Assembly: GCA_000720805.1 (NCBI GenBank)
Contig: JODI01000058.1
Span: forward strand, 1-64,000
DNA length: 64,000 bases
Direction: 5' to 3'
From: Streptomyces violaceoruber
Lineage (GTDB): Bacteria; Actinomycetota; Actinomycetes; Streptomycetales; Streptomycetaceae
Shown here: in pieces, positions 1-64,000 of the stretch
Layout: each line of letters begins with the position of its first letter
Position numbering within the stretch: the first letter of the stretch is position 1
The notes under the pieces: generated by a model
The model's database searches: none
Seen by the model: the letters and a program-made list of their open reading frames with translations, nothing else
What the model was told of the DNA's origin: nothing
Program-made: the position numbers and the translations under genes

Positions 1-2
1 CC

Positions 3-452
3 CCCGCCCCGACCCCGGCTCCGGCCCCTCCCCACGACCTCACCCGCCAGCACCTCGCCCTCACCCAGACCGCCCTGCTGTCCGCGCTGGTCGCCGGTAC
101 CCCCGTACCCGAAGGATTCGACCGGGTGCGGGTGGGCGTGCAGGCCCGTGCCCTCGCCGGGAAGCGGGCGGACGTCGTGGCCAAGGTCGCCCCGGACCTG
201 CCGTCGATCCTCGGGACCGCCTACCGTCCCGCCTTCCTCGCCTACGCCCACCGCCACCCGATGCCGGACGGCTACCGTCGGGACGCGCTGAACTTCGCCG
301 AGCAGGTTCTCCTCGCCGGACACCCGGAGGACCCGGCGGTACGGAGGCGGTTGCGGGAGTGGTGGCTGGAACGCTCGGGGCCGGCCCCACGGTCCCAGCA
401 CCCCACGGTGAGGCTGGCCCGCGCCACCCGCAGGGTGCTGTTGCGCCGCTGA
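3..452 (+). CDS. SCO6045-like conserved protein, 5' end outside window
   Basis: The reading frame is open from the first bases of the window, so the N-terminal part lies upstream. What is visible is a Pro/Ala-rich linker followed by a compact helical domain of about 130 residues ([44 protein letters not shown]) and a basic tail ending in VLLRR. This helical domain resembles the C-terminal domain of the SCO6045 family of streptomycete proteins, which has no established function; that match is from memory. No catalytic motif or membrane segment is visible. An internal ATG in the VWxR-like region is not a convincing start, because the same frame continues upstream with matching codon bias. Confidence 0.6.
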
Positions 453-696
453 GACCGCCGCCCCCACCGTCCGCCTCCAGGTGTGCTGCGGCTAACACCC
501 CGGCGCCCGACCTGACCTCAACGCCCGATTCCCTCACCTTCGGCCCGATATACCCGGCGCCCCCCGTATCCCATTCACACCGTTCCATCCCCTTTACAAC
601 GTTTCACCTCCGTACGGCAGTTGACGCAGACCCCGCAGTAACATGTCAACCCCGCACCTGAACCCACTAGCGTGCGGTGCCGCAACAGGAGGCACC

Positions 697-1485
697 ATGC
701 GACCGCGACCCCCCGTCAACGGCAGAGGCATTTTCACCGGCACCGGAATCATCATCATCGGCCTGCTGGCGACCCTCCTGGCGTTGATCTTCCCGATCTG
801 GTCGTACGCCGACCGGTCCGGCACGGGACCGGACGTATTGAACGCCCAGACCGTGTCGACGAGGTACGGGCCGCTGTCCGGCCTCGACCGGGACTTCGTC
901 ACGAAGGTCCGGCTGGCCGGCCTGTGGGAGCTGCCCGCCGGTCAGCAGGCGCAGATGAAGGGGACGACACCGGCTGTACGGACGGCGGGTCAGCACCTCG
1001 TCGAGGGGCACACCTTCCTGGACGAACGGGTCCGTGACGTGGCCGCCAAGCTCGGCCTGGAGCTGCCCAACGAGCCGAACGACCAGCAGAAGCAGTGGCT
1101 GGCCACGCTGGACGGGGCCCAAGGGGTCGACTACGACCGGCAGTTCGCCAACATCCTGCGACTGGCGCACGGCCGGGTGTTCTCCGTCGTCGCCCAGGTA
1201 CGGGCGAGTACCGGCAACTCCCTCGTCCGCGCCCTCGCCGACGACGCCAACACGACCGTGCTGGACCACATCAAGGTCCTGGAGGCCACGGGGTACGTCG
1301 ACTTCGACGCGCTGGCCCGGGACCTGGCCGCCGGCAGCACTCCCCCGATCACCAACTCCCCGGCACCGCCCGGCTCGACGACCGGTCTCGGCCCGGTGAT
1401 CCCGGTGACGCCCTCGCCGCTCCCCAGCTATTCACTCCCGCCGCCGGCGTCCAGTCCGCCCCCGCAGGCACCCGAGACCTCCTGA
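697..1485 (+). CDS. DUF4142 domain, membrane-anchored extracytoplasmic protein
   Basis: A 262-residue protein. The ATG was chosen because AGGAGG lies six bases upstream, although the frame is open further 5'. One hydrophobic segment (about residues 10-33, GIFTGTGIIIIGLLATLLALIF) works as a signal anchor. Residues 65-210 form a helical bundle typical of DUF4142 (ferritin-like) proteins, with the repeated pattern LAGLWELPAGQQA and RLAHGRVFSVVAQVR. The last 50 residues are Pro/Ser-rich and probably disordered at the cell surface. DUF4142 proteins are extracytoplasmic and poorly characterised, and no metal-binding set of Glu/His could be confirmed by eye. It stands alone, with the next gene about 90 bases downstream. 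Confidence 0.7.
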   Translation: MRPRPPVNGRGIFTGTGIIIIGLLATLLALIFPIWSYADRSGTGPDVLNAQTVSTRYGPLSGLDRDFVTKVRLAGLWELPAGQQAQMKGTTPAVRTAGQHLVEGHTFLDERVRDVAAKLGLELPNEPNDQQKQWLATLDGAQGVDYDRQFANILRLAHGRVFSVVAQVRASTGNSLVRALADDANTTVLDHIKVLEATGYVDFDALARDLAAGSTPPITNSPAPPGSTTGLGPVIPVTPSPLPSYSLPPPASSPPPQAPETS

Positions 1486-1573
1486 CCGGACACACCGGAA
1501 CGTCACATACCGACAACACTCCGTCCGGATCGTGGGCGAGGCATGGCGTCGCACGGCCCCGTCGCATAGAAAA

Positions 1574-2377
1574 ATGCATATGTTATGGGTCCTCCTCCTG
1601 CTGCTGGCCTGGGCCGCCGCCGGCACGGCGTGTACGCGGCTGTGCCTGGCCGCCGTGCACGCGGCGTCCGCGGACGACGCCGACGACGAAGAAACGATCG
1701 CCGACCGCGCCCACGATCTGACGCTCTACGAGGCAGCCTTCCTGTCCGGCGGCCCCCGCAGGGTCGCCGATCTGACCCTGGTCTCCATGGCCCGGCAGCG
1801 TCGGCTGCTGCTCGCGCACACCGGCTGGGCGACCGTCGTCGACCCGCGTGGGCAGGACGAGATGGAGCGCTCGGTGATAGGAGCCATCGGTCCGGAGGGA
1901 CAGTCGCGGATCGCCCCGGTGCGGGCCGCCGCGGCCACCGCGGACGCCGTGCACGGCATCGCCGACCGGCTGGTCAGCGCGGGGCTCGCGGTTCCCGACG
2001 GGGCCCGGGCGGGGGTAGCCGCCGGAATCCGCCAAGTGCGGCTGGCCGCGGTGGCCGTCGTGGCGTTGGGCGCGACAGCGCTGCTGACGCCCGGTCAGTC
2101 GGAGATGCCGCGTGGCCTGGTGGCCCTCTGGTTCGGACTGCCCTTCGCACTCACCCTGAGCTGTCTCGCCCTCGCGCGGATCGAGACCCACCCGTACTCG
2201 CGCTGGGCCTCCCCGGCCGGTCAGCGGCTGCTCGGCGCCCTGACCCGGCGCGGCGGGGACGACCGTACGGATCTCACCTCCGTCGCCGTGCACGGCGTAC
2301 GCGCGATCGGCGAACCGGACCTGCGCGCGGCCTTCGCCCACCGCGAGCCGCAGCACTGGCGCGCTCAGGGGTCCTGA
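1574..2377 (+). CDS. TIGR04222 domain-containing membrane protein
   Basis: A 267-residue membrane protein. An N-terminal hydrophobic helix (HMLWVLLLLLAWAAAGTAC) is followed by the TIGR04222 signature region: DLTLYEAAFLSGGPRRVADLTLVSMARQRRLLLAH. It continues with a cytosolic-looking segment containing ISAV-type helices. Two more hydrophobic helices (RLAAVAVVALGATALL and GLVALWFGLPFALTLSCLALARI) lie near residues 165-220. Function is unknown; in Streptomyces the family is often near stress or morphogenesis genes. The frame also contains an upstream GTG at 1532, but neither start has a clear ribosome site. The ATG at 1574 was preferred because it puts the first helix at the extreme N-terminus, as in relatives. 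Confidence 0.65.
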   Translation: MHMLWVLLLLLAWAAAGTACTRLCLAAVHAASADDADDEETIADRAHDLTLYEAAFLSGGPRRVADLTLVSMARQRRLLLAHTGWATVVDPRGQDEMERSVIGAIGPEGQSRIAPVRAAAATADAVHGIADRLVSAGLAVPDGARAGVAAGIRQVRLAAVAVVALGATALLTPGQSEMPRGLVALWFGLPFALTLSCLALARIETHPYSRWASPAGQRLLGALTRRGGDDRTDLTSVAVHGVRAIGEPDLRAAFAHREPQHWRAQGS

Positions 2378-2415
2378 CGCTGGGGACGGTCGGGATCCGC
2401 GTGACCTTGTGAAGC

Positions 2416-2442
2416 GCGGGGCCCGGACAGACCGGGCCCCGC
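2416..2442 (+). terminator. GC-rich hairpin after the TIGR04222 gene
   Basis: Perfect 11-bp inverted repeat (GCGGGGCCCGG / CCGGGCCCCGC) with a 5-base loop, 38 bases beyond the stop codon. There is no U-tract, which is usual for actinobacterial terminators. Confidence 0.6.
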
Positions 2443-2766
2443 ACACGTGGGTGCTCACGCTCCCTCCTACATCGTGCTTACGGGCGGGCGAGGCGATCAA
2501 GTCAGTGCAGCTGATCGTTCTCCCGATACGTCGTCGCGCAGCAAGTCGGTCGCCACGTCTTCGAGCCGCCGGCAGGTCAGGCCGGAGCCGAAGCCCAGCT
2601 CTTGGGGCGGGTACTCCCACGGACCTTTCAGCGAGGCAGCGGGGTCCGGCGCCCGGGGGGCGTACGGAGGCATTGGGGCCGACACCTGGCGGGCGGTGCT
2701 TGCCTTCACCCGCAGCCGAACGAAACATCCCTTTTGTTGCTTCCGTGCACCGAAGGGATATACGCG
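2443..2766 (+). other. Gene-free leader of the TAP-like peptidase gene
   Basis: No frame with convincing codon bias or a recognisable product was found here. The stretch presumably carries the promoter of the downstream peptidase gene. A GAAGGGA ribosome-binding stretch sits next to the start at its 3' end. No clear operator palindrome was seen. Confidence 0.4.
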
Positions 2767-4380
2767 ATGAAAGCCGCCGCCCTGTACTCGGCCGTCGGGG
2801 CCTTGCTCCTGACCGCGCTCGTCGCCGCCCCGGCGGACGGCGCCGCGGCGGTCCCGGGGGCGGCCGAGCTGCGCGGCACGGCGGTGGCCGCCGCGCGGGC
2901 CCGGGCGGCGGGCATCGACTTCGGCACCTGCCCCGCCGAGGAGGACCTGCCGAGCACCGTCCGGTGCGGCACGGTCTCCGTTCCGCTCGACTACGCCCGT
3001 CCCGACGGCCGGCAGATCAGGCTGACCGTCAGCCGGGTGCGCGCCACCCAGGAGGACCCGCACAACAGCAGGCACCGGGTGCCGCGGCAGGGCGCCCTGG
3101 TCTTCAACCCGGGCGGGCCGGGCGGCTCCGGGATGTACTTCCCGAGGATCGGCACGCTCCCCGAGTGGAAGCGGCTGGCGGCGGCGTACGACCTCGTCGG
3201 CTACGCCCCCCGCGGGGTGGGCCGCTCGGCGCCCCTGTCCTGCCAGGACCCCAGGACGTTCTTCCGGGCGCCCTCACCGGCACCGACGTACCCCTCGGAG
3301 TCGTACAAGAAGGAGCGCGTCGCGCAGGCGAAGGCGTACGCGCGCGGCTGCGCGCAGCGGGCGGGCGACACGCTGCGGCACTACACCTCGCTCAACAACG
3401 CCCGTGACCTGGACGTCCTGCGCGCCGCGCTCGGCGAGCAGAAGCTGACCTTCATGGGCGCGTCGTACGGCACCTACTTCGGGGCGCTGTACGCCGCCCT
3501 CTTCCCCTCGCACGTGCGGCGGATGGTGTTCGACGCGGCGGTGGACCCGGACCCGGAGCAGGTCTGGTACCGCCTCAACCTCGCCCAGTCGGTCGCGTTC
3601 GAGAGCCGTTGGCTGGACTTCCGGGAGTGGATCGCGCGCCACGACGACGTGTACGGGCTGGGTGACACGCCTCAGGAGGTGCTCGCCGGTTACGAGAAGG
3701 CGGCGGCGCTGCTGGCCAAGGAGCCCGCGGGCGGGAAGGTCGGGCCCGGGCAGTTGCAGAGGGCGTTCCTGTCGGCCGGGTACTACGACGACTACTGGCC
3801 GCTGCGCGCGCAGGCGCTGTCGGCGTATCTGAAGGGCGACCCGAAGCCGCTGATCGAACAGGCCGTGCCGCGTGCGGAGGCGGCGGTCGAGGCGGAGAAC
3901 GCCCAGGCGGTCTACACCGCCGTGGAGTGCAACGACGCGCCCTGGCCGACCCAGTGGACGGTGTGGGACCGGGACAACACCCGGCTCGCGCGGGTGGCGC
4001 CCTTCGAGACCTGGGACAACGTGTGGACGAACCTGCCGTGTGCGTACTGGCCCGTGCCGCGTCAGCAGCCCCTCGATGTGCGCACCGGTCCCGGTGAGCT
4101 GCCCCCCACGCTCATCCTGGCGGCCGAGCGGGATGCCGCCGCGCCCTATGAGGGGGCCCTGGAACTGCGGCGGCGGCTGTGGGGCTCGGTGCTGGTGACG
4201 GAGCGGGACGCCGGTACGCACGGCATCGCGGGCGGGCCCAACCGCTGCGTCAACGGTCACCTCGACGCGTATCTGCTTCAGGGCCGGCTGCCGGGGCGTC
4301 GTGCCGCGTGCGCGCCGCACCCGGAGCCCGTGCCGGCGGCCGGCCCCCGAAAGGCGCCGGCCGCCGAGCTCTCGCACTGA
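2767..4380 (+). CDS. Secreted alpha/beta-hydrolase, tripeptidyl-aminopeptidase (TAP) family
   Basis: A 537-residue serine hydrolase of the SCO/tripeptidyl aminopeptidase type (MEROPS S33). A signal peptide (residues 1-25, cleavage near ADGAAA) directs secretion. Next come the family N-terminal motif TVRCGTVSVPLDYARPDG (about 64-81), the oxyanion segment NPGGPGGSG (114-122) and the nucleophile elbow GASYGT with Ser233. The C-terminal TAP-like domain supplies Asp456 (ERDAAAP) and His485 (GTHG), completing the triad. Cys pairs near 425 and 494 suggest a disulfide. The ATG at the window position after GAAGGGATAT was chosen because it starts the signal peptide. Such enzymes remove N-terminal tri- or dipeptides, often from secreted precursors. 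It converges on hemQ with no intergenic base: its TGA directly abuts the stop codon of hemQ. Confidence 0.85.
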   Translation: MKAAALYSAVGALLLTALVAAPADGAAAVPGAAELRGTAVAAARARAAGIDFGTCPAEEDLPSTVRCGTVSVPLDYARPDGRQIRLTVSRVRATQEDPHNSRHRVPRQGALVFNPGGPGGSGMYFPRIGTLPEWKRLAAAYDLVGYAPRGVGRSAPLSCQDPRTFFRAPSPAPTYPSESYKKERVAQAKAYARGCAQRAGDTLRHYTSLNNARDLDVLRAALGEQKLTFMGASYGTYFGALYAALFPSHVRRMVFDAAVDPDPEQVWYRLNLAQSVAFESRWLDFREWIARHDDVYGLGDTPQEVLAGYEKAAALLAKEPAGGKVGPGQLQRAFLSAGYYDDYWPLRAQALSAYLKGDPKPLIEQAVPRAEAAVEAENAQAVYTAVECNDAPWPTQWTVWDRDNTRLARVAPFETWDNVWTNLPCAYWPVPRQQPLDVRTGPGELPPTLILAAERDAAAPYEGALELRRRLWGSVLVTERDAGTHGIAGGPNRCVNGHLDAYLLQGRLPGRRAACAPHPEPVPAAGPRKAPAAELSH

Positions 4381-5112
4381 TCAGGCGAGACCCGCGACCA
4401 GTTCGGCGACGGACTTGCGGCGCCCGGTGTAGAAGGGGACCTCCTCGCGGACGTGCATCCGGGCCTCGGATGCGCGCAGGTGGCGCATGAGGTCGACGAT
4501 GCGGTACAGCTCGTCGGCCTCGAAGGCGAGGATCCACTCGTAGTCGCCGAGGGAGAACGAGGCGACCGTGTTCGCGCGGACGTCCGGGTAGCCGCGGGCC
4601 ATCTTGCCGTGGTCGGCGAGCATGCGGCGGCGGTCCTCGTCGGGCAGGAGGTACCAGTCGTAGGAGCGCACGAAGGGGTAGACGCTGACGTAGTCGCGGG
4701 GCGTCTCGTCGGCGAGGAACGCCGGAACGTGCGAGCGGTTGAACTCGGCGGGGCGGTGCAGCGCCATGTTCGACCACACCGGCGTCAGGGCGCGGCCGAG
4801 CCTGGTGCGGCGGAAGAGGTTGTACGCCTCCTGGAGCTGGTCGCTGGTCTCCGCGTGCCACCAGATCATGAGGTCGGCGTCGGCGCGCAGACCGGACACG
4901 TCGTAGGTGCCGCGGATCGTCACGTCCTTGGCGGCGAGCTGGTCGAACAGCTCCTGGACCTCGTCGGCGTAACCCGCGCGGTCATCGGGGAGCACGTCCT
5001 TCAGCTTGAAGACGGACCACAGGGTGTAGCGGATGACCTCGTTGAGGTCCTTGGCCAGCTTGCCCTTGTTCGGGATCCGGGCGGCCTCGGGGGTGGGGGC
5101 GTCGTCACTCAT
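4381..5112 (-). CDS. hemQ: Coproheme decarboxylase (HemQ/ChdC)
   Basis: A 243-residue chlorite-dismutase-like protein that converts Fe-coproporphyrin III to haem b by two oxidative decarboxylations, the last step of the coproporphyrin-dependent pathway in actinobacteria and firmicutes. The C-terminal half carries [13 protein letters not shown] with the presumed catalytic Tyr145, and DHGKMARGY with the presumed proximal haem ligand His168; these assignments follow family knowledge. The N-terminal half is the usual degenerate ferredoxin-like repeat. The ATG is preceded by AGGAG and AAGGA. It lies five bases downstream of hemY on the same strand, so the two are clearly co-transcribed and act on successive intermediates around ferrochelatase. 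Confidence 0.9.
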
Positions 5113-5117
5113 GGTCC

Positions 5118-6584
5118 TTATTCTCCTGCTCCGCCGTGCAGACTCTGCACCGGGTTGGCCGTGAGTTCCCGCACCGCGCTCAGGTCGCCGCCGATCTGGT
5201 CCACCGCCGCGTACGCGCTCGCGATGCACGCCGGGATGCCGACGCCGTCGTACTGCGCGCCGCAGACCGCGAGACCCGGGAGATCGCCGACGTGCTCGCG
5301 GATGCGGGCCACGCGCGCGTGGTGGCCGACGGGGTACTGGGGCAGGCCGTCGGTCCAGCGGGTGACGCGGGTCTGAAGCGGGGTGGCGTCGAGGCCGGTG
5401 GCCTGACGGAGGTCGTGCCGCGAGACCTCGACGAGGTCGGTGTCGTCGCGCTGGAGGATCTCCGTCTCGCGGTGGCGTCCGACGGAGGTGCGCAGCACGA
5501 GGAGGTCCGGGTTCTCGTCGGCGATCCAGCCCCACTTCTGGGACGCGAACGTCGACGCCTTGATGGTGCGTCCGTCGACCGGCGGGACCAGGAAACCGCT
5601 GCCCTCGGGGAGCGTGACGTCGGTGCGGCGGTAGGCGAGGGTGACCAGGGCCATGGAGGCGTACTCGATGGCGGTGAGCTCGGCGGCGGCCTGCGGGGAC
5701 TCGGTGCGCAGCAGCGCCGCGGCGGCCGGAGCGGGAACGGCCACGACGACCGCGTCGGCGTGCAGGACCCGGTCGCCGGCCACCACCCGCCACCCGGACG
5801 GCTCGCGGCGCAGCTCCGTCACCGCCGACCCGGTCAGGATCTCGCCCCCGCGCTCCCGCACCGACTGGGCCACCGCGAGCGGCAGGCTGCCCACCCCGCC
5901 CTCGATGCCCATGAACACCGGCCCGGTCTGCTGGTTGGCCGCCGCCTTCGCCTGGATCTCCCGCACCGCCTCCGTCAGGGAGTCGTGGGTCAGCGCTGCC
6001 TGGTAGAGCTGCGGGACCGCCGAGCGCATCGAGATGCGGTACGCGTCGCCCGCGTAGACCCCGCCGAGCAGCGGCTCGACGAGGCGGTCGACGACCTCGC
6101 GGCCGACGCGGTCCGCCACGTACTCCCCGACCGCCACGTCGTCGCCGACCTCCGTGCGGGGCAGGTCGGCGTCGCGTTCGACACGGGCGAGGCCCTCCTC
6201 GGACAGCACGCCGGCCAGGGCGGCGGCGGTGCCGGGGACGCCCATCACATGGCCCTTGGGCATGGGGCGCAGGGCACCGCGGGTCCACAGGGAGGCGCTT
6301 GCGGTGGCGGGCGGCTGGAGACGGCCGGTCAGGCCGACCTCGCGGGCGAGGGCGACGGCCTCGGGCCGGCGGGCGAGCATCGACTCGGCGCCGAAGTCGA
6401 CGCGCGCGCCCGCGATCTCGCCGGGCAGCAGCTTGCCGCCGACGCGGTCCGAGGCCTCCAGCACGGTCACGCCCACCCCGCGTCGCAGCAGCCGGTGCGC
6501 GGCGGCCAGTCCCGCGATGCCGGCTCCGACGACCACGACCCGATCCGCGGAGGGCCTGGCCCGTCCCGCACCCGTTGCGCTCAT
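5118..6584 (-). CDS. hemY: Coproporphyrinogen III / protoporphyrinogen oxidase (HemY type)
   Basis: A 488-residue FAD-dependent oxidase, often annotated hemG in Streptomyces although it is of the HemY/CgoX type. The N-terminal Rossmann motif [21 protein letters not shown] (about 16-36) ends in the FAD-binding acidic residue of [14 protein letters not shown] second FAD-contact region near the C-terminus reads [21 protein letters not shown]. In monoderm-type pathways this enzyme oxidises coproporphyrinogen III to coproporphyrin III, upstream of ferrochelatase and HemQ. The reaction is six-electron and oxygen-dependent. The ATG follows a run with little Shine-Dalgarno character but begins exactly before the dinucleotide-binding fold. 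It is first in the hemY-hemQ operon; hemE lies 4 kb away on the same strand. Confidence 0.9.
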
Positions 6585-6710
6585 GACCCCACCCTCTCAG
6601 ACCCCACTGACACTCCCGCCGCAGCCCCGGTGTCCTTCACGAGTCCTGACCGTGACCGCATCGGGACCACGGCACCCCAACGTTTCGTCCCGGTCCGGCG
6701 TCGAAGGAGC

Positions 6711-6738
6711 GTCAGCCGTCAGCCGTCAGCCGTCAGCC
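6711..6738 (+). repeat. Four tandem 7-bp repeats upstream of DUF4349 lipoprotein gene
   Basis: The heptamer GTCAGCC occurs four times head to tail, followed by a partial fifth GTCA, ending about 25 bases before the lipoprotein start codon. It sits where the promoter or leader of that gene should be. It could be a slippage-prone microsatellite affecting expression. Confidence 0.8.
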
Positions 6739-6763
6739 GTCACGACCCTCGGGGGTAGCCCAC

Positions 6764-7759
6764 ATGCGCGCACGACGTTCCGTACGACCCGTCCAGGCCC
6801 TGGCCGGACTGCTGCTGGCCGCGGCCCTCGCGCTGACCGGGTGCAGCGACGCCGGCGATTCCGGTGCCGGCGCGACGTCCGACAAGGCCGCCGCGCAGAG
6901 CGACGCGAAGGGGGTCGCGCCCGGCAGCGCGGCGGACAGCGGCGACGGCTCGGGGGCGGGCGGTGCCGAGGCGACCGCGCCGCCCAAGGTGACCGCGAGC
7001 CACATCATCCGCACGGCGTCCCTGACCGTGCAGGTCAAGGACGTCCCGAAGGCCCTGGACCAGGCCCGCTCCACCACCGAGAACGCGGGCGGCTACATCG
7101 GCGACGAGTCCACCACCCGGGACGGGGAAGGCCGCGAGCGCACCCGGGTGGTGCTGCGGGTCCCCGTCGACCGGTACGACGCGGTCCTGGCCGACCTCCA
7201 GGGCGCGGGCAAGCTCCTCGAACGCACGGCGAAGGCGCAGGACGTCACCGACCAGGTCGTCGACGTGGACAGCCGCATCACGTCGCAGCGCGCCAGCGTG
7301 GCCCGGGTGCGGGAGCTGATGGACCGGGCGACCAAGCTCAGCGACGTGGTGACGCTGGAGGGCGAGCTGAGCCGGCGCGAGTCCGACCTGGAGGCGCTGC
7401 TGGCTCAGCAGGCGTCCCTGAAGGACCGCACCAGCCTGGCCACCATCACCCTGTCCCTGGCCGAGACACCGGTGAAGAAGGCCGCGAAGGAGGACGACGA
7501 CCCCGGGTTCGTGGACGCGCTGGCGGGCGGCTGGGACGCCTTCGTGACGATGCTGCGCTGGCTCGCCGTCGCCATCGGGGCCGTGCTGCCGTTCGTGGCG
7601 GTGGCCGCGCTGATCGTCCTGGTGTGGCTGCGGGTCGTCCGGCCCCGCCTGCCGCGCGGGACGGCGCACGCGCCCGCGACGACCGCCCTGGGCCCGCTGC
7701 CGACGGCCCGGCCCGCCCCCGAGCCCACCCGCCCGCAGGAGGGCGGCGACCGGAACTGA
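6764..7759 (+). CDS. DUF4349 lipoprotein with coiled coil and C-terminal membrane helix
   Basis: A 331-residue protein with a lipoprotein signal (LAGLLLAAALALTGC, lipobox Cys near residue 28). A low-complexity Ser/Gly/Ala linker follows. The DUF4349 domain (about 75-250) begins HIIRTASLTVQVKDVPKALDQA and includes a long coiled coil (RASVARVRELMDRATKLSDVVTLEGEL). A transmembrane helix near 262-285 (AVAIGAVLPFVAVAALIVLVWL) and a Pro-rich cytoplasmic tail end the protein. The topology implies an outer-leaflet lipid anchor and a membrane-spanning tail, an arrangement seen in this family. Function is unknown; relatives are implicated in cell-envelope or stress roles only by context. It stands alone between hemY (divergent) and the next flavoprotein gene. 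Confidence 0.8.
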   Translation: MRARRSVRPVQALAGLLLAAALALTGCSDAGDSGAGATSDKAAAQSDAKGVAPGSAADSGDGSGAGGAEATAPPKVTASHIIRTASLTVQVKDVPKALDQARSTTENAGGYIGDESTTRDGEGRERTRVVLRVPVDRYDAVLADLQGAGKLLERTAKAQDVTDQVVDVDSRITSQRASVARVRELMDRATKLSDVVTLEGELSRRESDLEALLAQQASLKDRTSLATITLSLAETPVKKAAKEDDDPGFVDALAGGWDAFVTMLRWLAVAIGAVLPFVAVAALIVLVWLRVVRPRLPRGTAHAPATTALGPLPTARPAPEPTRPQEGGDRN

Positions 7760-7813
7760 GCCGCCGGAAGGGAGCGGCGGGACTGAAATGCCCTGACCCT
7801 CCGGCGTGTTCGC

Positions 7814-9244
7814 ATGAGCATGAGCCGTACGAGGAGTGGGCCGGAAAGTGAGTCGGCGAGTGGGTCGGAGCAGGGGCGGGAGCGTCTGGTCGTGGTCGGG
7901 GCCGACGCCGCGGGAATGTCCGCGGCGTCCCAGGCGCGCCGCCTCAAGGGCCCCGAGGAACTGGAGATCGTGGCGTTCGAGCGGGGCCACTTCACCTCCT
8001 ACTCGGCGTGCGGCATCCCGTACTGGGTCGGCGGTGACGTCGCGGAGCGGGACCAGTTGATCGCCCGTACGCCCGAGGAGCACCGGGCCCGCGACATCGA
8101 CCTGCGCATGCGCACCGAGGTCACGAAGATCGACGTGGCCGGCGGCCGGGTGCGCGCGCGTGACGTCGATTCCGGGGCCGAGTCCTGGACCTCGTACGAC
8201 AAGCTCGTCATCGCCACCGGCGCCCGCCCCATCCAGCCGGACCTGCCCGGGATCGACGCGCCCGGTGTCCACGGCGTGCAGACCCTCGACGACGGTCAGG
8301 CGCTCCTCGACACGCTGGCACGCACGCGTGGCCGCCGCGCGGTCGTCGTCGGGGCCGGCTACATCGGCGTCGAGATGGCCGAGGCGCTCATCAACCGCGG
8401 CTACCGGGTGACGGTCGTCAACCGGGGCAAGGAGCCGATGTCCACACTCGACCCCGACATGGGCCGGCTGGTGCACGAGGCGATGGAGGGCCTGGGCATC
8501 ACCATGGTCGACGACGCCGAGGTCACCAAGGTGCTCACGGGTGACGACGGCCGGGTGCGGGCGGTGGCCACTCAGGACGCCGAGTACCCGGCGGACGTGG
8601 TCGTGCTCGGCATCGGCGTACGCCCCGAGACGGCGCTCGCGCGGGCCGCGGGGCTGCCGCTCGGCGCCCACGGGGGCCTGCTGACCGACCTGGCGATGCG
8701 GGTGCGCGGCCAGGAGAACATCTGGGCCGGCGGCGACTGCGTGGAGGTCCTCGACCTGGTCTCCGGCCAGGAACGGCACATCCCCCTGGGCACGCACGCC
8801 AACAAGCACGGCCAGATCATCGGCACGAACGTCGGCGGCGGCTACGCCACGTTCCCGGGCGTGGTCGGCACGGCGGTCAGCAAGGTGTGCGATCTGGAGA
8901 TCGCGCGCACGGGACTGCGCGAGAAGGACGCGCGTCGGGCCGGCCTGCGGTTCGAAACGGTCACCGTGGAGTCCACGAGCCGCGCCGGCTATTACCCCGG
9001 CGCCTCCCCCATGACCGTGAAAATGCTCGCCGAGCGCCGCACGGGACGGCTGCTCGGCGTGCAGATCGTGGGCAGGGAGGGCGCGGCCAAGCGGGTCGAC
9101 ATCGCCGCGGTGGCCCTCACGGCCGGCATGACGGTGGAACAGATGACGGCCCTGGACCTGGGCTACGCGCCCCCGTTCTCCCCCGTCTGGGACCCGGTGC
9201 TGGTAGCCGCGAGAAAGGCCGCCGCGAAGGTGCGTGCCTTCTGA
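7814..9244 (+). CDS. FAD-dependent oxidoreductase, CoA-disulfide reductase-like
   Basis: A 476-residue class of pyridine nucleotide-disulfide oxidoreductase with a single redox-active cysteine. The FAD motif VVVGADAAGMSAA (about 26-38) is followed by SACGIPYW with Cys66, the position of the catalytic Cys in CoA-disulfide reductase and NADH oxidase/peroxidase families. KLVIATGARP, the NAD(P)-binding motif AVVVGAGYIGVEMAEAL (about 177-193) and the second FAD motif NIWAGGDC (about 304-311) come next. The C-terminal dimerisation domain contains ASPMTVKMLAE and LGYAPPFSP, whose Tyr is typical of CoADRs. The first 20 residues are Ser/Glu-rich and dispensable-looking, so a later start is possible. 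In organisms using mycothiol, the physiological substrate is uncertain; CoA disulfide or a related persulfide are candidates. Confidence 0.8.
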   Translation: MSMSRTRSGPESESASGSEQGRERLVVVGADAAGMSAASQARRLKGPEELEIVAFERGHFTSYSACGIPYWVGGDVAERDQLIARTPEEHRARDIDLRMRTEVTKIDVAGGRVRARDVDSGAESWTSYDKLVIATGARPIQPDLPGIDAPGVHGVQTLDDGQALLDTLARTRGRRAVVVGAGYIGVEMAEALINRGYRVTVVNRGKEPMSTLDPDMGRLVHEAMEGLGITMVDDAEVTKVLTGDDGRVRAVATQDAEYPADVVVLGIGVRPETALARAAGLPLGAHGGLLTDLAMRVRGQENIWAGGDCVEVLDLVSGQERHIPLGTHANKHGQIIGTNVGGGYATFPGVVGTAVSKVCDLEIARTGLREKDARRAGLRFETVTVESTSRAGYYPGASPMTVKMLAERRTGRLLGVQIVGREGAAKRVDIAAVALTAGMTVEQMTALDLGYAPPFSPVWDPVLVAARKAAAKVRAF

Positions 9245-9277
9245 GAGCGCCGCGGGACGACGAACCCGGGCGCCCGG

Positions 9278-9610
9278 CTACGCCGTCCCGTTGATCCGCT
9301 CGATGGCCTGCCGAGCCTGGTCCGCCGGAGGCCGGGGCGGCAACGAGGACACCGACGCGCTGCTCGTCATGGGCGTCGGCGCCGCCGCCGGCTGCTCCCC
9401 CGCCGGCCTCGCGTGCGCGGCGGACCGCGTGGAGCGCAGCCGGTTGCTCACCGCCTCGTCCAGCGTCACCGGCCGCTGCATCTGCGCGGCCATCCGCCCG
9501 GCCTCCTGGCCCAGCCGGGCCACGTCCTCCCAGGGCAGTCGCACCACCAGGGAGATTTCCGCTTCCCCGTCGGGCAGGGCGTGCATCGCAGGAGTAACTC
9601 GGTCGTTCAT
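9278..9610 (-). CDS. Conserved hypothetical protein, Streptomyces type
   Basis: A 110-residue protein. The internal ATG was chosen over the longer open frame because GAGGAAC lies just upstream and the protein then starts MNDRVTPAMHALPDGEAEI. Residues 10-60 may form a small alpha/beta unit (ISLVVRLPWEDVARLGQEAGRMAAQMQRPVTLDEAV); the second half is Ala/Pro/Ser-rich and likely disordered. I do not recognise a characterised family. It is divergent from the rhomboid gene, sharing about 125 bases of promoter region. Confidence 0.6.
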   Translation of the reverse strand: MNDRVTPAMHALPDGEAEISLVVRLPWEDVARLGQEAGRMAAQMQRPVTLDEAVSNRLRSTRSAAHARPAGEQPAAAPTPMTSSASVSSLPPRPPADQARQAIERINGTA

Positions 9611-9735
9611 CGCCTGTTCCTCACGTCGTCCCCGCGACGCACCTTCCCCGTGCCGCGGGCGGTTGAGGAGACATACGCAGGCGCGGACGGCGGCGTTCAC
9701 CGATTCGCCGCCCGCATCGGGGGCACTACTTCCTT

Positions 9736-10560
9736 GTGGTCATCCCCGTCCATGACGTGAACCCGGTGCGCCGCACCCCCGTGGTGACGTACGCGCTGAT
9801 CGCCGCCAACGTCCTCGTGTTCCTCTTCACGCCCGGCCTGGCCGGTTCCGTGACCGGGGACAGCAGCCTGTCCCAGTTGTGCCACCTCCAGGCGTTCCTG
9901 GACCACTACGCGGCCGTGCCACAGGAGTTGATCCACCATCAGATGCCGCGGCTGGTCCCGACGGGCGACGTCGGCGTGGGCGCCCGGGGCGCGGGCTGCG
10001 TGGTCGGACCGCCGGGCTACGACAAGTCCCCACCGCTGTCCGTGTTCACCGCGATGTTCCTGCACGGCGGCTGGCTGCACCTGCTGGGGAACATGCTGTT
10101 CCTGCTGATCTTCGGGAACAACATCGAGGACCGCATGGGGCACGTGCGGTTCGCGCTGTTCTACGTCGCCTGCGGCTACGCGGCCTCGTACGGCTTCGCG
10201 CTCCTCAACGCCGACTCCTCGGACCCGCTGATCGGCGCGTCGGGGGCGATCGCGGGTGTCCTGGGCGCCTATCTGGTGCTGTATCCGAAGGCCAGGGTGT
10301 GGGTGCTGGTGCCGTTCCTGGTCTTCCTGCCGCTGAGGCTGCCGGCCTGGCTGGTGCTGGGCTTCTGGTTCGGGCTCCAGGCGGTGTACTCGTCCGGCGA
10401 GGGCGTCTCCGCCGCCGGCACGGTGGCGTACGCGGCGCATGTCGTCGGCTTCGTCGCGGGGATGCTGCTGGCCTGGCCGCTCAAACCGGGCACGCCCCCG
10501 CCGCCGGAGCCGCGCGGCCTGCTGTTCGGCAGGCGGGCGAGGCCCCGGCACACGTGGTGA
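9736..10560 (+). CDS. Rhomboid family intramembrane serine protease
   Basis: A 274-residue polytopic membrane protease. Signature features are HGGWLHLLGNMLFLLIFGNNIED (about 110-132, the helix 2 region with the conserved His and Asn), GASGAIAGVLGAYL with catalytic Ser169, and AYAAHVVGFVAGM with catalytic His235. The Ser-His dyad is therefore complete. About six to seven hydrophobic helices are visible. Between helices 1 and 2 there is a roughly 60-residue insertion containing Cys residues, longer than in GlpG. It starts at a GTG reading MVIPVHDVNPVRRTP, the common bacterial rhomboid N-terminus. Substrates cannot be inferred. It is tail-to-tail with hemE, the two stops being almost adjacent. 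Confidence 0.9.
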   Translation: MVIPVHDVNPVRRTPVVTYALIAANVLVFLFTPGLAGSVTGDSSLSQLCHLQAFLDHYAAVPQELIHHQMPRLVPTGDVGVGARGAGCVVGPPGYDKSPPLSVFTAMFLHGGWLHLLGNMLFLLIFGNNIEDRMGHVRFALFYVACGYAASYGFALLNADSSDPLIGASGAIAGVLGAYLVLYPKARVWVLVPFLVFLPLRLPAWLVLGFWFGLQAVYSSGEGVSAAGTVAYAAHVVGFVAGMLLAWPLKPGTPPPPEPRGLLFGRRARPRHTW

Positions 10561-10561
10561 G

Positions 10562-11653
10562 TCAGCGGGCGGTGCGCTCGTGGACGTACTCGACGAGGCG
10601 GGTCAGCGCGTCCGGGTCGGTGGACGGCATGACGCCGTGGCCGAGGTTGAAGACGTGGCCCTCCAGGCCCCTCGCCGTGTCGAGGACCTCGCGGGTCTTG
10701 GCCTCGACGGCCTCCGTGCCGGCGAACAGGACCGTCGGGTCCAGGTTGCCCTGGAGCGCCTTGCCGGGGCCGACGCGGCGGGCGGCCTCGTCGAGCGGGA
10801 CGCGCCAGTCGACGCCGACGACGTCCGCGCCGGCCTCGCCCATCAGCTTCAGCAGTTCACCGGTGCCGACGCCGAAGTGGATGCGCGGGACGCCGTACGG
10901 CTCCACCGCGCGGAACACCTTCGCCGAGGCGGGCAGCACCGAGCGGCGGTAGTCGGCCGGGGCGAGCGCGCCGGCCCACGAGTCGAAGAGCTGGACAGCG
11001 CTCGCGCCCGCCTCGATCTGGACCTTCAGGAAGGCGGCCGTGATCTCCGCGAGCCGGTCGAGCAGGTCGGCCCACAGTTCGGGGTCGCCGTACATCATCG
11101 CCTTGGCGTTCTCGTACGTGCGCGACGGGCCGCCCTCGACGAGATAGCTCGCGAGGGTGAACGGGGCGCCGGCGAAACCGATGAGGGGGGTTGACCCGAG
11201 CTCGGCGGTCAGCAGGCCGATGGCCTCGGTGACGTAGGAGACGTCCTCGGGGGTGAGGTCCCGGAGCTGGGCGAGGTCCGCGCGGGTGCGGATCGGGTGC
11301 GCGACGACCGGGCCGACGCCGGGCTTGATGTCGAGGTCGACGCCGATGGCCTTGAGCGGGACGACGATGTCGCTGAAGTAGATCGCCGCGTCCACGCCGT
11401 GCCGACGCACCGGCTGCAGCGTGATCTCGGTGACCAGATCGGGCCGCATGCAGGAGTCGAGCATCCCGATGCCCTCGCGGACCTTGCGGTACTCCGGCAG
11501 CGAGCGCCCGGCCTGTCGCATGAACCACACGGGCGTGTGCGGCACGGGCTCGCGGCGGCAGGCCCTGAGGAAGGCGGAATCCCTGACTGCGTCGGACGCG
11601 GCGGCCGGCGGCTGCGTCGACCGCGGGCTGGCGGGGCTCTCGTTGGCACTCAC
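10562..11653 (-). CDS. hemE: Uroporphyrinogen decarboxylase
   Basis: A 363-residue enzyme that removes the four acetate carboxyls of uroporphyrinogen III to give coproporphyrinogen III, feeding the HemY and HemQ reactions encoded nearby. Diagnostic motifs are [16 protein letters not shown] (about 41-56, the substrate-binding signature), [18 protein letters not shown] with the catalytic-site Asp, [17 protein letters not shown] and [13 protein letters not shown] near the C-terminus. The chosen GTG gives a 25-residue N-terminal extension before the conserved core; the ribosome-binding site is weak. It is divergent from the DUF3000 gene with roughly 108 bases between starts. Confidence 0.95.
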
Positions 11654-11761
11654 GGGGCAAGTCTCGCACGGCCCCGGAGCCGGCCCCGACGGCAACCCCG
11701 ACGCCCGGCAACAGGGTGTCTCTCCCTGCACGACGCGCCCGTTCCCCTTAATCTTCCCCGC

Positions 11762-12439
11762 ATGGCTGCGGCTCAGGGACGACTGTCGGACGGCGCTGGC
11801 GGAATGGACGAGGCGAAGGGCACCGAGGAGGGCAAAGGGCACGAGGACACGGCGGCTCCGCTGCCCTTCCGGGCGGCCGTGGAGGCGCTGAGAGCCGCGC
11901 GGCTGCGGCCGCAGGTCGAGGTGGAGCCGACCCGGGCACCACAGCGGCTCGCCCCGCACGCGTACGCGCTGGAGGCGACGGTAGTCGACGGCGACCAGGA
12001 CCTCGCCGACGGCCGGCTGGTGCTGCTGCACGACCCGGACGGGCACGACGCCTGGCGGGGCACCTTCCGGCTGGTGACGCTGGTGCGTGCGGAGCTGGAG
12101 CCGGAGATGGCCGCCGATCCGCTGCTGCCCGACGTCTGCTGGTCCTGGCTCACCGGGGCGCTCTCCGCGCGCGGGCTGGCGTTCGGCGAGCCGAGCGGCA
12201 CCGTCACGCGGGCCGGCTCCCACTACTTCGGAGGGCTGTCCGAACGCCCGGCGGCCTCGCAGATCGAGATCCGTGCCTCCTGGACGCCCCGGGAGGGCCG
12301 GGGCGGGGTACCGGACACCGCGGCGCACCTGGCCGCCTGGTGCGATCTGCTGGCCCAGGTCGCGGGTCTGCCGCCGGCCGGGCCGGGCGACGCGTCGGTG
12401 GTCACGCTGCCGCAGCGCCGGGGTCCGCAGTCACGCTGA
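11762..12439 (+). CDS. DUF3000 family protein
   Basis: A 225-residue soluble protein found across actinomycetes immediately beside hemE and RNase D, as here. The first 30 residues are Gly/Glu-rich; the conserved core runs [69 protein letters not shown] and ends with SWTPREGR and [12 protein letters not shown]. No catalytic motif or membrane segment is apparent and no function is known. The leader is very short on purine-rich sequence, so the mRNA could be near-leaderless. Confidence 0.8.
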
Positions 12440-12484
12440 GTTCCGCGGAGGGGTGACGATCGACGGTTCCTTTGTCATCACTTT

Positions 12485-12516
12485 GTCGATACGGCCACTT
12501 TCGGCCGCGTATCGAC
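12485..12516 (+). terminator. Hairpin downstream of the DUF3000 gene
   Basis: Inverted repeat GTCGATAC-GGCC ... GGCC-GC-GTATCGAC with a 6-base loop and a two-base bulge, 45 bases past the stop. It is a probable transcription terminator ahead of the response-regulator promoter. Confidence 0.5.
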
Positions 12517-12670
12517 GCAGAGCGAAGCCGTTCGATCTTCGGGTGATCGACCGCGTGTCCGAATTGCACAGATTGTTACTCACTAGATCGTGATCATTCT
12601 CTAAAGGCGAACGGGTTTGGTGCCGAAGACGACTGTGACCCGCCCCCGTCCCCCACCCCCAGGAGGCCTG

Positions 12671-13333
12671 GTGTCCGTTCTCCTCGAGCAGCCCGCAAGC
12701 CTGGTCGCCTACCGCCCGAACAAGCCGACCGCCATGGTGGTCGTGGCCGACCCCCGCGTCCGCTCCACCGTCACCCGCCACCTGTGGGCGCTCGGTGTGC
12801 GCGACGTCATCGAGGCCTCGTCCGTCGCGGAGGCTCGTCCCCGCATCGGCAACCCCCGCGACATCTGCGTCGCCGAAGTCCACCTGCCCGACGGCTCCGG
12901 CCTGACCCTCCTTTCCGAGACCCGTGCCGCGGGCTGGCCCAACGGTCTGGCCCTGTCCGCCGCCGACGACATCGGCGCCGTACGCAACGCGCTGGCCGGC
13001 GGAGTCAAGGGCTATGTCGTCACCGGCACCCGCACCAACCTCGGGCTCCCCACCCGACCCGGCGCCGCCCCCATCGGCGCCGCCGCCGCCCGTATGCACC
13101 GCCGCCCCCCGGGTGCCCCGAGCCACCCGGGCGGCTACCGAGAGCTCTCCGGCCGTGAGGTCGAGGTGCTGAGACTCGTCGCCGAAGGTCAGTCGAACAA
13201 GGCGATCGGCGTCTCGATGGGCCTGTCCGCCCTGACCGTCAAGAGCCACCTCGCCCGCATCGCCCGCAAGCTCGGCACCGGCGACCGCGCCGGGATGGTC
13301 GCGGTGGCCCTGCGCACCGGGATCATCCACTGA
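12671..13333 (+). CDS. LuxR-type response regulator with atypical receiver (Glu at phospho-site)
   Basis: A 220-residue DNA-binding regulator. The GTG was chosen because GGAGG lies seven bases upstream. Residues 20-120 are a receiver-like domain (TAMVVVADPRVRSTVTRHLWALGV). The expected phospho-acceptor aspartate is replaced by Glu69 in DICVAEVHLPDGSG, while the switch Ser (LALSAADD) and conserved Lys (GGVKGYVV) remain. Residues 155-215 form a NarL/LuxR helix-turn-helix: LSGREVEVLRLVAEGQSNKAIG followed by SALTVKSHLARIARKL. A Pro/Ala-rich linker separates them. No histidine kinase gene is adjacent. The Glu substitution suggests a constitutively active or ligand-controlled regulator rather than a classical two-component partner. 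Confidence 0.85.
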   Translation: MSVLLEQPASLVAYRPNKPTAMVVVADPRVRSTVTRHLWALGVRDVIEASSVAEARPRIGNPRDICVAEVHLPDGSGLTLLSETRAAGWPNGLALSAADDIGAVRNALAGGVKGYVVTGTRTNLGLPTRPGAAPIGAAAARMHRRPPGAPSHPGGYRELSGREVEVLRLVAEGQSNKAIGVSMGLSALTVKSHLARIARKLGTGDRAGMVAVALRTGIIH

Positions 13334-13441
13334 CCGACACCCTTCACGGACGTGAACCGGCTCGGCCGCCGGCCCTCGTCCACCTGTCCCACCCGTCATG
13401 AACCGGATCTTTCACCGAGCTGACTGGTTTACGACCCCCAG

Positions 13442-13475
13442 GCACCCGCCGACGGAACGTTCCGTCGGCGGGTGC
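13442..13475 (+). terminator. Perfect 34-bp palindromic hairpin between regulator and rnd
   Basis: CACCCGCCGACGGAAC is followed at once by its exact reverse complement, with one more G-C pair outside. It lies 109 bases after the response-regulator stop and 27 bases before rnd. It is the strongest inverted repeat seen in the first 15 kb and probably terminates transcription. Confidence 0.75.
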
Positions 13476-13501
13476 TGTCCATACACGGATACCCTTGACA
13501 G

Positions 13502-14806
13502 GTGACCGACGCCCAAGACACCGCAGCAGACGTTTCACTGCGAACCACCGGAGGCGCCCCTCCGGACGACGGCGGATCTTCTGTGACGGGGGCGCCGAAC
13601 TCCGAGCCCGGCCCTGAACCGATCCCGTTGCTGGAGCCCCGCGAGGGCATTCCACCGGTGATCGCCGACGAGGACGCCCTCGCGGAGGTGATCGCCGCCT
13701 TCGCCGCCGGCTCCGGCCCTGTCGCCGTCGACGCCGAGCGCGCGTCCGGCTACCGCTACGGCCAGCGCGCCTATCTGGTCCAGCTGCGCCGCGAGGGCGC
13801 GGGGACCGCACTGATCGACCCCGTGGCCTGTCCCGACCTCTCGGGCCTCGGTGAGGCCCTGTCGGGTGTGGAGTGGGTGCTGCACGCCGCCACGCAGGAC
13901 CTGCCCTGTCTGCGCGAGATAGGCATGGTGCCGACGCGGTTGTTCGACACCGAGCTGGCCGGACGGCTCGCCGGGTTCCCGCGGGTCGGCCTCGGCGCGA
14001 TGGTCGAGGGCGTGCTGGGCTTCGTCCTGGAGAAGGGCCACTCGGCCGTCGACTGGTCCACCCGCCCGCTGCCCGAGCCCTGGCTGCGCTACGCGGCCCT
14101 CGACGTGGAACTGCTCGTCGACCTGCGGGACGCGCTGGAGAAGGAGCTGGACCGGCAGGGCAAGCTGGAATGGGCCCAGCAGGAGTTCGACGCGATCGCC
14201 TCGGCGCCGCCGCCGGAGCCCCGCAAGGACCCCTGGCGGCGCACCTCCGGCATGCACAAGGTGCGCCGGCGCCGGCAGCTCGCGGTGGTGCGCGAGCTGT
14301 GGCAGACGCGGGACCGGATCGCCCAGCGACGGGACGTGTCGCCGGGCAAGGTGCTCTCGGACGCGGCGATCGTGGAGGCCGCGCTCTCCGTTCCGGCCAA
14401 CGCGCACGCGCTGGCCGCGTTGAGCGGCTTCGGCCACCGGATGGGACGCCGGCAGCTGGAGCAGTGGCAGGCGGCCGTGGAGCGGGCGAAGGCGCTGGCC
14501 GACGCGCAGCTGCCGCAGCCCGGGCAGCCGGTGACGGGACCGCCGCCGCCGCGGGCCTGGGCCGACAAGGACCCCGCGGCCGCGGCCCGGCTGACCGCGG
14601 CGCGGGCGGCGGTTTCGGCACTGGCCGAGCAGCTGAACATGCCGCAGGAGAACCTCGTCGCGCCCGACACGGTACGGCGGGTCTGCTGGGAGCCGCCCAC
14701 CGCTGTCACCGCGGAGTCGGTCGGGGCCGCGCTGGCGGGGTACGGGGCCAGGCCCTGGCAGGTGGAGCAGGTGACGCCGGTTCTGGTGGCCGCGCTGTCC
14801 GCCTAG
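13502..14806 (+). CDS. rnd: Ribonuclease D (DEDD exonuclease with HRDC domains)
   Basis: A 434-residue 3'-to-5' exoribonuclease. The exonuclease domain (about 45-215) shows Exo I as VAVDAERASGYRYGQRAYLVQL with Asp and Glu, Exo II as WVLHAATQDLPCL, and Exo III as WLRYAALDVELL with the DEDDy Tyr and Asp. An HRDC domain follows (about 250-330, TRDRIAQRRDVSPGKVLSDAAIVEAAL), then a second helical repeat. It trims stable RNA 3' ends. It starts at a GTG giving an acidic 40-residue leader typical of actinobacterial RNase D. The terminal TAG falls inside a CTAG tetranucleotide that also supplies the stop of the convergent permease gene. Confidence 0.9.
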   Translation: MTDAQDTAADVSLRTTGGAPPDDGGSSVTGAPNSEPGPEPIPLLEPREGIPPVIADEDALAEVIAAFAAGSGPVAVDAERASGYRYGQRAYLVQLRREGAGTALIDPVACPDLSGLGEALSGVEWVLHAATQDLPCLREIGMVPTRLFDTELAGRLAGFPRVGLGAMVEGVLGFVLEKGHSAVDWSTRPLPEPWLRYAALDVELLVDLRDALEKELDRQGKLEWAQQEFDAIASAPPPEPRKDPWRRTSGMHKVRRRRQLAVVRELWQTRDRIAQRRDVSPGKVLSDAAIVEAALSVPANAHALAALSGFGHRMGRRQLEQWQAAVERAKALADAQLPQPGQPVTGPPPPRAWADKDPAAAARLTAARAAVSALAEQLNMPQENLVAPDTVRRVCWEPPTAVTAESVGAALAGYGARPWQVEQVTPVLVAALSA

Positions 14807-15717
14807 GGCCCTTCTGATGGATCTCCGTGGGAGAAGGAGCGGCGTTCGGTGCGTGCGATCGCCGTGCGGCGTGGAGGGTCATGTGGCGGAGCCACCTGGC
14901 CCCGCATGAACCCGTTGTAGATGAACCGCTGCAGGCTCAGGAAGACGATCAGTGTCGGCAGGATCACCAGGACCGCTCCTGCCGAGATCGTCTCCCAGTG
15001 GGCCGCGTAGGGGCCCTTGAAGCGGAAAAGGGACGTCGAAATCACGCCAAGATCCTCTGACGGCATGTACAGGAACGGGATGTAGAAGTCGTTGTAGACG
15101 GTGATGCCCTTCACGATCACGACGGTCGCGATCGCCGGTTTGAGCAGGGGGAAGATGACCTTGCGGTAGATCGTGAAGGAATTGGCGCCGTCCAGGCGGG
15201 CCGCCTCGTCCAGGGAGATCGGGATGGACCGGACGAACTGCAGGAAGATGTAGATCGAGACGATGTCCGTGCCCATGTAGAGCACGATCGGCGCCCACAG
15301 CGAGTCGAACATCCCGAAGCTGTTCACGATCTGGAAGGTCGCCACCTGGGTGGTCACCCCGGGGACCAGCGCGGCGACCAGGAACAGCGCGACCACCAGT
15401 TTCTTGAAGCGGAACTGGAAGCGGTCGATGGCGTACGCCGTCATCGAGCCGATGAGGACCGTACCGCCGACGGAGACCAGCAGGATGACGGCGGTGTTGC
15501 CGAACGCCGCCAGCATCTCGCCACCCTGGAACGCCGACACGTAGTTGTGGAAGTTGAACGGGTCGTCGGGGAGCGAGAGGGCTCCGCCGCCGTCCGCCAT
15601 CTCCGTGTCGGTCTTGAGGGACGTCAGCAGGACGACCCCGAGCGGCAGCAGGACCACCAGCGTGGCGGCGATCAGCGACAGGTACACGAGGGTGCGGGCC
15701 ACGGCACGGCGTGTCAT
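14803..15717 (-). CDS. Carbohydrate ABC transporter permease (MalG type)
   Basis: A 304-residue inner-membrane component with six predicted helices. The EAA loop that contacts the ATPase reads SLDEAARLDGANSFTIYRKVIFPLLKPA (about 180-207). It pairs with the upstream-encoded MalF-type permease, which it overlaps by four bases (ATGA), and with the lipoprotein encoded first. No ATPase is encoded here; Streptomyces CUT1 systems commonly share MsiK. The protein has an unusual 30-residue hydrophilic extension after the normal end (FIYNGFMRGQV), rich in Arg/Pro/Ser. This reads on until a TAG shared with rnd, as if the original stop were lost. Confidence 0.85.
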   Translation of the reverse strand: MTRRAVARTLVYLSLIAATLVVLLPLGVVLLTSLKTDTEMADGGGALSLPDDPFNFHNYVSAFQGGEMLAAFGNTAVILLVSVGGTVLIGSMTAYAIDRFQFRFKKLVVALFLVAALVPGVTTQVATFQIVNSFGMFDSLWAPIVLYMGTDIVSIYIFLQFVRSIPISLDEAARLDGANSFTIYRKVIFPLLKPAIATVVIVKGITVYNDFYIPFLYMPSEDLGVISTSLFRFKGPYAAHWETISAGAVLVILPTLIVFLSLQRFIYNGFMRGQVAPPHDPPRRTAIARTERRSFSHGDPSEGP

Positions 15718-16664
15718 ACGAGGTCCACCTTGTCGTCGGGGACGAGGCGCCGCTGCACCCAGGTCACCAGCAGGATGATCAGCAGCAGCACGATCGCGGC
15801 CGCCGAGGCGAGCCCCGTCTTGTTGAACCGGAAGGCCAGGTTCAGCGTCTGGATCACGAAGGTCTCGGTGCCGGTCGCCCCGCCGGTCATGATGTACGGG
15901 ATCTCGAAGGCGGACAGCGAGCCGGAGATCGACAGGATCACCGTCAGGGTGACCACGGGCTTGATGCCGGGCGCGATGATGTACCGGAACTGGTGCCAGC
16001 GGCCCGCTCCGTCCAGTTCCGCGGCCTCGTACAGCTCCCCCGGGATGGACTGGATCGCGCCGAGGAACAGGACGAAGTTCACGCCCATGTAGCGCCAGAC
16101 CGAGACACCCGCCAGCGAGGTGTTCGCGGAGACCGGGGTGCCGAGCCAGGCGTGGTCGACGTGGACGCCCAACAGGTTCAGCACCGAGTCGAGGGTGCCG
16201 CCGTCCTGGAAGAAGTAGAGGAAGACGAAGCCGATCGCCACCCCGTTGATCAGGTACGGGAAGAACAGCACGCCCTTGAAGAAGTTCCGGAAGCGGACGT
16301 CGAAGCTGAGGATCGTCGCGAAGTAGAGCGCGGCGGCGATCTGGAAGGCCGAGGCGGCCAGGTAGTAGCCGCTGACGAAGAAGACCTGGAAGAGGTCCTT
16401 GCGTGTGAACAGCTCCGTGTAGTTGCCGACGCCCGTGTAGTGCAGTTCCGGGCTCACGCCGTCCCAGTCGGTGAAGCTGTACGCGACCATGTTGGCGATC
16501 GGCGCGTAGGTGAAGGTGATCAGCAGGGCGAGCGGGGCGATCAGGAACAGCCAGGGGGTCAGGCCCCGCCACCCGCGGCGCCGGCGGGTGGCGGGGGCCG
16601 GGGCGGGTGCGGGTGCCGCCCCCGCCCCGGCCCGGAAGGCCGTCTTCTCGGTGATGTCCGTCAT
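15714..16664 (-). CDS. Carbohydrate ABC transporter permease (MalF type)
   Basis: A 316-residue permease. A low-complexity Ala/Pro stretch and an Arg cluster (residues 13-33) precede the first helix (LTPWLFLIAPLALLITFTYAP). Periplasmic-side motif YSFTDWDGVSPELHYTGVGNY and the EAA loop ELYEAAELDGAGRWHQFRYIIAPGI (about 218-242) are typical of CUT1 sugar importers. Its start overlaps the stop of the binding-protein gene by one base (TGATG), and its stop overlaps the next permease, so the three are translationally coupled. The locus next to a beta-mannosidase suggests manno-oligosaccharide or N-glycan-derived substrates; this is inference. Confidence 0.85.
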   Translation of the reverse strand: MTDITEKTAFRAGAGAAPAPAPAPATRRRRGWRGLTPWLFLIAPLALLITFTYAPIANMVAYSFTDWDGVSPELHYTGVGNYTELFTRKDLFQVFFVSGYYLAASAFQIAAALYFATILSFDVRFRNFFKGVLFFPYLINGVAIGFVFLYFFQDGGTLDSVLNLLGVHVDHAWLGTPVSANTSLAGVSVWRYMGVNFVLFLGAIQSIPGELYEAAELDGAGRWHQFRYIIAPGIKPVVTLTVILSISGSLSAFEIPYIMTGGATGTETFVIQTLNLAFRFNKTGLASAAAIVLLLIILLVTWVQRRLVPDDKVDLV

Positions 16665-17977
16665 CAGGACCCCGCGGTCTTCCGTGCCTCGGTCCAGCGC
16701 TTGCTGAGGTCGGCGAGGAAGCCGTCGAGGTCGCCCTTGCGGGCGCCGCGGGCGAGGTCGACGAGGTTCTGGCGGTACTCGGGGGCGTAGATGCCGATTT
16801 CGGACTGGTTGTCGATGTTCTTGACCTGGGCGCCCTTGCTGTCGTCCACCTCGATGAACTTCACGCCCGCGTCCTCGTACGGCTTCATGACCTCGGGCAG
16901 CGGGGCGTTCTTGAGCGGGGAGATGGCGAGGTTGTCCTTCGCGTAGGTCGACTTGTCGGTGAACCAGTCGATCCAGGCGCGGGCCGCTTCCTTGTGTGGG
17001 GAGTGGACGTTGACGGCCTGGTTGTAGTCGGGGCTGACGACGGCGCAGAACTTGCCGTCCACCTGGGCCGGGAAGGGCATGAAGCCGATGTCGTCCGGGT
17101 TCACGCCGGCCTTCTTGGCGGCGTCCTGGAACTGGACGATCGCCCAGGTGCCCAGCCACTGGGTGGCGATCTCGCCCTTCGCCGTCCGGGGCTTGGACTC
17201 CTCCCAGTTGCTGGTCGTCGGGTCCTTCTCGATCAGGCCCGACTTCACGGTGTCGTACAGCAGGGTGTCGCCCACCCGCAGGTCGGCGCCCTGCGCCCAC
17301 GGGTCGCCCGCGGCGAGCTTGCCGGTCGCCTTCGGGTCGCAGTGGACCGAGCCGTTGACGTACGTCCAGGACGTGAGCGTCCAGCCGGCCGCGAAGTTGG
17401 TGTAGTACGGGATCGCGTCCGTCTTGGCCTTGATGGCCTTGAGGTCCTGGAGGAACTGGGCCGGGGTGGTGGGCCAGTCGGTGACCCCGGACTCCTTCCA
17501 GACCCGTTTGTTGTAGACGAACCCCGGGCTCACGCCGACCGGGCTCTGTCCGTAGACCTTGCCGTCGACGGTGGTGAAGTCGGTGAAGCGGTACTTCTTG
17601 GAGCGCTCCTCCTGGGTGCCCAGCGAGGCGAAGAACTTCGGGTAGTCGTCCTTCTTGATCACCGCAGGGATCAGCAGGACGTCGCCGTAGTTCTCCGTGT
17701 TCATCCGGATCTTGACCTCGGCCTCGTAGTTCGTGAGGGCCTCGAACTCGACCTTGACCTTCGGATAGGTCTTGTTGAACTGAGCGGCGTACTTCTTCAT
17801 CGTGCCGTCCTGCACCAGGTCCGTGCGGACGGTGAGGACCTTGATGGTGCCGGTGACCTTCGACGGGTCGTCGGCCGCCTTGGCGTCGGCGCCCTTCGAA
17901 CTGCCTCCGGTGCCGGTGCAGCCCGGGACGAGCAGGGCGGCTCCGACGACCATGGCGAGGATGTGACGGCGGTTCAT
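16664..17977 (-). CDS. Sugar-binding lipoprotein of mannoside ABC transporter
   Basis: A 437-residue extracellular solute-binding protein (family 1). The lipoprotein signal MNRRHILAMVVGAALLVPGC ends in the lipidated Cys. The mature protein begins with a Gly/Ser linker and IKVLTVRTDLVQDGTMKKYAAQFNKTYPKVKVEFE, the usual first lobe. Aromatic residues expected for sugar stacking (GWTLTSWTY, WLGTWAIVQF) are present. Two ATGs are possible; the second was chosen because GGAG lies nine bases upstream, against only three for the first (17983). It is divergent from the beta-mannosidase, sharing a 150-base promoter region that contains two LacI-type inverted repeats. Confidence 0.85.
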   Translation of the reverse strand: MNRRHILAMVVGAALLVPGCTGTGGSSKGADAKAADDPSKVTGTIKVLTVRTDLVQDGTMKKYAAQFNKTYPKVKVEFEALTNYEAEVKIRMNTENYGDVLLIPAVIKKDDYPKFFASLGTQEERSKKYRFTDFTTVDGKVYGQSPVGVSPGFVYNKRVWKESGVTDWPTTPAQFLQDLKAIKAKTDAIPYYTNFAAGWTLTSWTYVNGSVHCDPKATGKLAAGDPWAQGADLRVGDTLLYDTVKSGLIEKDPTTSNWEESKPRTAKGEIATQWLGTWAIVQFQDAAKKAGVNPDDIGFMPFPAQVDGKFCAVVSPDYNQAVNVHSPHKEAARAWIDWFTDKSTYAKDNLAISPLKNAPLPEVMKPYEDAGVKFIEVDDSKGAQVKNIDNQSEIGIYAPEYRQNLVDLARGARKGDLDGFLADLSKRWTEARKTAGS

Positions 17978-18037
17978 GTGCATCAGCTCCGTTCACGGGA
18001 CGGACGAGCACGTGCGGGTTGGCTGGTTCCGAACTCT

Positions 18038-18062
18038 GACAACGTTTTCTTAACCGGTAAAG
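18038..18062. promoter_or_regulatory. Two adjacent LacI-type operator candidates
   Basis: GACAACGTTTTC (18038-18049) and CTTAACCGGTAAAG (18049-18062) are near-perfect inverted repeats with the central CG typical of LacI-family operators. They lie between the divergent lipoprotein and beta-mannosidase genes. The first shares the 11 bases CTGACAACGTT with the perfect palindrome upstream of the GH92 gene at 51369. The likely binder is the LacI protein encoded at 20507. Confidence 0.65.
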
Positions 18063-18128
18063 TCTCTATCTCGCCAACGATGCACGGTTGTTCTCCCCGT
18101 CTTGGGGTTGATCGGTTTAGGAGTGTGC

Positions 18129-20510
18129 ATGCTTCAGGCCACACCGCTCGCCGAGGGATGGACCCTGCGACACGGGAGCGACGCGCTCCCGGCCGCGGTG
18201 CCGGGCTGCGTGCACACCGATCTGCTGACCGCCGGAGTGATCCCGGATCCCTTTCTCGGGCGCGACGAGACAGAGGTCGCCTGGGTGGGGCGCCGGGACT
18301 GGACGTACGAGAGGGAGCTGCCGGCGGTCGACGGGCACGAGCAGATCGACCTGGTCTTCGACGGCCTCGACACCGTGGCGGAGGTTCTGCTCGACGGCGA
18401 ACTCCTGGGCCGGACGAGGAACATGCACCGCTCGTACCGCTTCGACGTGACCGGCCTCGGGGGGCGGCTGGCGGTGCGGTTCGTCTCCGCGTACGCCGAG
18501 GCGGAGGCCGTGCGCGGGAAGCTGGGCGAGCGGCCCGCCGCGTACACCGAGCCCTACCAGTACCTCCGCAAGATGGCCTGCTCCTTCGGCTGGGACTGGG
18601 GGCCGACCCTGGTGACGGCCGGGATCTGGCGGCCGGTGCGGCTGGAGCGCTGGTCGACGGCCCGGATCGCGCGGGTGCGGCCGCTGGTGACCGTCGAGGA
18701 CGGCCGGGGGCGGGTCGAGCTGCGGGTCGAGGTCGAGCGGTCCCGGGTGGAGGTCGCACTCGCCGTCGAGGCGACGGTCGGCGGGGTGCGGACGCGCGCG
18801 GAGATCGACGGGACGCGGGGGGTCGTACGCCTCTCGGTGCCGGACGTACGGCTGTGGTGGCCGCGTGGATACGGTGAACAGCCGCTGTACGACATCGAGT
18901 TGAAGTTGCTGCACGACGAACGTCCGCTGGATGTGTGGCGGCGGCGGATCGGCTTCCGGACCGTCGAGCTGGACCGGCGGTCCGACGCGCACGGCAGCGG
19001 ATTCACCTTCGTCGTCAACGGGGAGCGGATCTTCGCGCGCGGCGTGAACTGGATCCCGGACGACGTCTTCCCGTCCCGGATCACGCGCGAGCGGTACCGC
19101 GAGCGACTGCGCCAGGCGGCCGACGCGGGCGTGGACCTCGTGCGGGTGTGGGGCGGCGGGATCTACGAGAGCGAGGACTTCTACGACGCCTGCGACGAAC
19201 TCGGGCTGCTGGTCTGGCAGGACTTCCCGTTCGCCTGCGCGGCCTACCCGGAGGAGCAGCCGCTGCGCGGCGAGGTGGAGGCCGAGGCCCGCGAGAACGT
19301 CGTCCGGCTGATGCCGCACCCCTCGCTGGTGCTGTGGAACGGCAACAACGAGAACCTGTGGGGGTTCAGGGACTGGGGCTGGGAGGAGCGGCTGGCCCAG
19401 GACTCCTGGGGCGAGGGGTACTACCTGGGCGTACTGCCGCGGGTGGTGGCCGAGTTGGATCCGACGCGGCCGTATGCGGCGGGCAGTCCCTGGTCCGGGT
19501 CGTGGGAGCACCATCCGAACGATCCGGCGCACGGCACGCATCACTCCTGGGAGGTGTGGAACCGGGAGGACTACACGGCCTACCGCGCCGATGTGCCGCG
19601 TTTCGTGGCCGAGTTCGGCTGGCAGGCGCCACCCGCGTGGGCCACGCTGCGGCGGGCGCTCCCGGGAGAGGAGCTCGCGCCGGACTCCCCCGGCATGCTG
19701 CACCACCAGAAGGCCGACGACGGCAACGGCAAGCTGCGGCGGGGACTGGAACGCCATTTCGCCTTCCCCGAGGGGGACTTCGACCGCTGGCACTACCTCA
19801 CGCAGGTCAACCAGGCCCGTGCGGTCGCCGCCGGGATCGAGCACTGGCGGTCGCACTGGCCGGTGTGTGCGGGCACCGTCGTCTGGCAGCTCAACGACTG
19901 CTGGCCGGTGACCTCCTGGGCGGCGATCGACGGGGACGGCCGCGAGAAACCGCTCTACCACGAGCTGCGCCGGCTGTACGCGGACCGGCTGCTCACCCTT
20001 CAGGTGCGGGATCAGGGGCTGGTGTTGACCGCCGTGAACCAGTCGGCCGGGGTGTGGTCGGGCACGGTGACGCTGCGGCGGATGTCGGTCGAGGGTGTGG
20101 TCGTCGGTACGGCGAACGTGGCGGTCACGGCCGGGAGGCGGTCCGTGGCCGACGTCGCCGTGCCGCGGGAGCTGGAGCCGGGCGGTCCGAAGGAGTTCCT
20201 GGTCGCGGACGCGGACGGCCTGCGCGCGCTGCACTTCCCGGCGCCGGACCGCGATATCCCGTATCCCCGGCCGGAGTTCGACGTCGCGCCGGTGCCGGGC
20301 GGGATCGAGGTGACGGCCCGCACCCTCGTACGGGATCTGCTGCTCCAGGCGGACCGGCTGGACCCGGCCGCGAGGGCGGACCGGGGGCTGGTCACGCTGT
20401 TGCCCGGGGAACGCGTGACCATCGGGGTGCGCGGCTGGGAGCCCCGGGGCGATCAGGATGCGGCGGCCGCCGCCCGGTCGGCCCTGTACTGCGTGGAGCC
20501 CAGCCGATGA
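18129..20510 (+). CDS. Beta-mannosidase, GH2 family
   Basis: A 793-residue cytoplasmic glycoside hydrolase without signal peptide. The N-terminal jelly-roll (about 1-175) contains VPGCVHTDLLTAGVIPDPFLGRDE and the characteristic KMACSFGWDWGPTL, both typical of GH2 beta-mannosidases rather than beta-galactosidases. The TIM barrel carries the acid/base Glu408 in LWNGNNENLWG and the nucleophile Glu495 in VAEFGWQAPP. It hydrolyses terminal beta-mannosyl residues, such as Man-beta-1,4-GlcNAc or manno-oligosaccharides, after uptake. The ATG was chosen for AGGAG six bases upstream. Its stop overlaps the ATG of the LacI regulator by four bases, forming a coupled pair. Confidence 0.9.
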   Translation: MLQATPLAEGWTLRHGSDALPAAVPGCVHTDLLTAGVIPDPFLGRDETEVAWVGRRDWTYERELPAVDGHEQIDLVFDGLDTVAEVLLDGELLGRTRNMHRSYRFDVTGLGGRLAVRFVSAYAEAEAVRGKLGERPAAYTEPYQYLRKMACSFGWDWGPTLVTAGIWRPVRLERWSTARIARVRPLVTVEDGRGRVELRVEVERSRVEVALAVEATVGGVRTRAEIDGTRGVVRLSVPDVRLWWPRGYGEQPLYDIELKLLHDERPLDVWRRRIGFRTVELDRRSDAHGSGFTFVVNGERIFARGVNWIPDDVFPSRITRERYRERLRQAADAGVDLVRVWGGGIYESEDFYDACDELGLLVWQDFPFACAAYPEEQPLRGEVEAEARENVVRLMPHPSLVLWNGNNENLWGFRDWGWEERLAQDSWGEGYYLGVLPRVVAELDPTRPYAAGSPWSGSWEHHPNDPAHGTHHSWEVWNREDYTAYRADVPRFVAEFGWQAPPAWATLRRALPGEELAPDSPGMLHHQKADDGNGKLRRGLERHFAFPEGDFDRWHYLTQVNQARAVAAGIEHWRSHWPVCAGTVVWQLNDCWPVTSWAAIDGDGREKPLYHELRRLYADRLLTLQVRDQGLVLTAVNQSAGVWSGTVTLRRMSVEGVVVGTANVAVTAGRRSVADVAVPRELEPGGPKEFLVADADGLRALHFPAPDRDIPYPRPEFDVAPVPGGIEVTARTLVRDLLLQADRLDPAARADRGLVTLLPGERVTIGVRGWEPRGDQDAAAAARSALYCVEPSR

Positions 20511-21544
20511 CGGCCATCCCGGCCCCCCGCGTCACCATCAAGGACGTCGCCGCGCGCGCCGGTGTGTCCAAGGGGGCGGTGTCCCTCGCCTTCAACCACA
20601 AGCCTGGGCTGTCGGAGGCGACCCGGGAGCGGATCTTCGAGGCGGCGCGGGAGCTTGGCTGGGCACCGAACCTCACCGCCCGGACGCTGGCCGGTTCGCG
20701 GGTGGACGTGGTGGGGCTGGCGATCTGCCGGCCCGCCCGGCTGCTCGGGCTCGAACCCTTCTACATGGAGTTCATCTCCGGCGTGGAGAGCGTCCTGACC
20801 GAGCACTCCTGCTCCCTGCTGCTGCGGCTGGTGCGGACCGTCGAGGAGGAGGTGGCGCTCCAGGAGACGTGGTGGCGGGGGCGGCAGACCGGGGGGTCCA
20901 TCCTGGTGGACTTCCGCACGGACGATCCCCGGGTGGCGGCGGTCGAGCGGCTCGGAATGCCGGTGGTGGCGGTCGGGCATCCGTCGCTGACCGGCGCGCT
21001 CACCTCGGTGTGGACCGAGGACGCCACCGCCGTCACGGAGGCGGTGCGCTACCTCGCGGCGCTCGGGCACCGGCGGATCGCCCGGGTCGGGGGCGCGGCG
21101 GCCCTGGGGCACACCTCCATGCGGACCGCCGCCTTCGACCAGGCGGCCCGCGCGCTGGAGCTGGCGGGGGCCTGGCAGGTGGCCACGGACTACTCCGGGG
21201 AGGCGGGGGCGCGGGCGACGCGGTCCCTGCTGACGGCGGCGCCCGCGGACCGGCCGACCGCGATCGTGTACGACAACGACATCATGGCCGTGGCGGGGCT
21301 GTCGGTGGCCGCCGAGATGGGGCTGGGCGTGCCCGACGACGTCTCCCTGCTGGCCTGGGACGACTCCCAGCTGTGCCGGCTCACGCATCCGACGCTCTCG
21401 GCGATGAGCCATGACGTGCACGGGTTCGGGGCGGACGCGGCGCGGACGCTGTTCGGGGTGATCACGGGAGAGGGACCCGGGTCGCATCCGGTACCCACTC
21501 CCGTCCTGACTCCACGGGGCTCGACGGCTCCGCCGAAGATGTGA
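20507..21544 (+). CDS. LacI family transcriptional regulator
   Basis: A 345-residue repressor. The N-terminal helix-turn-helix reads VTIKDVAARAGVSKGAVSLAFNHKPGLSEATRERI (about 9-43), followed by the hinge helix LTARTLAGSRV. The periplasmic-binding-protein-like effector domain spans about 65-335, with LGHRRIARVGG, the effector-site region DRPTAIVYDNDIMAVAGLSVAAEMG and DDVSLLAWDDS. It is coupled to the beta-mannosidase by an ATGA overlap. It probably represses that gene, the divergent transporter and, by operator similarity, the GH92 gene at 51 kb; the inducer is likely a mannose-containing oligosaccharide. The operator link is an inference from matching sites only. Confidence 0.9.
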   Translation: MTAIPAPRVTIKDVAARAGVSKGAVSLAFNHKPGLSEATRERIFEAARELGWAPNLTARTLAGSRVDVVGLAICRPARLLGLEPFYMEFISGVESVLTEHSCSLLLRLVRTVEEEVALQETWWRGRQTGGSILVDFRTDDPRVAAVERLGMPVVAVGHPSLTGALTSVWTEDATAVTEAVRYLAALGHRRIARVGGAAALGHTSMRTAAFDQAARALELAGAWQVATDYSGEAGARATRSLLTAAPADRPTAIVYDNDIMAVAGLSVAAEMGLGVPDDVSLLAWDDSQLCRLTHPTLSAMSHDVHGFGADAARTLFGVITGEGPGSHPVPTPVLTPRGSTAPPKM

Positions 21545-21603
21545 CCTTCGCCGCTTGGAGCAGCAGGACTGTGCAGCTACGTTACCCACAAGTAGCATGG
21601 ATC

Positions 21604-21619
21604 CTGAGCGCGCGCTCAG
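21604..21619. promoter_or_regulatory. 16-bp palindrome upstream of fadA
   Basis: CTGAGCGCGCGCTCAG is a perfect palindrome 42 bases before the fadA start. It overlaps or follows a promoter-like stretch (GTTACCCACAAGTAGCAT). It is a candidate operator for a TetR-like fatty-acid regulator. Confidence 0.5.
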
Positions 21620-21661
21620 CGCATCGCAGCAGTGCCGTCCCGCATCTGGAGGAGAGCCATC

Positions 21662-22879
21662 GTGCCTCGTACCGTCAGGGACGTCGTCTTCGTCGACGGC
21701 GTCCGTACCCCGTTCGGCAAGGCGGGCCCGAAGGGCATCTACCACGAGACCCGCGCCGACGACCTCGTCGTGAAGGCGATCCGGGAGCTGCTGCGCCGCA
21801 ACCCCGGTCTCGACCCGAAGAAGATCGACGAGGTCGCCATCGCCGCGACCACGCAGATCGGCGACCAGGGCCTGACGCTGGGCCGCACGGCCGGCATCCT
21901 CGCCGGTCTCCCCCAGTCGGTCCCCGGCTACTCCATCGACCGCATGTGCGCGGGCGCCCTGACCGCCGTGACCACCACGGCCGGCTCCATCGCCTTCGGC
22001 GCGTACGACGCCGTCATCGCCGGTGGCGTGGAGCACATGGGCCGCCACCCGATGGGCGAGGGCGTGGACCCGAACCCGCGGTTCGTCTCCGAGAAGCTGG
22101 TCGACGAGTCCGCCCTGTTCATGGGCATGACCGCCGAGAACCTGCACGACAGGTACCCGCACATCACCAAGCAGCGCGCCGACGAGTACGCCGTGCGCTC
22201 GCAGGAGAAGGCCGCCAAGGCGTACGCCAACGGCAAGATCCAGGTCGATCTGGTCCCGATCTCCGTACGTCGTACCAACCCGGAGGCCGGCGAGACGGGC
22301 TGGGGCCTGGTCACCGCCGACGAGCCGATGCGCCCGGGCACCACCCTGGAGAACCTGGCCGGTCTGAAGACCCCGTTCCGGGTGCACGGCCGGGTCACCG
22401 CGGGTAACGCGGCCGGTCTGAACGACGGCGCCACCGCCTCGATCATCGCGAGCGAGGACTTCGCCCGCGAGCACGACCTGCCGGTGAAGATGCGCCTGGT
22501 CTCCTACGCCTTCGCGGGCGTCGAGCCGGAGGTCATGGGCTACGGCCCGATCCCGGCCACGGAGAAGGCGCTCGCCAAGGCGGGCCTGTCGATCGAGGAC
22601 ATCAACCTCTTCGAGATCAACGAGGCCTTCGCCGTCCAGGTCCTGGCCTTCCTCGACCACTACGGCATCGCGGACGACGACGAGCGCGTCAACCAGTACG
22701 GCGGCGCGATCGCCTTCGGTCACCCGCTGGCCTCCTCCGGCGTCCGTCTGATGACGCAGCTGGCCCGCCAGTTCGAGGAGCAGCCGAATGTCCGCTACGG
22801 CCTGACCACGATGTGCGTCGGCTTCGGCATGGGCGCCACCGTCATCTGGGAGAACCCGCACTTCGAGGGGGACAAGTGA
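21662..22879 (+). CDS. fadA: Acetyl-CoA acyltransferase (thiolase)
   Basis: A 405-residue degradative thiolase that releases acetyl-CoA from 3-ketoacyl-CoA at the end of each beta-oxidation round. The nucleophilic Cys lies in SIDRMCAGAL (about residue 98). The NEAF motif (INEAFAVQ), the catalytic His in GGAIAFGHPLASSG, and the second Cys in LTTMCVGFGMG complete the active site. The GTG start was chosen over an upstream in-frame ATG because GGAGGAG lies about eight bases before it. The stop overlaps the fadB GTG by four bases (GTGA), so the two subunits of the multienzyme complex are coupled. Confidence 0.93.
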   Translation: MPRTVRDVVFVDGVRTPFGKAGPKGIYHETRADDLVVKAIRELLRRNPGLDPKKIDEVAIAATTQIGDQGLTLGRTAGILAGLPQSVPGYSIDRMCAGALTAVTTTAGSIAFGAYDAVIAGGVEHMGRHPMGEGVDPNPRFVSEKLVDESALFMGMTAENLHDRYPHITKQRADEYAVRSQEKAAKAYANGKIQVDLVPISVRRTNPEAGETGWGLVTADEPMRPGTTLENLAGLKTPFRVHGRVTAGNAAGLNDGATASIIASEDFAREHDLPVKMRLVSYAFAGVEPEVMGYGPIPATEKALAKAGLSIEDINLFEINEAFAVQVLAFLDHYGIADDDERVNQYGGAIAFGHPLASSGVRLMTQLARQFEEQPNVRYGLTTMCVGFGMGATVIWENPHFEGDK

Positions 22880-25005
22880 GCACCACCACCGAGCTGTTGA
22901 AGGGTGCGTCCGACCTCTTCCCCGACGAGGTCGTCACCCAGGCACACGTACGCCACCTGGACCTGCCGTTCGGCGCCGGGCGCTTCGCCCTGATCACGCT
23001 GGACAACGGCCTCGACCACACCAAGCCGACCACCTTCGGCCCGGCCTCGCTGGCGAACCTCAACACCGCCATCGACCAGGTCGAGAAGGAGGCCTCGGCC
23101 GGCGAGATCGTCGGTGTCGGTGTCACCGGCAAGCCGTTCATCTTCGCGGTCGGCGCCGACCTCAAGGGCGTCGAACTGCTGAAGGAGCACAAGGACGCGC
23201 TCGCCATCGGCAAGGGCGGCCACGAGGTCTTCAAGCGTCTCGCGGGCATCGCGGTCCCGACCTTCGCCTACTACAACGGCGCGGCGATGGGCGGTGGCGT
23301 CGAGGTCGGTCTGCACTGCCAGTACCGCACGGTGTCGAGCGCGATCGCCGCCTTCTCGCTGCCCGAGGTCTTCCTCGGCCTGGTCCCGGGCTGGGGCGGC
23401 TGCACGCTGCTGCCGAACCTGATCGGTGCCGCCAAGGCCATCTCGGTGATCATCGACAACTCCCTCAACCAGAACAAGCAGCTCAAGGGCGAGCAGGTCT
23501 ACGACCTCGGGATCGCCGACGCGATCTTCGAGGGCGCCGACTTCCTGGAGCAGTCGCTGCTGTGGACGGCCGCCGTCCTCAAGGGCGAGATCGTCATCGA
23601 CCGCCCGGTGATCGACCGCGGTGAGGTCTGGGACCTGGCCGTCGCCAAGGGCCGCTCCATCGCGGACAGCAAGGTGCACGGCGCGGCCCCGGCCGCCTAC
23701 CGCGCCCTGGACATCATCGCCGCCGCCAAGAACGGCGACCTGCAGCAGGGCTACGACGCCGAGGACCAGGCGCTCGCCGACCTGATCATGGGCGGTGAAC
23801 TGCGCGCCGGCATCTACGCGTTCAACCTGGTGCAGAAGCGCGGCAAGCGTCCGGCCGGCGCGCCCGACAAGAACCTCGCGCGTCCGGTCACCAAGGTGGG
23901 CGTCGTGGGCGCGGGCCTGATGGCCTCGCAGCTGGCGCTGCTGTTCCTGCGCCGCCTGGAGGTGCCGGTCGTGCTGACCGACATCGACCAGGAGCGCGTC
24001 GACAAGGGCGTGGGCTACGTCCACGCCGAGATCGACAAGCTCCTCGGCAAGGGCCGGATCAACCAGGACAAGGCCAACCGCCTCAAGGCGCTGGTGACCG
24101 GTGTGCTGGACAAGGCCGAGGGCTTCTCCGACGCGGACTTCATCATCGAGGCCGTGTTCGAGGAGATCGGCGTCAAGCAGCAGGTGTTCGCGGAGGTCGA
24201 GGCGGTCGCCCCGGCGCACGCGATCCTCGCCACCAACACCTCGTCGCTCTCGGTCTCCGAGATGGCGTCGAAGCTGAAGAACCCCGAGCGGGTCGTGGGC
24301 TTCCACTTCTTCAACCCGGTCGCCGTGCTGCCGCTCCTGGAGATCGTCCGCGGCGAGCAGACCGACGACGCCTCGCTGGCCACGGCGTTCGCCGTCGCCA
24401 AGAAGCTGAAGAAGACCGCGGTCCTCGTGAAGGACGCCCCGGCGTTCGTCGTCAACCGCATCCTCACCCGCTTCATGGGCGAGATCCAGAACGTCATCGA
24501 CGAGGGCACCCCGGTCGAGGTCGCCGAGAAGGCCGTCGAGCCGCTCGGTCTGCCGATGTCCCCGCTGGTCCTGCTGGAGCTGGTCGGTCCGGCGATCGGT
24601 CTGCACGTCTCCGAGACCCTCAACCGGGCCTTCCCGGACCGCTTCACGGTCTCCGAGAACCTCGCGGCCGTAGTCAAGGCGGGCAAGCGCGGCTTCTACG
24701 TGTACGACAGCGGCAAGCCCGAGCTGGACCCGGAGGTCGCCGCGCTGCTCAAGCAGGGCGACACCGTCCTGACCGAGGAGCAGGTCCGTGAGCGCGTCCT
24801 GGACGCGGTGGCGCAGGAGATCGGGCTGATGCTCGACGAGGGCGTCGTCGCCGAGGCCCAGGACATCGACCTCTGCCTGATCACCGGTGCGGGCTGGCCC
24901 TTCCACCTGGGCGGCATCACGCCGTACCTGGACCGCGAGGGTGTCTCCGAGCGTGTGAACGGCAAGAAGTTCCTGGCTCCGGGCGTGGCGAGCGTCCCGG
25001 CGTAA
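22876..25005 (+). CDS. fadB: Fatty acid oxidation complex alpha subunit (enoyl-CoA hydratase / 3-hydroxyacyl-CoA dehydrogenase)
   Basis: A 709-residue bifunctional enzyme. The hydratase domain (about 1-300) shows FIFAVGADLKGVELL and NGAAMGGGVEVGLHC plus SLPEVFLGLVPGWGG with the catalytic Glu. The dehydrogenase half begins with the NAD motif VGVVGAGLMASQLALLFL (about 338-355). It includes NTSSLSVSEMASKLKNPERVVGFHFFNPV with the catalytic His, then two C-terminal helical domains ending in GITPYLDREG. It hydrates enoyl-CoA and oxidises the product to the 3-ketoacyl-CoA used by FadA. Codon bias is exceptionally uniform, suggesting high expression. It is followed by a terminator-like hairpin. Confidence 0.93.
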   Translation: MSTTTELLKGASDLFPDEVVTQAHVRHLDLPFGAGRFALITLDNGLDHTKPTTFGPASLANLNTAIDQVEKEASAGEIVGVGVTGKPFIFAVGADLKGVELLKEHKDALAIGKGGHEVFKRLAGIAVPTFAYYNGAAMGGGVEVGLHCQYRTVSSAIAAFSLPEVFLGLVPGWGGCTLLPNLIGAAKAISVIIDNSLNQNKQLKGEQVYDLGIADAIFEGADFLEQSLLWTAAVLKGEIVIDRPVIDRGEVWDLAVAKGRSIADSKVHGAAPAAYRALDIIAAAKNGDLQQGYDAEDQALADLIMGGELRAGIYAFNLVQKRGKRPAGAPDKNLARPVTKVGVVGAGLMASQLALLFLRRLEVPVVLTDIDQERVDKGVGYVHAEIDKLLGKGRINQDKANRLKALVTGVLDKAEGFSDADFIIEAVFEEIGVKQQVFAEVEAVAPAHAILATNTSSLSVSEMASKLKNPERVVGFHFFNPVAVLPLLEIVRGEQTDDASLATAFAVAKKLKKTAVLVKDAPAFVVNRILTRFMGEIQNVIDEGTPVEVAEKAVEPLGLPMSPLVLLELVGPAIGLHVSETLNRAFPDRFTVSENLAAVVKAGKRGFYVYDSGKPELDPEVAALLKQGDTVLTEEQVRERVLDAVAQEIGLMLDEGVVAEAQDIDLCLITGAGWPFHLGGITPYLDREGVSERVNGKKFLAPGVASVPA

Positions 25006-25026
25006 CGCGATACCCCTGAGGGGGGT

Positions 25027-25065
25027 GGGGCGCAGGATAACGATCCTTGCGTTCCGCCCCCCTTT
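25027..25065 (+). terminator. Interrupted hairpin and short T run after fadB
   Basis: Outer stem GGGGCG / CGCCCC and inner stem AGGAT / ATCCT, with small internal loops, then CCTTT. It begins 22 bases after the fadB stop. It is probably the end of the fadAB transcript. Confidence 0.5.
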
Positions 25066-25165
25066 CGCATGTCGCTACGGATAGGATCCTCACACAATCC
25101 GACCACTTGTTTACATGGCAGTGACGGTTGCGCTGACGGTTTCGGCGGTTTCGGCCCATGCGCTG

Positions 25166-25233
25166 ACCGGCCGACGGCCGGTTCGGCCGGCCAGTTGAAC
25201 CGGCCGGTTGAACCGTTCAGTTCGACCGCTCAG
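25166..25233. promoter_or_regulatory. Inverted repeats and three 13-bp direct repeats in CBM3-gene promoter
   Basis: ACCGGCCG/CGGCCGGT at 25166-25182 and the 12-bp palindrome AACCGGCCGGTT at 25198-25209 are followed or overlapped by three head-to-tail 13-bp units starting TTGAACCG, TTGAACCG and TTCGACCG (25195-25233). They end 22 bases before the GTG start. The iteron-like spacing suggests cooperative binding of an unknown regulator. Confidence 0.5.
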
Positions 25234-25255
25234 TGCCGTGCGAAGGAGTTTCACC

Positions 25256-26692
25256 GTGGCGACCACCCGCCGCCGCCCACCCCGTCGACGGGTCTGGCCC
25301 AAGATCAGGCTGCTCCTCCTGATCTGTGTGGTCGCCGCAGGTGCCACCGCCCTGTATCCCGTGTGGAAGGCGGCCAACCCGGATCCGCCGGAGCTCACCG
25401 TCCGGTACCGCACCGACACCCCGGCCACCGCCGCGGCGGCCAAGCCGTCGCTCGAGGTCTTCAACGACTCGGAGAAACCGCTCCCGCTCACCGATCTGAC
25501 GCTGCGGTACTACTTCACCGCCGACGGGACCTCCGCGTACGCCTACAACTGCGTCCAGGCCTCCGTCGGCTGCTCGAACATCGCCGGTACGGTCACCGCG
25601 CTCGACGATCCCACCGAGGACGCCGACCACTACCTGGAGCTGCGGTTCGCCGAGGGCGCCGGCACCCTGGAGCCGGGCGCCAACAGCAAGGGCATCGACG
25701 TCCAACTGTTCCGCGCCGACCACAAGAAGCTGACGCAGTCCAACGACCGCTCCTTCGACGCCGAGAAGACCACCTACAAGGAGTCGAAGAAGGTCACCGC
25801 GTACAAGCGGGGCGTCCTCGCCTGGGGTGACGAGCCGGACGGCGGCGGGAAGCAGGACGCGTCGGCCAAGGCCGCCCCCGCGCCCGCGCCCCTGCCCCAG
25901 GCTCCGGCCGGTGTCCTGTTCGACGACTTCGACTACGTCGGCGCCAAGGACCCCGCCCTGTTCAAGCACGGCTGGCTGGTCCGCAGCAGCAAGGGCGGCC
26001 CGGGCATCGACGACACGTGGTCGGCCGACGGGGTCACCTTCCCCGCCGAGAAGGACGCTCTCGACGGCGGCCAGGTGCTGAACCTGCGCACCGCCACCGA
26101 CGGCACCGAGTCCGGCACCACGCAGGCCAGCCTCGGCACCGCGAGCCGTGAGTTCCGCGACGGCACCTACGCCGCCCGGATCCACTTCAGCGACGACCCG
26201 GCCGAGGGCAAGGGCGGCGACCACGTCAACCAGACCTTCTACACCATCGGCGGCAGCGGAAAGACGTACAGCGAACTCGACAACGAGTACATGCCGAACG
26301 GCGGTTGGGGTCGGCTCGGTCCCAAGCTGGACACCGTGACCTGGTACGACCACGAGAAGAACGACCGGGTCTACACCACCACCCACAAGAGCCTGGCCGG
26401 CTGGCACACCATGATGATCACCGTCGAGGACGACGTGGTCACGTACCGCATGGACGGCAGGAAGCTCTTCTCCAGCAGCGGCAAGTACGCCCCGCGCGCG
26501 GGGATGTCGATCAACTTCAACCACTGGTTCGTCGACCTGCCGTTCAAGGGCGCCCGTGCCTGGGACATGAAGGTCGACTGGCTGTACTACAACGCCAAGG
26601 ACGTCCTGTCCGTCAAGGACGTCGACGCGGCCGTCAAGGAATACAGCGGCAGCGGCATGAACTACTTCGACACCGTTCAGGAGTCTCGTTGA
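25256..26692 (+). CDS. Membrane-anchored CBM3 plus GH16-like protein
   Basis: A 478-residue protein. The GTG follows AAGGAG at proper distance. A basic N-terminus and one helix (IRLLLLICVVAAGATALYP, about 15-35) anchor it outside the membrane. Residues 40-200 are a family 3 carbohydrate-binding module: LEVFNDSEKPLPLTDLTLRYYF, VGCSNIAGTV, QSNDRSFDAEKTTY and VLAWGDEPDG match the cellulose/chitin-binding fold. Residues 220-445 resemble a concanavalin-type GH16 domain. The sequence SELDNEYMPNGGW preserves the E-x-D-x-x-E-like catalytic spacing, so activity is plausible but unproven. Its stop overlaps the TTG start of the polysaccharide deacetylase. Together with the convergent GT2 synthase locus, it suggests processing or binding of an exported polymer. 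Confidence 0.75.
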   Translation: MATTRRRPPRRRVWPKIRLLLLICVVAAGATALYPVWKAANPDPPELTVRYRTDTPATAAAAKPSLEVFNDSEKPLPLTDLTLRYYFTADGTSAYAYNCVQASVGCSNIAGTVTALDDPTEDADHYLELRFAEGAGTLEPGANSKGIDVQLFRADHKKLTQSNDRSFDAEKTTYKESKKVTAYKRGVLAWGDEPDGGGKQDASAKAAPAPAPLPQAPAGVLFDDFDYVGAKDPALFKHGWLVRSSKGGPGIDDTWSADGVTFPAEKDALDGGQVLNLRTATDGTESGTTQASLGTASREFRDGTYAARIHFSDDPAEGKGGDHVNQTFYTIGGSGKTYSELDNEYMPNGGWGRLGPKLDTVTWYDHEKNDRVYTTTHKSLAGWHTMMITVEDDVVTYRMDGRKLFSSSGKYAPRAGMSINFNHWFVDLPFKGARAWDMKVDWLYYNAKDVLSVKDVDAAVKEYSGSGMNYFDTVQESR

Positions 26693-28149
26693 GCAAGGAG
26701 CAATCCCGTATCTCGGCCCGTTCCCTGAGCCGGCGCGCCGCGCTGCTCATGGGCGGCACGGGAGGCGTCGCCCTGGCGGGCGGCGGTGCGTGGCTGGGGA
26801 AGGTGGCGGCCCAGCCCGCGGGCGCCGAGGCCGCCGAGGCGGCCATCGGGGGCCTCACCACACCCCCGCCCTACGCCCCGTCGGGACGCCGCCCCAAGTA
26901 CCGCCGGGCCACCTGGTCCCAGCAGTTCCAGGCCTCCCACGGCTGGACCCCCTCGGGCGGGGGCACCGCGTCGGCCGAGGCGAACGACACATCCGCCTTC
27001 GTACGCGGGACACAGTCGGTACGCGTCACCACCAACGGCACCGGCAAGCAGTCGTACGTCCGCAGGACCGGGATGGCGGCGCAGAACCTGACCGGCAAGA
27101 TGATCCGGCTCGTCTTCCGGGTCGAGGACGTGACCAACCTGTCCAAGATCGTCTTCTATCTGGGCAGCGGCTCCTTCGCGAACTACTTCTCCTGGACCCT
27201 GCACGCCCATTCGACGACGTCGACCAACTACGTGCAGTCCGGGGAATGGGTGACCGTCCACCTGCAGTGGGCCGACGTCACCAGCGCGGCCGGCACGTAC
27301 TCGATCTCCGCCGCCGGCGCCCCGTCCACCAAGACCGGCTTCACCGACATGTCGTTCGCGGTGTACGACAACGCGGGCGGGCCGGTGACCTACCGGCTGC
27401 AGGCCGTCGAGCTGATACCGGACACCACCTCGGTCTTCCCGAAGGGCGTCGTCTCCATCACCTTCGACGACTCCCACAAGTCGATCCACGATCTGGCCCG
27501 GCCGGTGATGGACCAGTTCGGCTACTCGGGCACGGTCTACAACATCGCCGACGCGATCGGCACCGGCAGCTTCCTGACGGTCAACCAGATGCGCTCGATG
27601 CAGGACTTCTCGGGCTGGGAGATGGGCGGGCACTCCTACGCGAACGCCACCCACACCGCCAGCTACCCCAAGCTCACCGCGGAACAGGCCGACGAGGACT
27701 TCCGCAAGCTGCGCGAGTGGCTGGTCGGCAACGGCTTCACCAGCGAGCATTTCGCCTATCCGCACGGCTCGTTCGAGAAGACGACGGACGGTGTGCCGGT
27801 GGACGAGATCGCCAGCCGGCACTTCACCACGGCCCGGTCGATCATCTCCGAGACGATCGAGTCCTTCGCCCCGGCGATGCCGTACCGCCTCAAGGCCCTG
27901 ACGGGCATCAACGACGGCACGGGCATCGGCGGTACGGCCCTGTCCCGGGTGACGGGCGCGGGCGGCAAGCTCGACCGCTGCGCGAACAACGGTGACTGGC
28001 TCGTCCTGTGCCTCCACAGGATCGTCGAGGGCGCCCCGGCGAGCAGTACGGAGATCGGCAAGACCGGCCTCACCACGCTGATGCAGGCGATCAAGGACCG
28101 GGGCATCCCGGTGCTCACGGTCGAGGAGGCGATGGCCTCGTACACGTGA
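26689..28149 (+). CDS. Secreted (Tat) polysaccharide deacetylase, NodB domain, TTG start
   Basis: A 486-residue protein starting at TTG inside a TTGA overlap with the preceding stop; CAGGAG seven bases upstream supports this rare start. A twin-arginine signal (SLSRRAALLMGGTGGVALAGG) leads to export. Residues 70-245 form a beta-sandwich-like module (ATWSQQFQASHGWTPSGGG to YRLQAVELIPD) probably involved in carbohydrate binding. The NodB domain spans about 250-480. VVSITFDDSHKSIHD supplies the two Asp residues (about 259-260), EMGGHSYANATHTA provides the metal His pair, and FAYPHGSF the third motif. It probably removes N- or O-acetyl groups from an extracellular glycan. It is transcriptionally coupled to the CBM3 protein and ends just before three tandem repeats and a strong terminator. 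Confidence 0.85.
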   Translation: MSKEQSRISARSLSRRAALLMGGTGGVALAGGGAWLGKVAAQPAGAEAAEAAIGGLTTPPPYAPSGRRPKYRRATWSQQFQASHGWTPSGGGTASAEANDTSAFVRGTQSVRVTTNGTGKQSYVRRTGMAAQNLTGKMIRLVFRVEDVTNLSKIVFYLGSGSFANYFSWTLHAHSTTSTNYVQSGEWVTVHLQWADVTSAAGTYSISAAGAPSTKTGFTDMSFAVYDNAGGPVTYRLQAVELIPDTTSVFPKGVVSITFDDSHKSIHDLARPVMDQFGYSGTVYNIADAIGTGSFLTVNQMRSMQDFSGWEMGGHSYANATHTASYPKLTAEQADEDFRKLREWLVGNGFTSEHFAYPHGSFEKTTDGVPVDEIASRHFTTARSIISETIESFAPAMPYRLKALTGINDGTGIGGTALSRVTGAGGKLDRCANNGDWLVLCLHRIVEGAPASSTEIGKTGLTTLMQAIKDRGIPVLTVEEAMASYT

Positions 28150-28186
28150 GGCCCCGTACACGTGAGGCTCCGTACACGTGAGGCTC
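28139..28186 (+). repeat. Three 16-bp tandem repeats spanning the deacetylase stop codon
   Basis: CGTACACGTGAGGCCC, then CGTACACGTGAGGCTC twice. The first copy encodes the last codons and TGA of the deacetylase; the other two are non-coding. It looks like a recent local duplication, and each unit contains the palindrome ACACGTG-like CACGTG core. Confidence 0.85.
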
Positions 28187-28198
28187 CGGCAACGACGA

Positions 28199-28229
28199 GG
28201 GGGGCGGCCGCGTGGCCGCCCCCCTCTTT
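28199..28229. terminator. Strong terminator between convergent deacetylase and GT2 genes
   Basis: Perfect 11-bp stem GGGGGGCGGCC / GGCCGCCCCCC with a GCGT loop followed by TCTTTTTCTT. This is a classical intrinsic terminator with a real T-tract for plus-strand transcription; the stem also works for the opposing operon. Confidence 0.85.
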
Positions 28230-28267
28230 TTCTTGCTCACCGAGCCCCGTGGAGGCCCGTCTCGGAC

Positions 28268-29998
28268 CTACCAGCCCTGTCCGTTGCCCTGTCCGTTGCC
28301 GTGCTGCCAGGACGGGTCCGGGTAACCGCCCTGCTGGTGCTGGGGGTCGTACCCCTGCTGGTACGGGTCGTGCTGTCCGCCGCCCTGCCACTGCTGCTGT
28401 CCGGCCGGGGCCGACGTCCCCCAGCTCACCTGCTGCTGCGGGACGTGCGCGTGCTGCTCGTCGTAGCCGGGCAGCGGCTGCGGCTGGGTGGGGATCGGGC
28501 CGGAGGGGCGGGGCCGGGTGCGCAGGGCCACGCCTTCGAGGCGCATCAACTGGAGCGTCTCGGTGACCTTCTTGTCCGAGTACGGGTCCTCTTCCTCGAA
28601 GATCTCCGTCACATCGGCCTCGTGATCGCCGGCCACCGACACCTCGACGCCGCCCTGCCGGGTACCCCAACTGCCCTTGTGCAGGGTGAACAGGGCGTAG
28701 AAGCGGAGGGGGGTGAGCAGGGTCAGCTGGATCACGCCGTAGATCGGCGCGAGCAGGAACATGCCGAACCGTTTGATGAAGCCCATGCCGCGGCGCGGGA
28801 AGTCGAGGTAGCGCACGTTGCGGAGGTACCCCATGAGCACCATGAAGACCAGGTAGTCGCCGATGTGGTTGACGAACCGGTCGGGGTGCAGGATGGGCGT
28901 GATGACCATCGAGTAGAACATCGCCGAGCCGAACACCAGCCACAGCGCGAGTTCCATGCAGGTCAGCCAGAACGCGGGCCGGTACTTCTTCTGGTGGCGG
29001 AAGGCCCACAGGGACTCACGGAAGAAGGACTTGTTCCAGCGGACCTGCTGGCGCAGGAAGTGCGGCAGCTTCTCGGGGACGGCCGTGTAGCCGACGGCGG
29101 TCTCCTGGAAGACGACCTGGCCTTCCATCAGGCAGTAGTTGGTCATACGGCGGTCGTCGCCGAAGACGGCCGGCTTGCCCAGGAACTGCTGGTTGAGGAA
29201 GTCCGGGAGGTACTTGCGCACCAGCGTGCCGCGGTAGGCGGACAGGGCGCCGCAGCAGCACAGGACCGACTTCAGGCGGGAGTAGGCGGCCCGCTCGAAC
29301 AGGAACGAGTTGCCGTAGCGCAGGTCCTGCAGGCGGGTGAAGATGTTGCTGTCGTGGTTGAGCGCCAGCACCATGCCGGTGGAGGCCATGATCTTCTCGT
29401 CCGCCAGCGGCAGCAGCAGTTCACGGACGGTGTCCCGGGACAGGACGGTGTCCGAGTCGACGCACAGGAAGATGTCCGAGTACGGGGCGGCCTCGAAGCC
29501 CAGCGCGAGGGCCTCGCGCTTGCCCTTGTTCTCGGGCTGCACGCTGACCGTGTACTTGACGCCCTTCGCCTCGAACTCGCGGCGCATCCTCTTCGCCGTC
29601 CGGATGCCGGAGTCGTTGGCACTGGCGTCGTCGATGATGTGGATCTCGTTCGGCAGGCGGCTCTGCGCGAGGAGGCTGCGCATGCCCTGCTCGAACATCA
29701 CCGGGTCCTCGTTGTAGATCGGGATGACCGCGGTGACCCAGGCGTTCTCCAGGTACTCCAGCTCCTCCCGCCCCGCCTTGGCCGGACGGTAGAAGAGGGC
29801 GCCGAACATCTTCAGGGCCAGCAGGCTCATGGCACCCAGCGAGTACAGGTGCAGGGAGCCCGCGTCGAGCCGGGTGGCGATCAGCGCGGCGAGGCCGAGG
29901 AAGACGAAGTACGAGACCTTGAGGTGCCTGCGCCTGCGGTGCCCCCGATGGCCGTCGGCGTCGACGGCACCGGGTATGTACGTATCGTCGGAAGTCAC
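28268..29998 (-). CDS. Processive GT2 glycosyltransferase, hyaluronan/chitin synthase-like
   Basis: A 576-residue membrane synthase. Two N-terminal helices (about 28-68) precede the cytosolic GT-A domain. Substrate-binding and catalytic residues are DDAS at 123-126, the DxD as CVDSD (179-183), GDDRRMTNY (280-288) and the processivity motif QQVRW (317-321). Four or more C-terminal helices (about 340-470) form the translocation channel. This set matches the class I hyaluronan synthase/NodC/chitin synthase group. The last 90 residues are a Gln/Gly/Pro-rich low-complexity tail rarely seen in relatives. It overlaps the nucleotide-sugar dehydrogenase stop by four bases (GTGA), so the dehydrogenase likely provides one of its substrates. 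The polymer is unknown. Confidence 0.85.
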   Translation of the reverse strand: MTSDDTYIPGAVDADGHRGHRRRRHLKVSYFVFLGLAALIATRLDAGSLHLYSLGAMSLLALKMFGALFYRPAKAGREELEYLENAWVTAVIPIYNEDPVMFEQGMRSLLAQSRLPNEIHIIDDASANDSGIRTAKRMRREFEAKGVKYTVSVQPENKGKREALALGFEAAPYSDIFLCVDSDTVLSRDTVRELLLPLADEKIMASTGMVLALNHDSNIFTRLQDLRYGNSFLFERAAYSRLKSVLCCCGALSAYRGTLVRKYLPDFLNQQFLGKPAVFGDDRRMTNYCLMEGQVVFQETAVGYTAVPEKLPHFLRQQVRWNKSFFRESLWAFRHQKKYRPAFWLTCMELALWLVFGSAMFYSMVITPILHPDRFVNHIGDYLVFMVLMGYLRNVRYLDFPRRGMGFIKRFGMFLLAPIYGVIQLTLLTPLRFYALFTLHKGSWGTRQGGVEVSVAGDHEADVTEIFEEEDPYSDKKVTETLQLMRLEGVALRTRPRPSGPIPTQPQPLPGYDEQHAHVPQQQVSWGTSAPAGQQQWQGGGQHDPYQQGYDPQHQQGGYPDPSWQHGNGQGNGQGW

Positions 29999-31266
29999 AG
30001 CTTGACCACCCGCGGGTGGTCGGCGGACTTGCCCCGGGTGTCGAAGAGCGCACGGGCGCGGTCGGCGAGCAGACCCAGGTCGATCTCGCGGTGCGCCTGG
30101 AGCAGGATCGTGAGGTCGGCGGCCTCGGCCTCGGCGAGGTAGTCCTCCGTCCGCTCGACGCTCTGGCCGCCGGCCTTCCAGTCTTCGACCCGCGGGTCGA
30201 AGTAGACGAGTTCGGCGCCGCGCGCGAGCAGGTTCTCCGCCACGGCGAGGGCCGGGCTCTCCCGCTGGTCGGAGATGTCCGGCTTGTAGGTCACACCGAG
30301 CAGCAGCACACGGGAGCCGCGGACGGCCTTGCCCTGGTCGTTGAGCAGGTCGGCGGCCCGGTTGACCACGTGCACGGGCATGCGCTGGTTGATCTCCTGC
30401 GCGAGCTCCACGAACCGGAACGGGATGCCGAGCGAACGCACCTTGTACGACAGGTAGTTGGGGTCGATCGGGATGCAGTGTCCGCCGACGCCCGGGCCCG
30501 GGTAGAAGGGCGCGAAGCCGAACGGCTTGGTGGAGGCGCAGCGGATCGCGTCCCACAGGTCGACGCCGATCTCACGGCAGAACATCGACATCTCGTTGAC
30601 CAGGGCGATGTTGACGTGCCGGTAGGTGTTCTCCAGCAGCTTCGCCATCTCGGCCTCGCGGGTGCCCTTGGCCTCCACGACCCGGCTCACGAAACGCTCG
30701 TAGAGGGCACGGGCGGCCTTGGTGCAGTCGGCGGTGATGCCGCCGACGACCTTCGGCGTGTTCTCCAGGCCGAAGGAGGCGTTGCCCGGGTCGATGCGCT
30801 CCGGGGAGAAGGCGAGGTGGAAGTCGGTGCCGACGCGCAGGCCACCGGCCTCCAGGCGCGGGCGGACGACCTCGTCGGTGGTGCCCGGGTATGTCGTCGA
30901 CTCCAGCACCACGAGGGTTCCGGGGTGCAGGTGGGCCGCGATGTCGTCCACGGCGGCGTGCACCGCGCCGAGGTCGGGGGCGCCGTGCTCGGTGAGCGGG
31001 GTGGGGACGCAGACGACGACCGCGGCGGCGTCCGCGATGACCTCGGCCCCGTCGACCGCCCGGAAACCCTGGTCCAGCATCGCGCGGACCTCGGCGTCCG
31101 TGATGTCGTCCACGTGGGAGCGACCGGAGTTCAGTCCGTCGACCACCCGTCGGCTGCGATCGAGACCCACCACCCTCAGTCCTGCCGCGGCTGCTGAACG
31201 GGCCAGCGGCAGCCCCACGTAACCAAGTCCCACAACGACAAGATCCACCGTGGAGGATCTACTCAC
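29995..31266 (-). CDS. Nucleotide-sugar 6-dehydrogenase (UDP-Glc or UDP-HexNAc)
   Basis: A 423-residue NAD-dependent dehydrogenase. The Rossmann motif VVVGLGYVGLPLARSAAAAG (10-29), ESTTYPGTTDEVV, FSPERIDPGN and the catalytic Cys264 in PGVGGHCIPIDPNYL are all visible. The C-terminal UDP-binding domain holds VLLLGVTYKPDISDQRESP. The GVGGHCIPIDP form is typical of the UDP-GlcNAc/UDP-ManNAc dehydrogenase branch (WbpA, WecC, TviB), whereas Ugd-type enzymes usually read GFGGSCFPKD. The product may therefore be a UDP-hexosaminuronic acid rather than UDP-glucuronate. The GTG is the only reasonable start. It heads the two-gene operon with the GT2 synthase; its promoter lies in the 246-base gap upstream. 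Confidence 0.85.
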   Translation of the reverse strand: MSRSSTVDLVVVGLGYVGLPLARSAAAAGLRVVGLDRSRRVVDGLNSGRSHVDDITDAEVRAMLDQGFRAVDGAEVIADAAAVVVCVPTPLTEHGAPDLGAVHAAVDDIAAHLHPGTLVVLESTTYPGTTDEVVRPRLEAGGLRVGTDFHLAFSPERIDPGNASFGLENTPKVVGGITADCTKAARALYERFVSRVVEAKGTREAEMAKLLENTYRHVNIALVNEMSMFCREIGVDLWDAIRCASTKPFGFAPFYPGPGVGGHCIPIDPNYLSYKVRSLGIPFRFVELAQEINQRMPVHVVNRAADLLNDQGKAVRGSRVLLLGVTYKPDISDQRESPALAVAENLLARGAELVYFDPRVEDWKAGGQSVERTEDYLAEAEAADLTILLQAHREIDLGLLADRARALFDTRGKSADHPRVVKL

Positions 31267-31512
31267 GACAGCATTCCCAACCCCGTTTTTACCGGCCTCG
31301 TGGCCGGGTCCCCGGTGCTACGTCGGTCTCCCGATTATTCGAACAAACGAAGGGAGGCTAGCAAGCGCCTTCACCTTTCAACCACAGTTTCTCGACGTGC
31401 CCCTCATCACGCGCGCATCCTTACAACCCTCTGTGCGTTTCATGTGTCTCTGGTCCCTGACGCCGTGCGTCTCCGTTCCCTGACGCGTCGTCCGTCGGGA
31501 GCGGAGGAGCCG

Positions 31513-32529
31513 TCAGACCTGTTGCCAGGCCCGCAGTGCGAGGCCCGGCTCGTCCTTGCGGCGGGTGAGGAGCAGTTGCCCCTTCGTCGGGGAGAGGGTG
31601 GCCGCCACCACCTCTCCTTCCTCGTCGACGGCCACCGAAACCTCGGCGTCCGCGGCGAGTTGGGGCCCCGACTCGGTCCACCAGGCGCCCGCCGACTCCT
31701 GCTCGGTGGGGTACGCGGCGAAGGCGACCCGGCCGCTCGCGGAACGCTGGGCGAGCAAGGTGCAGTCGTGGCCGTCGAGTTCACAGCGCACGGCGGACAC
31801 CGGGCCGGGACCGGCGGAGGCGAGCAGGGTGACCGGCTTGTTTCCGGGGCGCCAGGCGCACAGGTCGCCGGAGGTGTCGGAGTAGAAGAGCGTGGTGCGC
31901 CGGGCGGACGTGGCGAGGGCGCGCAGGGTGCCGGGGCGGACCGGGACGTCGATCTCCTCCTGAACGACCGGGGTGGCGCCCGCCTCCTCCTGCCGCCAGT
32001 ACAGGATCCGGCCGGGGGCGGCCGCGTACAGCTCGACGCGTCCGGACTCACCCGTCACGGCCGCCGGCTCCTCCTGTACGTCGCTCCCCTTCAGGTCACG
32101 CCAGGGGCCCCAGCCGCCCTTCTCCTTCTGGCCGAGCATGCTCACCCCGCCGCCCTTGTTGCGGACGAAGACATGGGCCCGGCCCTGCGCGTCGACCGCG
32201 ACGGCGGGCGTACCGGTGCGGTCGCCGGTCTTGTCGGGGTGGCCGATCGGGATCCAGTCGAGGGCGGCGAGCCGGGGCCGGAAGTGGGTGGAGTGCACCA
32301 GGCCGGACTCGCCGGGCTTGGTGGGCCGCCATGCGACCAGATGGGCGTAGCCGTCGGCACCCTGCCCGACCGCGAGCACGGGGTGCAGTTTCTGGTTGCC
32401 GCCCACCCTGCGGGCAGCCTGCCACGGGCCGCCGGGGCCGCTCTCGGCCCGGCACAGGACGGCGTCGCCCACGGGCAGATACACACTGAGCCGGCCGTCG
32501 CGGCCACGGAGAAGCCAGTCGCCGTTCAC
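31513..32529 (-). CDS. Beta-propeller-like hypothetical protein
   Basis: A 338-residue soluble protein with no signal peptide or membrane helix. It consists of repeated blades of about 45-50 residues with recurrent patterns such as HPVLAVGQGADGYAHLVAW, TPAVAVDAQGRAHVFVRN, GRVELYAAAPGRILYWRQ and TLFYSDTSGDLCAWRP. This pattern resembles PLL-type or tectonin-type propellers, often sugar- or protein-binding; the family assignment is a judgement from the repeat pattern. No catalytic residues could be proposed. It is the upstream neighbour of the dehydrogenase/GT2 operon on the same strand but separated by about 246 bases. Confidence 0.6.
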   Translation of the reverse strand: MNGDWLLRGRDGRLSVYLPVGDAVLCRAESGPGGPWQAARRVGGNQKLHPVLAVGQGADGYAHLVAWRPTKPGESGLVHSTHFRPRLAALDWIPIGHPDKTGDRTGTPAVAVDAQGRAHVFVRNKGGGVSMLGQKEKGGWGPWRDLKGSDVQEEPAAVTGESGRVELYAAAPGRILYWRQEEAGATPVVQEEIDVPVRPGTLRALATSARRTTLFYSDTSGDLCAWRPGNKPVTLLASAGPGPVSAVRCELDGHDCTLLAQRSASGRVAFAAYPTEQESAGAWWTESGPQLAADAEVSVAVDEEGEVVAATLSPTKGQLLLTRRKDEPGLALRAWQQV

Positions 32530-32727
32530 CGTTTCACTTTAAGCGGGGGCGACGAGTCAGCGCGTTCCAGCCCCCTGGTCGGCGGTCCGGTGCGCGGCGG
32601 CCGCCACGCCCGCCGGGCCCCGCCCCGGGGCGCGAGGCCCGCCGCTGGGGCAGGCTGGTACCAGCAGGCACCGCACGAGGACCGTGCGAGAACATGCGAG
32701 ACAGTCCGAGAACAGGAAGCCGACGTC

Positions 32728-33618
32728 ATGACGGACAAGCTCACCGTAAGCGTCCTGGGTACCGGGATCATGGGGGCCGCGATGGCCCGCAACCTGGCCC
32801 GCGCCGGGCACACCGTCCGGGCCTGGAACCGCACCCGCGCCAAGGCCGAACCGCTCGCCGCCGACGGCGTCGTGATCGCCGGCACCCCCGCCGAGGCCGT
32901 CAGGGACGCCGACGTCGTCCTGACCATCCTGTACGACGGTCCCGCCGCCCTCGGCGTAATGCGCGAGGCGGCCGACGCGCTGCGTCCGGGGACGGCCTGG
33001 ATGCAGTCGACGACCGCGGGCATCGAGGCGATCGGCGAGCTGGCCGGCTTCGCCCGCGAGCACGGACTGGTCTTCTTCGACGCGCCGGTGCTGGGCACCC
33101 GTCAGCCCGCCGAGGCCGGCCAGCTGCTCGTGCTGGCCGCCGGGCCCGTCGACAGCCGCCAGGCGGTGGGTCCCGTCCTGGACGCGGTGGGCTCACGCAC
33201 GGTGTGGACCGGCGAGGACGGCGCCGAGGGCAGTGCCACCCGGCTGAAGCTGGTGGCCAACAGCTGGGTCCTCGCCGCCACCGCGGCGGTCGGTGAGGTG
33301 CTGGCACTGTCCCGCTCCCTCGGTGTGGACCCCGAGCACTTCCTCGACGCCATCGCCGGCGGCCCGCTCGACATGGGCTACCTGCACGCCAAGTCCGCGC
33401 TCGTCCTCGAAGACCGGCTGACCCCCGCCCAGTTCACGGTGTCCACCGCCGCGAAGGACGCCCGGCTGATCGTCCAGGCCGGCGAACAGCACGGCCTCCG
33501 CCTCGACGTCGCCACCGCCACCGCCGCCCGCCTGGAACGAGCCGCCGCCCAGGGCCACGCCGACGAGGACATGGTCGCCACGTACTTCGCCAGCTTCGCC
33601 GAGGGGCGGGAGGGGTGA
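32728..33618 (+). CDS. NAD(P)-dependent beta-hydroxyacid dehydrogenase (3-hydroxyisobutyrate dehydrogenase-like)
   Basis: A 296-residue enzyme. The nucleotide-binding motif VSVLGTGIMGAAMARNLARAGH (about 7-28) is followed by Asn-Arg-Thr at the end of beta-2 (AWNRTRAKAEPL), suggesting NADP preference. The substrate-site segment FDAPVLGTRQPAEAGQLLVLAAG and the catalytic Lys in ATRLKLVANSW are in place. The C-terminal helical domain ends with ASFAEGREG. The ATG is preceded by CAGGAAG. Substrates in this superfamily include hydroxyisobutyrate, tartronate semialdehyde and imines, and the precise one cannot be read from sequence. It is divergent from the propeller-like gene. Confidence 0.85.
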   Translation: MTDKLTVSVLGTGIMGAAMARNLARAGHTVRAWNRTRAKAEPLAADGVVIAGTPAEAVRDADVVLTILYDGPAALGVMREAADALRPGTAWMQSTTAGIEAIGELAGFAREHGLVFFDAPVLGTRQPAEAGQLLVLAAGPVDSRQAVGPVLDAVGSRTVWTGEDGAEGSATRLKLVANSWVLAATAAVGEVLALSRSLGVDPEHFLDAIAGGPLDMGYLHAKSALVLEDRLTPAQFTVSTAAKDARLIVQAGEQHGLRLDVATATAARLERAAAQGHADEDMVATYFASFAEGREG

Positions 33619-33663
33619 GGTGACGCAGGGGGTGGAGGGCGTGGCCCGTGGGACCCTGGCCGT

Positions 33664-34038
33664 ATGGACGACAACCTCCCCCTTCTGGTGATCGTGGACG
33701 CCGCGAATGTCGTCGGGTCGGTGCCCGATGGGTGGTGGCGGGACCGGCGAGGGGCCGCGGAGCGGTTGCGGGATCGGCTCGCGCTGGACGGGGTGCCGGG
33801 GCGGTCCGGACCGGTGGAGATCGTGCTCGTGGTCGAGGGCGCGGCACGTGGTGTGGAGCCGGTACCCGGAGTACGGGTGGAGGCCGCGCCCGGCAGCGGG
33901 GACGATCACATGGTCGAGCTGGTGGCGCGGGCGGGTGAGCGGCCGGTGCTGGTGGTCACGGCGGACCGGGAACTCAGGCGCAGGGTCGGCGAGTTGGGGG
34001 CGCAGGTGGCGGGTCCGCGCACGGTCAGGCCGAGCTGA
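33664..34038 (+). CDS. Small NYN/PIN-like protein
   Basis: A 124-residue protein starting MDDNLPLLVIVDAANVVGSVPDGWWRDRRGAAERLRDRL. The early Asp (VIVDAANV), a mid Asp pair (GSGDDHMVELVA) and a late Asp (VLVVTADRELRRRV) follow the acidic layout of NYN/PIN nuclease-like folds. Streptomyces homologues are sometimes annotated as NTP pyrophosphohydrolases, without evidence visible here. It is only 45 bases downstream of the dehydrogenase gene and probably shares its transcript. Confidence 0.65.
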   Translation: MDDNLPLLVIVDAANVVGSVPDGWWRDRRGAAERLRDRLALDGVPGRSGPVEIVLVVEGAARGVEPVPGVRVEAAPGSGDDHMVELVARAGERPVLVVTADRELRRRVGELGAQVAGPRTVRPS

Positions 34039-34380
34039 GGGGCTTGTCGCCACCCCCGCATACAGGTGGAGGGGCAGCGTCCGAACATCGTTTGGGCGCA
34101 GTCCAGTTGACTTCCACCGGGTGAACGGTGGGAGCCAACTAGTTGTCCGTCCCACTCACTTTCGCGCCGGTGACGAGCTTGACGGTCCTCGCGGGGGTCG
34201 CCGGCGAAGGGCCCGGCCTGGGCGGCGCCTCGGTGCTGTCGGGCGTACCTTGGCCGCAGCCCGGCGCCGAGTACCGCGGCCACCGGCCGGCCGCCGGCGG
34301 GACGGTGGTCGCCGCCCGCTTTCCATGTCTGTGCGACGTCACCTCGAGCCTTTCATCACGCTACTGGGCAAGCATGAGGG
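34039..34380. other. Non-coding stretch between NYN-like gene and ABC operon
   Basis: No frame with plausible product was found on either strand. It contains a short palindrome CAACTAGTTG near 34137. Because flanking genes converge here, no promoter is required. Confidence 0.4.
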
Positions 34381-34414
34381 CACGGCCGAGCGGCGCTGTG
34401 GCCGCTCGGCCGTG
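34381..34414 (-). terminator. Terminator of the YtrA-type ABC operon
   Basis: Perfect 14-bp stem CACGGCCGAGCGGC / GCCGCTCGGCCGTG with a 6-base loop, 44 bases downstream of the permease stop. It lies between convergent genes and could act in both directions. Confidence 0.8.
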
Positions 34415-34458
34415 TACGGAGGGGGAGACCGGGTCCAACGAGGCGCCTGGCCGGATGG

Positions 34459-35472
34459 TCAGACGACGCGCTTGCGGCCCCAGAAGATGATGAACGCCGC
34501 GATGCCGGCGGTCAGGGCCAGCAGGATCGAGGCGCCGAGCCACTGCATACCGGAAAACTGGGACATCGGGATGTAGTCGACCGACCAGCCGACGACCTGC
34601 GCCTTCTCCAGGCAGGCGTTCGTGGCCTTCTCCGTCGCCTCGTTGCAGCTTCCCCAGCCGATGGTGTCGCCCGAGGCCGTGAGGTAGGACTGGTCCACGA
34701 GATAGGCGGTGTCGGGGATGTGCGGATAGGAGTTCTCCCCCGAGACACCGTTGTGGGTGGTGAGCGTGACGGCGTTTCCGAGGGACATCCGGAAGTGCGA
34801 CCAGACCAGCCACAGGGCTGCGGCGAAGCCCAGGGTGACGACCATGGACAGCAGGGTCCGGCGCAGCAGCATGCCGATCGCCGCGCCGGCGACGACATTG
34901 AGCAGGGTGAGCGCCACGGGCATGGGTCCGCTGCTGTCGAAGCCGGCATCAGCGAACCAACTCAGGACGTACGACGATGAATTGACCGGTGACCACCACC
35001 ACGTGAACGCGGCGGAGACCGCCGTGGTGCACACCACGACCACGAGCGCGGTCACACCGAGCTTGGTGGTGAGCCAGCGGACGCGGCTGTCCGACTGCGT
35101 ACTGACGAGCTTGGCGGTGCCGCTCTCCAGGTCGCCGGCGAGCAGGGGCGCACCGATGAAGACACCGATCAGGACGGGCAGGACCTGGACCAGCTGAGCG
35201 ACGGAGTTGAGCGGCGCCTGGTCGAACTTTTCCTCCCAGCCCTCCTTCAGGTGGGGATAGTCGTACCCGTCGAGGTACGTCATCATCTGCTGGCGCTGGT
35301 AGACCATCACCGCGACGGCGATGGCGGCGGCGGCCGCAAGGGTCCAGTAGGCGGCGCGGTGCTGACGCCAGACGAGCCAGTTCATGCCGCCGAGCCGGAG
35401 GCCGCGGCCACGGTCGGCTTCGGTGCGCGCGGAGCCGGAGGAGGTACTGCCGGTGCTGGTCATCGTGCTCAT
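34459..35472 (-). CDS. ABC exporter membrane subunit (ABC-2 type)
   Basis: A 337-residue membrane protein with about six helices: one near 42-58, LVQVLPVLIGVFIGAPLLAGDLESG near 90-115, VTALVVVVCTTAVSAAFTW, LTLLNVVAGAAIGMLLRRTLLSMVV, and a last helix WLGASILLALTAGIAAFIIFWGRKRVV. A large extracytoplasmic loop before the last helix has a Cys pair. It overlaps the ATPase gene by four bases. The arrangement regulator-ATPase-permease resembles the ytr operon of Bacillus, which responds to cell-wall antibiotics and envelope stress; substrate here is unknown. Confidence 0.8.
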   Translation of the reverse strand: MSTMTSTGSTSSGSARTEADRGRGLRLGGMNWLVWRQHRAAYWTLAAAAAIAVAVMVYQRQQMMTYLDGYDYPHLKEGWEEKFDQAPLNSVAQLVQVLPVLIGVFIGAPLLAGDLESGTAKLVSTQSDSRVRWLTTKLGVTALVVVVCTTAVSAAFTWWWSPVNSSSYVLSWFADAGFDSSGPMPVALTLLNVVAGAAIGMLLRRTLLSMVVTLGFAAALWLVWSHFRMSLGNAVTLTTHNGVSGENSYPHIPDTAYLVDQSYLTASGDTIGWGSCNEATEKATNACLEKAQVVGWSVDYIPMSQFSGMQWLGASILLALTAGIAAFIIFWGRKRVV

Positions 35473-36413
35473 GCCGCCACCGCCTGCGGGGCGACGTAGG
35501 AGCTGGGACCGATCAGCGGCGGGGCTTCGGGCGAGCGCAGATAGGCGAGCAGGAGTTCCTCCAGGTTCGGGGTGCTCGCCTGCCAGGGGCCGGTGACCGG
35601 TCCGTCCGGGCGGATCAGCGAGGTGAACTGCCGTCCACTGATACGGGTTTCGACCACGGTGTGGTACGCCAGTTCCGGTGGTGTCCGCCCGTCGGAGTGA
35701 GCCCCGGTCAGCACGGCGTGCGCGGTGCGGAGTTCGTCCACCTCACCGGCCAGCCGCAGCCCGCCGCCCGCGATGACCAGCAGGTAGTCGCAGGTGTTCT
35801 CCAGCTCGGCGAGCATGTGGGTGGACATCAGCACGGTGGTGCCGCGCTCGGCGGCCTCGGCCAGCAGGGTGCCCATCAACTCGTGGCGCACCAGCGGGTC
35901 GAGGTCCGACATCGGCTCGTCGAGGAGCAGCAGGTCGGGGCGCTTGCCGAAGGCGACGGCGAAGGCGACCCGGGTGCGCTGGCCGCCGGAGAGCGTGCCG
36001 ATCTTCGCGTCGAGGGGCACATTGCCCGCGCGGACGATGTTCTCGGCGGCCCGCTGGTCCCAGCCGGGGTTCAGCTCGCGGCCCATTCTCAGGGTCTCGG
36101 CGACGGTGAACCTCCGGAACAGGGGCTTTTCCTGGGCGAGGAACGCGGTACGCCGAGTGGCCTCCGCGGACTCCGGGGCCGCGCCGAACACGCGCAGGGT
36201 GCCGGTGGTCGGCTCCAGCAGGTTGGCGGCGATGGCCATCAGCGTGGTCTTGCCGGCCCCGTTGGGGCCCACCAGACCGCAGATCCGCCCGGCCGGCAGC
36301 CGGAAGGAGCAGTCCTGCAGCGCCCAGCCCCGGCGGTACTTCCGGCCCACCCCGCGAGCCTCTATCGCGGACGTGTCCGCGGACCCCCCGTGGCCCGTCT
36401 CGTAGCTCATCAT
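35469..36413 (-). CDS. ABC transporter ATP-binding protein
   Basis: A 314-residue ATPase. Walker A is GLVGPNGAGKTTLM (about 51-64), the signature is LSGGQRTRVAFAVAFGKRPDLLLLDEP which joins Walker B, and the switch His is in VLMSTHMLAELE. The C-terminal 80 residues form the extension common in drug- or peptide-exporting ABC-2 ATPases. It sits between the GntR regulator and membrane subunit with four-base overlaps on both sides, so the three are one transcript. It powers export of an unidentified compound. Confidence 0.9.
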   Translation of the reverse strand: MMSYETGHGGSADTSAIEARGVGRKYRRGWALQDCSFRLPAGRICGLVGPNGAGKTTLMAIAANLLEPTTGTLRVFGAAPESAEATRRTAFLAQEKPLFRRFTVAETLRMGRELNPGWDQRAAENIVRAGNVPLDAKIGTLSGGQRTRVAFAVAFGKRPDLLLLDEPMSDLDPLVRHELMGTLLAEAAERGTTVLMSTHMLAELENTCDYLLVIAGGGLRLAGEVDELRTAHAVLTGAHSDGRTPPELAYHTVVETRISGRQFTSLIRPDGPVTGPWQASTPNLEELLLAYLRSPEAPPLIGPSSYVAPQAVAA

Positions 36414-36868
36414 GCGTGTCCCCTTGTTCCCATGTTTCCTGTTGTTGCCGCTGTTCCTGTTGTGCGCGCGTGGTCGGCGGCAGGCCCGGTCCCGGCGTAC
36501 CGCTCCTCCATCACCGACGCGACCAGAGCGGTCACGTCGTCCTGCTCGAGACCCGCCTCGCGGGCCCGGTCCATCCAGTCCTCCAGCTCACCGCGCAGCG
36601 GCGAATCAGCCCCCGCCTGCGGACGAGCCAGCGACTGACGTACGAAGGTCCCCACTCCCGGCCGTGCTTCGACCAGGCCCTCCCGCTCCAGTTCGCGGTA
36701 CGCCTTGAGCGTGGTGTTGGGATTGACCGCGGAGGTCTGGGCAACCGCCTTGGCCGTGGGCAACTGGTCCCCGGGCACGAGTACGCCGAGCCGCAGCGCC
36801 TGCTTGGTCTGCTGAACGATCTGCTGATAGGCGGCGACCCCGCTCCGCCTGTCGATGCGGAACTCCAC
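36410..36868 (-). CDS. GntR family regulator, YtrA subfamily
   Basis: A 152-residue repressor. The winged helix-turn-helix (about 8-78) reads GVAAYQQIVQQTKQALRLGVLVPGDQLPTAKAVAQTSAVNPNTTLKAYRELEREGLVEARPGVGTFV. Only a short helical C-terminal tail follows, as in YtrA-type regulators that bind as small dimers. It starts at a GTG. A perfect 16-bp palindrome sits 16 bases upstream of that start, almost certainly its own operator, so the operon is autoregulated. It is the first gene of the three-gene ABC operon. Confidence 0.9.
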   Translation of the reverse strand: MEFRIDRRSGVAAYQQIVQQTKQALRLGVLVPGDQLPTAKAVAQTSAVNPNTTLKAYRELEREGLVEARPGVGTFVRQSLARPQAGADSPLRGELEDWMDRAREAGLEQDDVTALVASVMEERYAGTGPAADHARTTGTAATTGNMGTRGHA

Positions 36869-36884
36869 CCCTTCACCACCATTT

Positions 36885-36900
36885 CACTAGTCGACTAGTG
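36885..36900. promoter_or_regulatory. GntR/YtrA operator palindrome
   Basis: CACTAGTCGACTAGTG is a perfect palindrome, extended by flanking matching bases (TTTC / GGAA imperfect). It lies in the promoter of the ABC operon it most likely controls. Such inverted repeats are typical of YtrA-subfamily sites. Confidence 0.75.
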
Positions 36901-37108
36901 GAATGATGATGGAGGGCGGATCGCGCGTTGTCAAAGCCCACCGGCCGGGGCGCTGGTGACGTGGCCGAACGCGTTGCCCGCGGCGGGGTGCCGGCGCCAG
37001 AACGGGCGTTGCGGCATCGCTGCCCCGGCGGATGCCCGGGCGAGGTGGTACCGCCCCCGCCTGCTCCACTGGATCGGTGTTCTCTTCGCGACGTCGGGGC
37101 GCCAGACT

Positions 37109-37843
37109 GTGAGGGTGAATTCCGATCTTTACCCCGACCTGGTTGCCGCGGGCGGCCTGGCCGCCGCGCTGGAGCAGATGGCGTCCGGCCTCGGTGTCGA
37201 TCTCACGGTGGTTCCACTCGACGGCGGATCCCTCGTCACGGCAGGCATCGCCTCCTCGGTCCCGGGCCGAAAGCCGCTGTGCGTCCACATCGGAGCGGAG
37301 AGCCGATGGTTCAGTGTCTCCGGCTGGAGCCAGGGGATCGAACTCGTCACCGGCTCAACGCCGGACCTGGGAGATGTCGTCAGGGCTGGTGCGGCGTGGA
37401 GGGAGGCCGGCAGCCTGCGGGAGGTGCGGGCGGGCCTTCCGTTTCTGCACTCCAGTGAGCGTGCCGAGGCCCATGAACGCGGGCCGGCCGCGGTGCTGGA
37501 GCTGCAATGGCGGGCGATGCGGGAGCAGGCGGCCACGGCTCCGGCTTTCCATGAGTTCGCCGAACTCGTGGAAGCGAGTCACGCCGAGCCACGGCTGCGA
37601 CAGCTCTACGTGTTTTCCAGCCACTGGACGCTCGGCTTCAGCTCCTGCACCGGATTTCCGTTCCGTGTGGAAGTGGCCATTGCCCCGTCACACAAGGGCA
37701 GCTCGTTCCGCGTGATGAAGCATCCCCACGCCGCAGCAGTCGGTGAGGCCGCCACAGCCGAGGAGGCCGTCGCCTTGGCTGTGTCCCACCTCCCCGCCGG
37801 CCTCGGCCGGGCCGCCGAGGGAACGGCCGAGGACAATGAATGA
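37109..37843 (+). CDS. DUF6193-like protein
   Basis: A 244-residue soluble protein. Start chosen at GTG in GTGAGGGTGAAT because the frame upstream codes for an unlikely Arg/Cys-rich stretch; a second GTG six bases on is equally possible. Features include an N-terminal segment DLYPDLVAAGGLAAALEQMASGLGVDL, a middle part LVTGSTPDLGDVVRAGAAWREAGSLREVRAGLPFL, and a C-terminal module RLRQLYVFSSHWTLGFSSCTGFPF. This order matches my memory of the DUF6193 family, sometimes labelled natural-product biosynthesis proteins without known activity. It is not part of an evident biosynthetic cluster. Decayed DNA begins directly downstream. Confidence 0.55.
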   Translation: MRVNSDLYPDLVAAGGLAAALEQMASGLGVDLTVVPLDGGSLVTAGIASSVPGRKPLCVHIGAESRWFSVSGWSQGIELVTGSTPDLGDVVRAGAAWREAGSLREVRAGLPFLHSSERAEAHERGPAAVLELQWRAMREQAATAPAFHEFAELVEASHAEPRLRQLYVFSSHWTLGFSSCTGFPFRVEVAIAPSHKGSSFRVMKHPHAAAVGEAATAEEAVALAVSHLPAGLGRAAEGTAEDNE

Positions 37844-37913
37844 CGCGCACGAACGTGGTCGCCGAACTCGCCGCCGCCGAAGGGGCTTTGAGGCGGATCG
37901 GCGAGCAGCTAGT

Positions 37914-38030
37914 GCCGGCCCGGACGGCGTCCGGGGCGGACGGCGTTGCCTCGTCGAGCGTGACCGCTCCGGCCCTCACGTTCGCCTCCAGGTGTTCGGC
38001 GTCGGCCGTGCCGGGGATCAGCAACACGTT
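37914..38030 (-). pseudogene. C-terminal relic of an aldo/keto reductase
   Basis: The minus strand encodes NVLLIPGTADAEHLEANVRAGAVTLDEA, closely resembling the last conserved block of aldo/keto reductases (usually VLPIPGTSS..HLEENV). No upstream barrel or cofactor residues are found in the same frame; neighbouring frames are broken. It is a fragment inside a decayed region. Confidence 0.5.
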
Positions 38031-38278
38031 CGGGACCGAACAACTCCTCGACCTGATCGTCGACGCGCTGCGCCCGGCCCTCGAGCCGAAGGGCCGGTAA
38101 CGCCCGTCGAAGGCACGGGAAGCGCGGCGCCCACCCGGGTGCCGTCGGCCGCTCGGGCCGAAGCCTCCGCTGCGACGTCGTCAGCGGACGTTCGGAGGGC
38201 AGGTGTGTCCTGGTGGACGGCGAGGCCACGCTCCGCCGCACCAGCGTGCGCGGAGCTCCGCCGGTGGCCGGTGGCCGG

Positions 38279-38389
38279 TGGCGTCCCGGCGCCCGGCACG
38301 ACCGGCGCCAGGTTCGGCGTCAGCTCGTCGACCAGCCCGGCGCCCCGGGCCGACCCGTCGGTGGCGCCGCCGCCCATGAGGACGACATC
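38279..38389 (-). pseudogene. Relic of a dihydrofolate reductase/RibD-C family protein
   Basis: The minus strand reads DVVLMGGGATDGSARGAGLVDEL followed by PNLAPVVPGAGTP, which corresponds to the conserved C-terminal part of DHFR-like (RibD C-terminal) proteins. The rest of the domain is missing and frames before and after are incoherent. It is a fragment with no functional capacity. Confidence 0.5.
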
Positions 38390-38583
38390 GCCCCTGCGAC
38401 TTCAAGTTGCCGCAGGCTCCGTGGGGCTGACGCGACCACCCGCCTGCCATGGGCGCGGAGCCGGGCGATCGCCGGCTCCGCGTCTGTACGCGCGGGCACT
38501 CGGCACATTGCCCCGGCGCGGACGTGAGCGGTACGGGCAGCGAGAATCCACGCAACACGACGACACAGCCGAGGGAGAATGGC

Positions 38584-38849
38584 GTGAACAGACAGGTCCC
38601 GCGCGGCGCCACGGTCCTGTATGCGATATCCGCGACCTGCGCGGCCATAGGCGCCCTCCTGTGGGTGCGCGACCGGACCAGCTCGCCCCCAGGGTCTACG
38701 GGTCCTACCTGGCCGCCGATGGCTACACCTCGTCAGCTTGGCGGGTGTGGTCGCTCGCGGTGCCGGAAGGACGTCTCGGCCTGTACCTCATCGCGGCCGG
38801 GCTGGTGCTGGCTGTGGCGGCGCGCCTGTTCTCCATCCGGCGTGATTGA
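38584..38849 (+). pseudogene. Small two-helix membrane protein with a -1 frameshift
   Basis: A GTG with GGGAGAA upstream starts VNRQVPRGATVLYAISATCAAIGALLWVRDRTSS, one membrane helix. The continuation YGSYLAADGYTSSAWRVWSL plus a second helix LGLYLIAAGLVLAVAARLFSIRRD lies in another frame. The two join cleanly if one C is added to the run of five C at 38686-38690. Restored, the product would be about 88 residues. It may be a recent mutation, a sequencing error in a homopolymer, or a slippage site. Function is not recognised. Confidence 0.55.
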
Positions 38850-38959
38850 ACCGCGCCACCGCCCGGACATGGGCAGGGCCGCACCCGGCAGGCCCGGCGC
38901 CGGACCCACCGTCGTGGCGAGTTGACCGTGCCGGTGGTGGACGGCGTACGACGGGACGG

Positions 38960-40483
38960 CTACGCCGCGCCGCCGTTCGGCCGCTTCGCCGCCTCGCCGG
39001 CCGTGGCCGCCTCGCGTCGGCCGAGCAGGCTGTGGCCGCGGCCGTAGAGGAAGTAGACGACGAAACCGATCACCATCCAGATGCCGAAGCGCAGCCAGGT
39101 CTCGGCGGGCAGGTTCAGCATCAGCCAGAGGGAGGCGCACACCGACAGGACGGGCAGGAACGGCATCCACGGTGTACGGAAGGAGCGGGGCAGGTCGGGG
39201 CGGGTCCGGCGCAGGATGATCACGCCGATCGCGACGACCACGAAGGCGAACAGGGTGCCGATGTTCACCAGTTCCGCCAGTTCGCTGAGGCTGGTGAAGC
39301 CGGCCAGGACCGCGATGATGACACCGAGCAGGATGGTCGGCCGGTGCGGGGTCCTGAACCGCGGGTGGACGTGCGAGAAGAAGGTGGGCAGGAGTCCGTC
39401 CCGGCTCATCGCGAAGAACACCCGGGTCTGGCCGAGAAGAAGGATCATGCAGACCGTCGTCAGGCCGACGGCGGCGCCGAAGCTGATGAACCCCGCGAAC
39501 CAGGGATGCCCGGTGGCCTTGAAAGCGTCGGCGAGCGGAGCGTTCACGGACAGCTTGGTGTAGTGCTCCATGCCCGTCACGACGATCGAAACCGCGACGT
39601 ACAGGACGGTGCAGATGAACAGCGAACCGAGGATGCCGCGCGGCATGTCCCGCTGCGGGTTCCTGGTCTCCTCGGCCGCCGTGGCCACCACGTCGAAGCC
39701 GATGAAGGCGAAGAACACGACGGAGGCCGCGGTGAAGATGCCCATCACACCGAAGTTGGCGGGCGCCCAGCCGAACATCAGCTGGATCAGCGGGGACTTG
39801 AGACCCTCGCCGGCCGGGACCTCCTGCGCCTTCGGGATGAACGGGTGGTAGTTGTCGCCGGTGACGAAGAAGGCGCCCGCGATGACCACGGTCAGGACGA
39901 CGGTCACCTTGACGGCGACCACCACGGCCGTGACCCGCGCGGAGAGCTTCGTGCCGACCACGAGGACGGCGGTGAGCAGCAGGACGAGGGCGGCGGCGAG
40001 GATGTCGAAGCCGAAGCCGTCCGCGCCCTCTCTTCCACTGAGCGAGGCCGGCAGGTGCCAGCCCACGTTGTCCAGGAGGGAGGCGATGTAGCCGGACCAG
40101 CCCACCGCGACCACCGCGGTGCCGAGCGCGAACTCCAGGACCAGGTCCCAGCCGATGATCCAGGCGGGCAGTTCACCGAGGGAGGCGTACGAGAAGGTGT
40201 ACGCGGAGCCGGCCACCGGGACGGTGGAGGCGAACTCGGCGTAGCAGAGCGCGGCGAGCGCGCAGACGACGCCGGCCACGACGAAGGCCAGGGCGACGGC
40301 GGGGCCGGCGTTGTTCTTGGCCACCGTGCCGGTCAGGACGAAGATGCCGGTGCCGATGATGACGCCGACGCCGAAGACGGTCAGATCCAGCGCGGACAGG
40401 GATTTCTTGAGGGCGTGATCGGACTCCTCGGTATCGAGGATGGACTGCTCTACGTTCTTCGTCCGGAAGAGGGTGCTGCTCAT
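38960..40483 (-). CDS. Amino acid permease, cationic amino acid transporter (CAT) type
   Basis: A 507-residue APC-superfamily transporter with about 12 to 14 helices. The N-terminus ALKKSLSALDLTVFGVGVIIGTGIFVLTG (about 24-52) carries the substrate-site G-x-G-T-G-I-F motif. EFASTVPVAGSAYTFSYASLGELPAWIIGWDLVLEFALG follows, then FFAFIGFDVVATAAEETRNPQRDMPRGILGS in the middle. It probably imports basic or other amino acids by proton or sodium coupling. The ATG is preceded by GGGAGG. It stands alone, downstream of dxs on the same strand but separated by a terminator hairpin and an interspersed repeat. Confidence 0.9.
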   Translation of the reverse strand: MSSTLFRTKNVEQSILDTEESDHALKKSLSALDLTVFGVGVIIGTGIFVLTGTVAKNNAGPAVALAFVVAGVVCALAALCYAEFASTVPVAGSAYTFSYASLGELPAWIIGWDLVLEFALGTAVVAVGWSGYIASLLDNVGWHLPASLSGREGADGFGFDILAAALVLLLTAVLVVGTKLSARVTAVVVAVKVTVVLTVVIAGAFFVTGDNYHPFIPKAQEVPAGEGLKSPLIQLMFGWAPANFGVMGIFTAASVVFFAFIGFDVVATAAEETRNPQRDMPRGILGSLFICTVLYVAVSIVVTGMEHYTKLSVNAPLADAFKATGHPWFAGFISFGAAVGLTTVCMILLLGQTRVFFAMSRDGLLPTFFSHVHPRFRTPHRPTILLGVIIAVLAGFTSLSELAELVNIGTLFAFVVVAIGVIILRRTRPDLPRSFRTPWMPFLPVLSVCASLWLMLNLPAETWLRFGIWMVIGFVVYFLYGRGHSLLGRREAATAGEAAKRPNGGAA

Positions 40484-40532
40484 GGATACCTCCCACGCTG
40501 TGTCGTCCTCGACATGATCGAGAGGGGGCGAT

Positions 40533-40572
40533 GGGGGGTCCCCCCGGTCGAGCGAAGCCGAGATTGGGGGAG
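40533..40572. repeat. Streptomyces interspersed GC-rich repeat
   Basis: A stretch reading GGTCCCCCCGGTCGAGCGA followed by AGCCGAGATTGGGGGAG can fold on itself (GGGGG/CCCCC). A related copy sits in the dxs 3' coding end (40723-40752), and similar elements recur in Streptomyces genomes from memory. It lies in the 5' leader of the permease gene. Confidence 0.55.
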
Positions 40573-40600
40573 CGTATGCCCCGGCGCGGGCGGATTCACG

Positions 40601-40650
40601 CGAACGGGCCGGTAAGACCACTGTGAGGAGCGGTCCCACCGGCCCGTTCG
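40601..40650 (-). terminator. Terminator hairpin downstream of dxs
   Basis: Perfect 13-bp stem CGAACGGGCCGGT / ACCGGCCCGTTCG separated by a 24-base loop, ending 20 bases from the dxs stop codon. Confidence 0.65.
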
Positions 40651-40670
40651 GCGGGTCGGTCGCGGGTGGG

Positions 40671-42635
40671 TCAGTCGCGGGCCGACTCCACCGAGTCGAC
40701 CCCGGCCGCCGGGCTGCCGATGGAGGTCCCCCCGCCCGAGCGGAGCCGGGCGTGCGGAAGGCCGTCCAGCTTGGAGACCAGGCCGGTGACCTGCCGGGCG
40801 ATGTCCGGCGCGGTCAGCCCGATCTCGGCCATCACCTCGGCGCGGGAGGCGTGGTCGAGGAAGCGCGGCGGGATGCCGAAGTCGCGCAGCGGTACGTCGA
40901 CGCCCGCGTCCCGCAGGGCCTGCGCGATCGCCGAGCCGACGCCGCCGACCCGGGAGTTGTCCTCCACCGTGACGACCACGCGGTGCCGCTCCGCGAGGGG
41001 GGCCATGGCCTCGTCGACGGGCTTGACCCAGCGCGGGTCGACGACGGTGGTGGAGATGCCCTGCTTGTCCAGCAGGCCGGCGATCTCCAGGCACATCGGG
41101 GCGAGGGCGCCCACGGAGACGAGGAGTACGTCGGGGGTGTCGGTGCCCGGCTCACGCAGGAGGTCCATGCCGCCGACGCGTCCCACGGCGGCGACGGCGG
41201 GGCCGACGGCACCCTTCGAGAAGCGGACCACGGTCGGCGCGTCCTCGACGGCGACGGCCTCCCGCAGCTGCGCGCGGACCTGGTCGGCGTCGCGCGGGGC
41301 GGCCAGCCTCAGGCCCGGCACGACCTGAAGGATGGACATGTCCCACATGCCGTTGTGGGAAGCGCCGTCGGTGCCGGTGATGCCGGCCCGGTCCAGTACG
41401 AACGTCACACCGCACTTGTGCAGGGCGACATCCATGAGGACCTGGTCGAAGGCACGGTTGAGGAAGGTGGCGTACACCGCGAACACCGGATGGAGTCCGC
41501 CCGTGGCGAGGCCCGCCGCGGAGACGGCGCCGTGCTGCTCGGCGATGCCGACGTCGTAGATGCGGTCCGGGAAGGCGTCCGCGAACTTCTTCAGGCCGAC
41601 GGGCTGCAGCATCGCCGCGGTGATGGCGACGATGTCCTCACGCTCCTTGCCGAGCTTGACCATCTCGTCGCCGAAGACGGAGGTCCAGTCGGCGCCCGAG
41701 GCCTTGATCGGCAGGCCGGTGTCCGGGTGGATGGGGCCGATGCCGTGGAAGCGGTCGGCCTCGTCCTGGAGGGCGGGCTGGTAGCCGCGGCCCTTCTCGG
41801 TGAGGCAGTGCACGATGACCGGGCCGCCGAAGCGCTTCGCGCGGGCCAGCGCGGACTCCAGGGCCTCGATGTCGTGGCCGTCGATCGGACCGACGTACTT
41901 CAGTCCCAGGTCCTCGAACATGCCCTGGGGCGCGATGAAGTCCTTGAAGCCCTTCTTGGCGCCGTGCAGGGTCTCGTACAGCGGCCTGCCGACGACGGGC
42001 GTCCGCTCCAGTACTTCCTTCGTGCGGGCGAGGAACCGCTCGTAGCCGTCGGTGGTCCGCAGCGTCGCGAGGTGGTTGGCGAGGCCGCCGATGGTCGGCG
42101 CGTACGAGCGCTCGTTGTCGTTGACGACGATGACCAGCGGACGGTCCTTGGCGTCGGCGATGTTGTTGAGGGCCTCCCAGGCCATGCCGCCGGTGAGGGC
42201 GCCGTCACCGATCACGGCGACCACGTGGTCGTCGCGGTCGAGGACCTGGTTGGCCTTGGCGATGCCGTCGGCCCAGCCGAGGACCGTGGAGGCGTGGCTG
42301 TTCTCGATGACGTCGTGCTCGGACTCGGCCTGCGCGGGATAGCCGGACAGTCCGCCCTTCATCTTCAGCCGGGAGAAGTCCTGACGCCCGGTGAGGAGCT
42401 TGTGGACGTAGGACTGGTGTCCGGTGTCCCAGAGCACCTTGTCCTTGGGTGAGTGGAACACCCGGTGCAGGGCGATGGTGAGCTCGACCACGCCCAGGTT
42501 GGGGCCGAGGTGGCCGCCGGTCTTGGAGACGGCTGCGACGAGGAAGCTGCGGATCTCCTCGGCCAGCTGGTCCAGCTCCTCCAGGCTGAGCCGGTCCAGA
42601 TCGCGCGGTCCCCTGATGCGGGTCAGCAGCGGCAC
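40671..42635 (-). CDS. dxs: 1-deoxy-D-xylulose-5-phosphate synthase
   Basis: A 654-residue thiamine-diphosphate enzyme that condenses pyruvate and glyceraldehyde 3-phosphate, the first step of the MEP isoprenoid pathway. The N-terminal motif [21 protein letters not shown], catalytic-loop [15 protein letters not shown], the ThDP motif [17 protein letters not shown] through VVNDNE (about 150-180), and the transketolase pyrimidine domain with [15 protein letters not shown] are all intact. The GTG follows AAGGAGG. The extreme C-terminus ([15 protein letters not shown]) is encoded by a copy of an interspersed repeat and is longer than in other Dxs proteins. A terminator separates it from the permease gene. 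Confidence 0.95.
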
Positions 42636-42777
42636 CCGTGCCTCCTTGCAGTAGAGCTGATCGAGCTGTTGCCGGGCGTGTCGAGTCTAATGTTCCGGCT
42701 TTGTGCCCGAAGCCCGGGCACTGCGTCATTGGTCACGCGATCGGCTGTACCCAGGATGTGCCGTCCCTACGACACGA

Positions 42778-42810
42778 CTGTGCCCGGCACCTGAAAGGCG
42801 CCGGGCACAG
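42778..42810 (-). terminator. Terminator of the xylFGH operon
   Basis: Perfect 11-bp stem CTGTGCCCGGC / GCCGGGCACAG with an 11-base loop, 14 bases downstream of the xylH stop. Confidence 0.75.
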
Positions 42811-42823
42811 TGACTGGGGACAA

Positions 42824-44116
42824 CTACGCGCGACCCGCGGTCTTCTGGGTCTTGCGCGTGATCGAGTCGATGACCACCGTCGTCAGCAGAACCGCCGCCG
42901 TGATCATGTACTTCACCGGCTCGGCGATGGACTCCAGCTGCAGCCCGTACTGGATCGACACGATCACCAGCACACCGAGCAGCGCGTTCCATGTCCGGCC
43001 GCGTCCGCCGAACAGCGACGTACCGCCGATCACCGCCGCCGCGATGGCGTTCATCAGCAGGTCACCCGCGCCGGCGCTCTGGTTGGCCGACGCGATCTTC
43101 GAGGCCAGGAACAGACCACCGATGGCGGCGAAGCCACCCGAGATCGCGAACACCGAGACCCGGACCGCCGTGACGTTGATGCCCGCACGCCGGGACGCCT
43201 CGACACTGCCGCCGAGTGCGAAGATCTTGCGACCGTACGCGGTGCGCCGCAGCAGGAAGTCGGTCCCGATCAGGAACACCAGGAAGATCACCGTGGCCAG
43301 CGGCAGACCCTTGTACTGGTTGTACATGTAGGCCGCGGCGAAGGCGACGACGGCCAGCAGCACCGTCCGCAGGACCGTGTCGCTGAGCGGCCGGGACGGG
43401 ACACCCGCGGCCTCGCGGCGCCGGTTGCCCAGGAACGAGGTGAGGAAGAACACCGCCACCACGATCGCGGCCAGCCCGTACGCGGCGGCCACGTCCGCGA
43501 AGAAGTACGTGGTCAGCTTGCCGATCAGCCCGTCGCTGTCGAGGTTGATCGTGCCGTTCTCGCCCAGGATCTTGAGCATGAAGCCCAGCCAGAACAGCAG
43601 ACCGGCCAGGGTCACGGCGAAGGCGGGAGCGCCGAGCACCGCGAAGAAGAAGCCGTGCGCCGCGCCGATGGCCGCGCCCGCGGCGACGGCGGCGAGCACC
43701 GCGGTCCACTCGGACCAGCCCTGGTTGACCGCGAGGACGGCCGCGATGGCGCTGGCCGCGCCGCTGACCGAACCGACGGACAGGTCGATCTCGCCGAGCA
43801 GCAGCACGAAGACGATGCCGACGGAGATCATGCCCGTGCCGACCATCGTGACGGTGATGTCGCTGAGGTTCTGCGCGGACAGGAAGTTGGAGTTCAGGCT
43901 CTGGAAGACGACGCAGATGACGATCAGGCCGATGACGACCGGGATCGAGCCGAGCTCGCCGGTCTTCATCTTGCGCTTGAACTCACCCAGGTAGCCCGTC
44001 AGGCCCTGCTCGCGGACGAGCAGTCGGGGGTCGACCGCGGTCACCGCGGCGGCGGCGGCCTCGGTGTTCTCGACGCCGGTTCCGTCCTTGGTCGCGGAGG
44101 TCTTGTCGATGCTCAC
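42824..44116 (-). CDS. xylH: Xylose ABC transporter permease
   Basis: A 430-residue membrane protein of the ribose/xylose (CUT2) permease family, with about ten to twelve helices. Family motifs are NLSDITVTMVGTGMISVGIVFVLLLGEIDLSVGSVSG, GAPAFAVTLAGLLFWLG and the C-terminal AIAAAVIGGTSLFGGRGRTWNALLG. It begins at a GTG that overlaps the xylG stop by four bases. With XylF and XylG it forms a high-affinity xylose importer; S. coelicolor XylFGH (SCO6009-6011) is induced by xylose and influenced by Rok7B7, the neighbour here. A hydrophilic 50-residue N-terminus precedes the first helix. Confidence 0.9.
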   Translation of the reverse strand: MSIDKTSATKDGTGVENTEAAAAAVTAVDPRLLVREQGLTGYLGEFKRKMKTGELGSIPVVIGLIVICVVFQSLNSNFLSAQNLSDITVTMVGTGMISVGIVFVLLLGEIDLSVGSVSGAASAIAAVLAVNQGWSEWTAVLAAVAAGAAIGAAHGFFFAVLGAPAFAVTLAGLLFWLGFMLKILGENGTINLDSDGLIGKLTTYFFADVAAAYGLAAIVVAVFFLTSFLGNRRREAAGVPSRPLSDTVLRTVLLAVVAFAAAYMYNQYKGLPLATVIFLVFLIGTDFLLRRTAYGRKIFALGGSVEASRRAGINVTAVRVSVFAISGGFAAIGGLFLASKIASANQSAGAGDLLMNAIAAAVIGGTSLFGGRGRTWNALLGVLVIVSIQYGLQLESIAEPVKYMITAAVLLTTVVIDSITRKTQKTAGRA

Positions 44117-44904
44117 TTGGAAACCTCCCCGTTCGTGCTGGTCGTGCGGGCCGCACGACGGGTCACGGCGTTCTCGGTGGCGCCGGTGATGGCGGAGATG
44201 ATCTCCTCCTGCGAGGTCGTCTTGACCTCGAAGACGCCGTTGTTGCGGCCCAGGCGCAGGACGGCGACCTTGTCGGCCACGGCCTTGACGTCGGCCATGT
44301 TGTGGCTGATGAGGATCACCGCGTGGCCGCGCTCGCGCAGCCGCTCGACGAGGTCGAGGACCTGCGCGGTCTGCTCGACACCGAGGGCGGCGGTGGGCTC
44401 GTCCAGGATGACCAGCTTGGGCTCGCCGAGCATGGAGCGGGCGATGGCCACGGTCTGGCGCTGGCCGCCGGAGAGCGAGGCGATCGGGATCCGGACGCTG
44501 GGGATGCGGATGGAGAGCGTGCGCAGCAGTTCCTGCGAGCGCCGTTCCATCTCGACCTCGTCGAGCACGCCCCACTTCCTCAGCTCACGGCCGAGGAAGA
44601 GGTTGCCGACGACGTCGATGTTGTCGCACAGCGCGAGGTCCTGGTAGACGGTCGCGATGCCCAGGGCCTGGGCGTCGTGCGGCCGGTTGATCTGGACGGA
44701 CCTGCCGTCCCATTCGATGACACCCTCATCGATGGGGTGCACGCCGGCGATCGTCTTCACCAGCGTGGACTTTCCGGCGCCGTTGTCGCCCACCAGGGCG
44801 ACCACTTCACCGGCGTGGACCTCAAGCTCTACGTCGGTGAGCGCCTGAACGGCACCGAACCGCTTGGAGACCCCGCGCAACGCCAGCACGGGCGTAGCGG
44901 ACAC
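44113..44904 (-). CDS. xylG: Xylose ABC transporter ATP-binding protein
   Basis: A 263-residue protein with a single ATPase domain, half the length of RbsA-type CUT2 ATPases. Walker A is LVGDNGAGKSTLVKTIAGVHP, the signature LSGGQRQTVAIARSML and Walker B KLVILDEPTAALG. The H-loop is LISHNMADVK. The GTG at 44904 was chosen because AAGGAG lies nine bases upstream; an ATG three codons earlier abuts that sequence. Being single-domain, it presumably works as a homodimer, like other streptomycete CUT2 ATPases. It is downstream of xylF across a 200-base gap with a hairpin, and is translationally coupled to xylH. Confidence 0.9.
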   Translation of the reverse strand: MSATPVLALRGVSKRFGAVQALTDVELEVHAGEVVALVGDNGAGKSTLVKTIAGVHPIDEGVIEWDGRSVQINRPHDAQALGIATVYQDLALCDNIDVVGNLFLGRELRKWGVLDEVEMERRSQELLRTLSIRIPSVRIPIASLSGGQRQTVAIARSMLGEPKLVILDEPTAALGVEQTAQVLDLVERLRERGHAVILISHNMADVKAVADKVAVLRLGRNNGVFEVKTTSQEEIISAITGATENAVTRRAARTTSTNGEVSK

Positions 44905-45066
44905 GTGAACCATCTCCTTCGCCGCCTGACCCGGCGGGAGGTTGTGCAGAAAGAAGTCTGGGATGTTCCGTCCGGCGCCCCGCGTCGAGCTTGCGGGGCT
45001 GTGTGATGCGCGGGACGCCGGAGGAGCGTGGGAAGCAGTCATGTCCCGTACGGGAGAACCCCGGTG

Positions 45067-45088
45067 GGGAATCCGCGGTCGGATTCCC
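45067..45088 (-). promoter_or_regulatory. Intercistronic hairpin between xylF and xylG
   Basis: Perfect 9-bp stem GGGAATCCG / CGGATTCCC with loop CGGT, 24 bases after the xylF stop. It probably stabilises the xylF message or partly terminates it, giving more binding protein than ATPase. Confidence 0.6.
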
Positions 45089-45112
45089 TCACGACGCGGG
45101 ACGTGGCACTGC

Positions 45113-46225
45113 TTACTTGAGACCGGCCTGGTCGCAGGCGGCCTTGTACTTGGCCGTGCAGATCTCGGCGGAGGTGTAGAAGCCCTCCTTGATGACCGTG
45201 TCGTTGATGTTGTCCTTGGTCAGCGAGACGACCGGAACCAGCAGCGACGGGACGTCCTTCGCGCTGTCGCTGGAGACCTTGTCCTTGGCGACGGAGTCCA
45301 GGCTCTCACCCTTGGCCAGCCTGACGGCCATCTCGCCGGCGACGGACGCCTCCGTCGGGTACGACTTGAACACGCTCATGTACTGGTCGCCGGTGAGGAT
45401 CCGCTGGACGGCGGCGAGTTCGGCGTCCTGGCCGGTGACGGGAACCTTGAGGTTGGCGGCCGCGAGGGCGGTGATGATACCGCCGGCCATGCCGTCGTTC
45501 GCGGAGTAGACGCCCGCGATGTTCTTGCCGCCGATCGCGGAGATCGCCGCCTCCATCTCGGAGTTGGCGTTGTCCGGCGACCACTCCTTGGTGTCGTACT
45601 CCTTGGCGACGGTCACCTTGCCGTCGAGGACGGAGTGGGCACCCTTCTTGAACTGGGCGGCGTTCGGGTCGGTCACCGAACCGTTGACCATGACGATCTT
45701 GGCGGACTTGGTGGCCTTGCTGCCCAGAGCCTTCAGCAGGGCGTTGGCCTGGGTCCTGCCGACCTCTTCGTTGTCGAACGTGGTGTAGGCGCTGATCGGG
45801 CCTTCGGCGAGGCGGTCGTAGGCGACGACCTTGATGCCCTGGTCCACGGCCTTCTGGACCGAGTTCTTGATGGCCTTGGCGTCCACCGCGTCCACGATGA
45901 GCACGTCCACCTTGTTGGTGATCATCGTGTCGACCTGCTGCGACTGCAGACTCGCGTCCTGCCGCGCGTTGTTGTACAGGAACTGGGCCTTGTTGTTCGT
46001 GAGCTCCTTGATCTTCTTCTCGATCAGGGGCTTGTCGAACTTCTCGTACCGCGCGGTCTTGTTCTCCGGAAGGAGCAGACCCACCTTGATGTTGTCGCCC
46101 TTGGAAGCGGAGCCGGAGGACTCGGCCTTGTCGCCGGATTCCTTGGCACTGCCACAAGCGGCAAGCGAAACGGCCATCGCACCCGCGGCAACAGCAACAG
46201 CGGCACGACGCATACGCGTGTTCAC
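45113..46225 (-). CDS. xylF: Xylose-binding lipoprotein
   Basis: A 370-residue periplasmic-binding-protein-like lipoprotein. The signal MRRAAVAVAAGAMAVSLAAC ends in the lipid-modified Cys, followed by a Ser/Gly/Lys linker. The mature part begins IKVGLLLPENKTARYEKFDKPLIEKKI, and includes VDVLIVDAVDAKAIKNSVQKAVDQGIKVVAYDR, VYSANDGMAGGII and VTGQDAELAAVQRI, all diagnostic for the xylose/ribose group. The GTG is preceded by GGGAGG at nine bases. It heads the xylFGH operon and lies 121 bases downstream of rok7B7, with its own promoter presumably in that gap. Confidence 0.92.
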   Translation of the reverse strand: MNTRMRRAAVAVAAGAMAVSLAACGSAKESGDKAESSGSASKGDNIKVGLLLPENKTARYEKFDKPLIEKKIKELTNNKAQFLYNNARQDASLQSQQVDTMITNKVDVLIVDAVDAKAIKNSVQKAVDQGIKVVAYDRLAEGPISAYTTFDNEEVGRTQANALLKALGSKATKSAKIVMVNGSVTDPNAAQFKKGAHSVLDGKVTVAKEYDTKEWSPDNANSEMEAAISAIGGKNIAGVYSANDGMAGGIITALAAANLKVPVTGQDAELAAVQRILTGDQYMSVFKSYPTEASVAGEMAVRLAKGESLDSVAKDKVSSDSAKDVPSLLVPVVSLTKDNINDTVIKEGFYTSAEICTAKYKAACDQAGLK

Positions 46226-46346
46226 TTCAGAAACCTCCCTGACGAGGCCGCGTCGTTGCGGCCGAGGTGGCTGGAAGTCAACTCGGCCACACGTGCGACG
46301 TCAAGAAGTAAATCCTTAACGGGTTGGCAACGGTGCCATCCGTTCT

Positions 46347-47591
46347 CTAAGTGAAGGCGGGTGCGGCCGTGGGCAGCGTCCCGTCCAAAAGGGTCGAATC
46401 GCCCATCTCGCTGAGCGCGAGAGCGAGCGCACCGAGCACCTCCGCCCGGCCGCCGAGGGCCCCGGGCAGAACGGTGAGCCGACGTGCCGCGCTGGGGATC
46501 GCATAGCGGCCGACGGACTCCCTGATCGGCCCGAGCACCAGCTCACCCGCCTCGGCGAGATCACCGCCGAGGACCACGCGGCTCGGGTTCAGCAGGTTGC
46601 AGAGATTGGCGACTCCACTGCCGATGTGGCGGCCGACGTCGGCGATCACCCGACGGCAACCGGGGTCCCCGTCCCGCGCCAGCCGTACGACGCCTTCCAT
46701 GGTCAGATCCGTGCCGTGACTGGACTGGAGCAGGGGCAGCACATAGCGCGCGGCCGTGAAGGTCTCCAGGCAGCCCCGGTTTCCGCAGCGGCAGACGGGG
46801 CCGGATTCGTCGAGCGTGATGTGTCCGATCTCTCCCGCGGTGCCGCCCGGGCCCCGGTAGATCTGCCCGTTGATCACCAGACCCGCGCCGACACCGCTCG
46901 CGACCTTGATGTACGCCAGGTCACGCACCCCCCGGCCGCTGCCCCAGACCAGCTCACCGAGGGCGCCGAGGTTGGCGTCGTTGTCCACGTGCACGGGTAC
47001 GCCGAGCCGCCCGTGCAGCTCCTCGGCGGGCCGGGTGCCGGTCCAGCCGGGCAGGATGGCGGTCGAGCCCAGGGTCCCGGTCTCGACGTCGATCGGGCCG
47101 GGGACGCCGAGGCCCACCCCGGCGATCTTGGCGCGGTCCACTCCGGTGGCCTCGATCAACCGGCTGACCAGCTGTTCCGCCCGGTCGAAACCCTGGGTCG
47201 AGGAGGCGTCCACATCGAGCGGCTCGGACTCCTCGGCCAGCACCTGGTGGGCCAGGTTGCCGACCGCCACGCGCAGATGGGTGTGCCCGAAGTCGACACC
47301 GATCACGATGCCGGCGTCCCCGCTCAGGGAGACGCTACGGGCCCTGCGGCCACCGGCCGAGGTGGGCGTGACCTCGACGGTTCCGCCGTCCTTGAGTTCG
47401 CGCACGATGTTGGAGACGGTCGCCGCGGACAGGCCCGTCGTCCGCGCGATCTCCGCCTGCGTGAGCGACCCGGCCAGCCGCACGGCCCGTACGACCCGCT
47501 CGAGGTTGGCTCGGTGCAGCGACGACTGCGACCCCGGAGTCTCCACGACGACCTCCTGCGCGCGGGACCGCTTCAATGAGGCCCCGTCCAT
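46347..47591 (-). CDS. rok7B7: ROK family transcriptional regulator Rok7B7
   Basis: A 414-residue regulator. The N-terminal MarR-like helix-turn-helix reads LTQAEIARTTGLSAATVSNIVRELKDGG (about 43-70). The ROK sugar-kinase-like domain begins IVIGVDFGHTHLRVAVG and includes GVPGPID and the zinc-binding CRCGNRGCLE cluster (about 266-275). The ATG was preferred over an in-frame TTG six bases upstream. In S. coelicolor the orthologue (SCO6008) controls xylFGH, glucose repression and antibiotic production, and the same synteny with xylFGH and ngcEFG is seen here. Identification rests on this context plus motifs. Confidence 0.9.
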   Translation of the reverse strand: MDGASLKRSRAQEVVVETPGSQSSLHRANLERVVRAVRLAGSLTQAEIARTTGLSAATVSNIVRELKDGGTVEVTPTSAGGRRARSVSLSGDAGIVIGVDFGHTHLRVAVGNLAHQVLAEESEPLDVDASSTQGFDRAEQLVSRLIEATGVDRAKIAGVGLGVPGPIDVETGTLGSTAILPGWTGTRPAEELHGRLGVPVHVDNDANLGALGELVWGSGRGVRDLAYIKVASGVGAGLVINGQIYRGPGGTAGEIGHITLDESGPVCRCGNRGCLETFTAARYVLPLLQSSHGTDLTMEGVVRLARDGDPGCRRVIADVGRHIGSGVANLCNLLNPSRVVLGGDLAEAGELVLGPIRESVGRYAIPSAARRLTVLPGALGGRAEVLGALALALSEMGDSTLLDGTLPTAAPAFT

Positions 47592-47677
47592 GTCCAACTA
47601 GTGAACTCTAAGCTGAGCCGTTCGGGCCGCCTCCCGTCAAGAGGTTGAACCGCATCCGGGTCCTTGGACATGACCGC

Positions 47678-47710
47678 GGACGCCGCCCCCGGGAGCCGGG
47701 AGCGGCGTTC
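47678..47710 (-). terminator. Terminator after ngcEFG
   Basis: Inverted repeat ACGCCGC / GCGGCGT with inner CCCGG / CCGGG pairing, 20 bases downstream of the ngcG stop. Confidence 0.6.
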
Positions 47711-47729
47711 GCGCAGTGGGGTCGGGCCG

Positions 47730-48653
47730 TTACTTCAGCGCGCCCGCCGTGAGGCCCTGCACCACCTGCCGCTGGAAGACGATGTACGCCGCGAGCACCG
47801 GCAGCATGGCCATCACCAGGCCGGCGAACAGCCCGGACCAGTCGCCCTTGTAGCCCTGGCTGGCCGCGAGCTGGACCAGGCCCTGGGTCAGGACGCGCTT
47901 GTCCGGGTCGGTGTTGAGCACCGTCGGCAGCATGTACTGGTTCCACTGTCCCAGGAAGTTGAAGATCCCCACACTGATCAGGCCGGGCTTGGCCATCGGC
48001 AGCATGATCTGGAAGAACGTCCGGGTGTGTGAGGCACCGTCCACGAACGCCGCCTCCGCGACCGAGGTCGGCAGCGTGCGGAAGAACGCGGTCAGGAAGA
48101 AGACCGTGAAGGGCAGCGAGTAGGCGATGTAGACCAGGATCAGCCCGTGGATGGTGTTGAGCAGGCCCATGTTGTTCACGACGTAGAACAACGGGACCAG
48201 CGCCAGCATGATCGGGAAACTCATGCCGCCGACGAACAGGTAGTAGATGAACCGGTTGCCCGGGAAGTCGAAGCGGGCCAGCACGTAGGCCGCCATGGAG
48301 CCGAGCACCAGCGTGCCGATGAGCGAGCCGCCCACCACCAGGATGGTGTTCAGGAAGTAGTCGCTCATGTTGGCGTCGGTCCAGGCCCGCGCCCAGTTGT
48401 CGAAGTGCAGCTTGTCCGGCAGCGCCCAGGGCGAACTGAAGATGGAGTTGTCGTCCTTGAAGGACGTCATCACCGCCCACAGCAGCGGCATGACGACCAG
48501 GATCGCCCAGATGACCAGGATCCCGTGCGAGAAGACGTTGAGGGTGGTGCCCTCCTTCTTCTCCTTCGGGGGCGGACCGCCCCGGGAGTCGGCCTTGGCC
48601 ACGGGCACACCGGGCACGGCCGGTACGGGGGCGGGAGGCTCGGTTGTCTTCAT
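47730..48653 (-). CDS. ngcG: Chitooligosaccharide/GlcNAc ABC transporter permease
   Basis: A 307-residue CUT1 permease. A 35-residue Pro/Lys-rich N-terminal extension precedes six helices. The EAA loop reads SVAEAAFVDGASHTRTFFQIMLPMAKPG (about 198-225), and the protein ends with the common LTAGALK. It is three bases downstream of ngcF, so translation is probably coupled. In S. coelicolor NgcEFG (SCO6005-6007) handles N-acetylglucosamine and chitooligosaccharides; the gene order and neighbour rok7B7 support orthology. There is no ATPase in the operon, consistent with use of MsiK. Confidence 0.85.
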   Translation of the reverse strand: MKTTEPPAPVPAVPGVPVAKADSRGGPPPKEKKEGTTLNVFSHGILVIWAILVVMPLLWAVMTSFKDDNSIFSSPWALPDKLHFDNWARAWTDANMSDYFLNTILVVGGSLIGTLVLGSMAAYVLARFDFPGNRFIYYLFVGGMSFPIMLALVPLFYVVNNMGLLNTIHGLILVYIAYSLPFTVFFLTAFFRTLPTSVAEAAFVDGASHTRTFFQIMLPMAKPGLISVGIFNFLGQWNQYMLPTVLNTDPDKRVLTQGLVQLAASQGYKGDWSGLFAGLVMAMLPVLAAYIVFQRQVVQGLTAGALK

Positions 48654-48656
48654 CTG

Positions 48657-49583
48657 TCAGTACTCCAGCCGCTCGCGCCGTCCGAGCCGCATCACGAGGC
48701 CGGCGAAGGCCAGCGTGACGACGAGCAGGGCGACGCCGATGGTGGTCGCGTAGGCGGCCTGCCCGTCCCGGAACGCCTTCTGGTACACGTACAGGACCAT
48801 GACGGTGGTCGAGTAGTCGGGGCCGCCCGGACCGGTCGTCATGATCTGTACGACCGCGAACGACTCGGCGCCCAGGGCGAGGATGCCCATGTACACCCAG
48901 CCGGACTGCACGGTGTCCCACAGCAGCGGCAGGGTGATGCGGAAGAACGTGGTGGCCCGGCCGGCCCCGTCGAGCAGTGCGGCCTCGTACAGGTCCGCCG
49001 GGATGGAGGCCATACCGGCGGAGAACAGGACCACGAAGAACCCGACCGTGGACCACACCAGCACCGCCATCACGCACCACAGGGCCAGGCTCGGGTCGCC
49101 CAGCCACAGCGGCCGGACGCTGTCGAGCCCGATGCCGCGCAGCAGCGAGTTGATGGCGCCGCTGTCCGGGTTGTACGCGAAAGCGAACAGCAGAGCGACG
49201 ATCGCGATCGAGAGCACCTGCGGGAAGAAGTAGACGATCTTGTAGAAGCTGGAGCCCCGGACACCGGAGATGACCGGGCCGCCCCGCCTCCTGCGTCCGC
49301 CCACATTGATCATGAAGGCGAAGAACAGGGCCAGACTGATCGTCACGAGCGGCAGCACGAGCGCGAACATCAAGCTGTGCTGCAAGGACTTCCAGAAGAT
49401 CTCGTCGTCCAGCATCCTCCGGTAATTGTCCAGGCCGACCATCTTGAATTCGGGGCTCAGGCCGGTCCAGTCCGTGAACGAGTAGTAGATGGACTGGATG
49501 AACGGCCATACCACGAAGAGCGCGTACAGTCCCAGGGGCAGCGCCAGAAACCCCACGATGAACCGGTACTTGCCGTGCTGCAT
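48657..49583 (-). CDS. ngcF: Chitooligosaccharide/GlcNAc ABC transporter permease
   Basis: A 308-residue CUT1 permease. The first helix is FIVGFLALPLGLYALFVVWPF and the extracytoplasmic motif YYSFTDWTGLSPEFKMVGLDNYRRML follows. The EAA loop reads PADLYEAALLDGAGRATTFFRITLPLLWD (about 203-231). A basic loop GGRRRRGGP lies between helices 2 and 3. It ends with the ATPase-proximal sequence LVMRLGRRERLEY. It forms a heterodimer with the NgcG-type subunit encoded immediately downstream and receives substrate from NgcE. Confidence 0.85.
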   Translation of the reverse strand: MQHGKYRFIVGFLALPLGLYALFVVWPFIQSIYYSFTDWTGLSPEFKMVGLDNYRRMLDDEIFWKSLQHSLMFALVLPLVTISLALFFAFMINVGGRRRRGGPVISGVRGSSFYKIVYFFPQVLSIAIVALLFAFAYNPDSGAINSLLRGIGLDSVRPLWLGDPSLALWCVMAVLVWSTVGFFVVLFSAGMASIPADLYEAALLDGAGRATTFFRITLPLLWDTVQSGWVYMGILALGAESFAVVQIMTTGPGGPDYSTTVMVLYVYQKAFRDGQAAYATTIGVALLVVTLAFAGLVMRLGRRERLEY

Positions 49584-49599
49584 CGCTTCTCCGGTCCGT

Positions 49600-51054
49600 T
49601 TACTGGTGCTTGTAGTGCTTGATCGAACTGTCCTTGGCGGTTTCGTCCGCGTATGCCTGGATCTTCTTGATGGTCTCGGCCGGAGTGAGGCGGCCGGCCA
49701 TCATCTCGCCGAGGCCGGAGACGCCGATCTTCTCCTTCTGGAGCTGCACGTACCAGTCCTGCATCCGCGGGTTCAGCACGTTGCTGCCGGCCTTCTCCAG
49801 CGCCGCGACGCCGGACTTCAGGCCCGGGGTGAGGGTGATGCCCTCGGTGCCACCGTTGAACGCGGTGAGCGACTTGACCTTGCTGGTGAAGTTCTTCGAG
49901 GACGCCTCGCTGAGCATGATGCGCAGCTGCTCCATGCCGCCCTCGGCGTTCTTCGCCTTGGCCGGGACGATGAAGGGCTCGCCGCCGGAGGCCCAGATGG
50001 TGCCGAAGGGCATCTTGTCGGAGGAGTCGATGCCGGTGGGCGCGGAGACCGCCAGGTCGAAGTCCTTCGGGATGACGTTCGCCGACTCGTTCTCCACCCA
50101 GGAGCCGTTCGGGATGAACAGCGCCTTGCCCTTGGCCCAGGCGGTCTGCGACTGGATGTGGTCCAGGCCGGGGGTGCCCTTGAGGATGTAGCCCTTCTTG
50201 TAGAGCTCGTAGTAGGCCTCGAAACACGCCTTGACCGCGGGGTGCTTCCAGGCGTTCGGCTCCAGGTTGTCGATGGCGTCGAGGACCTCGACACCGCCGA
50301 CCTTGCCGATCATCGGGTAGAGCGAGAAGGGGAGGTAGTACGGGTACTTGCCCGCGTACGTCCAGCCCGCCATGCCCTTCTTCTTGGCCTTCTCGCACAC
50401 CGCGAGCATCTGGTCCCAGGTCTCGGGATAGGTGGCGTCGAGCGAGTCCAGCGCCTTCTGCGAGTACCAGACGCCGTACACCGTGTAGGCGTAGTACATG
50501 ATCCAGACCGGGTCGCCGTCGAGCTGGCCCATCTCGACGATGCCGGGGCGCAGGGTGTCGCGGACCTTCTTCTTCGGGTCGTCGTAGGACGGGGCGTCCA
50601 GCAGCGGGGTGAGGTCGGTGAGCTGCTTCTTTGCGGCCAGGACGCCCATGTCCATCTGCTCGGCGCCGGAGTTGTCGATCAGGTCCGGCGGGGTGCCCTG
50701 GTTGAAGCGGGGCTGGAGGGTGGACTGGATCTTCTGGGTGGCGGAGAACTTCACCTTGACCTTGGGGAAGTCCTTCTCGTAGATCTTCACGGCGTCCTCG
50801 GCGTACTCCTTGCCGAAGCCGCCGTCGAACAGGACGAACTCCATCCCCGCCGTCTCGTTCACGGCCAGCGGGTTCTTGGCGGTCTTCTTGCCCGCCTTGG
50901 CCTTGTCCCCGCTGTCGTCGCCGCCGCTGCTGGCGCACGCCGACAGGAAGCTCATCGTGGGGACGGAGATCAGGCCCAGTGCTGCGGACCGCTTGATCAG
51001 ATCGCGGCGGCCGACGCCACCGGTGCCGTTGTTCTCGGCGGAAGTGGATCCCAT
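49600..51054 (-). CDS. ngcE: Chitooligosaccharide/GlcNAc-binding lipoprotein
   Basis: A 484-residue solute-binding protein. The ATG was preferred to an in-frame TTG two codons upstream because GAGGA is well spaced. The signal GRRDLIKRSAALGLISVPTMSFLSAC contains a twin-arginine pair and a lipobox with Cys40, as in NgcE, suggesting Tat export. The mature domain includes MEFVLFDGGFGKEYAEDAVKIYEKDFPKVKVKFSATQ and aromatic sugar contacts such as VWIMYYAYTVYGVWY and PYYLPFSLYP. It is divergent from the GH92 gene with 352 bases between starts; this region contains a DasR-like box and a perfect 12-bp palindrome. Confidence 0.88.
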   Translation of the reverse strand: MGSTSAENNGTGGVGRRDLIKRSAALGLISVPTMSFLSACASSGGDDSGDKAKAGKKTAKNPLAVNETAGMEFVLFDGGFGKEYAEDAVKIYEKDFPKVKVKFSATQKIQSTLQPRFNQGTPPDLIDNSGAEQMDMGVLAAKKQLTDLTPLLDAPSYDDPKKKVRDTLRPGIVEMGQLDGDPVWIMYYAYTVYGVWYSQKALDSLDATYPETWDQMLAVCEKAKKKGMAGWTYAGKYPYYLPFSLYPMIGKVGGVEVLDAIDNLEPNAWKHPAVKACFEAYYELYKKGYILKGTPGLDHIQSQTAWAKGKALFIPNGSWVENESANVIPKDFDLAVSAPTGIDSSDKMPFGTIWASGGEPFIVPAKAKNAEGGMEQLRIMLSEASSKNFTSKVKSLTAFNGGTEGITLTPGLKSGVAALEKAGSNVLNPRMQDWYVQLQKEKIGVSGLGEMMAGRLTPAETIKKIQAYADETAKDSSIKHYKHQ

Positions 51055-51163
51055 GCTCAAGTCCTCGCCTTCTCCAGGACTCAGGCGGTGTACCGGATCC
51101 TCCCGGGCACCGCGGTCAGGTCAAGCAGGGTGGTGCTGGAAGTGCGCATCGTGTGAATTGCCG

Positions 51164-51179
51164 ACAGGTATAGTCCACT
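51164..51179. promoter_or_regulatory. DasR-responsive-element-like site upstream of ngcE
   Basis: ACAGGTATAGTCCACT matches 13 of 16 positions of the dre consensus ACTGGTCTAGACCACT recalled from the literature. It lies 110 bases upstream of ngcE, suitable for repression by DasR, the GntR-type GlcNAc regulator. Binding is a prediction. Confidence 0.55.
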
Positions 51180-51368
51180 TCTTGCCAGCGGAGCAAGATC
51201 GAATGCAAGGTTGGCCATGGGTCTTTTCCGAGTTGAGACCTCCCGGAAATATGAGCGGCCTGTGGGCCTCATGCCGGAAAAATCCCTGACATAGGCCCCG
51301 AATGCCACACCAACACCCTTGACATCACTGCGGACTTGAGTCACTACTGATCCTTGCGCACAGTTTCT

Positions 51369-51380
51369 GACAACGTTGTC
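51369..51380. promoter_or_regulatory. Perfect palindromic operator upstream of the GH92 gene
   Basis: GACAACGTTGTC is an exact 12-bp palindrome with central CG, 26 bases before the GH92 start and next to its ribosome-binding site. A TTGACA hexamer lies at 51319-51324. The same CTGACAACGTT core occurs in the beta-mannosidase/transporter promoter, so one LacI-type repressor may serve both. Confidence 0.65.
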
Positions 51381-51406
51381 CGCAGCGCAGGAGGGGTTGC
51401 TCGCGT

Positions 51407-54400
51407 ATGCAGCAGCACAGGGTTCGGCTGAGACGGGGTTCAACGGGGAGACGGGGTTCGGCGGTCGCATTGACGGCCGCCTTCGCTTTGGCGGTGGGGG
51501 CGCAGGGCGCGGCGGTCGCCCTCCCCCAGGCGCCCGCCGCCGCGGACCGGGAGTTCACGTCCTCCTTCGAGGCGGACGATCCGGCACCCGACTGGCTCAA
51601 CACCGTCGACACGGCACCGGACGGCACCGAGCGGGCCTCGGGCGTCGACGGCGGCTACAGCACCGGCATTCCCGGCAACATCACCGACCGCGTCACGGAC
51701 GTCCGGGCGAGCGGCGAGAACACCGGCGGCGGCGAGGTGAAGAAGAACCTCGTCGACGGCGAGCCGAGCACCAAGTGGCTGACCTTCGAATCGACGGGCT
51801 GGGCCGAGTTCGACCTGGACAAGCCGGCCAAGGTGGTCCGGTACGCCCTCACCTCGGCGAACGACGTCCCCGAGCGTGACCCCGCGGACTGGACCCTCAA
51901 GGGCTCCACCGACGGCAAGGACTGGAAGACCCTCGACACCCGCTCGGGCGAATCCTTCGCCGAGCGGTTCCAGACGAAGGCGTACGACATCCCGCAGGCG
52001 GCCGCCGCCGAGTACCAGCACTTCCGGCTGGAGATCACGAAGAACCACGGCGCCGACGGCATCCTGCAGCTCGCCGACGTCCAGTTCTCCACGGGCGGCA
52101 GCGACGCCCCCGTCCCGCCGGACATGCTCTCGATGGTCGACCGCGGGCCGAGCGGATCGCCCACCGCCATGGCGGGCGCCGGATTCACCGGAAAGAAGGC
52201 CCTGCGGTACGCCGGACGGCACACCGTCGACGGGCGGGCGTACTCGTACAACAAGATCTTCGACGTGAACGTGGCGGTCGGCCGGGACACCGAGCTGGCG
52301 TACCGGATCTTCCCGGCGATGGCGGACGGCGACCGGGACTACGACGCGACGAACGTGTCGGTGGACCTGGCATTCACGGACGGCACGTATCTGAGCGGCC
52401 TCGGGGCGAGGGACCAGCACGGGTTCGCGCTGTCACCGCAGGGGCAGGGCGCCGCCAAGGTGCTCTACGTCAACCAGTGGAACAACGTGGTCTCGCAGAT
52501 CGGGTCGGTCGCGGCCGGCAAGACCGTCGACCGGATCCTGGTGGCGTACGACTCCCCCAAGGGCCCGGCGAAGTTCCGGGGCTGGCTGGACGACGTGACG
52601 ATCGGGCGGGCCACGCCGGAGAAGCCGAAGGCCCATCTGTCCGACTACGCGCTGACCACCCGGGGCACCAACTCCAGCGGCGGCTTCTCGCGCGGCAACA
52701 ATTTCCCCGCGACGGCGGTCCCGCACGGGTTCAACTTCTGGACGCCGGTGACGAACGCGTCCTCGCTGAGCTGGCTGTACGACTACGCGCGGGCCAACAA
52801 CGCGGACAACCTGCCGACCATCCAGGCGTTCAGCGCGAGCCACGAGCCGAGCCCCTGGATGGGTGACCGGCAGACCTTCCAGGTGATGCCGTCGGCCGCG
52901 TCCGGAACCCCGGACACCGGGCGTGAGGCACGGGAGCTGGCCTTCCGGCACAAGAACGAGACCGCGCGGCCGTACTACTACGGGGTGCGGTTCGAGAACG
53001 GGCTGAAGGCCGAGATGACGCCGACCGACCACGCGGCGGCGCTCCGCTTCACCTACCCGGGCGACGACGCGAGCGTCCTGTTCGACAACGTCACCGACCA
53101 GGCCGGGCTGACCCTCGACAAGGAGAACGGGATCATCACCGGCTACTCGGACGTGAAGTCCGGCCAGTCGACCGGTGCCACCCGGCTCTTCGTGTACGGC
53201 GTGTTCGACAAGCCGGTGAGCGGTGGGGGCTCCCAGGGCGTCAAGGGCTACCTGCGCTTCGACGCCGGGGCCGACCGGACCGTCACCCTGCGCCTGGCGA
53301 CCTCGCTGATCAGCCTCGACCAGGCGAAGGACAACCTGCGCCAGGAGATCCCGGACGGCACCTCCTTCGACAAGGTGAAGTCGCGCGCCCGGCAGCAGTG
53401 GGACCGGATCCTCGGCAAGGTGGAGGTGGAGGGCGCGACCCCGGACCAGCTGACCACGCTGTACTCCAGCCTGTACCGGCTGTACCTGTACCCCAACTCC
53501 GGCTTCGAGAAGGTCGGTTCGAAGTACCAGTACGCCTCCCCGTTCTCGCCGATGCCCGGCCCGGACACCCCGACGCACACCGGTGCGAAGATCGTGGACG
53601 GCAAGGTGTACGTCAACAACGGCTTCTGGGACACCTACCGGACGACCTGGCCCGCCTACTCGTTGCTGACGCCCTCTCAGGCGGGCGAGATGGTCGACGG
53701 GTTCGTGCAGCAGTACAAGGACGGCGGCTGGACCTCGCGCTGGTCCTCCCCCGGATACGCGGACCTGATGACCGGCACCTCGTCGGACGTCGCCTTCGCG
53801 GACGCGTACGTCAAGGGCGTCGACTTCGACGCGAAGTCGGCGTACGACGCGGCCCTGAAGAACGCGACCGTCGTGCCCCCGTCCTCCGGCGTGGGCCGCA
53901 AGGGCATGACGACCTCGCCGTTCCTCGGCTACACGAGCACCGACACGCACGAGGGCCTGTCGTGGGCGCTGGAGGGCTACCTCAACGACTACGGCATCGC
54001 GAAGATGGGGCAGGCCCTGTACAAGAAGACCGGCGCCAAGCGCTACCAGGAGGAGTCCGAGTACTTCCTCAACCGGGCCCAGGACTATGTGAACCTGTTC
54101 GACCGGAAGGCCGGCTTCTTCCAGGGCCGGGACACGAAGGGTGACTGGCGCGTCGAGTCCTCGAAGTACGACCCGCGGGTGTGGGGCTACGACTACACGG
54201 AGACCAACGGCTGGGGCTACGCCTTCACCGCCCCACAGGACAGCCGGGGCCTCGCCAACCTGTACGGCGGCCGCGGCAGACTCGCCGACAAGCTCGACGA
54301 GTACTTCGCCACGCCGGAGACCGCCTCGCCGGACCTCATCGGCTCCTACACCGGTGTCATCCACGAGATGACCGAGGCGCGGGACGTCCGGATGGGCATG

Positions 54401-55240
54401 TACGGCCACTCCAACCAGGTCGCCCACCACGTCACCTACATGTACGACGCGGCCGGGCAGCCCTGGAAGGCCCAGAAGAACGTGCGCGAGGTGCTGTCCC
54501 GGCTCTACACCGGCAGCGATATCGGGCAGGGTTACCACGGTGACGAGGACAACGGCGAGCAGTCGGCCTGGTTCCTGTTCTCCGCGCTGGGCTTCTACCC
54601 GCTGGTGATGGGCAGCGGCGAATACGCCGTCGGCTCCCCGCTGTTCACCAAGGCGACGGTCCATCTGGAGAACGGCCGCGACCTGGTCGTCAGGGCGCCG
54701 AAGAACAGCGCGAAGAACGTGTACGTGCAGGGTCTGAAGGTCAACGGCCGTTCCTGGACGTCGACTTCGCTCCCCCACTCGCTGCTCGCGAAGGGCGGGG
54801 CCCTGGACTTCGCCATGGGGTCGAAGCCGTCGTCGTGGGGCACGGGGAAGAACGCGGCCCCTGTGTCGATCACCCAGGACGACAAGGTGCCGACCCCGCG
54901 GGCCGACGTGCTCAAGGGCGAGGGTGCCCTGTTCGACAACACGTCGGCGACGGACGCGAGTGTGGCGTCCGCCGTGGATCTGCCGGTCCCCGGGCGGGTC
55001 AAGGCGCTCCAGTACACGCTGACCTCGTCGGCGGACCGGACGAAGGCGCCGGCCGGCTGGACGCTCCAGGGCTCGGCCGACGGGACCACGTGGAAGACGC
55101 TGGACGAACGCTCCGGGCAGTCCTTCGCGTGGGACAGGCAGACCCGTGCGTTCTCGGTGAGGACGCCGGGTAACTACGAGAAGTACCGTCTGGTCGTCGA
55201 CGGCGAGGCGGTGGTGTCGGAGGTCGAACTGCTCGGCTGA
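51407..55240 (+). CDS. Secreted GH92 alpha-mannosidase with two F5/8-type C domains
   Basis: A 1277-residue exported enzyme. A signal peptide (about 1-45, ALTAAFALAVGAQGAAVALP) precedes an F5/8 type C (CBM32-like) domain around 75-235 (STKWLTFESTGWAEFDLDKPAKVVRYALTSAND). The GH92 catalytic region (about 415-1120) shows GGFSRGNNFPATAVPHGFNFWTPV, NNGFWDTYRTTWPAYSLLTP, GLSWALEGYLNDYGIA and GYHGDEDNGEQSAWFLFSALGFYP with the putative acid Glu1051. A second F5/8 C domain ends the protein (about 1165-1277). GH92 enzymes are calcium-dependent exo-alpha-mannosidases acting on N-glycans and yeast mannan. The ATG is preceded by AGGAGGGG. It is divergent from ngcEFG and carries the palindromic operator. 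Confidence 0.9.
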   Translation: MQQHRVRLRRGSTGRRGSAVALTAAFALAVGAQGAAVALPQAPAAADREFTSSFEADDPAPDWLNTVDTAPDGTERASGVDGGYSTGIPGNITDRVTDVRASGENTGGGEVKKNLVDGEPSTKWLTFESTGWAEFDLDKPAKVVRYALTSANDVPERDPADWTLKGSTDGKDWKTLDTRSGESFAERFQTKAYDIPQAAAAEYQHFRLEITKNHGADGILQLADVQFSTGGSDAPVPPDMLSMVDRGPSGSPTAMAGAGFTGKKALRYAGRHTVDGRAYSYNKIFDVNVAVGRDTELAYRIFPAMADGDRDYDATNVSVDLAFTDGTYLSGLGARDQHGFALSPQGQGAAKVLYVNQWNNVVSQIGSVAAGKTVDRILVAYDSPKGPAKFRGWLDDVTIGRATPEKPKAHLSDYALTTRGTNSSGGFSRGNNFPATAVPHGFNFWTPVTNASSLSWLYDYARANNADNLPTIQAFSASHEPSPWMGDRQTFQVMPSAASGTPDTGREARELAFRHKNETARPYYYGVRFENGLKAEMTPTDHAAALRFTYPGDDASVLFDNVTDQAGLTLDKENGIITGYSDVKSGQSTGATRLFVYGVFDKPVSGGGSQGVKGYLRFDAGADRTVTLRLATSLISLDQAKDNLRQEIPDGTSFDKVKSRARQQWDRILGKVEVEGATPDQLTTLYSSLYRLYLYPNSGFEKVGSKYQYASPFSPMPGPDTPTHTGAKIVDGKVYVNNGFWDTYRTTWPAYSLLTPSQAGEMVDGFVQQYKDGGWTSRWSSPGYADLMTGTSSDVAFADAYVKGVDFDAKSAYDAALKNATVVPPSSGVGRKGMTTSPFLGYTSTDTHEGLSWALEGYLNDYGIAKMGQALYKKTGAKRYQEESEYFLNRAQDYVNLFDRKAGFFQGRDTKGDWRVESSKYDPRVWGYDYTETNGWGYAFTAPQDSRGLANLYGGRGRLADKLDEYFATPETASPDLIGSYTGVIHEMTEARDVRMGMYGHSNQVAHHVTYMYDAAGQPWKAQKNVREVLSRLYTGSDIGQGYHGDEDNGEQSAWFLFSALGFYPLVMGSGEYAVGSPLFTKATVHLENGRDLVVRAPKNSAKNVYVQGLKVNGRSWTSTSLPHSLLAKGGALDFAMGSKPSSWGTGKNAAPVSITQDDKVPTPRADVLKGEGALFDNTSATDASVASAVDLPVPGRVKALQYTLTSSADRTKAPAGWTLQGSADGTTWKTLDERSGQSFAWDRQTRAFSVRTPGNYEKYRLVVDGEAVVSEVELLG

Positions 55241-55244
55241 GCGG

Positions 55245-55258
55245 TCGACTCGAGTCGA
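55245..55258. other. 14-bp palindrome after the GH92 stop
   Basis: TCGACTCGAGTCGA is a perfect palindrome five bases past the stop codon. It could be a short terminator-like stem or an operator of the lost downstream genes; too little is visible to decide. Confidence 0.3.
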
Positions 55259-55295
55259 GAACCGGGAAACCGGTGGGGGGTCTCGTGCGCTTCCC

Positions 55296-56066
55296 GTGCC
55301 CGTCCTGCCCGAGGGCGTCGACCCGGCCTGGCTGCCCGCTGCGGCCTTCCGGCCGCTCGGCAGCCGGCGGACCCTGATCCGCGGATCGGGTCCGCTGGTG
55401 GAGAAGGTGCACGGGAAAGTGGCCGAGGCCTGCGCCCGGTTCGGCGGTCGTGTCGTACGCGACGCCGAGCCGGGCGCCCCCGCGTACGACCTGGTGCTGG
55501 AGCTGGGTGGCCCGCAGGAGCTGGGGTCCGAGGGCTTCGCGTACGGGTGTGCGGGCGGCCGTGCGACCGTCACCGCCTCCGGCGGCCGGGGGCTGCTGTA
55601 CGGGCTCTTCCACGTCGTCCGGCTCGGCGAGGACGCCTTCCGCGCCGAGCGGGCCCGGGAGACACATCGCCCCGCGGTGGCCCTGCGCAGCCCATGACCG
55701 GGCGCGCGGCGAACCGGTGCGGGTGCGGGCGTACGGCCGACTGCTGGCCGCCTGCGGGATCAACGCCGTCGCGGTCAACAACGTCAACGTGCACGAGACC
55801 GAGGCCCGCCTGCTCACGGACCGGATCGGTGAAGTGGCCGGGATCGCCGGGTCGTTGGGACCGTACGGCATCCGTACGCATCTGTCGGTCACCTTCGCCG
55901 CGCCCATGCTGCTCGGCGGGCTGCCGACGGCCGATCCGCTGGACGAGGCGGTGCGGGCGTGGCGGGCCGAGGCGACGGCCCGGGTGTACGGGGCGATACC
56001 GGACTTCGGCGGGTACGTGGCGAAAGCCGACTCGGAGGGGCAGCCGGGGCCGTTCGCGTACGGCCG
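55296..56066 (+). pseudogene. GH67 alpha-glucuronidase relic, frameshifted and truncated
   Basis: The first 130 codons resemble the N-terminal domain of GH67 alpha-glucuronidases (WLPAAAFRPLGSRRTLIRG, GGRGLLYGLFHVVRLG). The frame then breaks at ALRSP-stop near 55697, with the segment normally containing the DHWDN motif missing. A second frame continues with AYGRLLAACGINAVAVNNVNV, YGIRTHLSVTFAAPMLLGGLPTADPLDEAV and IPDFGGYVAKADSEGQPGPFAYGR, which are unmistakable GH67 sequences. The catalytic C-terminal half is absent. Intact enzymes remove 4-O-methylglucuronic acid from xylo-oligosaccharides. The fragment joins directly to an acetylxylan-esterase relic. Confidence 0.85.
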
Positions 56067-56318
56067 CAGTCGCTCGCCCGGCGCGCGCAGGCCCCGGCCC
56101 ACTTCGGGGTCGGCCTGCGCGACACGGTGTGCCCGCCGAGTGGGGCGTACGCCGCCTTCAACCGGTACGGGGAACTGAGCGGCGTGGATCCCCGCAAGGA
56201 GATCCACGCCTATCCGTACAACGGTCACGAGGGCGGGGACGCCGTGCACGTCCGCCGCCAACTGGACTGGCTGGCGAACGTGTTGGGCGCTCCGGAGGTC
56301 ACCCACGGGCCGGCGTGA
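56067..56318 (+). pseudogene. CE7 acetylxylan esterase relic, C-terminal part
   Basis: From the junction the plus strand encodes QSLARRAQAPAHFGVGLRDTVCPPSGAYAAFNRYG and KEIHAYPYNGHEGGDA, followed by QLDWLANVLGA. These correspond to the last part of carbohydrate esterase family 7 (acetylxylan esterase/cephalosporin-C deacetylase), including the catalytic Asp (LRDTVCPP) and His (YNGHEGG). The nucleophile region is missing. A deletion has fused it to the GH67 relic; both acted on xylan side groups. Confidence 0.8.
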
Positions 56319-56376
56319 ACAGGTGCGGGTCCGCCGCCCCGAGCAGCGCTCCCCGAACGAGGAGCAGGCGGGGCGG

Positions 56377-57483
56377 TCAGCCGACCCGGCAGGGAAGGCT
56401 CGTCGCCGTGTCACCGCCGGAACCGGAGACGACGTAGCCGAACGTCGTACTCGCCCCCGGGGACAGTGAGCCGTTCCAGTCGGCGTTGTGCACCATCACG
56501 TCCTGTCCGGAGTAGGTGGCGTTCCCGTTCCACACACTCTCGGCCTTCTGACCGCCGGGCAGCGACCAGTTGACCATCCAGCCCAGCATCGGGACGTCGC
56601 CGGAGTTGGTGACGGTCACCTCTGACTGGTAGCCGCCGTTCCACGTACCGGTGGTCCTGCGGGTGGCGGTGCAGGTGCCCGGTACCGGGTCGGTCGGGTT
56701 GCCCGGGTCGTGGATGCCGGTGACCTCGCCGTTGCCGCCGTCGAAGACGACGTCGGAGCAGGAGTAGAAGGTCTCCGCGCTGTCCGAGCGCTGCCAGACC
56801 ATGTAGATGATGTGGCGCCCCGACTTGTTCGCCGGAAGCTGCCCGGTCCAGGAGTAGTTGGCCTCGACGGTGCCCGGACTGCCGTTGAGCGGCGGGTGGT
56901 CGACGCTGAGGAAGGGCTGCGACTCCATGTCGTCCCAGGTGAGCGTCTTCTTGGGGTCGAAGCCGTCCTTGGTGACGTACACGTAGAACCAACCCGGGTG
57001 CGCCGCCCAGGCGTTGTAGGAGAAGTCGACCGTCCTGCCCGAGGTGAGGTGGGTGACCGGCCAGTCGTCGCGGGCCGCGTCGAAGCCCGTGAAGTTGGTG
57101 TTGCCGCCGCTGCACAGCTGGCCGTCCGGTACGAAGCCCCGGGTGCGGCCGGCGCCGTCCGAACGCAGTACGGAGAACCAGTTGTAGAACGGCGTGGTGC
57201 CGCTGACCTGCTGGGCGTTCCTGCAGGCGGGGTTGACCGGCTTGATCTCGCCGGTGTCGGTCAGTCCGTCCTGCCAGCACAGGAAGGTGCGGCTGGCGGG
57301 CTTCATGGGGGTGCCGTGCGCCTCTGCCTCGCCTCCGGCCGTGACGACCAGGCTGAGCGCCGGGATCGTGGCCAGCAGGGAGACCAGGACGAGGAAGAGG
57401 GCGCGGGTGCGGGTGGGAGTGGGGGTGCGGAGTGCTGATCGGCGTGGTGGATCCGAAGGCGTTCCCATTCTTGTCGTGATCAT
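56377..57483 (-). CDS. AA10 lytic polysaccharide monooxygenase with CBM2
   Basis: A 368-residue secreted copper enzyme. After the signal peptide (helix LFLVLVSLLATIPALSLVVTAG, cleavage after AEA) the mature protein begins with His56, the first ligand of the histidine brace (HGTPMKPASRTFLCW). The second copper His162 lies in NAWAAHPGWFYVYV. The core ends near 255 (FYSCSDVVFDGG). A Pro-rich linker and a C-terminal CBM2 (about 270-368, CTATRRTTGTWNGGYQSEVTVTNSG with Trp residues and a terminal Cys) direct it to crystalline polysaccharide. The sequence type and CBM2 suggest cellulose rather than chitin; this is inference. A perfect CebR box lies about 110 bases upstream, consistent with cellobiose induction. 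Confidence 0.9.
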   Translation of the reverse strand: MITTRMGTPSDPPRRSALRTPTPTRTRALFLVLVSLLATIPALSLVVTAGGEAEAHGTPMKPASRTFLCWQDGLTDTGEIKPVNPACRNAQQVSGTTPFYNWFSVLRSDGAGRTRGFVPDGQLCSGGNTNFTGFDAARDDWPVTHLTSGRTVDFSYNAWAAHPGWFYVYVTKDGFDPKKTLTWDDMESQPFLSVDHPPLNGSPGTVEANYSWTGQLPANKSGRHIIYMVWQRSDSAETFYSCSDVVFDGGNGEVTGIHDPGNPTDPVPGTCTATRRTTGTWNGGYQSEVTVTNSGDVPMLGWMVNWSLPGGQKAESVWNGNATYSGQDVMVHNADWNGSLSPGASTTFGYVVSGSGGDTATSLPCRVG

Positions 57484-57593
57484 GTCAGATCAGTCCGTTC
57501 CTTGAGGTACGGGCCGTGTGAGGGGATGGGTGCGGATGGTGGTGCGGAAGCGGGGGGTGGGGGCGGCCTCGGGGTGGGTTCCGGTCCACCACA

Positions 57594-57607
57594 TGGGAGC
57601 GCTCCCA
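57594..57607. promoter_or_regulatory. Perfect CebR box upstream of the LPMO gene
   Basis: TGGGAGCGCTCCCA is exactly the 14-bp palindrome bound by CebR, the LacI-type cellobiose/cellotriose-responsive repressor of Streptomyces. Its position 111 bases before the LPMO start fits repression of this gene. Confidence 0.85.
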
Positions 57608-57725
57608 CCCCACCTTGGGGGAAGGTAGCGCCGAGCGGCCCACTTGTAAACGCCTGGCGCACGAGACGAGTTCGCGCCCGGCGGGCCACGCTCGGACGAT
57701 CTACGGCGTTCAGGCCGGGCATGGC

Positions 57726-57806
57726 TCTCAGACGATGCGGGACGCTCAGGCGATGCACGAGGCTCAGGCGAGGTACGACGCTCAGGCGAGGTACGACGCT
57801 CAGACC
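57726..57806. repeat. 18-bp tandem repeat array next to the GntR stop codon
   Basis: Four 18-bp units plus a half unit, beginning TCTCAGACGATGCGGGAC and ending with two identical GCTCAGGCGAGGTACGAC. The last partial copy overlaps the GntR stop. It separates the LPMO promoter and the GntR gene; no stem is formed. Confidence 0.85.
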
Positions 57807-58579
57807 GTGTAGTGGAAACGCACCCTGCTCCCGATCCACACCGTCCGTGTCGTGTCGAGCAGGCGACCGTCGTCCAGTCGGGCCACCGACCACACCACGA
57901 ACAGCGGCGCGTCGAGCGTCGTGTTCAGCAGGCGGGCCTCGTGGGAGTTGGCCGCGCCGACTTCCAGGTAGTGGTTGGTGTCGGCGGGGACGAGGCCGAA
58001 GTTATCGCGAAGGGTCCGGGAGAGGGAGCCGTCGATGAGGGGCTGATCCGACAGCCCGGGCGCGACGGCCTCGGGGACCCACGAGTCCGTGAGCCCGATG
58101 GCCCGGTCGTTGACCACGTGAAGCCGCTTGAGGTGGAGGCGCTCGGCGGAGGCTTCCTCGGGGGTGATGAGCTTGACCAGCTCACGGGGCGCGGGCTCGG
58201 CGGGCTCGTCGGTCAGGTGGAGGGACTGCGCGGTCTGCCCCGCGGCGTGGAAGCGGTCCCGCCACGGCGTGGTGAGCGCGAAGTCGTGCTGGACCGGTTC
58301 GGGGATGTCGGCGACGAAGGTTCCGGCCCCCTGCCGTCGCTCGACGTAGCCGTCCGCGGCCAGGGCACCGAGCGCCTGACGGATGGTGATACGGCTGACG
58401 CCGTAGAGCTCGGAGAGTTCACGCTCGGTCGGGAGTTGGTAGCCCGTCGGCAGTTCCTGGCCGATCCGCTGGCGCAGATCGCGTTGCACCTGCGCCCAGG
58501 CGGGCATGGGCGACCTGCGATCCACCGGGTGCACGGACAGCCGGCCCCGGCCGGTCCTCGCGCCATCGACGACGGACAC
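57800..58579 (-). CDS. GntR/UTRA transcriptional regulator (HutC subfamily)
   Basis: A 259-residue regulator. The winged helix-turn-helix (about 26-90) reads PAWAQVQRDLRQRIGQELPTGYQLPTERELSELYGVSRITIRQALGALAADGYVERRQGAGTFV. The UTRA effector domain (about 105-255) includes LHLTDEPAEPAPRELVKLI, ERLHLKRLHVVNDRAIGLTDSWVP and a final RTVWIGSRVRFHYTV. It starts at a GTG with GGGAG upstream. It follows the transporter/kinase/SIS operon and is separated by 156 bases containing an AT-rich imperfect inverted repeat, its presumed own operator. UTRA effectors are usually sugar or amino-sugar phosphates. Confidence 0.88.
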   Translation of the reverse strand: MSVVDGARTGRGRLSVHPVDRRSPMPAWAQVQRDLRQRIGQELPTGYQLPTERELSELYGVSRITIRQALGALAADGYVERRQGAGTFVADIPEPVQHDFALTTPWRDRFHAAGQTAQSLHLTDEPAEPAPRELVKLITPEEASAERLHLKRLHVVNDRAIGLTDSWVPEAVAPGLSDQPLIDGSLSRTLRDNFGLVPADTNHYLEVGAANSHEARLLNTTLDAPLFVVWSVARLDDGRLLDTTRTVWIGSRVRFHYTV

Positions 58580-58628
58580 GTACGAACTCCCTCACCCTTC
58601 GCGCACCGCGGATCCCCGCCGCACAATT

Positions 58629-58646
58629 GGTCTTAATTTTAGCACC
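58629..58646. promoter_or_regulatory. AT-rich inverted repeat, candidate GntR operator
   Basis: GGTCTTAATTTTAGCACC is an imperfect inverted repeat in an unusually AT-rich patch 50 bases upstream of the GntR start. Such GGT-N-ACC symmetric sites are typical for GntR/HutC regulators. Probably autoregulatory. Confidence 0.5.
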
Positions 58647-58735
58647 TATGGTGTGCGGCTCGGGAAACGGCACGTCGCGCGAAGGTACCGGCGCGGGCGT
58701 CAGGAGTCGAGTTTCGCGGGCCTCGAAACGCTCTT

Positions 58736-59719
58736 TCACGAGTCGAGCTTGATATGCCGCGCGTCCATGTTGACCGCTCCGCCGCGGAAGGGCGGACGGC
58801 CCCACCGCAGCGCAGCGCCGTGCGCGAACCAGGCACCTGCCACCGCCGTGGCGAGGTCCCGCAGGATGCCGGCGTCCCCCACCCCGGGGTCGGTCAGGTC
58901 GCGGGTGTCGATCTGACGGACGGTCTGGCCGGTGGTGCGCAGGGCGTCGGCCAGACGGTCGAACCGCGGCCGGCCGTGCGCGCCCATGAGCTGGAGGGTG
59001 AGGTGCGGCTCGGGGCCGATGAAGTAGTCCACGTGCCCGCTCTCCTCCAGGGGTACGTCGCGGACCGCCAGCCCGCAGGCCTCGATCAGCTTCAGGACCC
59101 AGAAGTCGGCGCCGCTGCGCAACTCCGGAAGGGACAGCACCGACACGGCGGCCGGCGCGGTCTCGGGCAGCAGACCCAGTTGCGCGTCGACGGTCGCGCG
59201 GACGCGGTCCAGGCTCTGCGCGAGCGCCCGGTTGAACGGCGCGGTGTCGACTCCGCATACGGCGGCCACCCCTTGGGCGAGCATGACGTGTCCGGCGCAG
59301 GGGACGAGTTCCTCCACCCGAAGGGTGGGCACCAGTTGGACCTCGTCGGCGCTGTCCGCCAGCGGTGAGCCGGCCTGTGAGGTGACGGCGACCGTCCTCA
59401 GTCCGGCGGTACGTGCCATGCGCAGCGCCCTGACGGTGGCACCGGAGGTGCCGGAGTGCGAGATGCCCACCAGGGTGTCGCAGGCGGCGGGCAGGGTCTC
59501 GCTCCAGGTGACATCGCCCGCCGACAGGGCACGGTGGCCGAAGCCGGCGGCGATCAGACCGGAGGCCAGGGAGTCGCCCGAGCCGACGAAGACCGCGCGT
59601 CCCAGCTCCGGTACGCCGACCGCGGCCACCGGGGGCGTGGCGAGCAGCGCGGCGTGCAGCGCGGCGCTGCGCGCCGAGTCGGAGCCGGGGTCAGAGGGGG
59701 GTGCGGGTGCGGCGGACAT
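58736..59719 (-). CDS. SIS domain phosphosugar isomerase/deglycase-like protein
   Basis: A 327-residue protein with two SIS folds. The first has the phosphosugar-binding sequences AVFVGSGDSLASG (43-54) and GISHSGTSGATV (85-96). The second begins SGADFWVLKLIEACGLAVRDVP and contains a Glu-Glu-x-x-His segment (LEESGHVDYF) that could provide acid/base residues. Length and two-domain layout match FrlB/FraB fructosamine-6-phosphate deglycases and related isomerases. It follows the PfkB kinase with a 29-base overlap and belongs to the binding-protein operon. In that setting a fructosamine-type or ketose-phosphate substrate is plausible; the exact reaction cannot be read from sequence. Confidence 0.75.
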   Translation of the reverse strand: MSAAPAPPSDPGSDSARSAALHAALLATPPVAAVGVPELGRAVFVGSGDSLASGLIAAGFGHRALSAGDVTWSETLPAACDTLVGISHSGTSGATVRALRMARTAGLRTVAVTSQAGSPLADSADEVQLVPTLRVEELVPCAGHVMLAQGVAAVCGVDTAPFNRALAQSLDRVRATVDAQLGLLPETAPAAVSVLSLPELRSGADFWVLKLIEACGLAVRDVPLEESGHVDYFIGPEPHLTLQLMGAHGRPRFDRLADALRTTGQTVRQIDTRDLTDPGVGDAGILRDLATAVAGAWFAHGAALRWGRPPFRGGAVNMDARHIKLDS

Positions 59720-60620
59720 GGATCTGGTTCTCCTTGCGGGTGGTGATGTCCGGGAAGGGGCGGGAGAGGGGTGCTGCGGCGGCGAGCGCCGCGTGGCCCC
59801 AGTCCGCGAGGGCGATGCGGGCGATGCTGGTGCCGTACAGGGCGGCCTCGACCGGGTCGGCGCCGGCGGCGAGGGCTGCCACGGCGGCGGCCGCACTGGC
59901 GTCTCCGGCGCCGGTCGTCTCGACGACGGTGACCGCGCGGTCGCGTACGGACCAGGTGCCGTCGGCCGTGACGACGTAGCAGCCCTCGGCGTCGAGGCGG
60001 GCGATCACCGACAGCCCCAGCCCGGCCGCCAGTGACCGGGCGGCGCGGCGCGGGTCGCGGTCCAGCAGGTTGAGCTGGACCCGGCTCGGGAGCAGTACGG
60101 TCGTGGCCGAGACCACCCGGCGCAGATACCGCAGGCCCTGCTCGGCGACCAGGCTCTGGTGAGGGTCCAGGCCGACCCGGGTCTTCGGGCCGGCGGTGGG
60201 CCGGTCCGCCGGGGACGAGGCCACCAGCCCGTCGAGGCCGTCCGGGAAACCGGCCGTCGGCGAGGGGAGCGGGTCCGTCGCCGGCTCGGGGCGGTGGCCC
60301 TCCCGTTCCAGTTCCGTACCCGCCGTCGTGTCCTGGGTGACGATGCGGCGCCCGCGGGCGGAGTTCAGGATCCACAGCCTCGGCACGGTGGGCACCTGAC
60401 GGCAGTGCCGCCGGTCGACGCCGAACTCGTCGAAGATCCGCGCGAACCTGGGGTCGTCCTCGGGCAGTGGGCAGCTCACGCGGACGTCCGTGCCGGTGAC
60501 GAGGCGTGCGCCGAGTGCCGCGAACAGCGCGGGGCCGCCGGGGCACGAGAAGTGCGCCCCGGCCGGTTCGCTGACCAGGTGATCGACCGACAGGCCGGCG
60601 TGGATGCCGACCAGCGTCAC
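59691..60620 (-). CDS. PfkB family carbohydrate kinase
   Basis: A 309-residue ribokinase-like enzyme. The C-terminal PfkB signature VVETTGAGDASAAAAVAAL contains the anion-hole GAGD (237-240) with catalytic Asp240. The N-terminal Gly pair appears as HFSCPGGPALFAALGARL. A region LVASSPADRPTAG and LLPSRVQLNLLDRD follow the usual order of family members that phosphorylate sugars or sugar amines. The GTG start overlaps the yjbQ stop by four bases. It likely phosphorylates the imported substrate before the SIS enzyme acts, as FrlD does with fructoselysine. Confidence 0.85.
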   Translation of the reverse strand: MTLVGIHAGLSVDHLVSEPAGAHFSCPGGPALFAALGARLVTGTDVRVSCPLPEDDPRFARIFDEFGVDRRHCRQVPTVPRLWILNSARGRRIVTQDTTAGTELEREGHRPEPATDPLPSPTAGFPDGLDGLVASSPADRPTAGPKTRVGLDPHQSLVAEQGLRYLRRVVSATTVLLPSRVQLNLLDRDPRRAARSLAAGLGLSVIARLDAEGCYVVTADGTWSVRDRAVTVVETTGAGDASAAAAVAALAAGADPVEAALYGTSIARIALADWGHAALAAAAPLSRPFPDITTRKENQIHVRRTRTPL

Positions 60621-61069
60621 TGGGAGAACCGGGAGAAGGCGTACTGGATCGTACGGTCGCGCGGCCCGTCCATCTCCAGGAGGTAGACGCCCTGGCTGTG
60701 GCCGATCCCCAGTTCCCCCTCGACGACCGGCAGGGTCAGCGACTGGGCGCCGAACACGCACCGCACGTGCGCGGCCGCGTCCTGCGGTCCGTCGTGCAGG
60801 TGGACGAAGGGGCGGTGCACGGGTATCTGGCCCTCGATGAACAGGCGGATGTCGTGCAGCGTGGTGCCGTCGACGCCGGAGTTGAGGATCAGCGTGCAGG
60901 TGGTGTGCGGGAGGTAGACCGTGAGCGTCCCGTCACCCAGCTGCGGCGGGACGGCGTCCCTGAGCCGCGGGGTGAGATCGGTGAAGCCGACGGGGGCGGC
61001 GAAACCGTCGGCGGGCTTGGTGTTCACGCTGAAGCGCAGCCACTTGCCGATCGTGGGGGGAGTACTCAT
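60617..61069 (-). CDS. YjbQ/UPF0047 family protein
   Basis: A 150-residue protein with the UPF0047 signatures GFTDLTPRLRDAV, GTLTVYLPHTTCTLILNSG and the late LGIGHSQGVYLLEMDGPRDRTIQYAF. The family forms a small beta-barrel trimer; E. coli YjbQ has weak thiamine-phosphate-synthase side activity, and the true role is unknown. Its insertion between a transporter permease and a sugar kinase, with overlaps downstream, implies a role in the same catabolic pathway here, perhaps on a phosphorylated intermediate; that is inference. Confidence 0.85.
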   Translation of the reverse strand: MSTPPTIGKWLRFSVNTKPADGFAAPVGFTDLTPRLRDAVPPQLGDGTLTVYLPHTTCTLILNSGVDGTTLHDIRLFIEGQIPVHRPFVHLHDGPQDAAAHVRCVFGAQSLTLPVVEGELGIGHSQGVYLLEMDGPRDRTIQYAFSRFSQ

Positions 61070-61116
61070 GGAAGTGCCCTTCGTATCCGGATTGTGGGGG
61101 TGCTCGGCCGTACGCG

Positions 61117-61956
61117 TCAGCCCTTGACCGCGCCGCCGGCCATGCCGTCCACGACGTAGCGCTGGAGGGCGATGAAGACGCCGAGGACCGGGAGGATGAG
61201 GATGAGGGCGCCCGCCATCATGGCGCCCAGTTGCGTGGAGAAGGTGCCGTTCATCGACAGGAAGCCCAGGGTGACGGTCTGGTCGGACGGGTCGTGCAGG
61301 AAGGTCGAGGAGATGAGGAAGTCGTTCCAGGCGCTGAGGCCGACGATGACTCCCACGGTGATCAGCCCGGGCCGTACGACCGGCAGCAGCACCCGGTGGA
61401 TCAGCTGGAGGACGTTGGCGCCGTCGATCCGTGCCGCCTCTTCGAGTTCCCTGGGGACGTTGAGGAAGAAGGTGCGCATCAGGAAGGTCGCGAACGGCAT
61501 GTTGATCGCGGCCAGGATCACGCCGACCACGAAGACGTTGTCGAGCAGTCCCAGGGCTGCGACCCCCGCGTAGAGGGGGAAGACGAACAGCTGGATCGGC
61601 ACGGTCATGGCCATGGTCAGGTAGACCATCACGGCGGGCCACACGCGGATCTTCTGTCCGGCCAGGACGTACCCGGCCAGGGAGGAGCAGAGCAGTACGA
61701 CGGCGACCGTGGTCCCGGTGAGCAGGACGCTGTTGAGGAATCCGCTGCCGAAGGCGCCGTACTCCCAGGCCGTGCTGAAGTTCGACAGGCTGAGCGACTT
61801 CGGGAGTGCGAAGGGGCTGCCGGTGACGCCGGCGTTGGACTTGAAACTGTTGAGGAGGACCAGCAGGAGCGGGGCGAGGGCGGTGGCGGCGAACACCAGC
61901 AGCACGACGTGCGCCGCGAGCCCGTTGAGACGGTTCCTCGTACTGTGCTTGTTCAT
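61117..61956 (-). CDS. Sugar ABC transporter permease (MalG type)
   Basis: A 279-residue CUT1 permease with six helices. The first helix is AAHVVLLVFAATALAPLLLVLLNSFKS. The EAA loop reads NVPRELEEAARIDGANVLQLIHRVLLPVVRPG (about 178-209) and the C-terminus is the standard YVVDGMAGGAVKG. It overlaps the preceding permease stop by four bases (ATGA). It is the third gene of the operon running from the binding protein toward GntR; no ATPase is encoded, suggesting MsiK sharing. Confidence 0.87.
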   Translation of the reverse strand: MNKHSTRNRLNGLAAHVVLLVFAATALAPLLLVLLNSFKSNAGVTGSPFALPKSLSLSNFSTAWEYGAFGSGFLNSVLLTGTTVAVVLLCSSLAGYVLAGQKIRVWPAVMVYLTMAMTVPIQLFVFPLYAGVAALGLLDNVFVVGVILAAINMPFATFLMRTFFLNVPRELEEAARIDGANVLQLIHRVLLPVVRPGLITVGVIVGLSAWNDFLISSTFLHDPSDQTVTLGFLSMNGTFSTQLGAMMAGALILILPVLGVFIALQRYVVDGMAGGAVKG

Positions 61957-62882
61957 GAGGCCAGTTGCCTCCGGCTCATCCACGTGTAGACGCACGAGGC
62001 GATCAGCCCGAAGAAGCTCATGATGATCCCGACGGCGGCCGCCTTGCCGAACTGGAACGCCGAGAACGCGAAGGCGTAGGCATAGGTGCCCATCACCTCG
62101 CTGCCGTGGGCGGGGCCGCCCTGCGTGAGCAGATAGACGTAGTCGAAGGCGAGGAAGGAGAAGATGACCGTCATCACGCCCATGAGCAGCAGCGTGGGGC
62201 GGATGCTCGGCAGGTGGACGTGCCGGAAGACCTGCCAGGTGCCGGCGCCGTCGACGACGGCCGCCTCCACCTGCTCCAGCGGGGTCTGTCTCATGGCGCC
62301 GAGGTAGACCACGGTGAGAAAGCCCCAGTAGTGCCACATGTCGACGGCGGCGGCCGCGTAGAGCGCGCCGTGCACGTCGGCCAGCGGTGAACTGATGTGC
62401 AGGGCGCCGGTGACCCCGCCGTTGGGGTTGTAGATGATGCTCAGCCACACCATCGCGTTGACCACGGGCGCCAGGACGTACGGCATCAGGAAGAGGACCT
62501 GGTAGAAGGTGCGTGTCCGGCGCCGGTGGAGCAGGAGCGCAGCCGTGAGCAGGCCGACGGCGGCGGGGACGGTGAGGAAGAGGGCCAGCCATTTGACGTT
62601 GTTGCCGAGGGCGGTGGCGAAGACGGGGTCGGCCAGGATGTCGCGGAAGTTCCGCAGGCCGACGTAGTCGGCGTGGAAGCCGACGCCGGTCCAGTCGGTG
62701 AAGGCCGCCATCGCGGTCAGGACGCCGGGTACGACGACGACCAGCACCGACAGGAGCAGGGCCGGGGCGACGAGCAGATGGTTGACCAGGGAGCGGCGCC
62801 GCTGGTGGGCGCGCCGGGCCCGGTGGTCCGCCGCGGGGGTCGGATCGGTCCGGACGGGTGCGAGAGTTGCGGTGGCGGTCAT
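61953..62882 (-). CDS. Sugar ABC transporter permease (MalF type)
   Basis: A 309-residue CUT1 permease. The ATG was chosen over one 16 codons upstream since GGAGGAAGG lies seven bases before it. An Arg-rich N-terminus precedes LLVAPALLLSVLVVVVPGVLTAMAAFTDWTGVG. The EAA loop reads PLEQVEAAVVDGAGTWQVFRHVHLPSIRPT (about 205-234). Immediately upstream a perfect 12-bp hairpin separates it from the binding-protein gene, as in xylF-xylG. It pairs with the next permease in the operon. Confidence 0.87.
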   Translation of the reverse strand: MTATATLAPVRTDPTPAADHRARRAHQRRRSLVNHLLVAPALLLSVLVVVVPGVLTAMAAFTDWTGVGFHADYVGLRNFRDILADPVFATALGNNVKWLALFLTVPAAVGLLTAALLLHRRRTRTFYQVLFLMPYVLAPVVNAMVWLSIIYNPNGGVTGALHISSPLADVHGALYAAAAVDMWHYWGFLTVVYLGAMRQTPLEQVEAAVVDGAGTWQVFRHVHLPSIRPTLLLMGVMTVIFSFLAFDYVYLLTQGGPAHGSEVMGTYAYAFAFSAFQFGKAAAVGIIMSFFGLIASCVYTWMSRRQLAS

Positions 62883-62899
62883 GCTCGCCTTCCTCCGAG

Positions 62900-62936
62900 C
62901 GTCGGATGCCGTGCTGGGCGCCCGCGGCATCCGACG
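62900..62936 (-). promoter_or_regulatory. Intercistronic hairpin between binding protein and permease
   Basis: Perfect 12-bp stem CGTCGGATGCCG / CGGCATCCGACG with a 13-base loop, starting four bases before the permease ribosome-binding site. It probably tunes the relative expression of the binding protein against the membrane subunits. Confidence 0.65.
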
Positions 62937-63041
62937 GGTGTGGGGCGGGGGCCCGGGCCGGTGTGGCTGGGCGAATGGTCGGGGCTGACGGGTCCGGGGC
63001 GGGTGAACCGGGTCCTTCGGCCGGGCCGTTGGCGTCGGCCG

Positions 63042-64000
63042 TCAGCCGGCGGGTTCCGGTACCGGGGGCACCAGATCCTTGGCCTTCTCGGCGGCGAACG
63101 TCGTCTGGATCCTGTCCAGGAAATCGGTCGTGCTCTCGGTGCCGAGCCAGACCCCGTCGATGTCGGTGAAGGCCGTGGCGGTGGCCGGCGGGAAGAAGGT
63201 GCCCGCGAAGAAGCCGTAGTTGCCCTTGCCGACCGTGGCGACCGTGTCCTTGACCGACTGGACGTACGCCTTGGACAGACCGGTGTAGGAGGCGGGGTCG
63301 AGGTCGAAGTTCTTCAGCGGAACGCCCCAGTATCCGGGCCAGGTCTTGTTCATCCGCTGGGCGAACGTGTCGCTCATCATGTAGTCGATCACCTCGGCAG
63401 CCCCGTCCTTGTGCGCGGAGTGGGCGTTGACCGACAGCGAGGCGGTGGTGCCGAGGGTCCCGCTGGGCGAGGGCAGGCCCGGCGTGATGTTGGGGAACGG
63501 GGCGAATCCGAGGTCGGAGGTGTTCCCGGCGGCGTCGTTGAAGGAGTCACTGGCGAACTGGAAGGCCAGGGTGGGGCCGAAGAAGAACGGTGACTTGCCC
63601 TGGGCCAGCAGCTGCATGGACTCCTGGAAGTTCAGGTTCGCGTAGTCCTTCCCGCCGAGATAGCCCTTCTTGTAGAAGGCGGCGGAGTCGTCGACGGCCT
63701 TGACGATCTTCGGGTCGGTCCACTTGGTCGTGCCCTGCAGCGCGTCGTAGACGGTCTTGCCGCCCGCCACGTGGGTCAGGAACATCGAGATGTAGTTCTG
63801 GTTGACCGGCTTCCAGCCCTTGTTGCCGGTGACCGAGGGGTACATGCCCGCCTTGGCGGCCTTGTCCATGGCGGCCGTCAGTTCGGCGTAGGTGGTCGGC
63901 ACGCCGACGCCCAGCTCGGCGAGGACCTTCTTGTTGTAGAAGACCCCGAGGTTGTTGATCGAGTTGGGCAGCGAGTAGAGCTTGCCGTGCACGGTCCCCG
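63042..64000 (-). CDS. Extracellular sugar-binding protein, 5' end outside window
   Basis: The visible 319 codons are the C-terminal three quarters of a family 1 solute-binding protein; the frame is open at the right edge of the window, so the signal peptide and first lobe are missing. Visible features are VHGKLYSLPNSINNLGVFYNKKVLAELGV (the hinge entry common to CUT1 proteins), FFFGPTLAFQFASDSF and the late MNKTWPGYWGVPLKNFDLDPASY. Several Trp and Phe residues could stack on a sugar. It is the first visible gene of the operon that continues with two permeases, yjbQ, a PfkB kinase and a SIS protein. Substrate is unknown; a glycated amino acid or unusual sugar is proposed from context. Confidence 0.85.
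   Translation of the reverse strand, partial: GTVHGKLYSLPNSINNLGVFYNKKVLAELGVGVPTTYAELTAAMDKAAKAGMYPSVTGNKGWKPVNQNYISMFLTHVAGGKTVYDALQGTTKWTDPKIVKAVDDSAAFYKKGYLGGKDYANLNFQESMQLLAQGKSPFFFGPTLAFQFASDSFNDAAGNTSDLGFAPFPNITPGLPSPSGTLGTTASLSVNAHSAHKDGAAEVIDYMMSDTFAQRMNKTWPGYWGVPLKNFDLDPASYTGLSKAYVQSVKDTVATVGKGNYGFFAGTFFPPATATAFTDIDGVWLGTESTTDFLDRIQTTFAAEKAKDLVPPVPEPAG

Follow-up and report, generated by a model that had tools for sequence, protein, structure and literature searches.

A conserved palindrome upstream of a Streptomyces GH92 alpha-mannosidase is a probable operator of a distant LacI-family repressor

Two mannosidase loci are encoded in the 64,000-nt stretch of Streptomyces violaceoruber DNA analyzed here (hereafter, the window), and similar short motifs in front of both raise the question whether a single regulator controls them and, if not, which protein switches the GH92 alpha-mannosidase. 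The original prediction joined the two loci in one N-glycan regulon. The motif copies on which it was built do exist: the window contains exactly two copies of CTGACAACGTT, at 18036-18046 and 51367-51377, compared to 0 in 100 shuffles. As also predicted, the copy near GH92 is a perfect palindrome, GACAACGTTGTC, and the copy at locus 1, GACAACGTTTTC (18038-18049), is a palindrome with one mismatch. The gene content of both loci (Table 1) likewise is as described, with a solute-binding protein and two permeases divergent from a GH2 gene that is directly followed by a LacI gene (LacI-A) in locus 1, and an NgcE-type transporter divergent from GH92 in locus 2.

Table 1. Features of the two mannosidase loci in the window
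Feature	Position	Strand	Remarks
ABC permease 2, locus-1 importer (start approximate)	14803..15720	-	PF00528
ABC permease 1, locus-1 importer (start approximate)	15714..16664	-	PF00528
Solute-binding protein (SBP), nearest BlMnBP1 (beta-manno-oligosaccharide binder)	16664..17983	-	PF01547; 6i5w, 6i5v, 214 bits
LacI-A operator CTGACAACGTTTTC (predicted)	18036..18049	+	between SBP and GH2
GH2 exo-beta-mannosidase (predicted)	18129..20510	+	PF22666, PF00703; best PDB match 5n6u, beta-mannosidase
LacI-A, local LacI-family regulator	20507..21544	+	PF00356, PF13377; directly downstream of GH2
ROK regulator, Rok7B7 counterpart by position	46347..47597	-	PF00480 and MarR-type HTH; gene order as in excerpts of PMC6167110
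NgcG-type permease	47730..48653	-	PF00528; position like SCO6005-6007
NgcF-type permease	48657..49583	-	PF00528; position like SCO6005-6007
NgcE, GlcNAc/chitobiose binding protein	49600..51060	-	TIGR03851, 621 bits (cut-off 399.65)
DasR responsive element (reverse complement of AGTGGACTATACCTGT)	51164..51179		GH92-ngcE intergenic region; exact match
Promoter-like conserved block TTGACA ... TACT	51319..51350	+	immediately 5' of operator; seen in GH92-locus alignment
GH92 operator CTGACAACGTTGTC (predicted)	51367..51380	+	core palindrome 51369-51380; ends 26 bp before GH92 start codon; 12-mer invariant in 30/30 GH92 loci
GH92 alpha-mannosidase	51407..55240	+	PF07971, PF17678, PF00754 (F5/8C, CBM32-like); counterpart of SCO6004 by position

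Locus 2 corresponds to the already described SCO6004-ngcEFG-rok7B7 region, including the DasR site. The NgcE family match above the cut-off, together with the exact DasR element, which is retained in 29/30 GH92 loci, identifies the transporter as the NgcEFG chitobiose system. The GH92 protein has an N-terminus that, judged by eye, is signal peptide-like, and its best PDB match is 7nsn (1490 bits). A scan for the sigma-70 consensus upstream of GH92 yielded no match, including at the TTGACA ... TACT block, so this block is considered here a putative promoter; given that the operator is located just 3' of it, a bound repressor would be expected to block transcription early.

By its genes, locus 1 looks like a system for beta-1,4-manno-oligosaccharides. 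In particular, the nearest solved relatives of the GH2 protein are beta-mannosidases, and the solute-binding protein is nearest to a binder of beta-manno-oligosaccharides (excerpts of PMC8262883), which points to beta-mannan rather than to the N-glycan core and argues against the prediction that the two loci form a single N-glycan pathway. The site at 18036 most likely belongs, as a look-alike, to LacI-A and this separate locus. The pattern CTGACARCGYTTTC is found at the equivalent position in 8/8 close orthologous loci and in one more (G017-C160), which seemingly misses the middle of GH2 and is included among the nine LacI-A loci considered; the tenth genome with a LacI-A ortholog has only a partial GH2 match, without the site. 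Conserved ACCGGT-type motifs are located next to the LacI-A site (18052-18062 and 18110-18121). The site is absent from the approximately 200 bp preceding four more distant GH2 genes (71-75% identical). Look-alike sites are located about 1.4 kb upstream of these four genes, apparently within coding sequence. Elsewhere in the LacI-A genomes, the pattern TGACAGCGCTTTC recurs; among 13 such loci compared with the contig of the window, three match it, near 56 kb, and ten do not, and accordingly no wider LacI-A regulon is claimed.

A comparison of both sites in other Streptomyces, as originally proposed, shows GACAACGTTGTC upstream of GH92 in 30/30 aligned loci, whereas the center of the LacI-A site reads AGCGCT in six of the nine loci. 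A scan of the S. violaceoruber genome itself, also proposed, yielded 36 places at up to one mismatch (15 for the reversed control) and five exact 12-mers. Of these five, one is at GH92 and one at another LacI gene; the remaining three have no plausible target, being located within a peptidase gene (C25), within a predicted ORF (C150) and on a contig (C33) where there is no called gene start nearby.

The exact 13-mer is present in 54/61 genomes, compared to a single match in one genome for the reversed control, and chance occurrence is thereby ruled out. Among the sites listed, it is found at GH92 in 40 of the 44 genomes that have this gene, whereas all seven genomes without the exact site also lack a GH92 ortholog (these co-occurrence figures are raw counts that ignore kinship). 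One GH92 gene, in G045, has the 12-mer without the 13-mer and is outside the set of 42 genomes with an exact GH92 site. In three genomes (G048, G036 and G008) the GH92 match is N-terminally shorter and has no exact site, and the operator was not found in the stretches examined in G048 and G036. In 10 genomes, 25/30 GH92 genes have an exact site in the 3 kb preceding the catalytic domain, versus 1/71 matches to the unrelated GH18 family; three of the 30 have neither an exact site within 3 kb nor a one-mismatch site within 1.5 kb of this domain.

The 139 exact sites listed, which come from 50 of the 54 matching genomes and are counted once per place, without the second-strand row of perfect palindromes, include 64 at GH92 and 49 before the gene of a second LacI-family protein (LacI-B); 17 are associated with mannan- or sugar-related genes or with a CBM32-bearing family, and 9 have no sensible target. 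In four genomes (G015, G031, G034 and G055), sites were checked at LacI-B only, with GH92 also covered in G034 and G055. The 17 comprise 7 sites at the CBM32-bearing family, 4 at GH76, 2 at phosphomannose isomerase (in two genomes) and one each at GH2, an MFS sugar transporter, a GH1-ROK pair and GH18. Many of the GH92, GH76 and CBM32-family calls were made by blastp to Pfam-checked members, one of them on a 37% match alone. Searches of the CBM32-bearing family against Pfam, NCBIfam and PDB profiles detected CBM32-like domains only and no enzyme fold. Exact sites are present at just 3 of the 7 GH76 genes examined, and a GH76 gene of S. violaceoruber carries a diverged site, TGACAACGTTTCCA. One GH76 site is 476 bp from the gene and adjoins another glycosidase gene. 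The GH18 gene, which matches a solved endo-beta-N-acetylglucosaminidase (4ac1), has the site within its coding region and has orthologs in 5/199 genomes.

The recurrence of the palindrome before alpha-mannan enzymes and before the LacI-B gene suggests that this distant protein, rather than the LacI of the window, is the GH92 switch. LacI-B is encoded on contig C1, far from the window, divergently from a ROK kinase gene, and combines a LacI HTH (PF00356) with an effector domain (PF13377), the architecture of LacI-family repressors. Palindromic operators and autoregulation are general in this family. LacI-B is present in 59/61 genomes, in 53 of which the central-CG palindrome precedes its own gene (66-310 bp upstream in 49/49 listed cases, with 4/4 further genomes also positive), so it likely represses itself. 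The palindrome likewise precedes the LacI-B gene in 80/80 named close relatives, a figure that leans toward close kin because these are the best 80 of at least 537. Outside the genus, the site is found at 2/8 LacI-B homologs, and one homolog without it shares the recognition helix with LacI-B. We consider it probable (roughly 0.8), from sequence comparison, that the GH92 palindrome is the LacI-B operator and that LacI-B keeps scattered genes for alpha-mannan degradation repressed as long as no mannose-type inducer is available. The LacI-type operator postulated at GH92 thus appears genuine, as part of an alpha-mannoside set, but not as one common to both loci, given that the sites of relatives behave separately.

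Under the LacI-B scheme, the repressor would keep the scattered genes silent in the absence of inducer and be released by a compound that is presumably mannose-like. Upon induction, the levels of GH92, GH76 and further enzymes that remove mannose from fungal mannan, mannoprotein or high-mannose glycans would then increase. The divergently encoded ROK protein, which is nearest to the N-acetylmannosamine kinase and glucokinase NCBIfam models at scores below their cut-offs, might phosphorylate mannose, and phosphomannose isomerase could pass the product to glycolysis.

Three other assignments have to be weighed. Where both sites read AACGTT (G000, G001 and G007), LacI-B might additionally bind the site at 18036 and produce a partly joint response to alpha- and beta-mannosides; this site is a single mismatch away from the palindrome and a GH76 site of S. 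violaceoruber has diverged to a comparable degree, but the altered base disrupts one half-site, which does not vary at GH92 or LacI-B among the loci compared, and sister species show two further changes at the LacI-A site, so such cross-talk appears unlikely. It is still less probable that another LacI paralog of equal DNA specificity is the main GH92 repressor, with the LacI-B gene being a target rather than autoregulated. A Streptomycetaceae genome encodes 32 LacI regulators on average (excerpts of PMC4052901), and six genomes encode LacI-B with an almost unchanged helix-turn-helix yet have no exact operator before LacI-B or anywhere else, so that LacI-B may serve another role there; however, the LacI-B gene is preceded by the palindrome in 53 of the 59 genomes that have it, and a scan for LacI-type helix-turn-helix domains within 2.5 kb of the site at the 46 loci of the remaining sites detected none but that of LacI-B. 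Finally, the originally favored reading, in which LacI-A binds both sites and controls the beta-mannosidase, its importer and GH92 together in an N-glycan regulon, can be rejected as highly improbable. In its favor, the motif is common to both sites and found nowhere else in the window, and the two loci share a contig, about 23-36 kb apart, in five genomes (G001, G007, G033, G014 and G026). However, LacI-A orthologs of at least 86% identity are missing from 34 of the 42 genomes in which GH92 carries the exact site (8 have one, and matches at E 1e-60 or better, found in 45/61 genomes, are 41-74% identical beyond the ten orthologs). In addition, among the genomes with AGCGCT at the LacI-A site, GH92 keeps AACGTT in 4/4 that have this gene, the recognition helices differ (SKGAVSL in LacI-A, GLKTVSR in LacI-B), and the binding protein of locus 1 suggests beta-manno-oligosaccharides as ligands.

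Returning to LacI-B, the exact DasR element in the GH92-ngcE intergenic region implies that ngcEFG likely answers to GlcNAc via DasR and GH92 to LacI-B. Mannose and GlcNAc are the two sugars that fungal mannoproteins and N-glycans contain. Tentatively, and with slightly less than even odds, this might extend to a genus-wide, scattered alpha-mannan regulon that depends on one LacI-B/ROK-kinase pair and includes the CBM32-like family (about 1050 residues) as undescribed enzymes, with LacI-B and DasR jointly reading mannose and GlcNAc at GH92-ngcE. The analysis puts forward both a regulator and a DNA code for the alpha-mannosidases of Streptomyces, neither of which we found in the searchable literature, and corrects an attractive yet unsupported pairing of two neighboring mannosidase loci. 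The 12-base code ties together genes that are dispersed across the genome and can be used as a finder: it singles out the conserved CBM32-bearing family as a likely mannan enzyme and also flags phosphomannose isomerase and a sugar transporter. The work also makes it straightforward to test whether soil Streptomyces perceive fungal mannoprotein as a joint mannose and GlcNAc signal.

Among known systems, the closest is SCO6004-SCO6011 of S. coelicolor, a species that is not among the genomes compared. This region (putative alpha-1,2-mannosidase, ngcEFG, rok7B7 and xylose operon) matches the window in the kinds and order of genes, and the same 16-base DasR element is located at -243 from GH92 in the window and at -244 from SCO6004 (excerpts of PMC4398421). 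Binding of DasR to the SCO6004-SCO6005 region has been reported (PMC6167110, PMC4398421, in excerpt), and NgcE gives no response to mannose (PMC6167110, in excerpt). The excerpts of these two papers mention no LacI operator at SCO6004; compared with them, the palindrome is new, and so is the set of genes attached to it. Use of N-glycans by bacteria is also represented by their degradation in Streptococcus pneumoniae (excerpts of PMC5215778, a paper in which GH92 was counted 32 times). For locus 1, the closest solved relative of the binding protein is BlMnBP1 of Bifidobacterium, which captures beta-manno-oligosaccharides (PMC8262883, in excerpt); unlike that system, the Streptomyces locus pairs the binder, whose substrate is predicted, with a GH2 beta-mannosidase and LacI-A. 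LacI-B itself is a predicted LacI repressor of the same type as the Streptomyces sugar regulators BxlR, CebR and RbsR (excerpts of PMC12772271) but, in contrast to this comparison set, its predicted targets are individual enzyme genes at dispersed positions in the genome and do not form one adjoining operon.

The window contains exactly two copies of the motif CTGACAACGTT (at 18036 and 51367), as against no copies in any of 100 shuffles. The copy at 51367 completes the perfect 12-base palindrome GACAACGTTGTC, as originally predicted, and the copy at 18036 is one mismatch away from it. The gene content around both sites is also as described in that prediction: around 18 kb (locus 1), an ABC importer is divergent from a GH2 beta-mannosidase gene that is followed by a LacI gene (hereafter LacI-A), and around 51 kb (locus 2), an NgcE-type importer is divergent from GH92. 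An LPMO (AA10-type, PF03067) with a CBM2 is encoded downstream of GH92 on the opposite strand (56377-57483). Judged by its conservation, the site at GH92 behaves like a true operator: the palindrome is unchanged in all 30 GH92 loci aligned from the genus and is directly preceded by a conserved TTGACA...TACT block. Among the 61 compared genomes, the exact 13-mer TGACAACGTTGTC is found in 54, with the reversed control pattern yielding a single match in one genome, and 46 have a GH92 ortholog (E 1e-150 or better). In one genome that lacks the GH92 ortholog (G009), the palindrome is retained between NgcE and a GH67 gene (L159:4001).

Control of GH92 by the local regulator, as in the original prediction, is not borne out by the comparison of genomes. 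LacI-A orthologs (86% identity or more) are found in only 10 of the 61 genomes (45 in total have matches at E 1e-60 or better, the weaker ones being 41-74% identical) and are missing in 34 of the 42 genomes that carry the exact GH92 site. The nine loci in which the GH2 start is preserved all have the LacI-A site in the same position, as TGACAACGTTTTC in three and TGACAGCGCTTTC in six; there is no such site in the tenth LacI-A genome, G040, where the GH2 match is partial. In all four GH92-bearing genomes among those six (G014, G017, G026 and G033), the GH92 site is still AACGTT. The two sites change separately, which is not expected of operators under one regulator, so that the GH92 site is probably not that of LacI-A. 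Conserved AACCGGTAAAG and GATCGGTTTAGG-like motifs, perhaps the site of another regulator, are located between the LacI-A site and GH2 (18052-18062 and 18110-18121).

The likely regulator of the GH92 palindrome, as suggested by genomic co-occurrence, is LacI-B, a second LacI protein encoded outside the window, divergently from a ROK kinase; the region upstream of its gene is the other location where the palindrome is conserved. LacI-B is present in 59 of the 61 genomes (75-100% identity), and its helix-turn-helix, RPTMKDVAARAGVGLKTVSRVVN, is nearly constant in the copies read. The palindrome lies 66-310 bp upstream of LacI-B in all 49 genomes with sites among the matches listed and, by sequence, precedes it in 4 of 4 further genomes (53 of 59 in total). 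The six remaining LacI-B genomes have the exact site neither before LacI-B nor anywhere else; in these (L184-L189), the recognition helix is nearly the same, and AGACAATCACGTCT is found upstream in all six. All seven genomes without the exact site also lack the GH92 ortholog, in a plain genome count that ignores kinship. The closest LacI-B relatives in named records (best 80 of 537) all belong to Streptomyces and all have the site. Outside the genus, two of eight homologs have it, the GVGLK helix being found in both and in one of the six site-less homologs. In the 46 loci that hold the remaining sites, no LacI-type helix-turn-helix other than that of LacI-B was detected at a distance of up to 2.5 kb.

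In the genome of the window's contig, two of the five exact copies of the palindrome are at GH92 and another LacI gene, and three have no plausible target. The second GH92 of this genome carries TGGCAACGTTGTCA, and TGACAACGTTGTTA ends about 11 bp before the called start of a PA14-GH2 gene (L017:8001-8012). Among the matches listed, there are 139 distinct sites in 50 genomes, 49 before LacI-B and 40 before the GH92 ortholog; the 50 others were assigned, site by site, after retrieval and annotation of their loci. These include 24 sites at further GH92 genes (two of them being second sites and one assigned through an apparent operon), four at GH76, seven at a family of proteins with CBM32-like domains, two at phosphomannose isomerase genes of two genomes (L175:4008-5483 and L179:2595-4076), and one each at GH2, an MFS sugar transporter, a GH1/ROK pair and GH18. 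Nine lack a sensible target, including two on one phage-like contig and one inside a peptidase gene. In G050, a genome 82% complete in which LacI-B was not found, two perfect palindromes lie on a phage-like contig with a portal protein (L163:773 and 4434). In ten genomes, 25 of 30 GH92 genes have the exact site in the 3 kb preceding the catalytic domain (2 more have a one-mismatch site), versus 1 of 71 GH18 matches; 3 of 7 GH76 genes have the exact site. One apparent operon under the operator encodes a 547-residue protein of no confident family (L116:2340-3983), followed by a GH92 enzyme. The GH18 gene (L115:3100-4089) resembles an endo-beta-N-acetylglucosaminidase of solved structure (4ac1), and here the palindrome lies about 20 nt past the likely start codon.

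The CBM32-bearing proteins are about 1050 residues long and have an RR-type, possibly exported, N-terminus; Pfam, NCBIfam and PDB gave no enzyme family for their first 640 residues. This family is a candidate new mannan enzyme.

LacI-A and the CBM32-bearing family members under the operator
Feature	Locus	Coordinates
LacI-A, the window's LacI gene	window	20507-21544
CBM32-bearing family	L124	4009-7161
CBM32-bearing family	L111	815-4072
CBM32-bearing family	L157	
CBM32-bearing family	L168	
CBM32-bearing family	L170	
CBM32-bearing family	L174	
CBM32-bearing family	L183	

The position, conservation, co-occurrence and target classes of the operator are shown by sequence. We infer that LacI-B would bind the palindrome and repress, its own gene included, until released by a mannose-type ligand, that the ROK protein would phosphorylate mannose, and that DasR and LacI-B would both act on the divergent GH92 and ngcE genes. 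In S. coelicolor, LacI-B would presumably be SCO1078, beside SCO1077. The latter is described as a probable glucokinase (PMC12727718). None of the papers listed from an open-licence literature collection, in which most subscription journals are absent, presents this regulon in its title or displayed abstract. PMC4052901 counts five groups of LacI regulators devoted to mannose and mannosides, and the regulon may already have been predicted; it is distinguished by a scattered target set that includes an unexplained family of proteins.

Locus 1 resembles a side system for beta-1,4-mannan: its binding protein has its best solved relatives in the mannotriose and mannopentaose complexes of BlMnBP1, which binds beta-manno-oligosaccharides with high affinity (PMC8262883), and the closest relatives of its GH2 enzyme are beta-mannosidases. 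There is some ground for the mannose-chitobiose link of the original prediction in the GH92-ngcE promoter, through DasR and, putatively, LacI-B, but not through LacI-A. Locus 2 corresponds to the SCO6004-ngcEFG-rok7B7 region already known (PMC6167110), which in S. coelicolor has a DasR element (PMC6167110, PMC4398421) with a single enriched probe (PMC4398421), and this element is exact in the window at 51164-51179 and in 29 of 30 GH92 loci.
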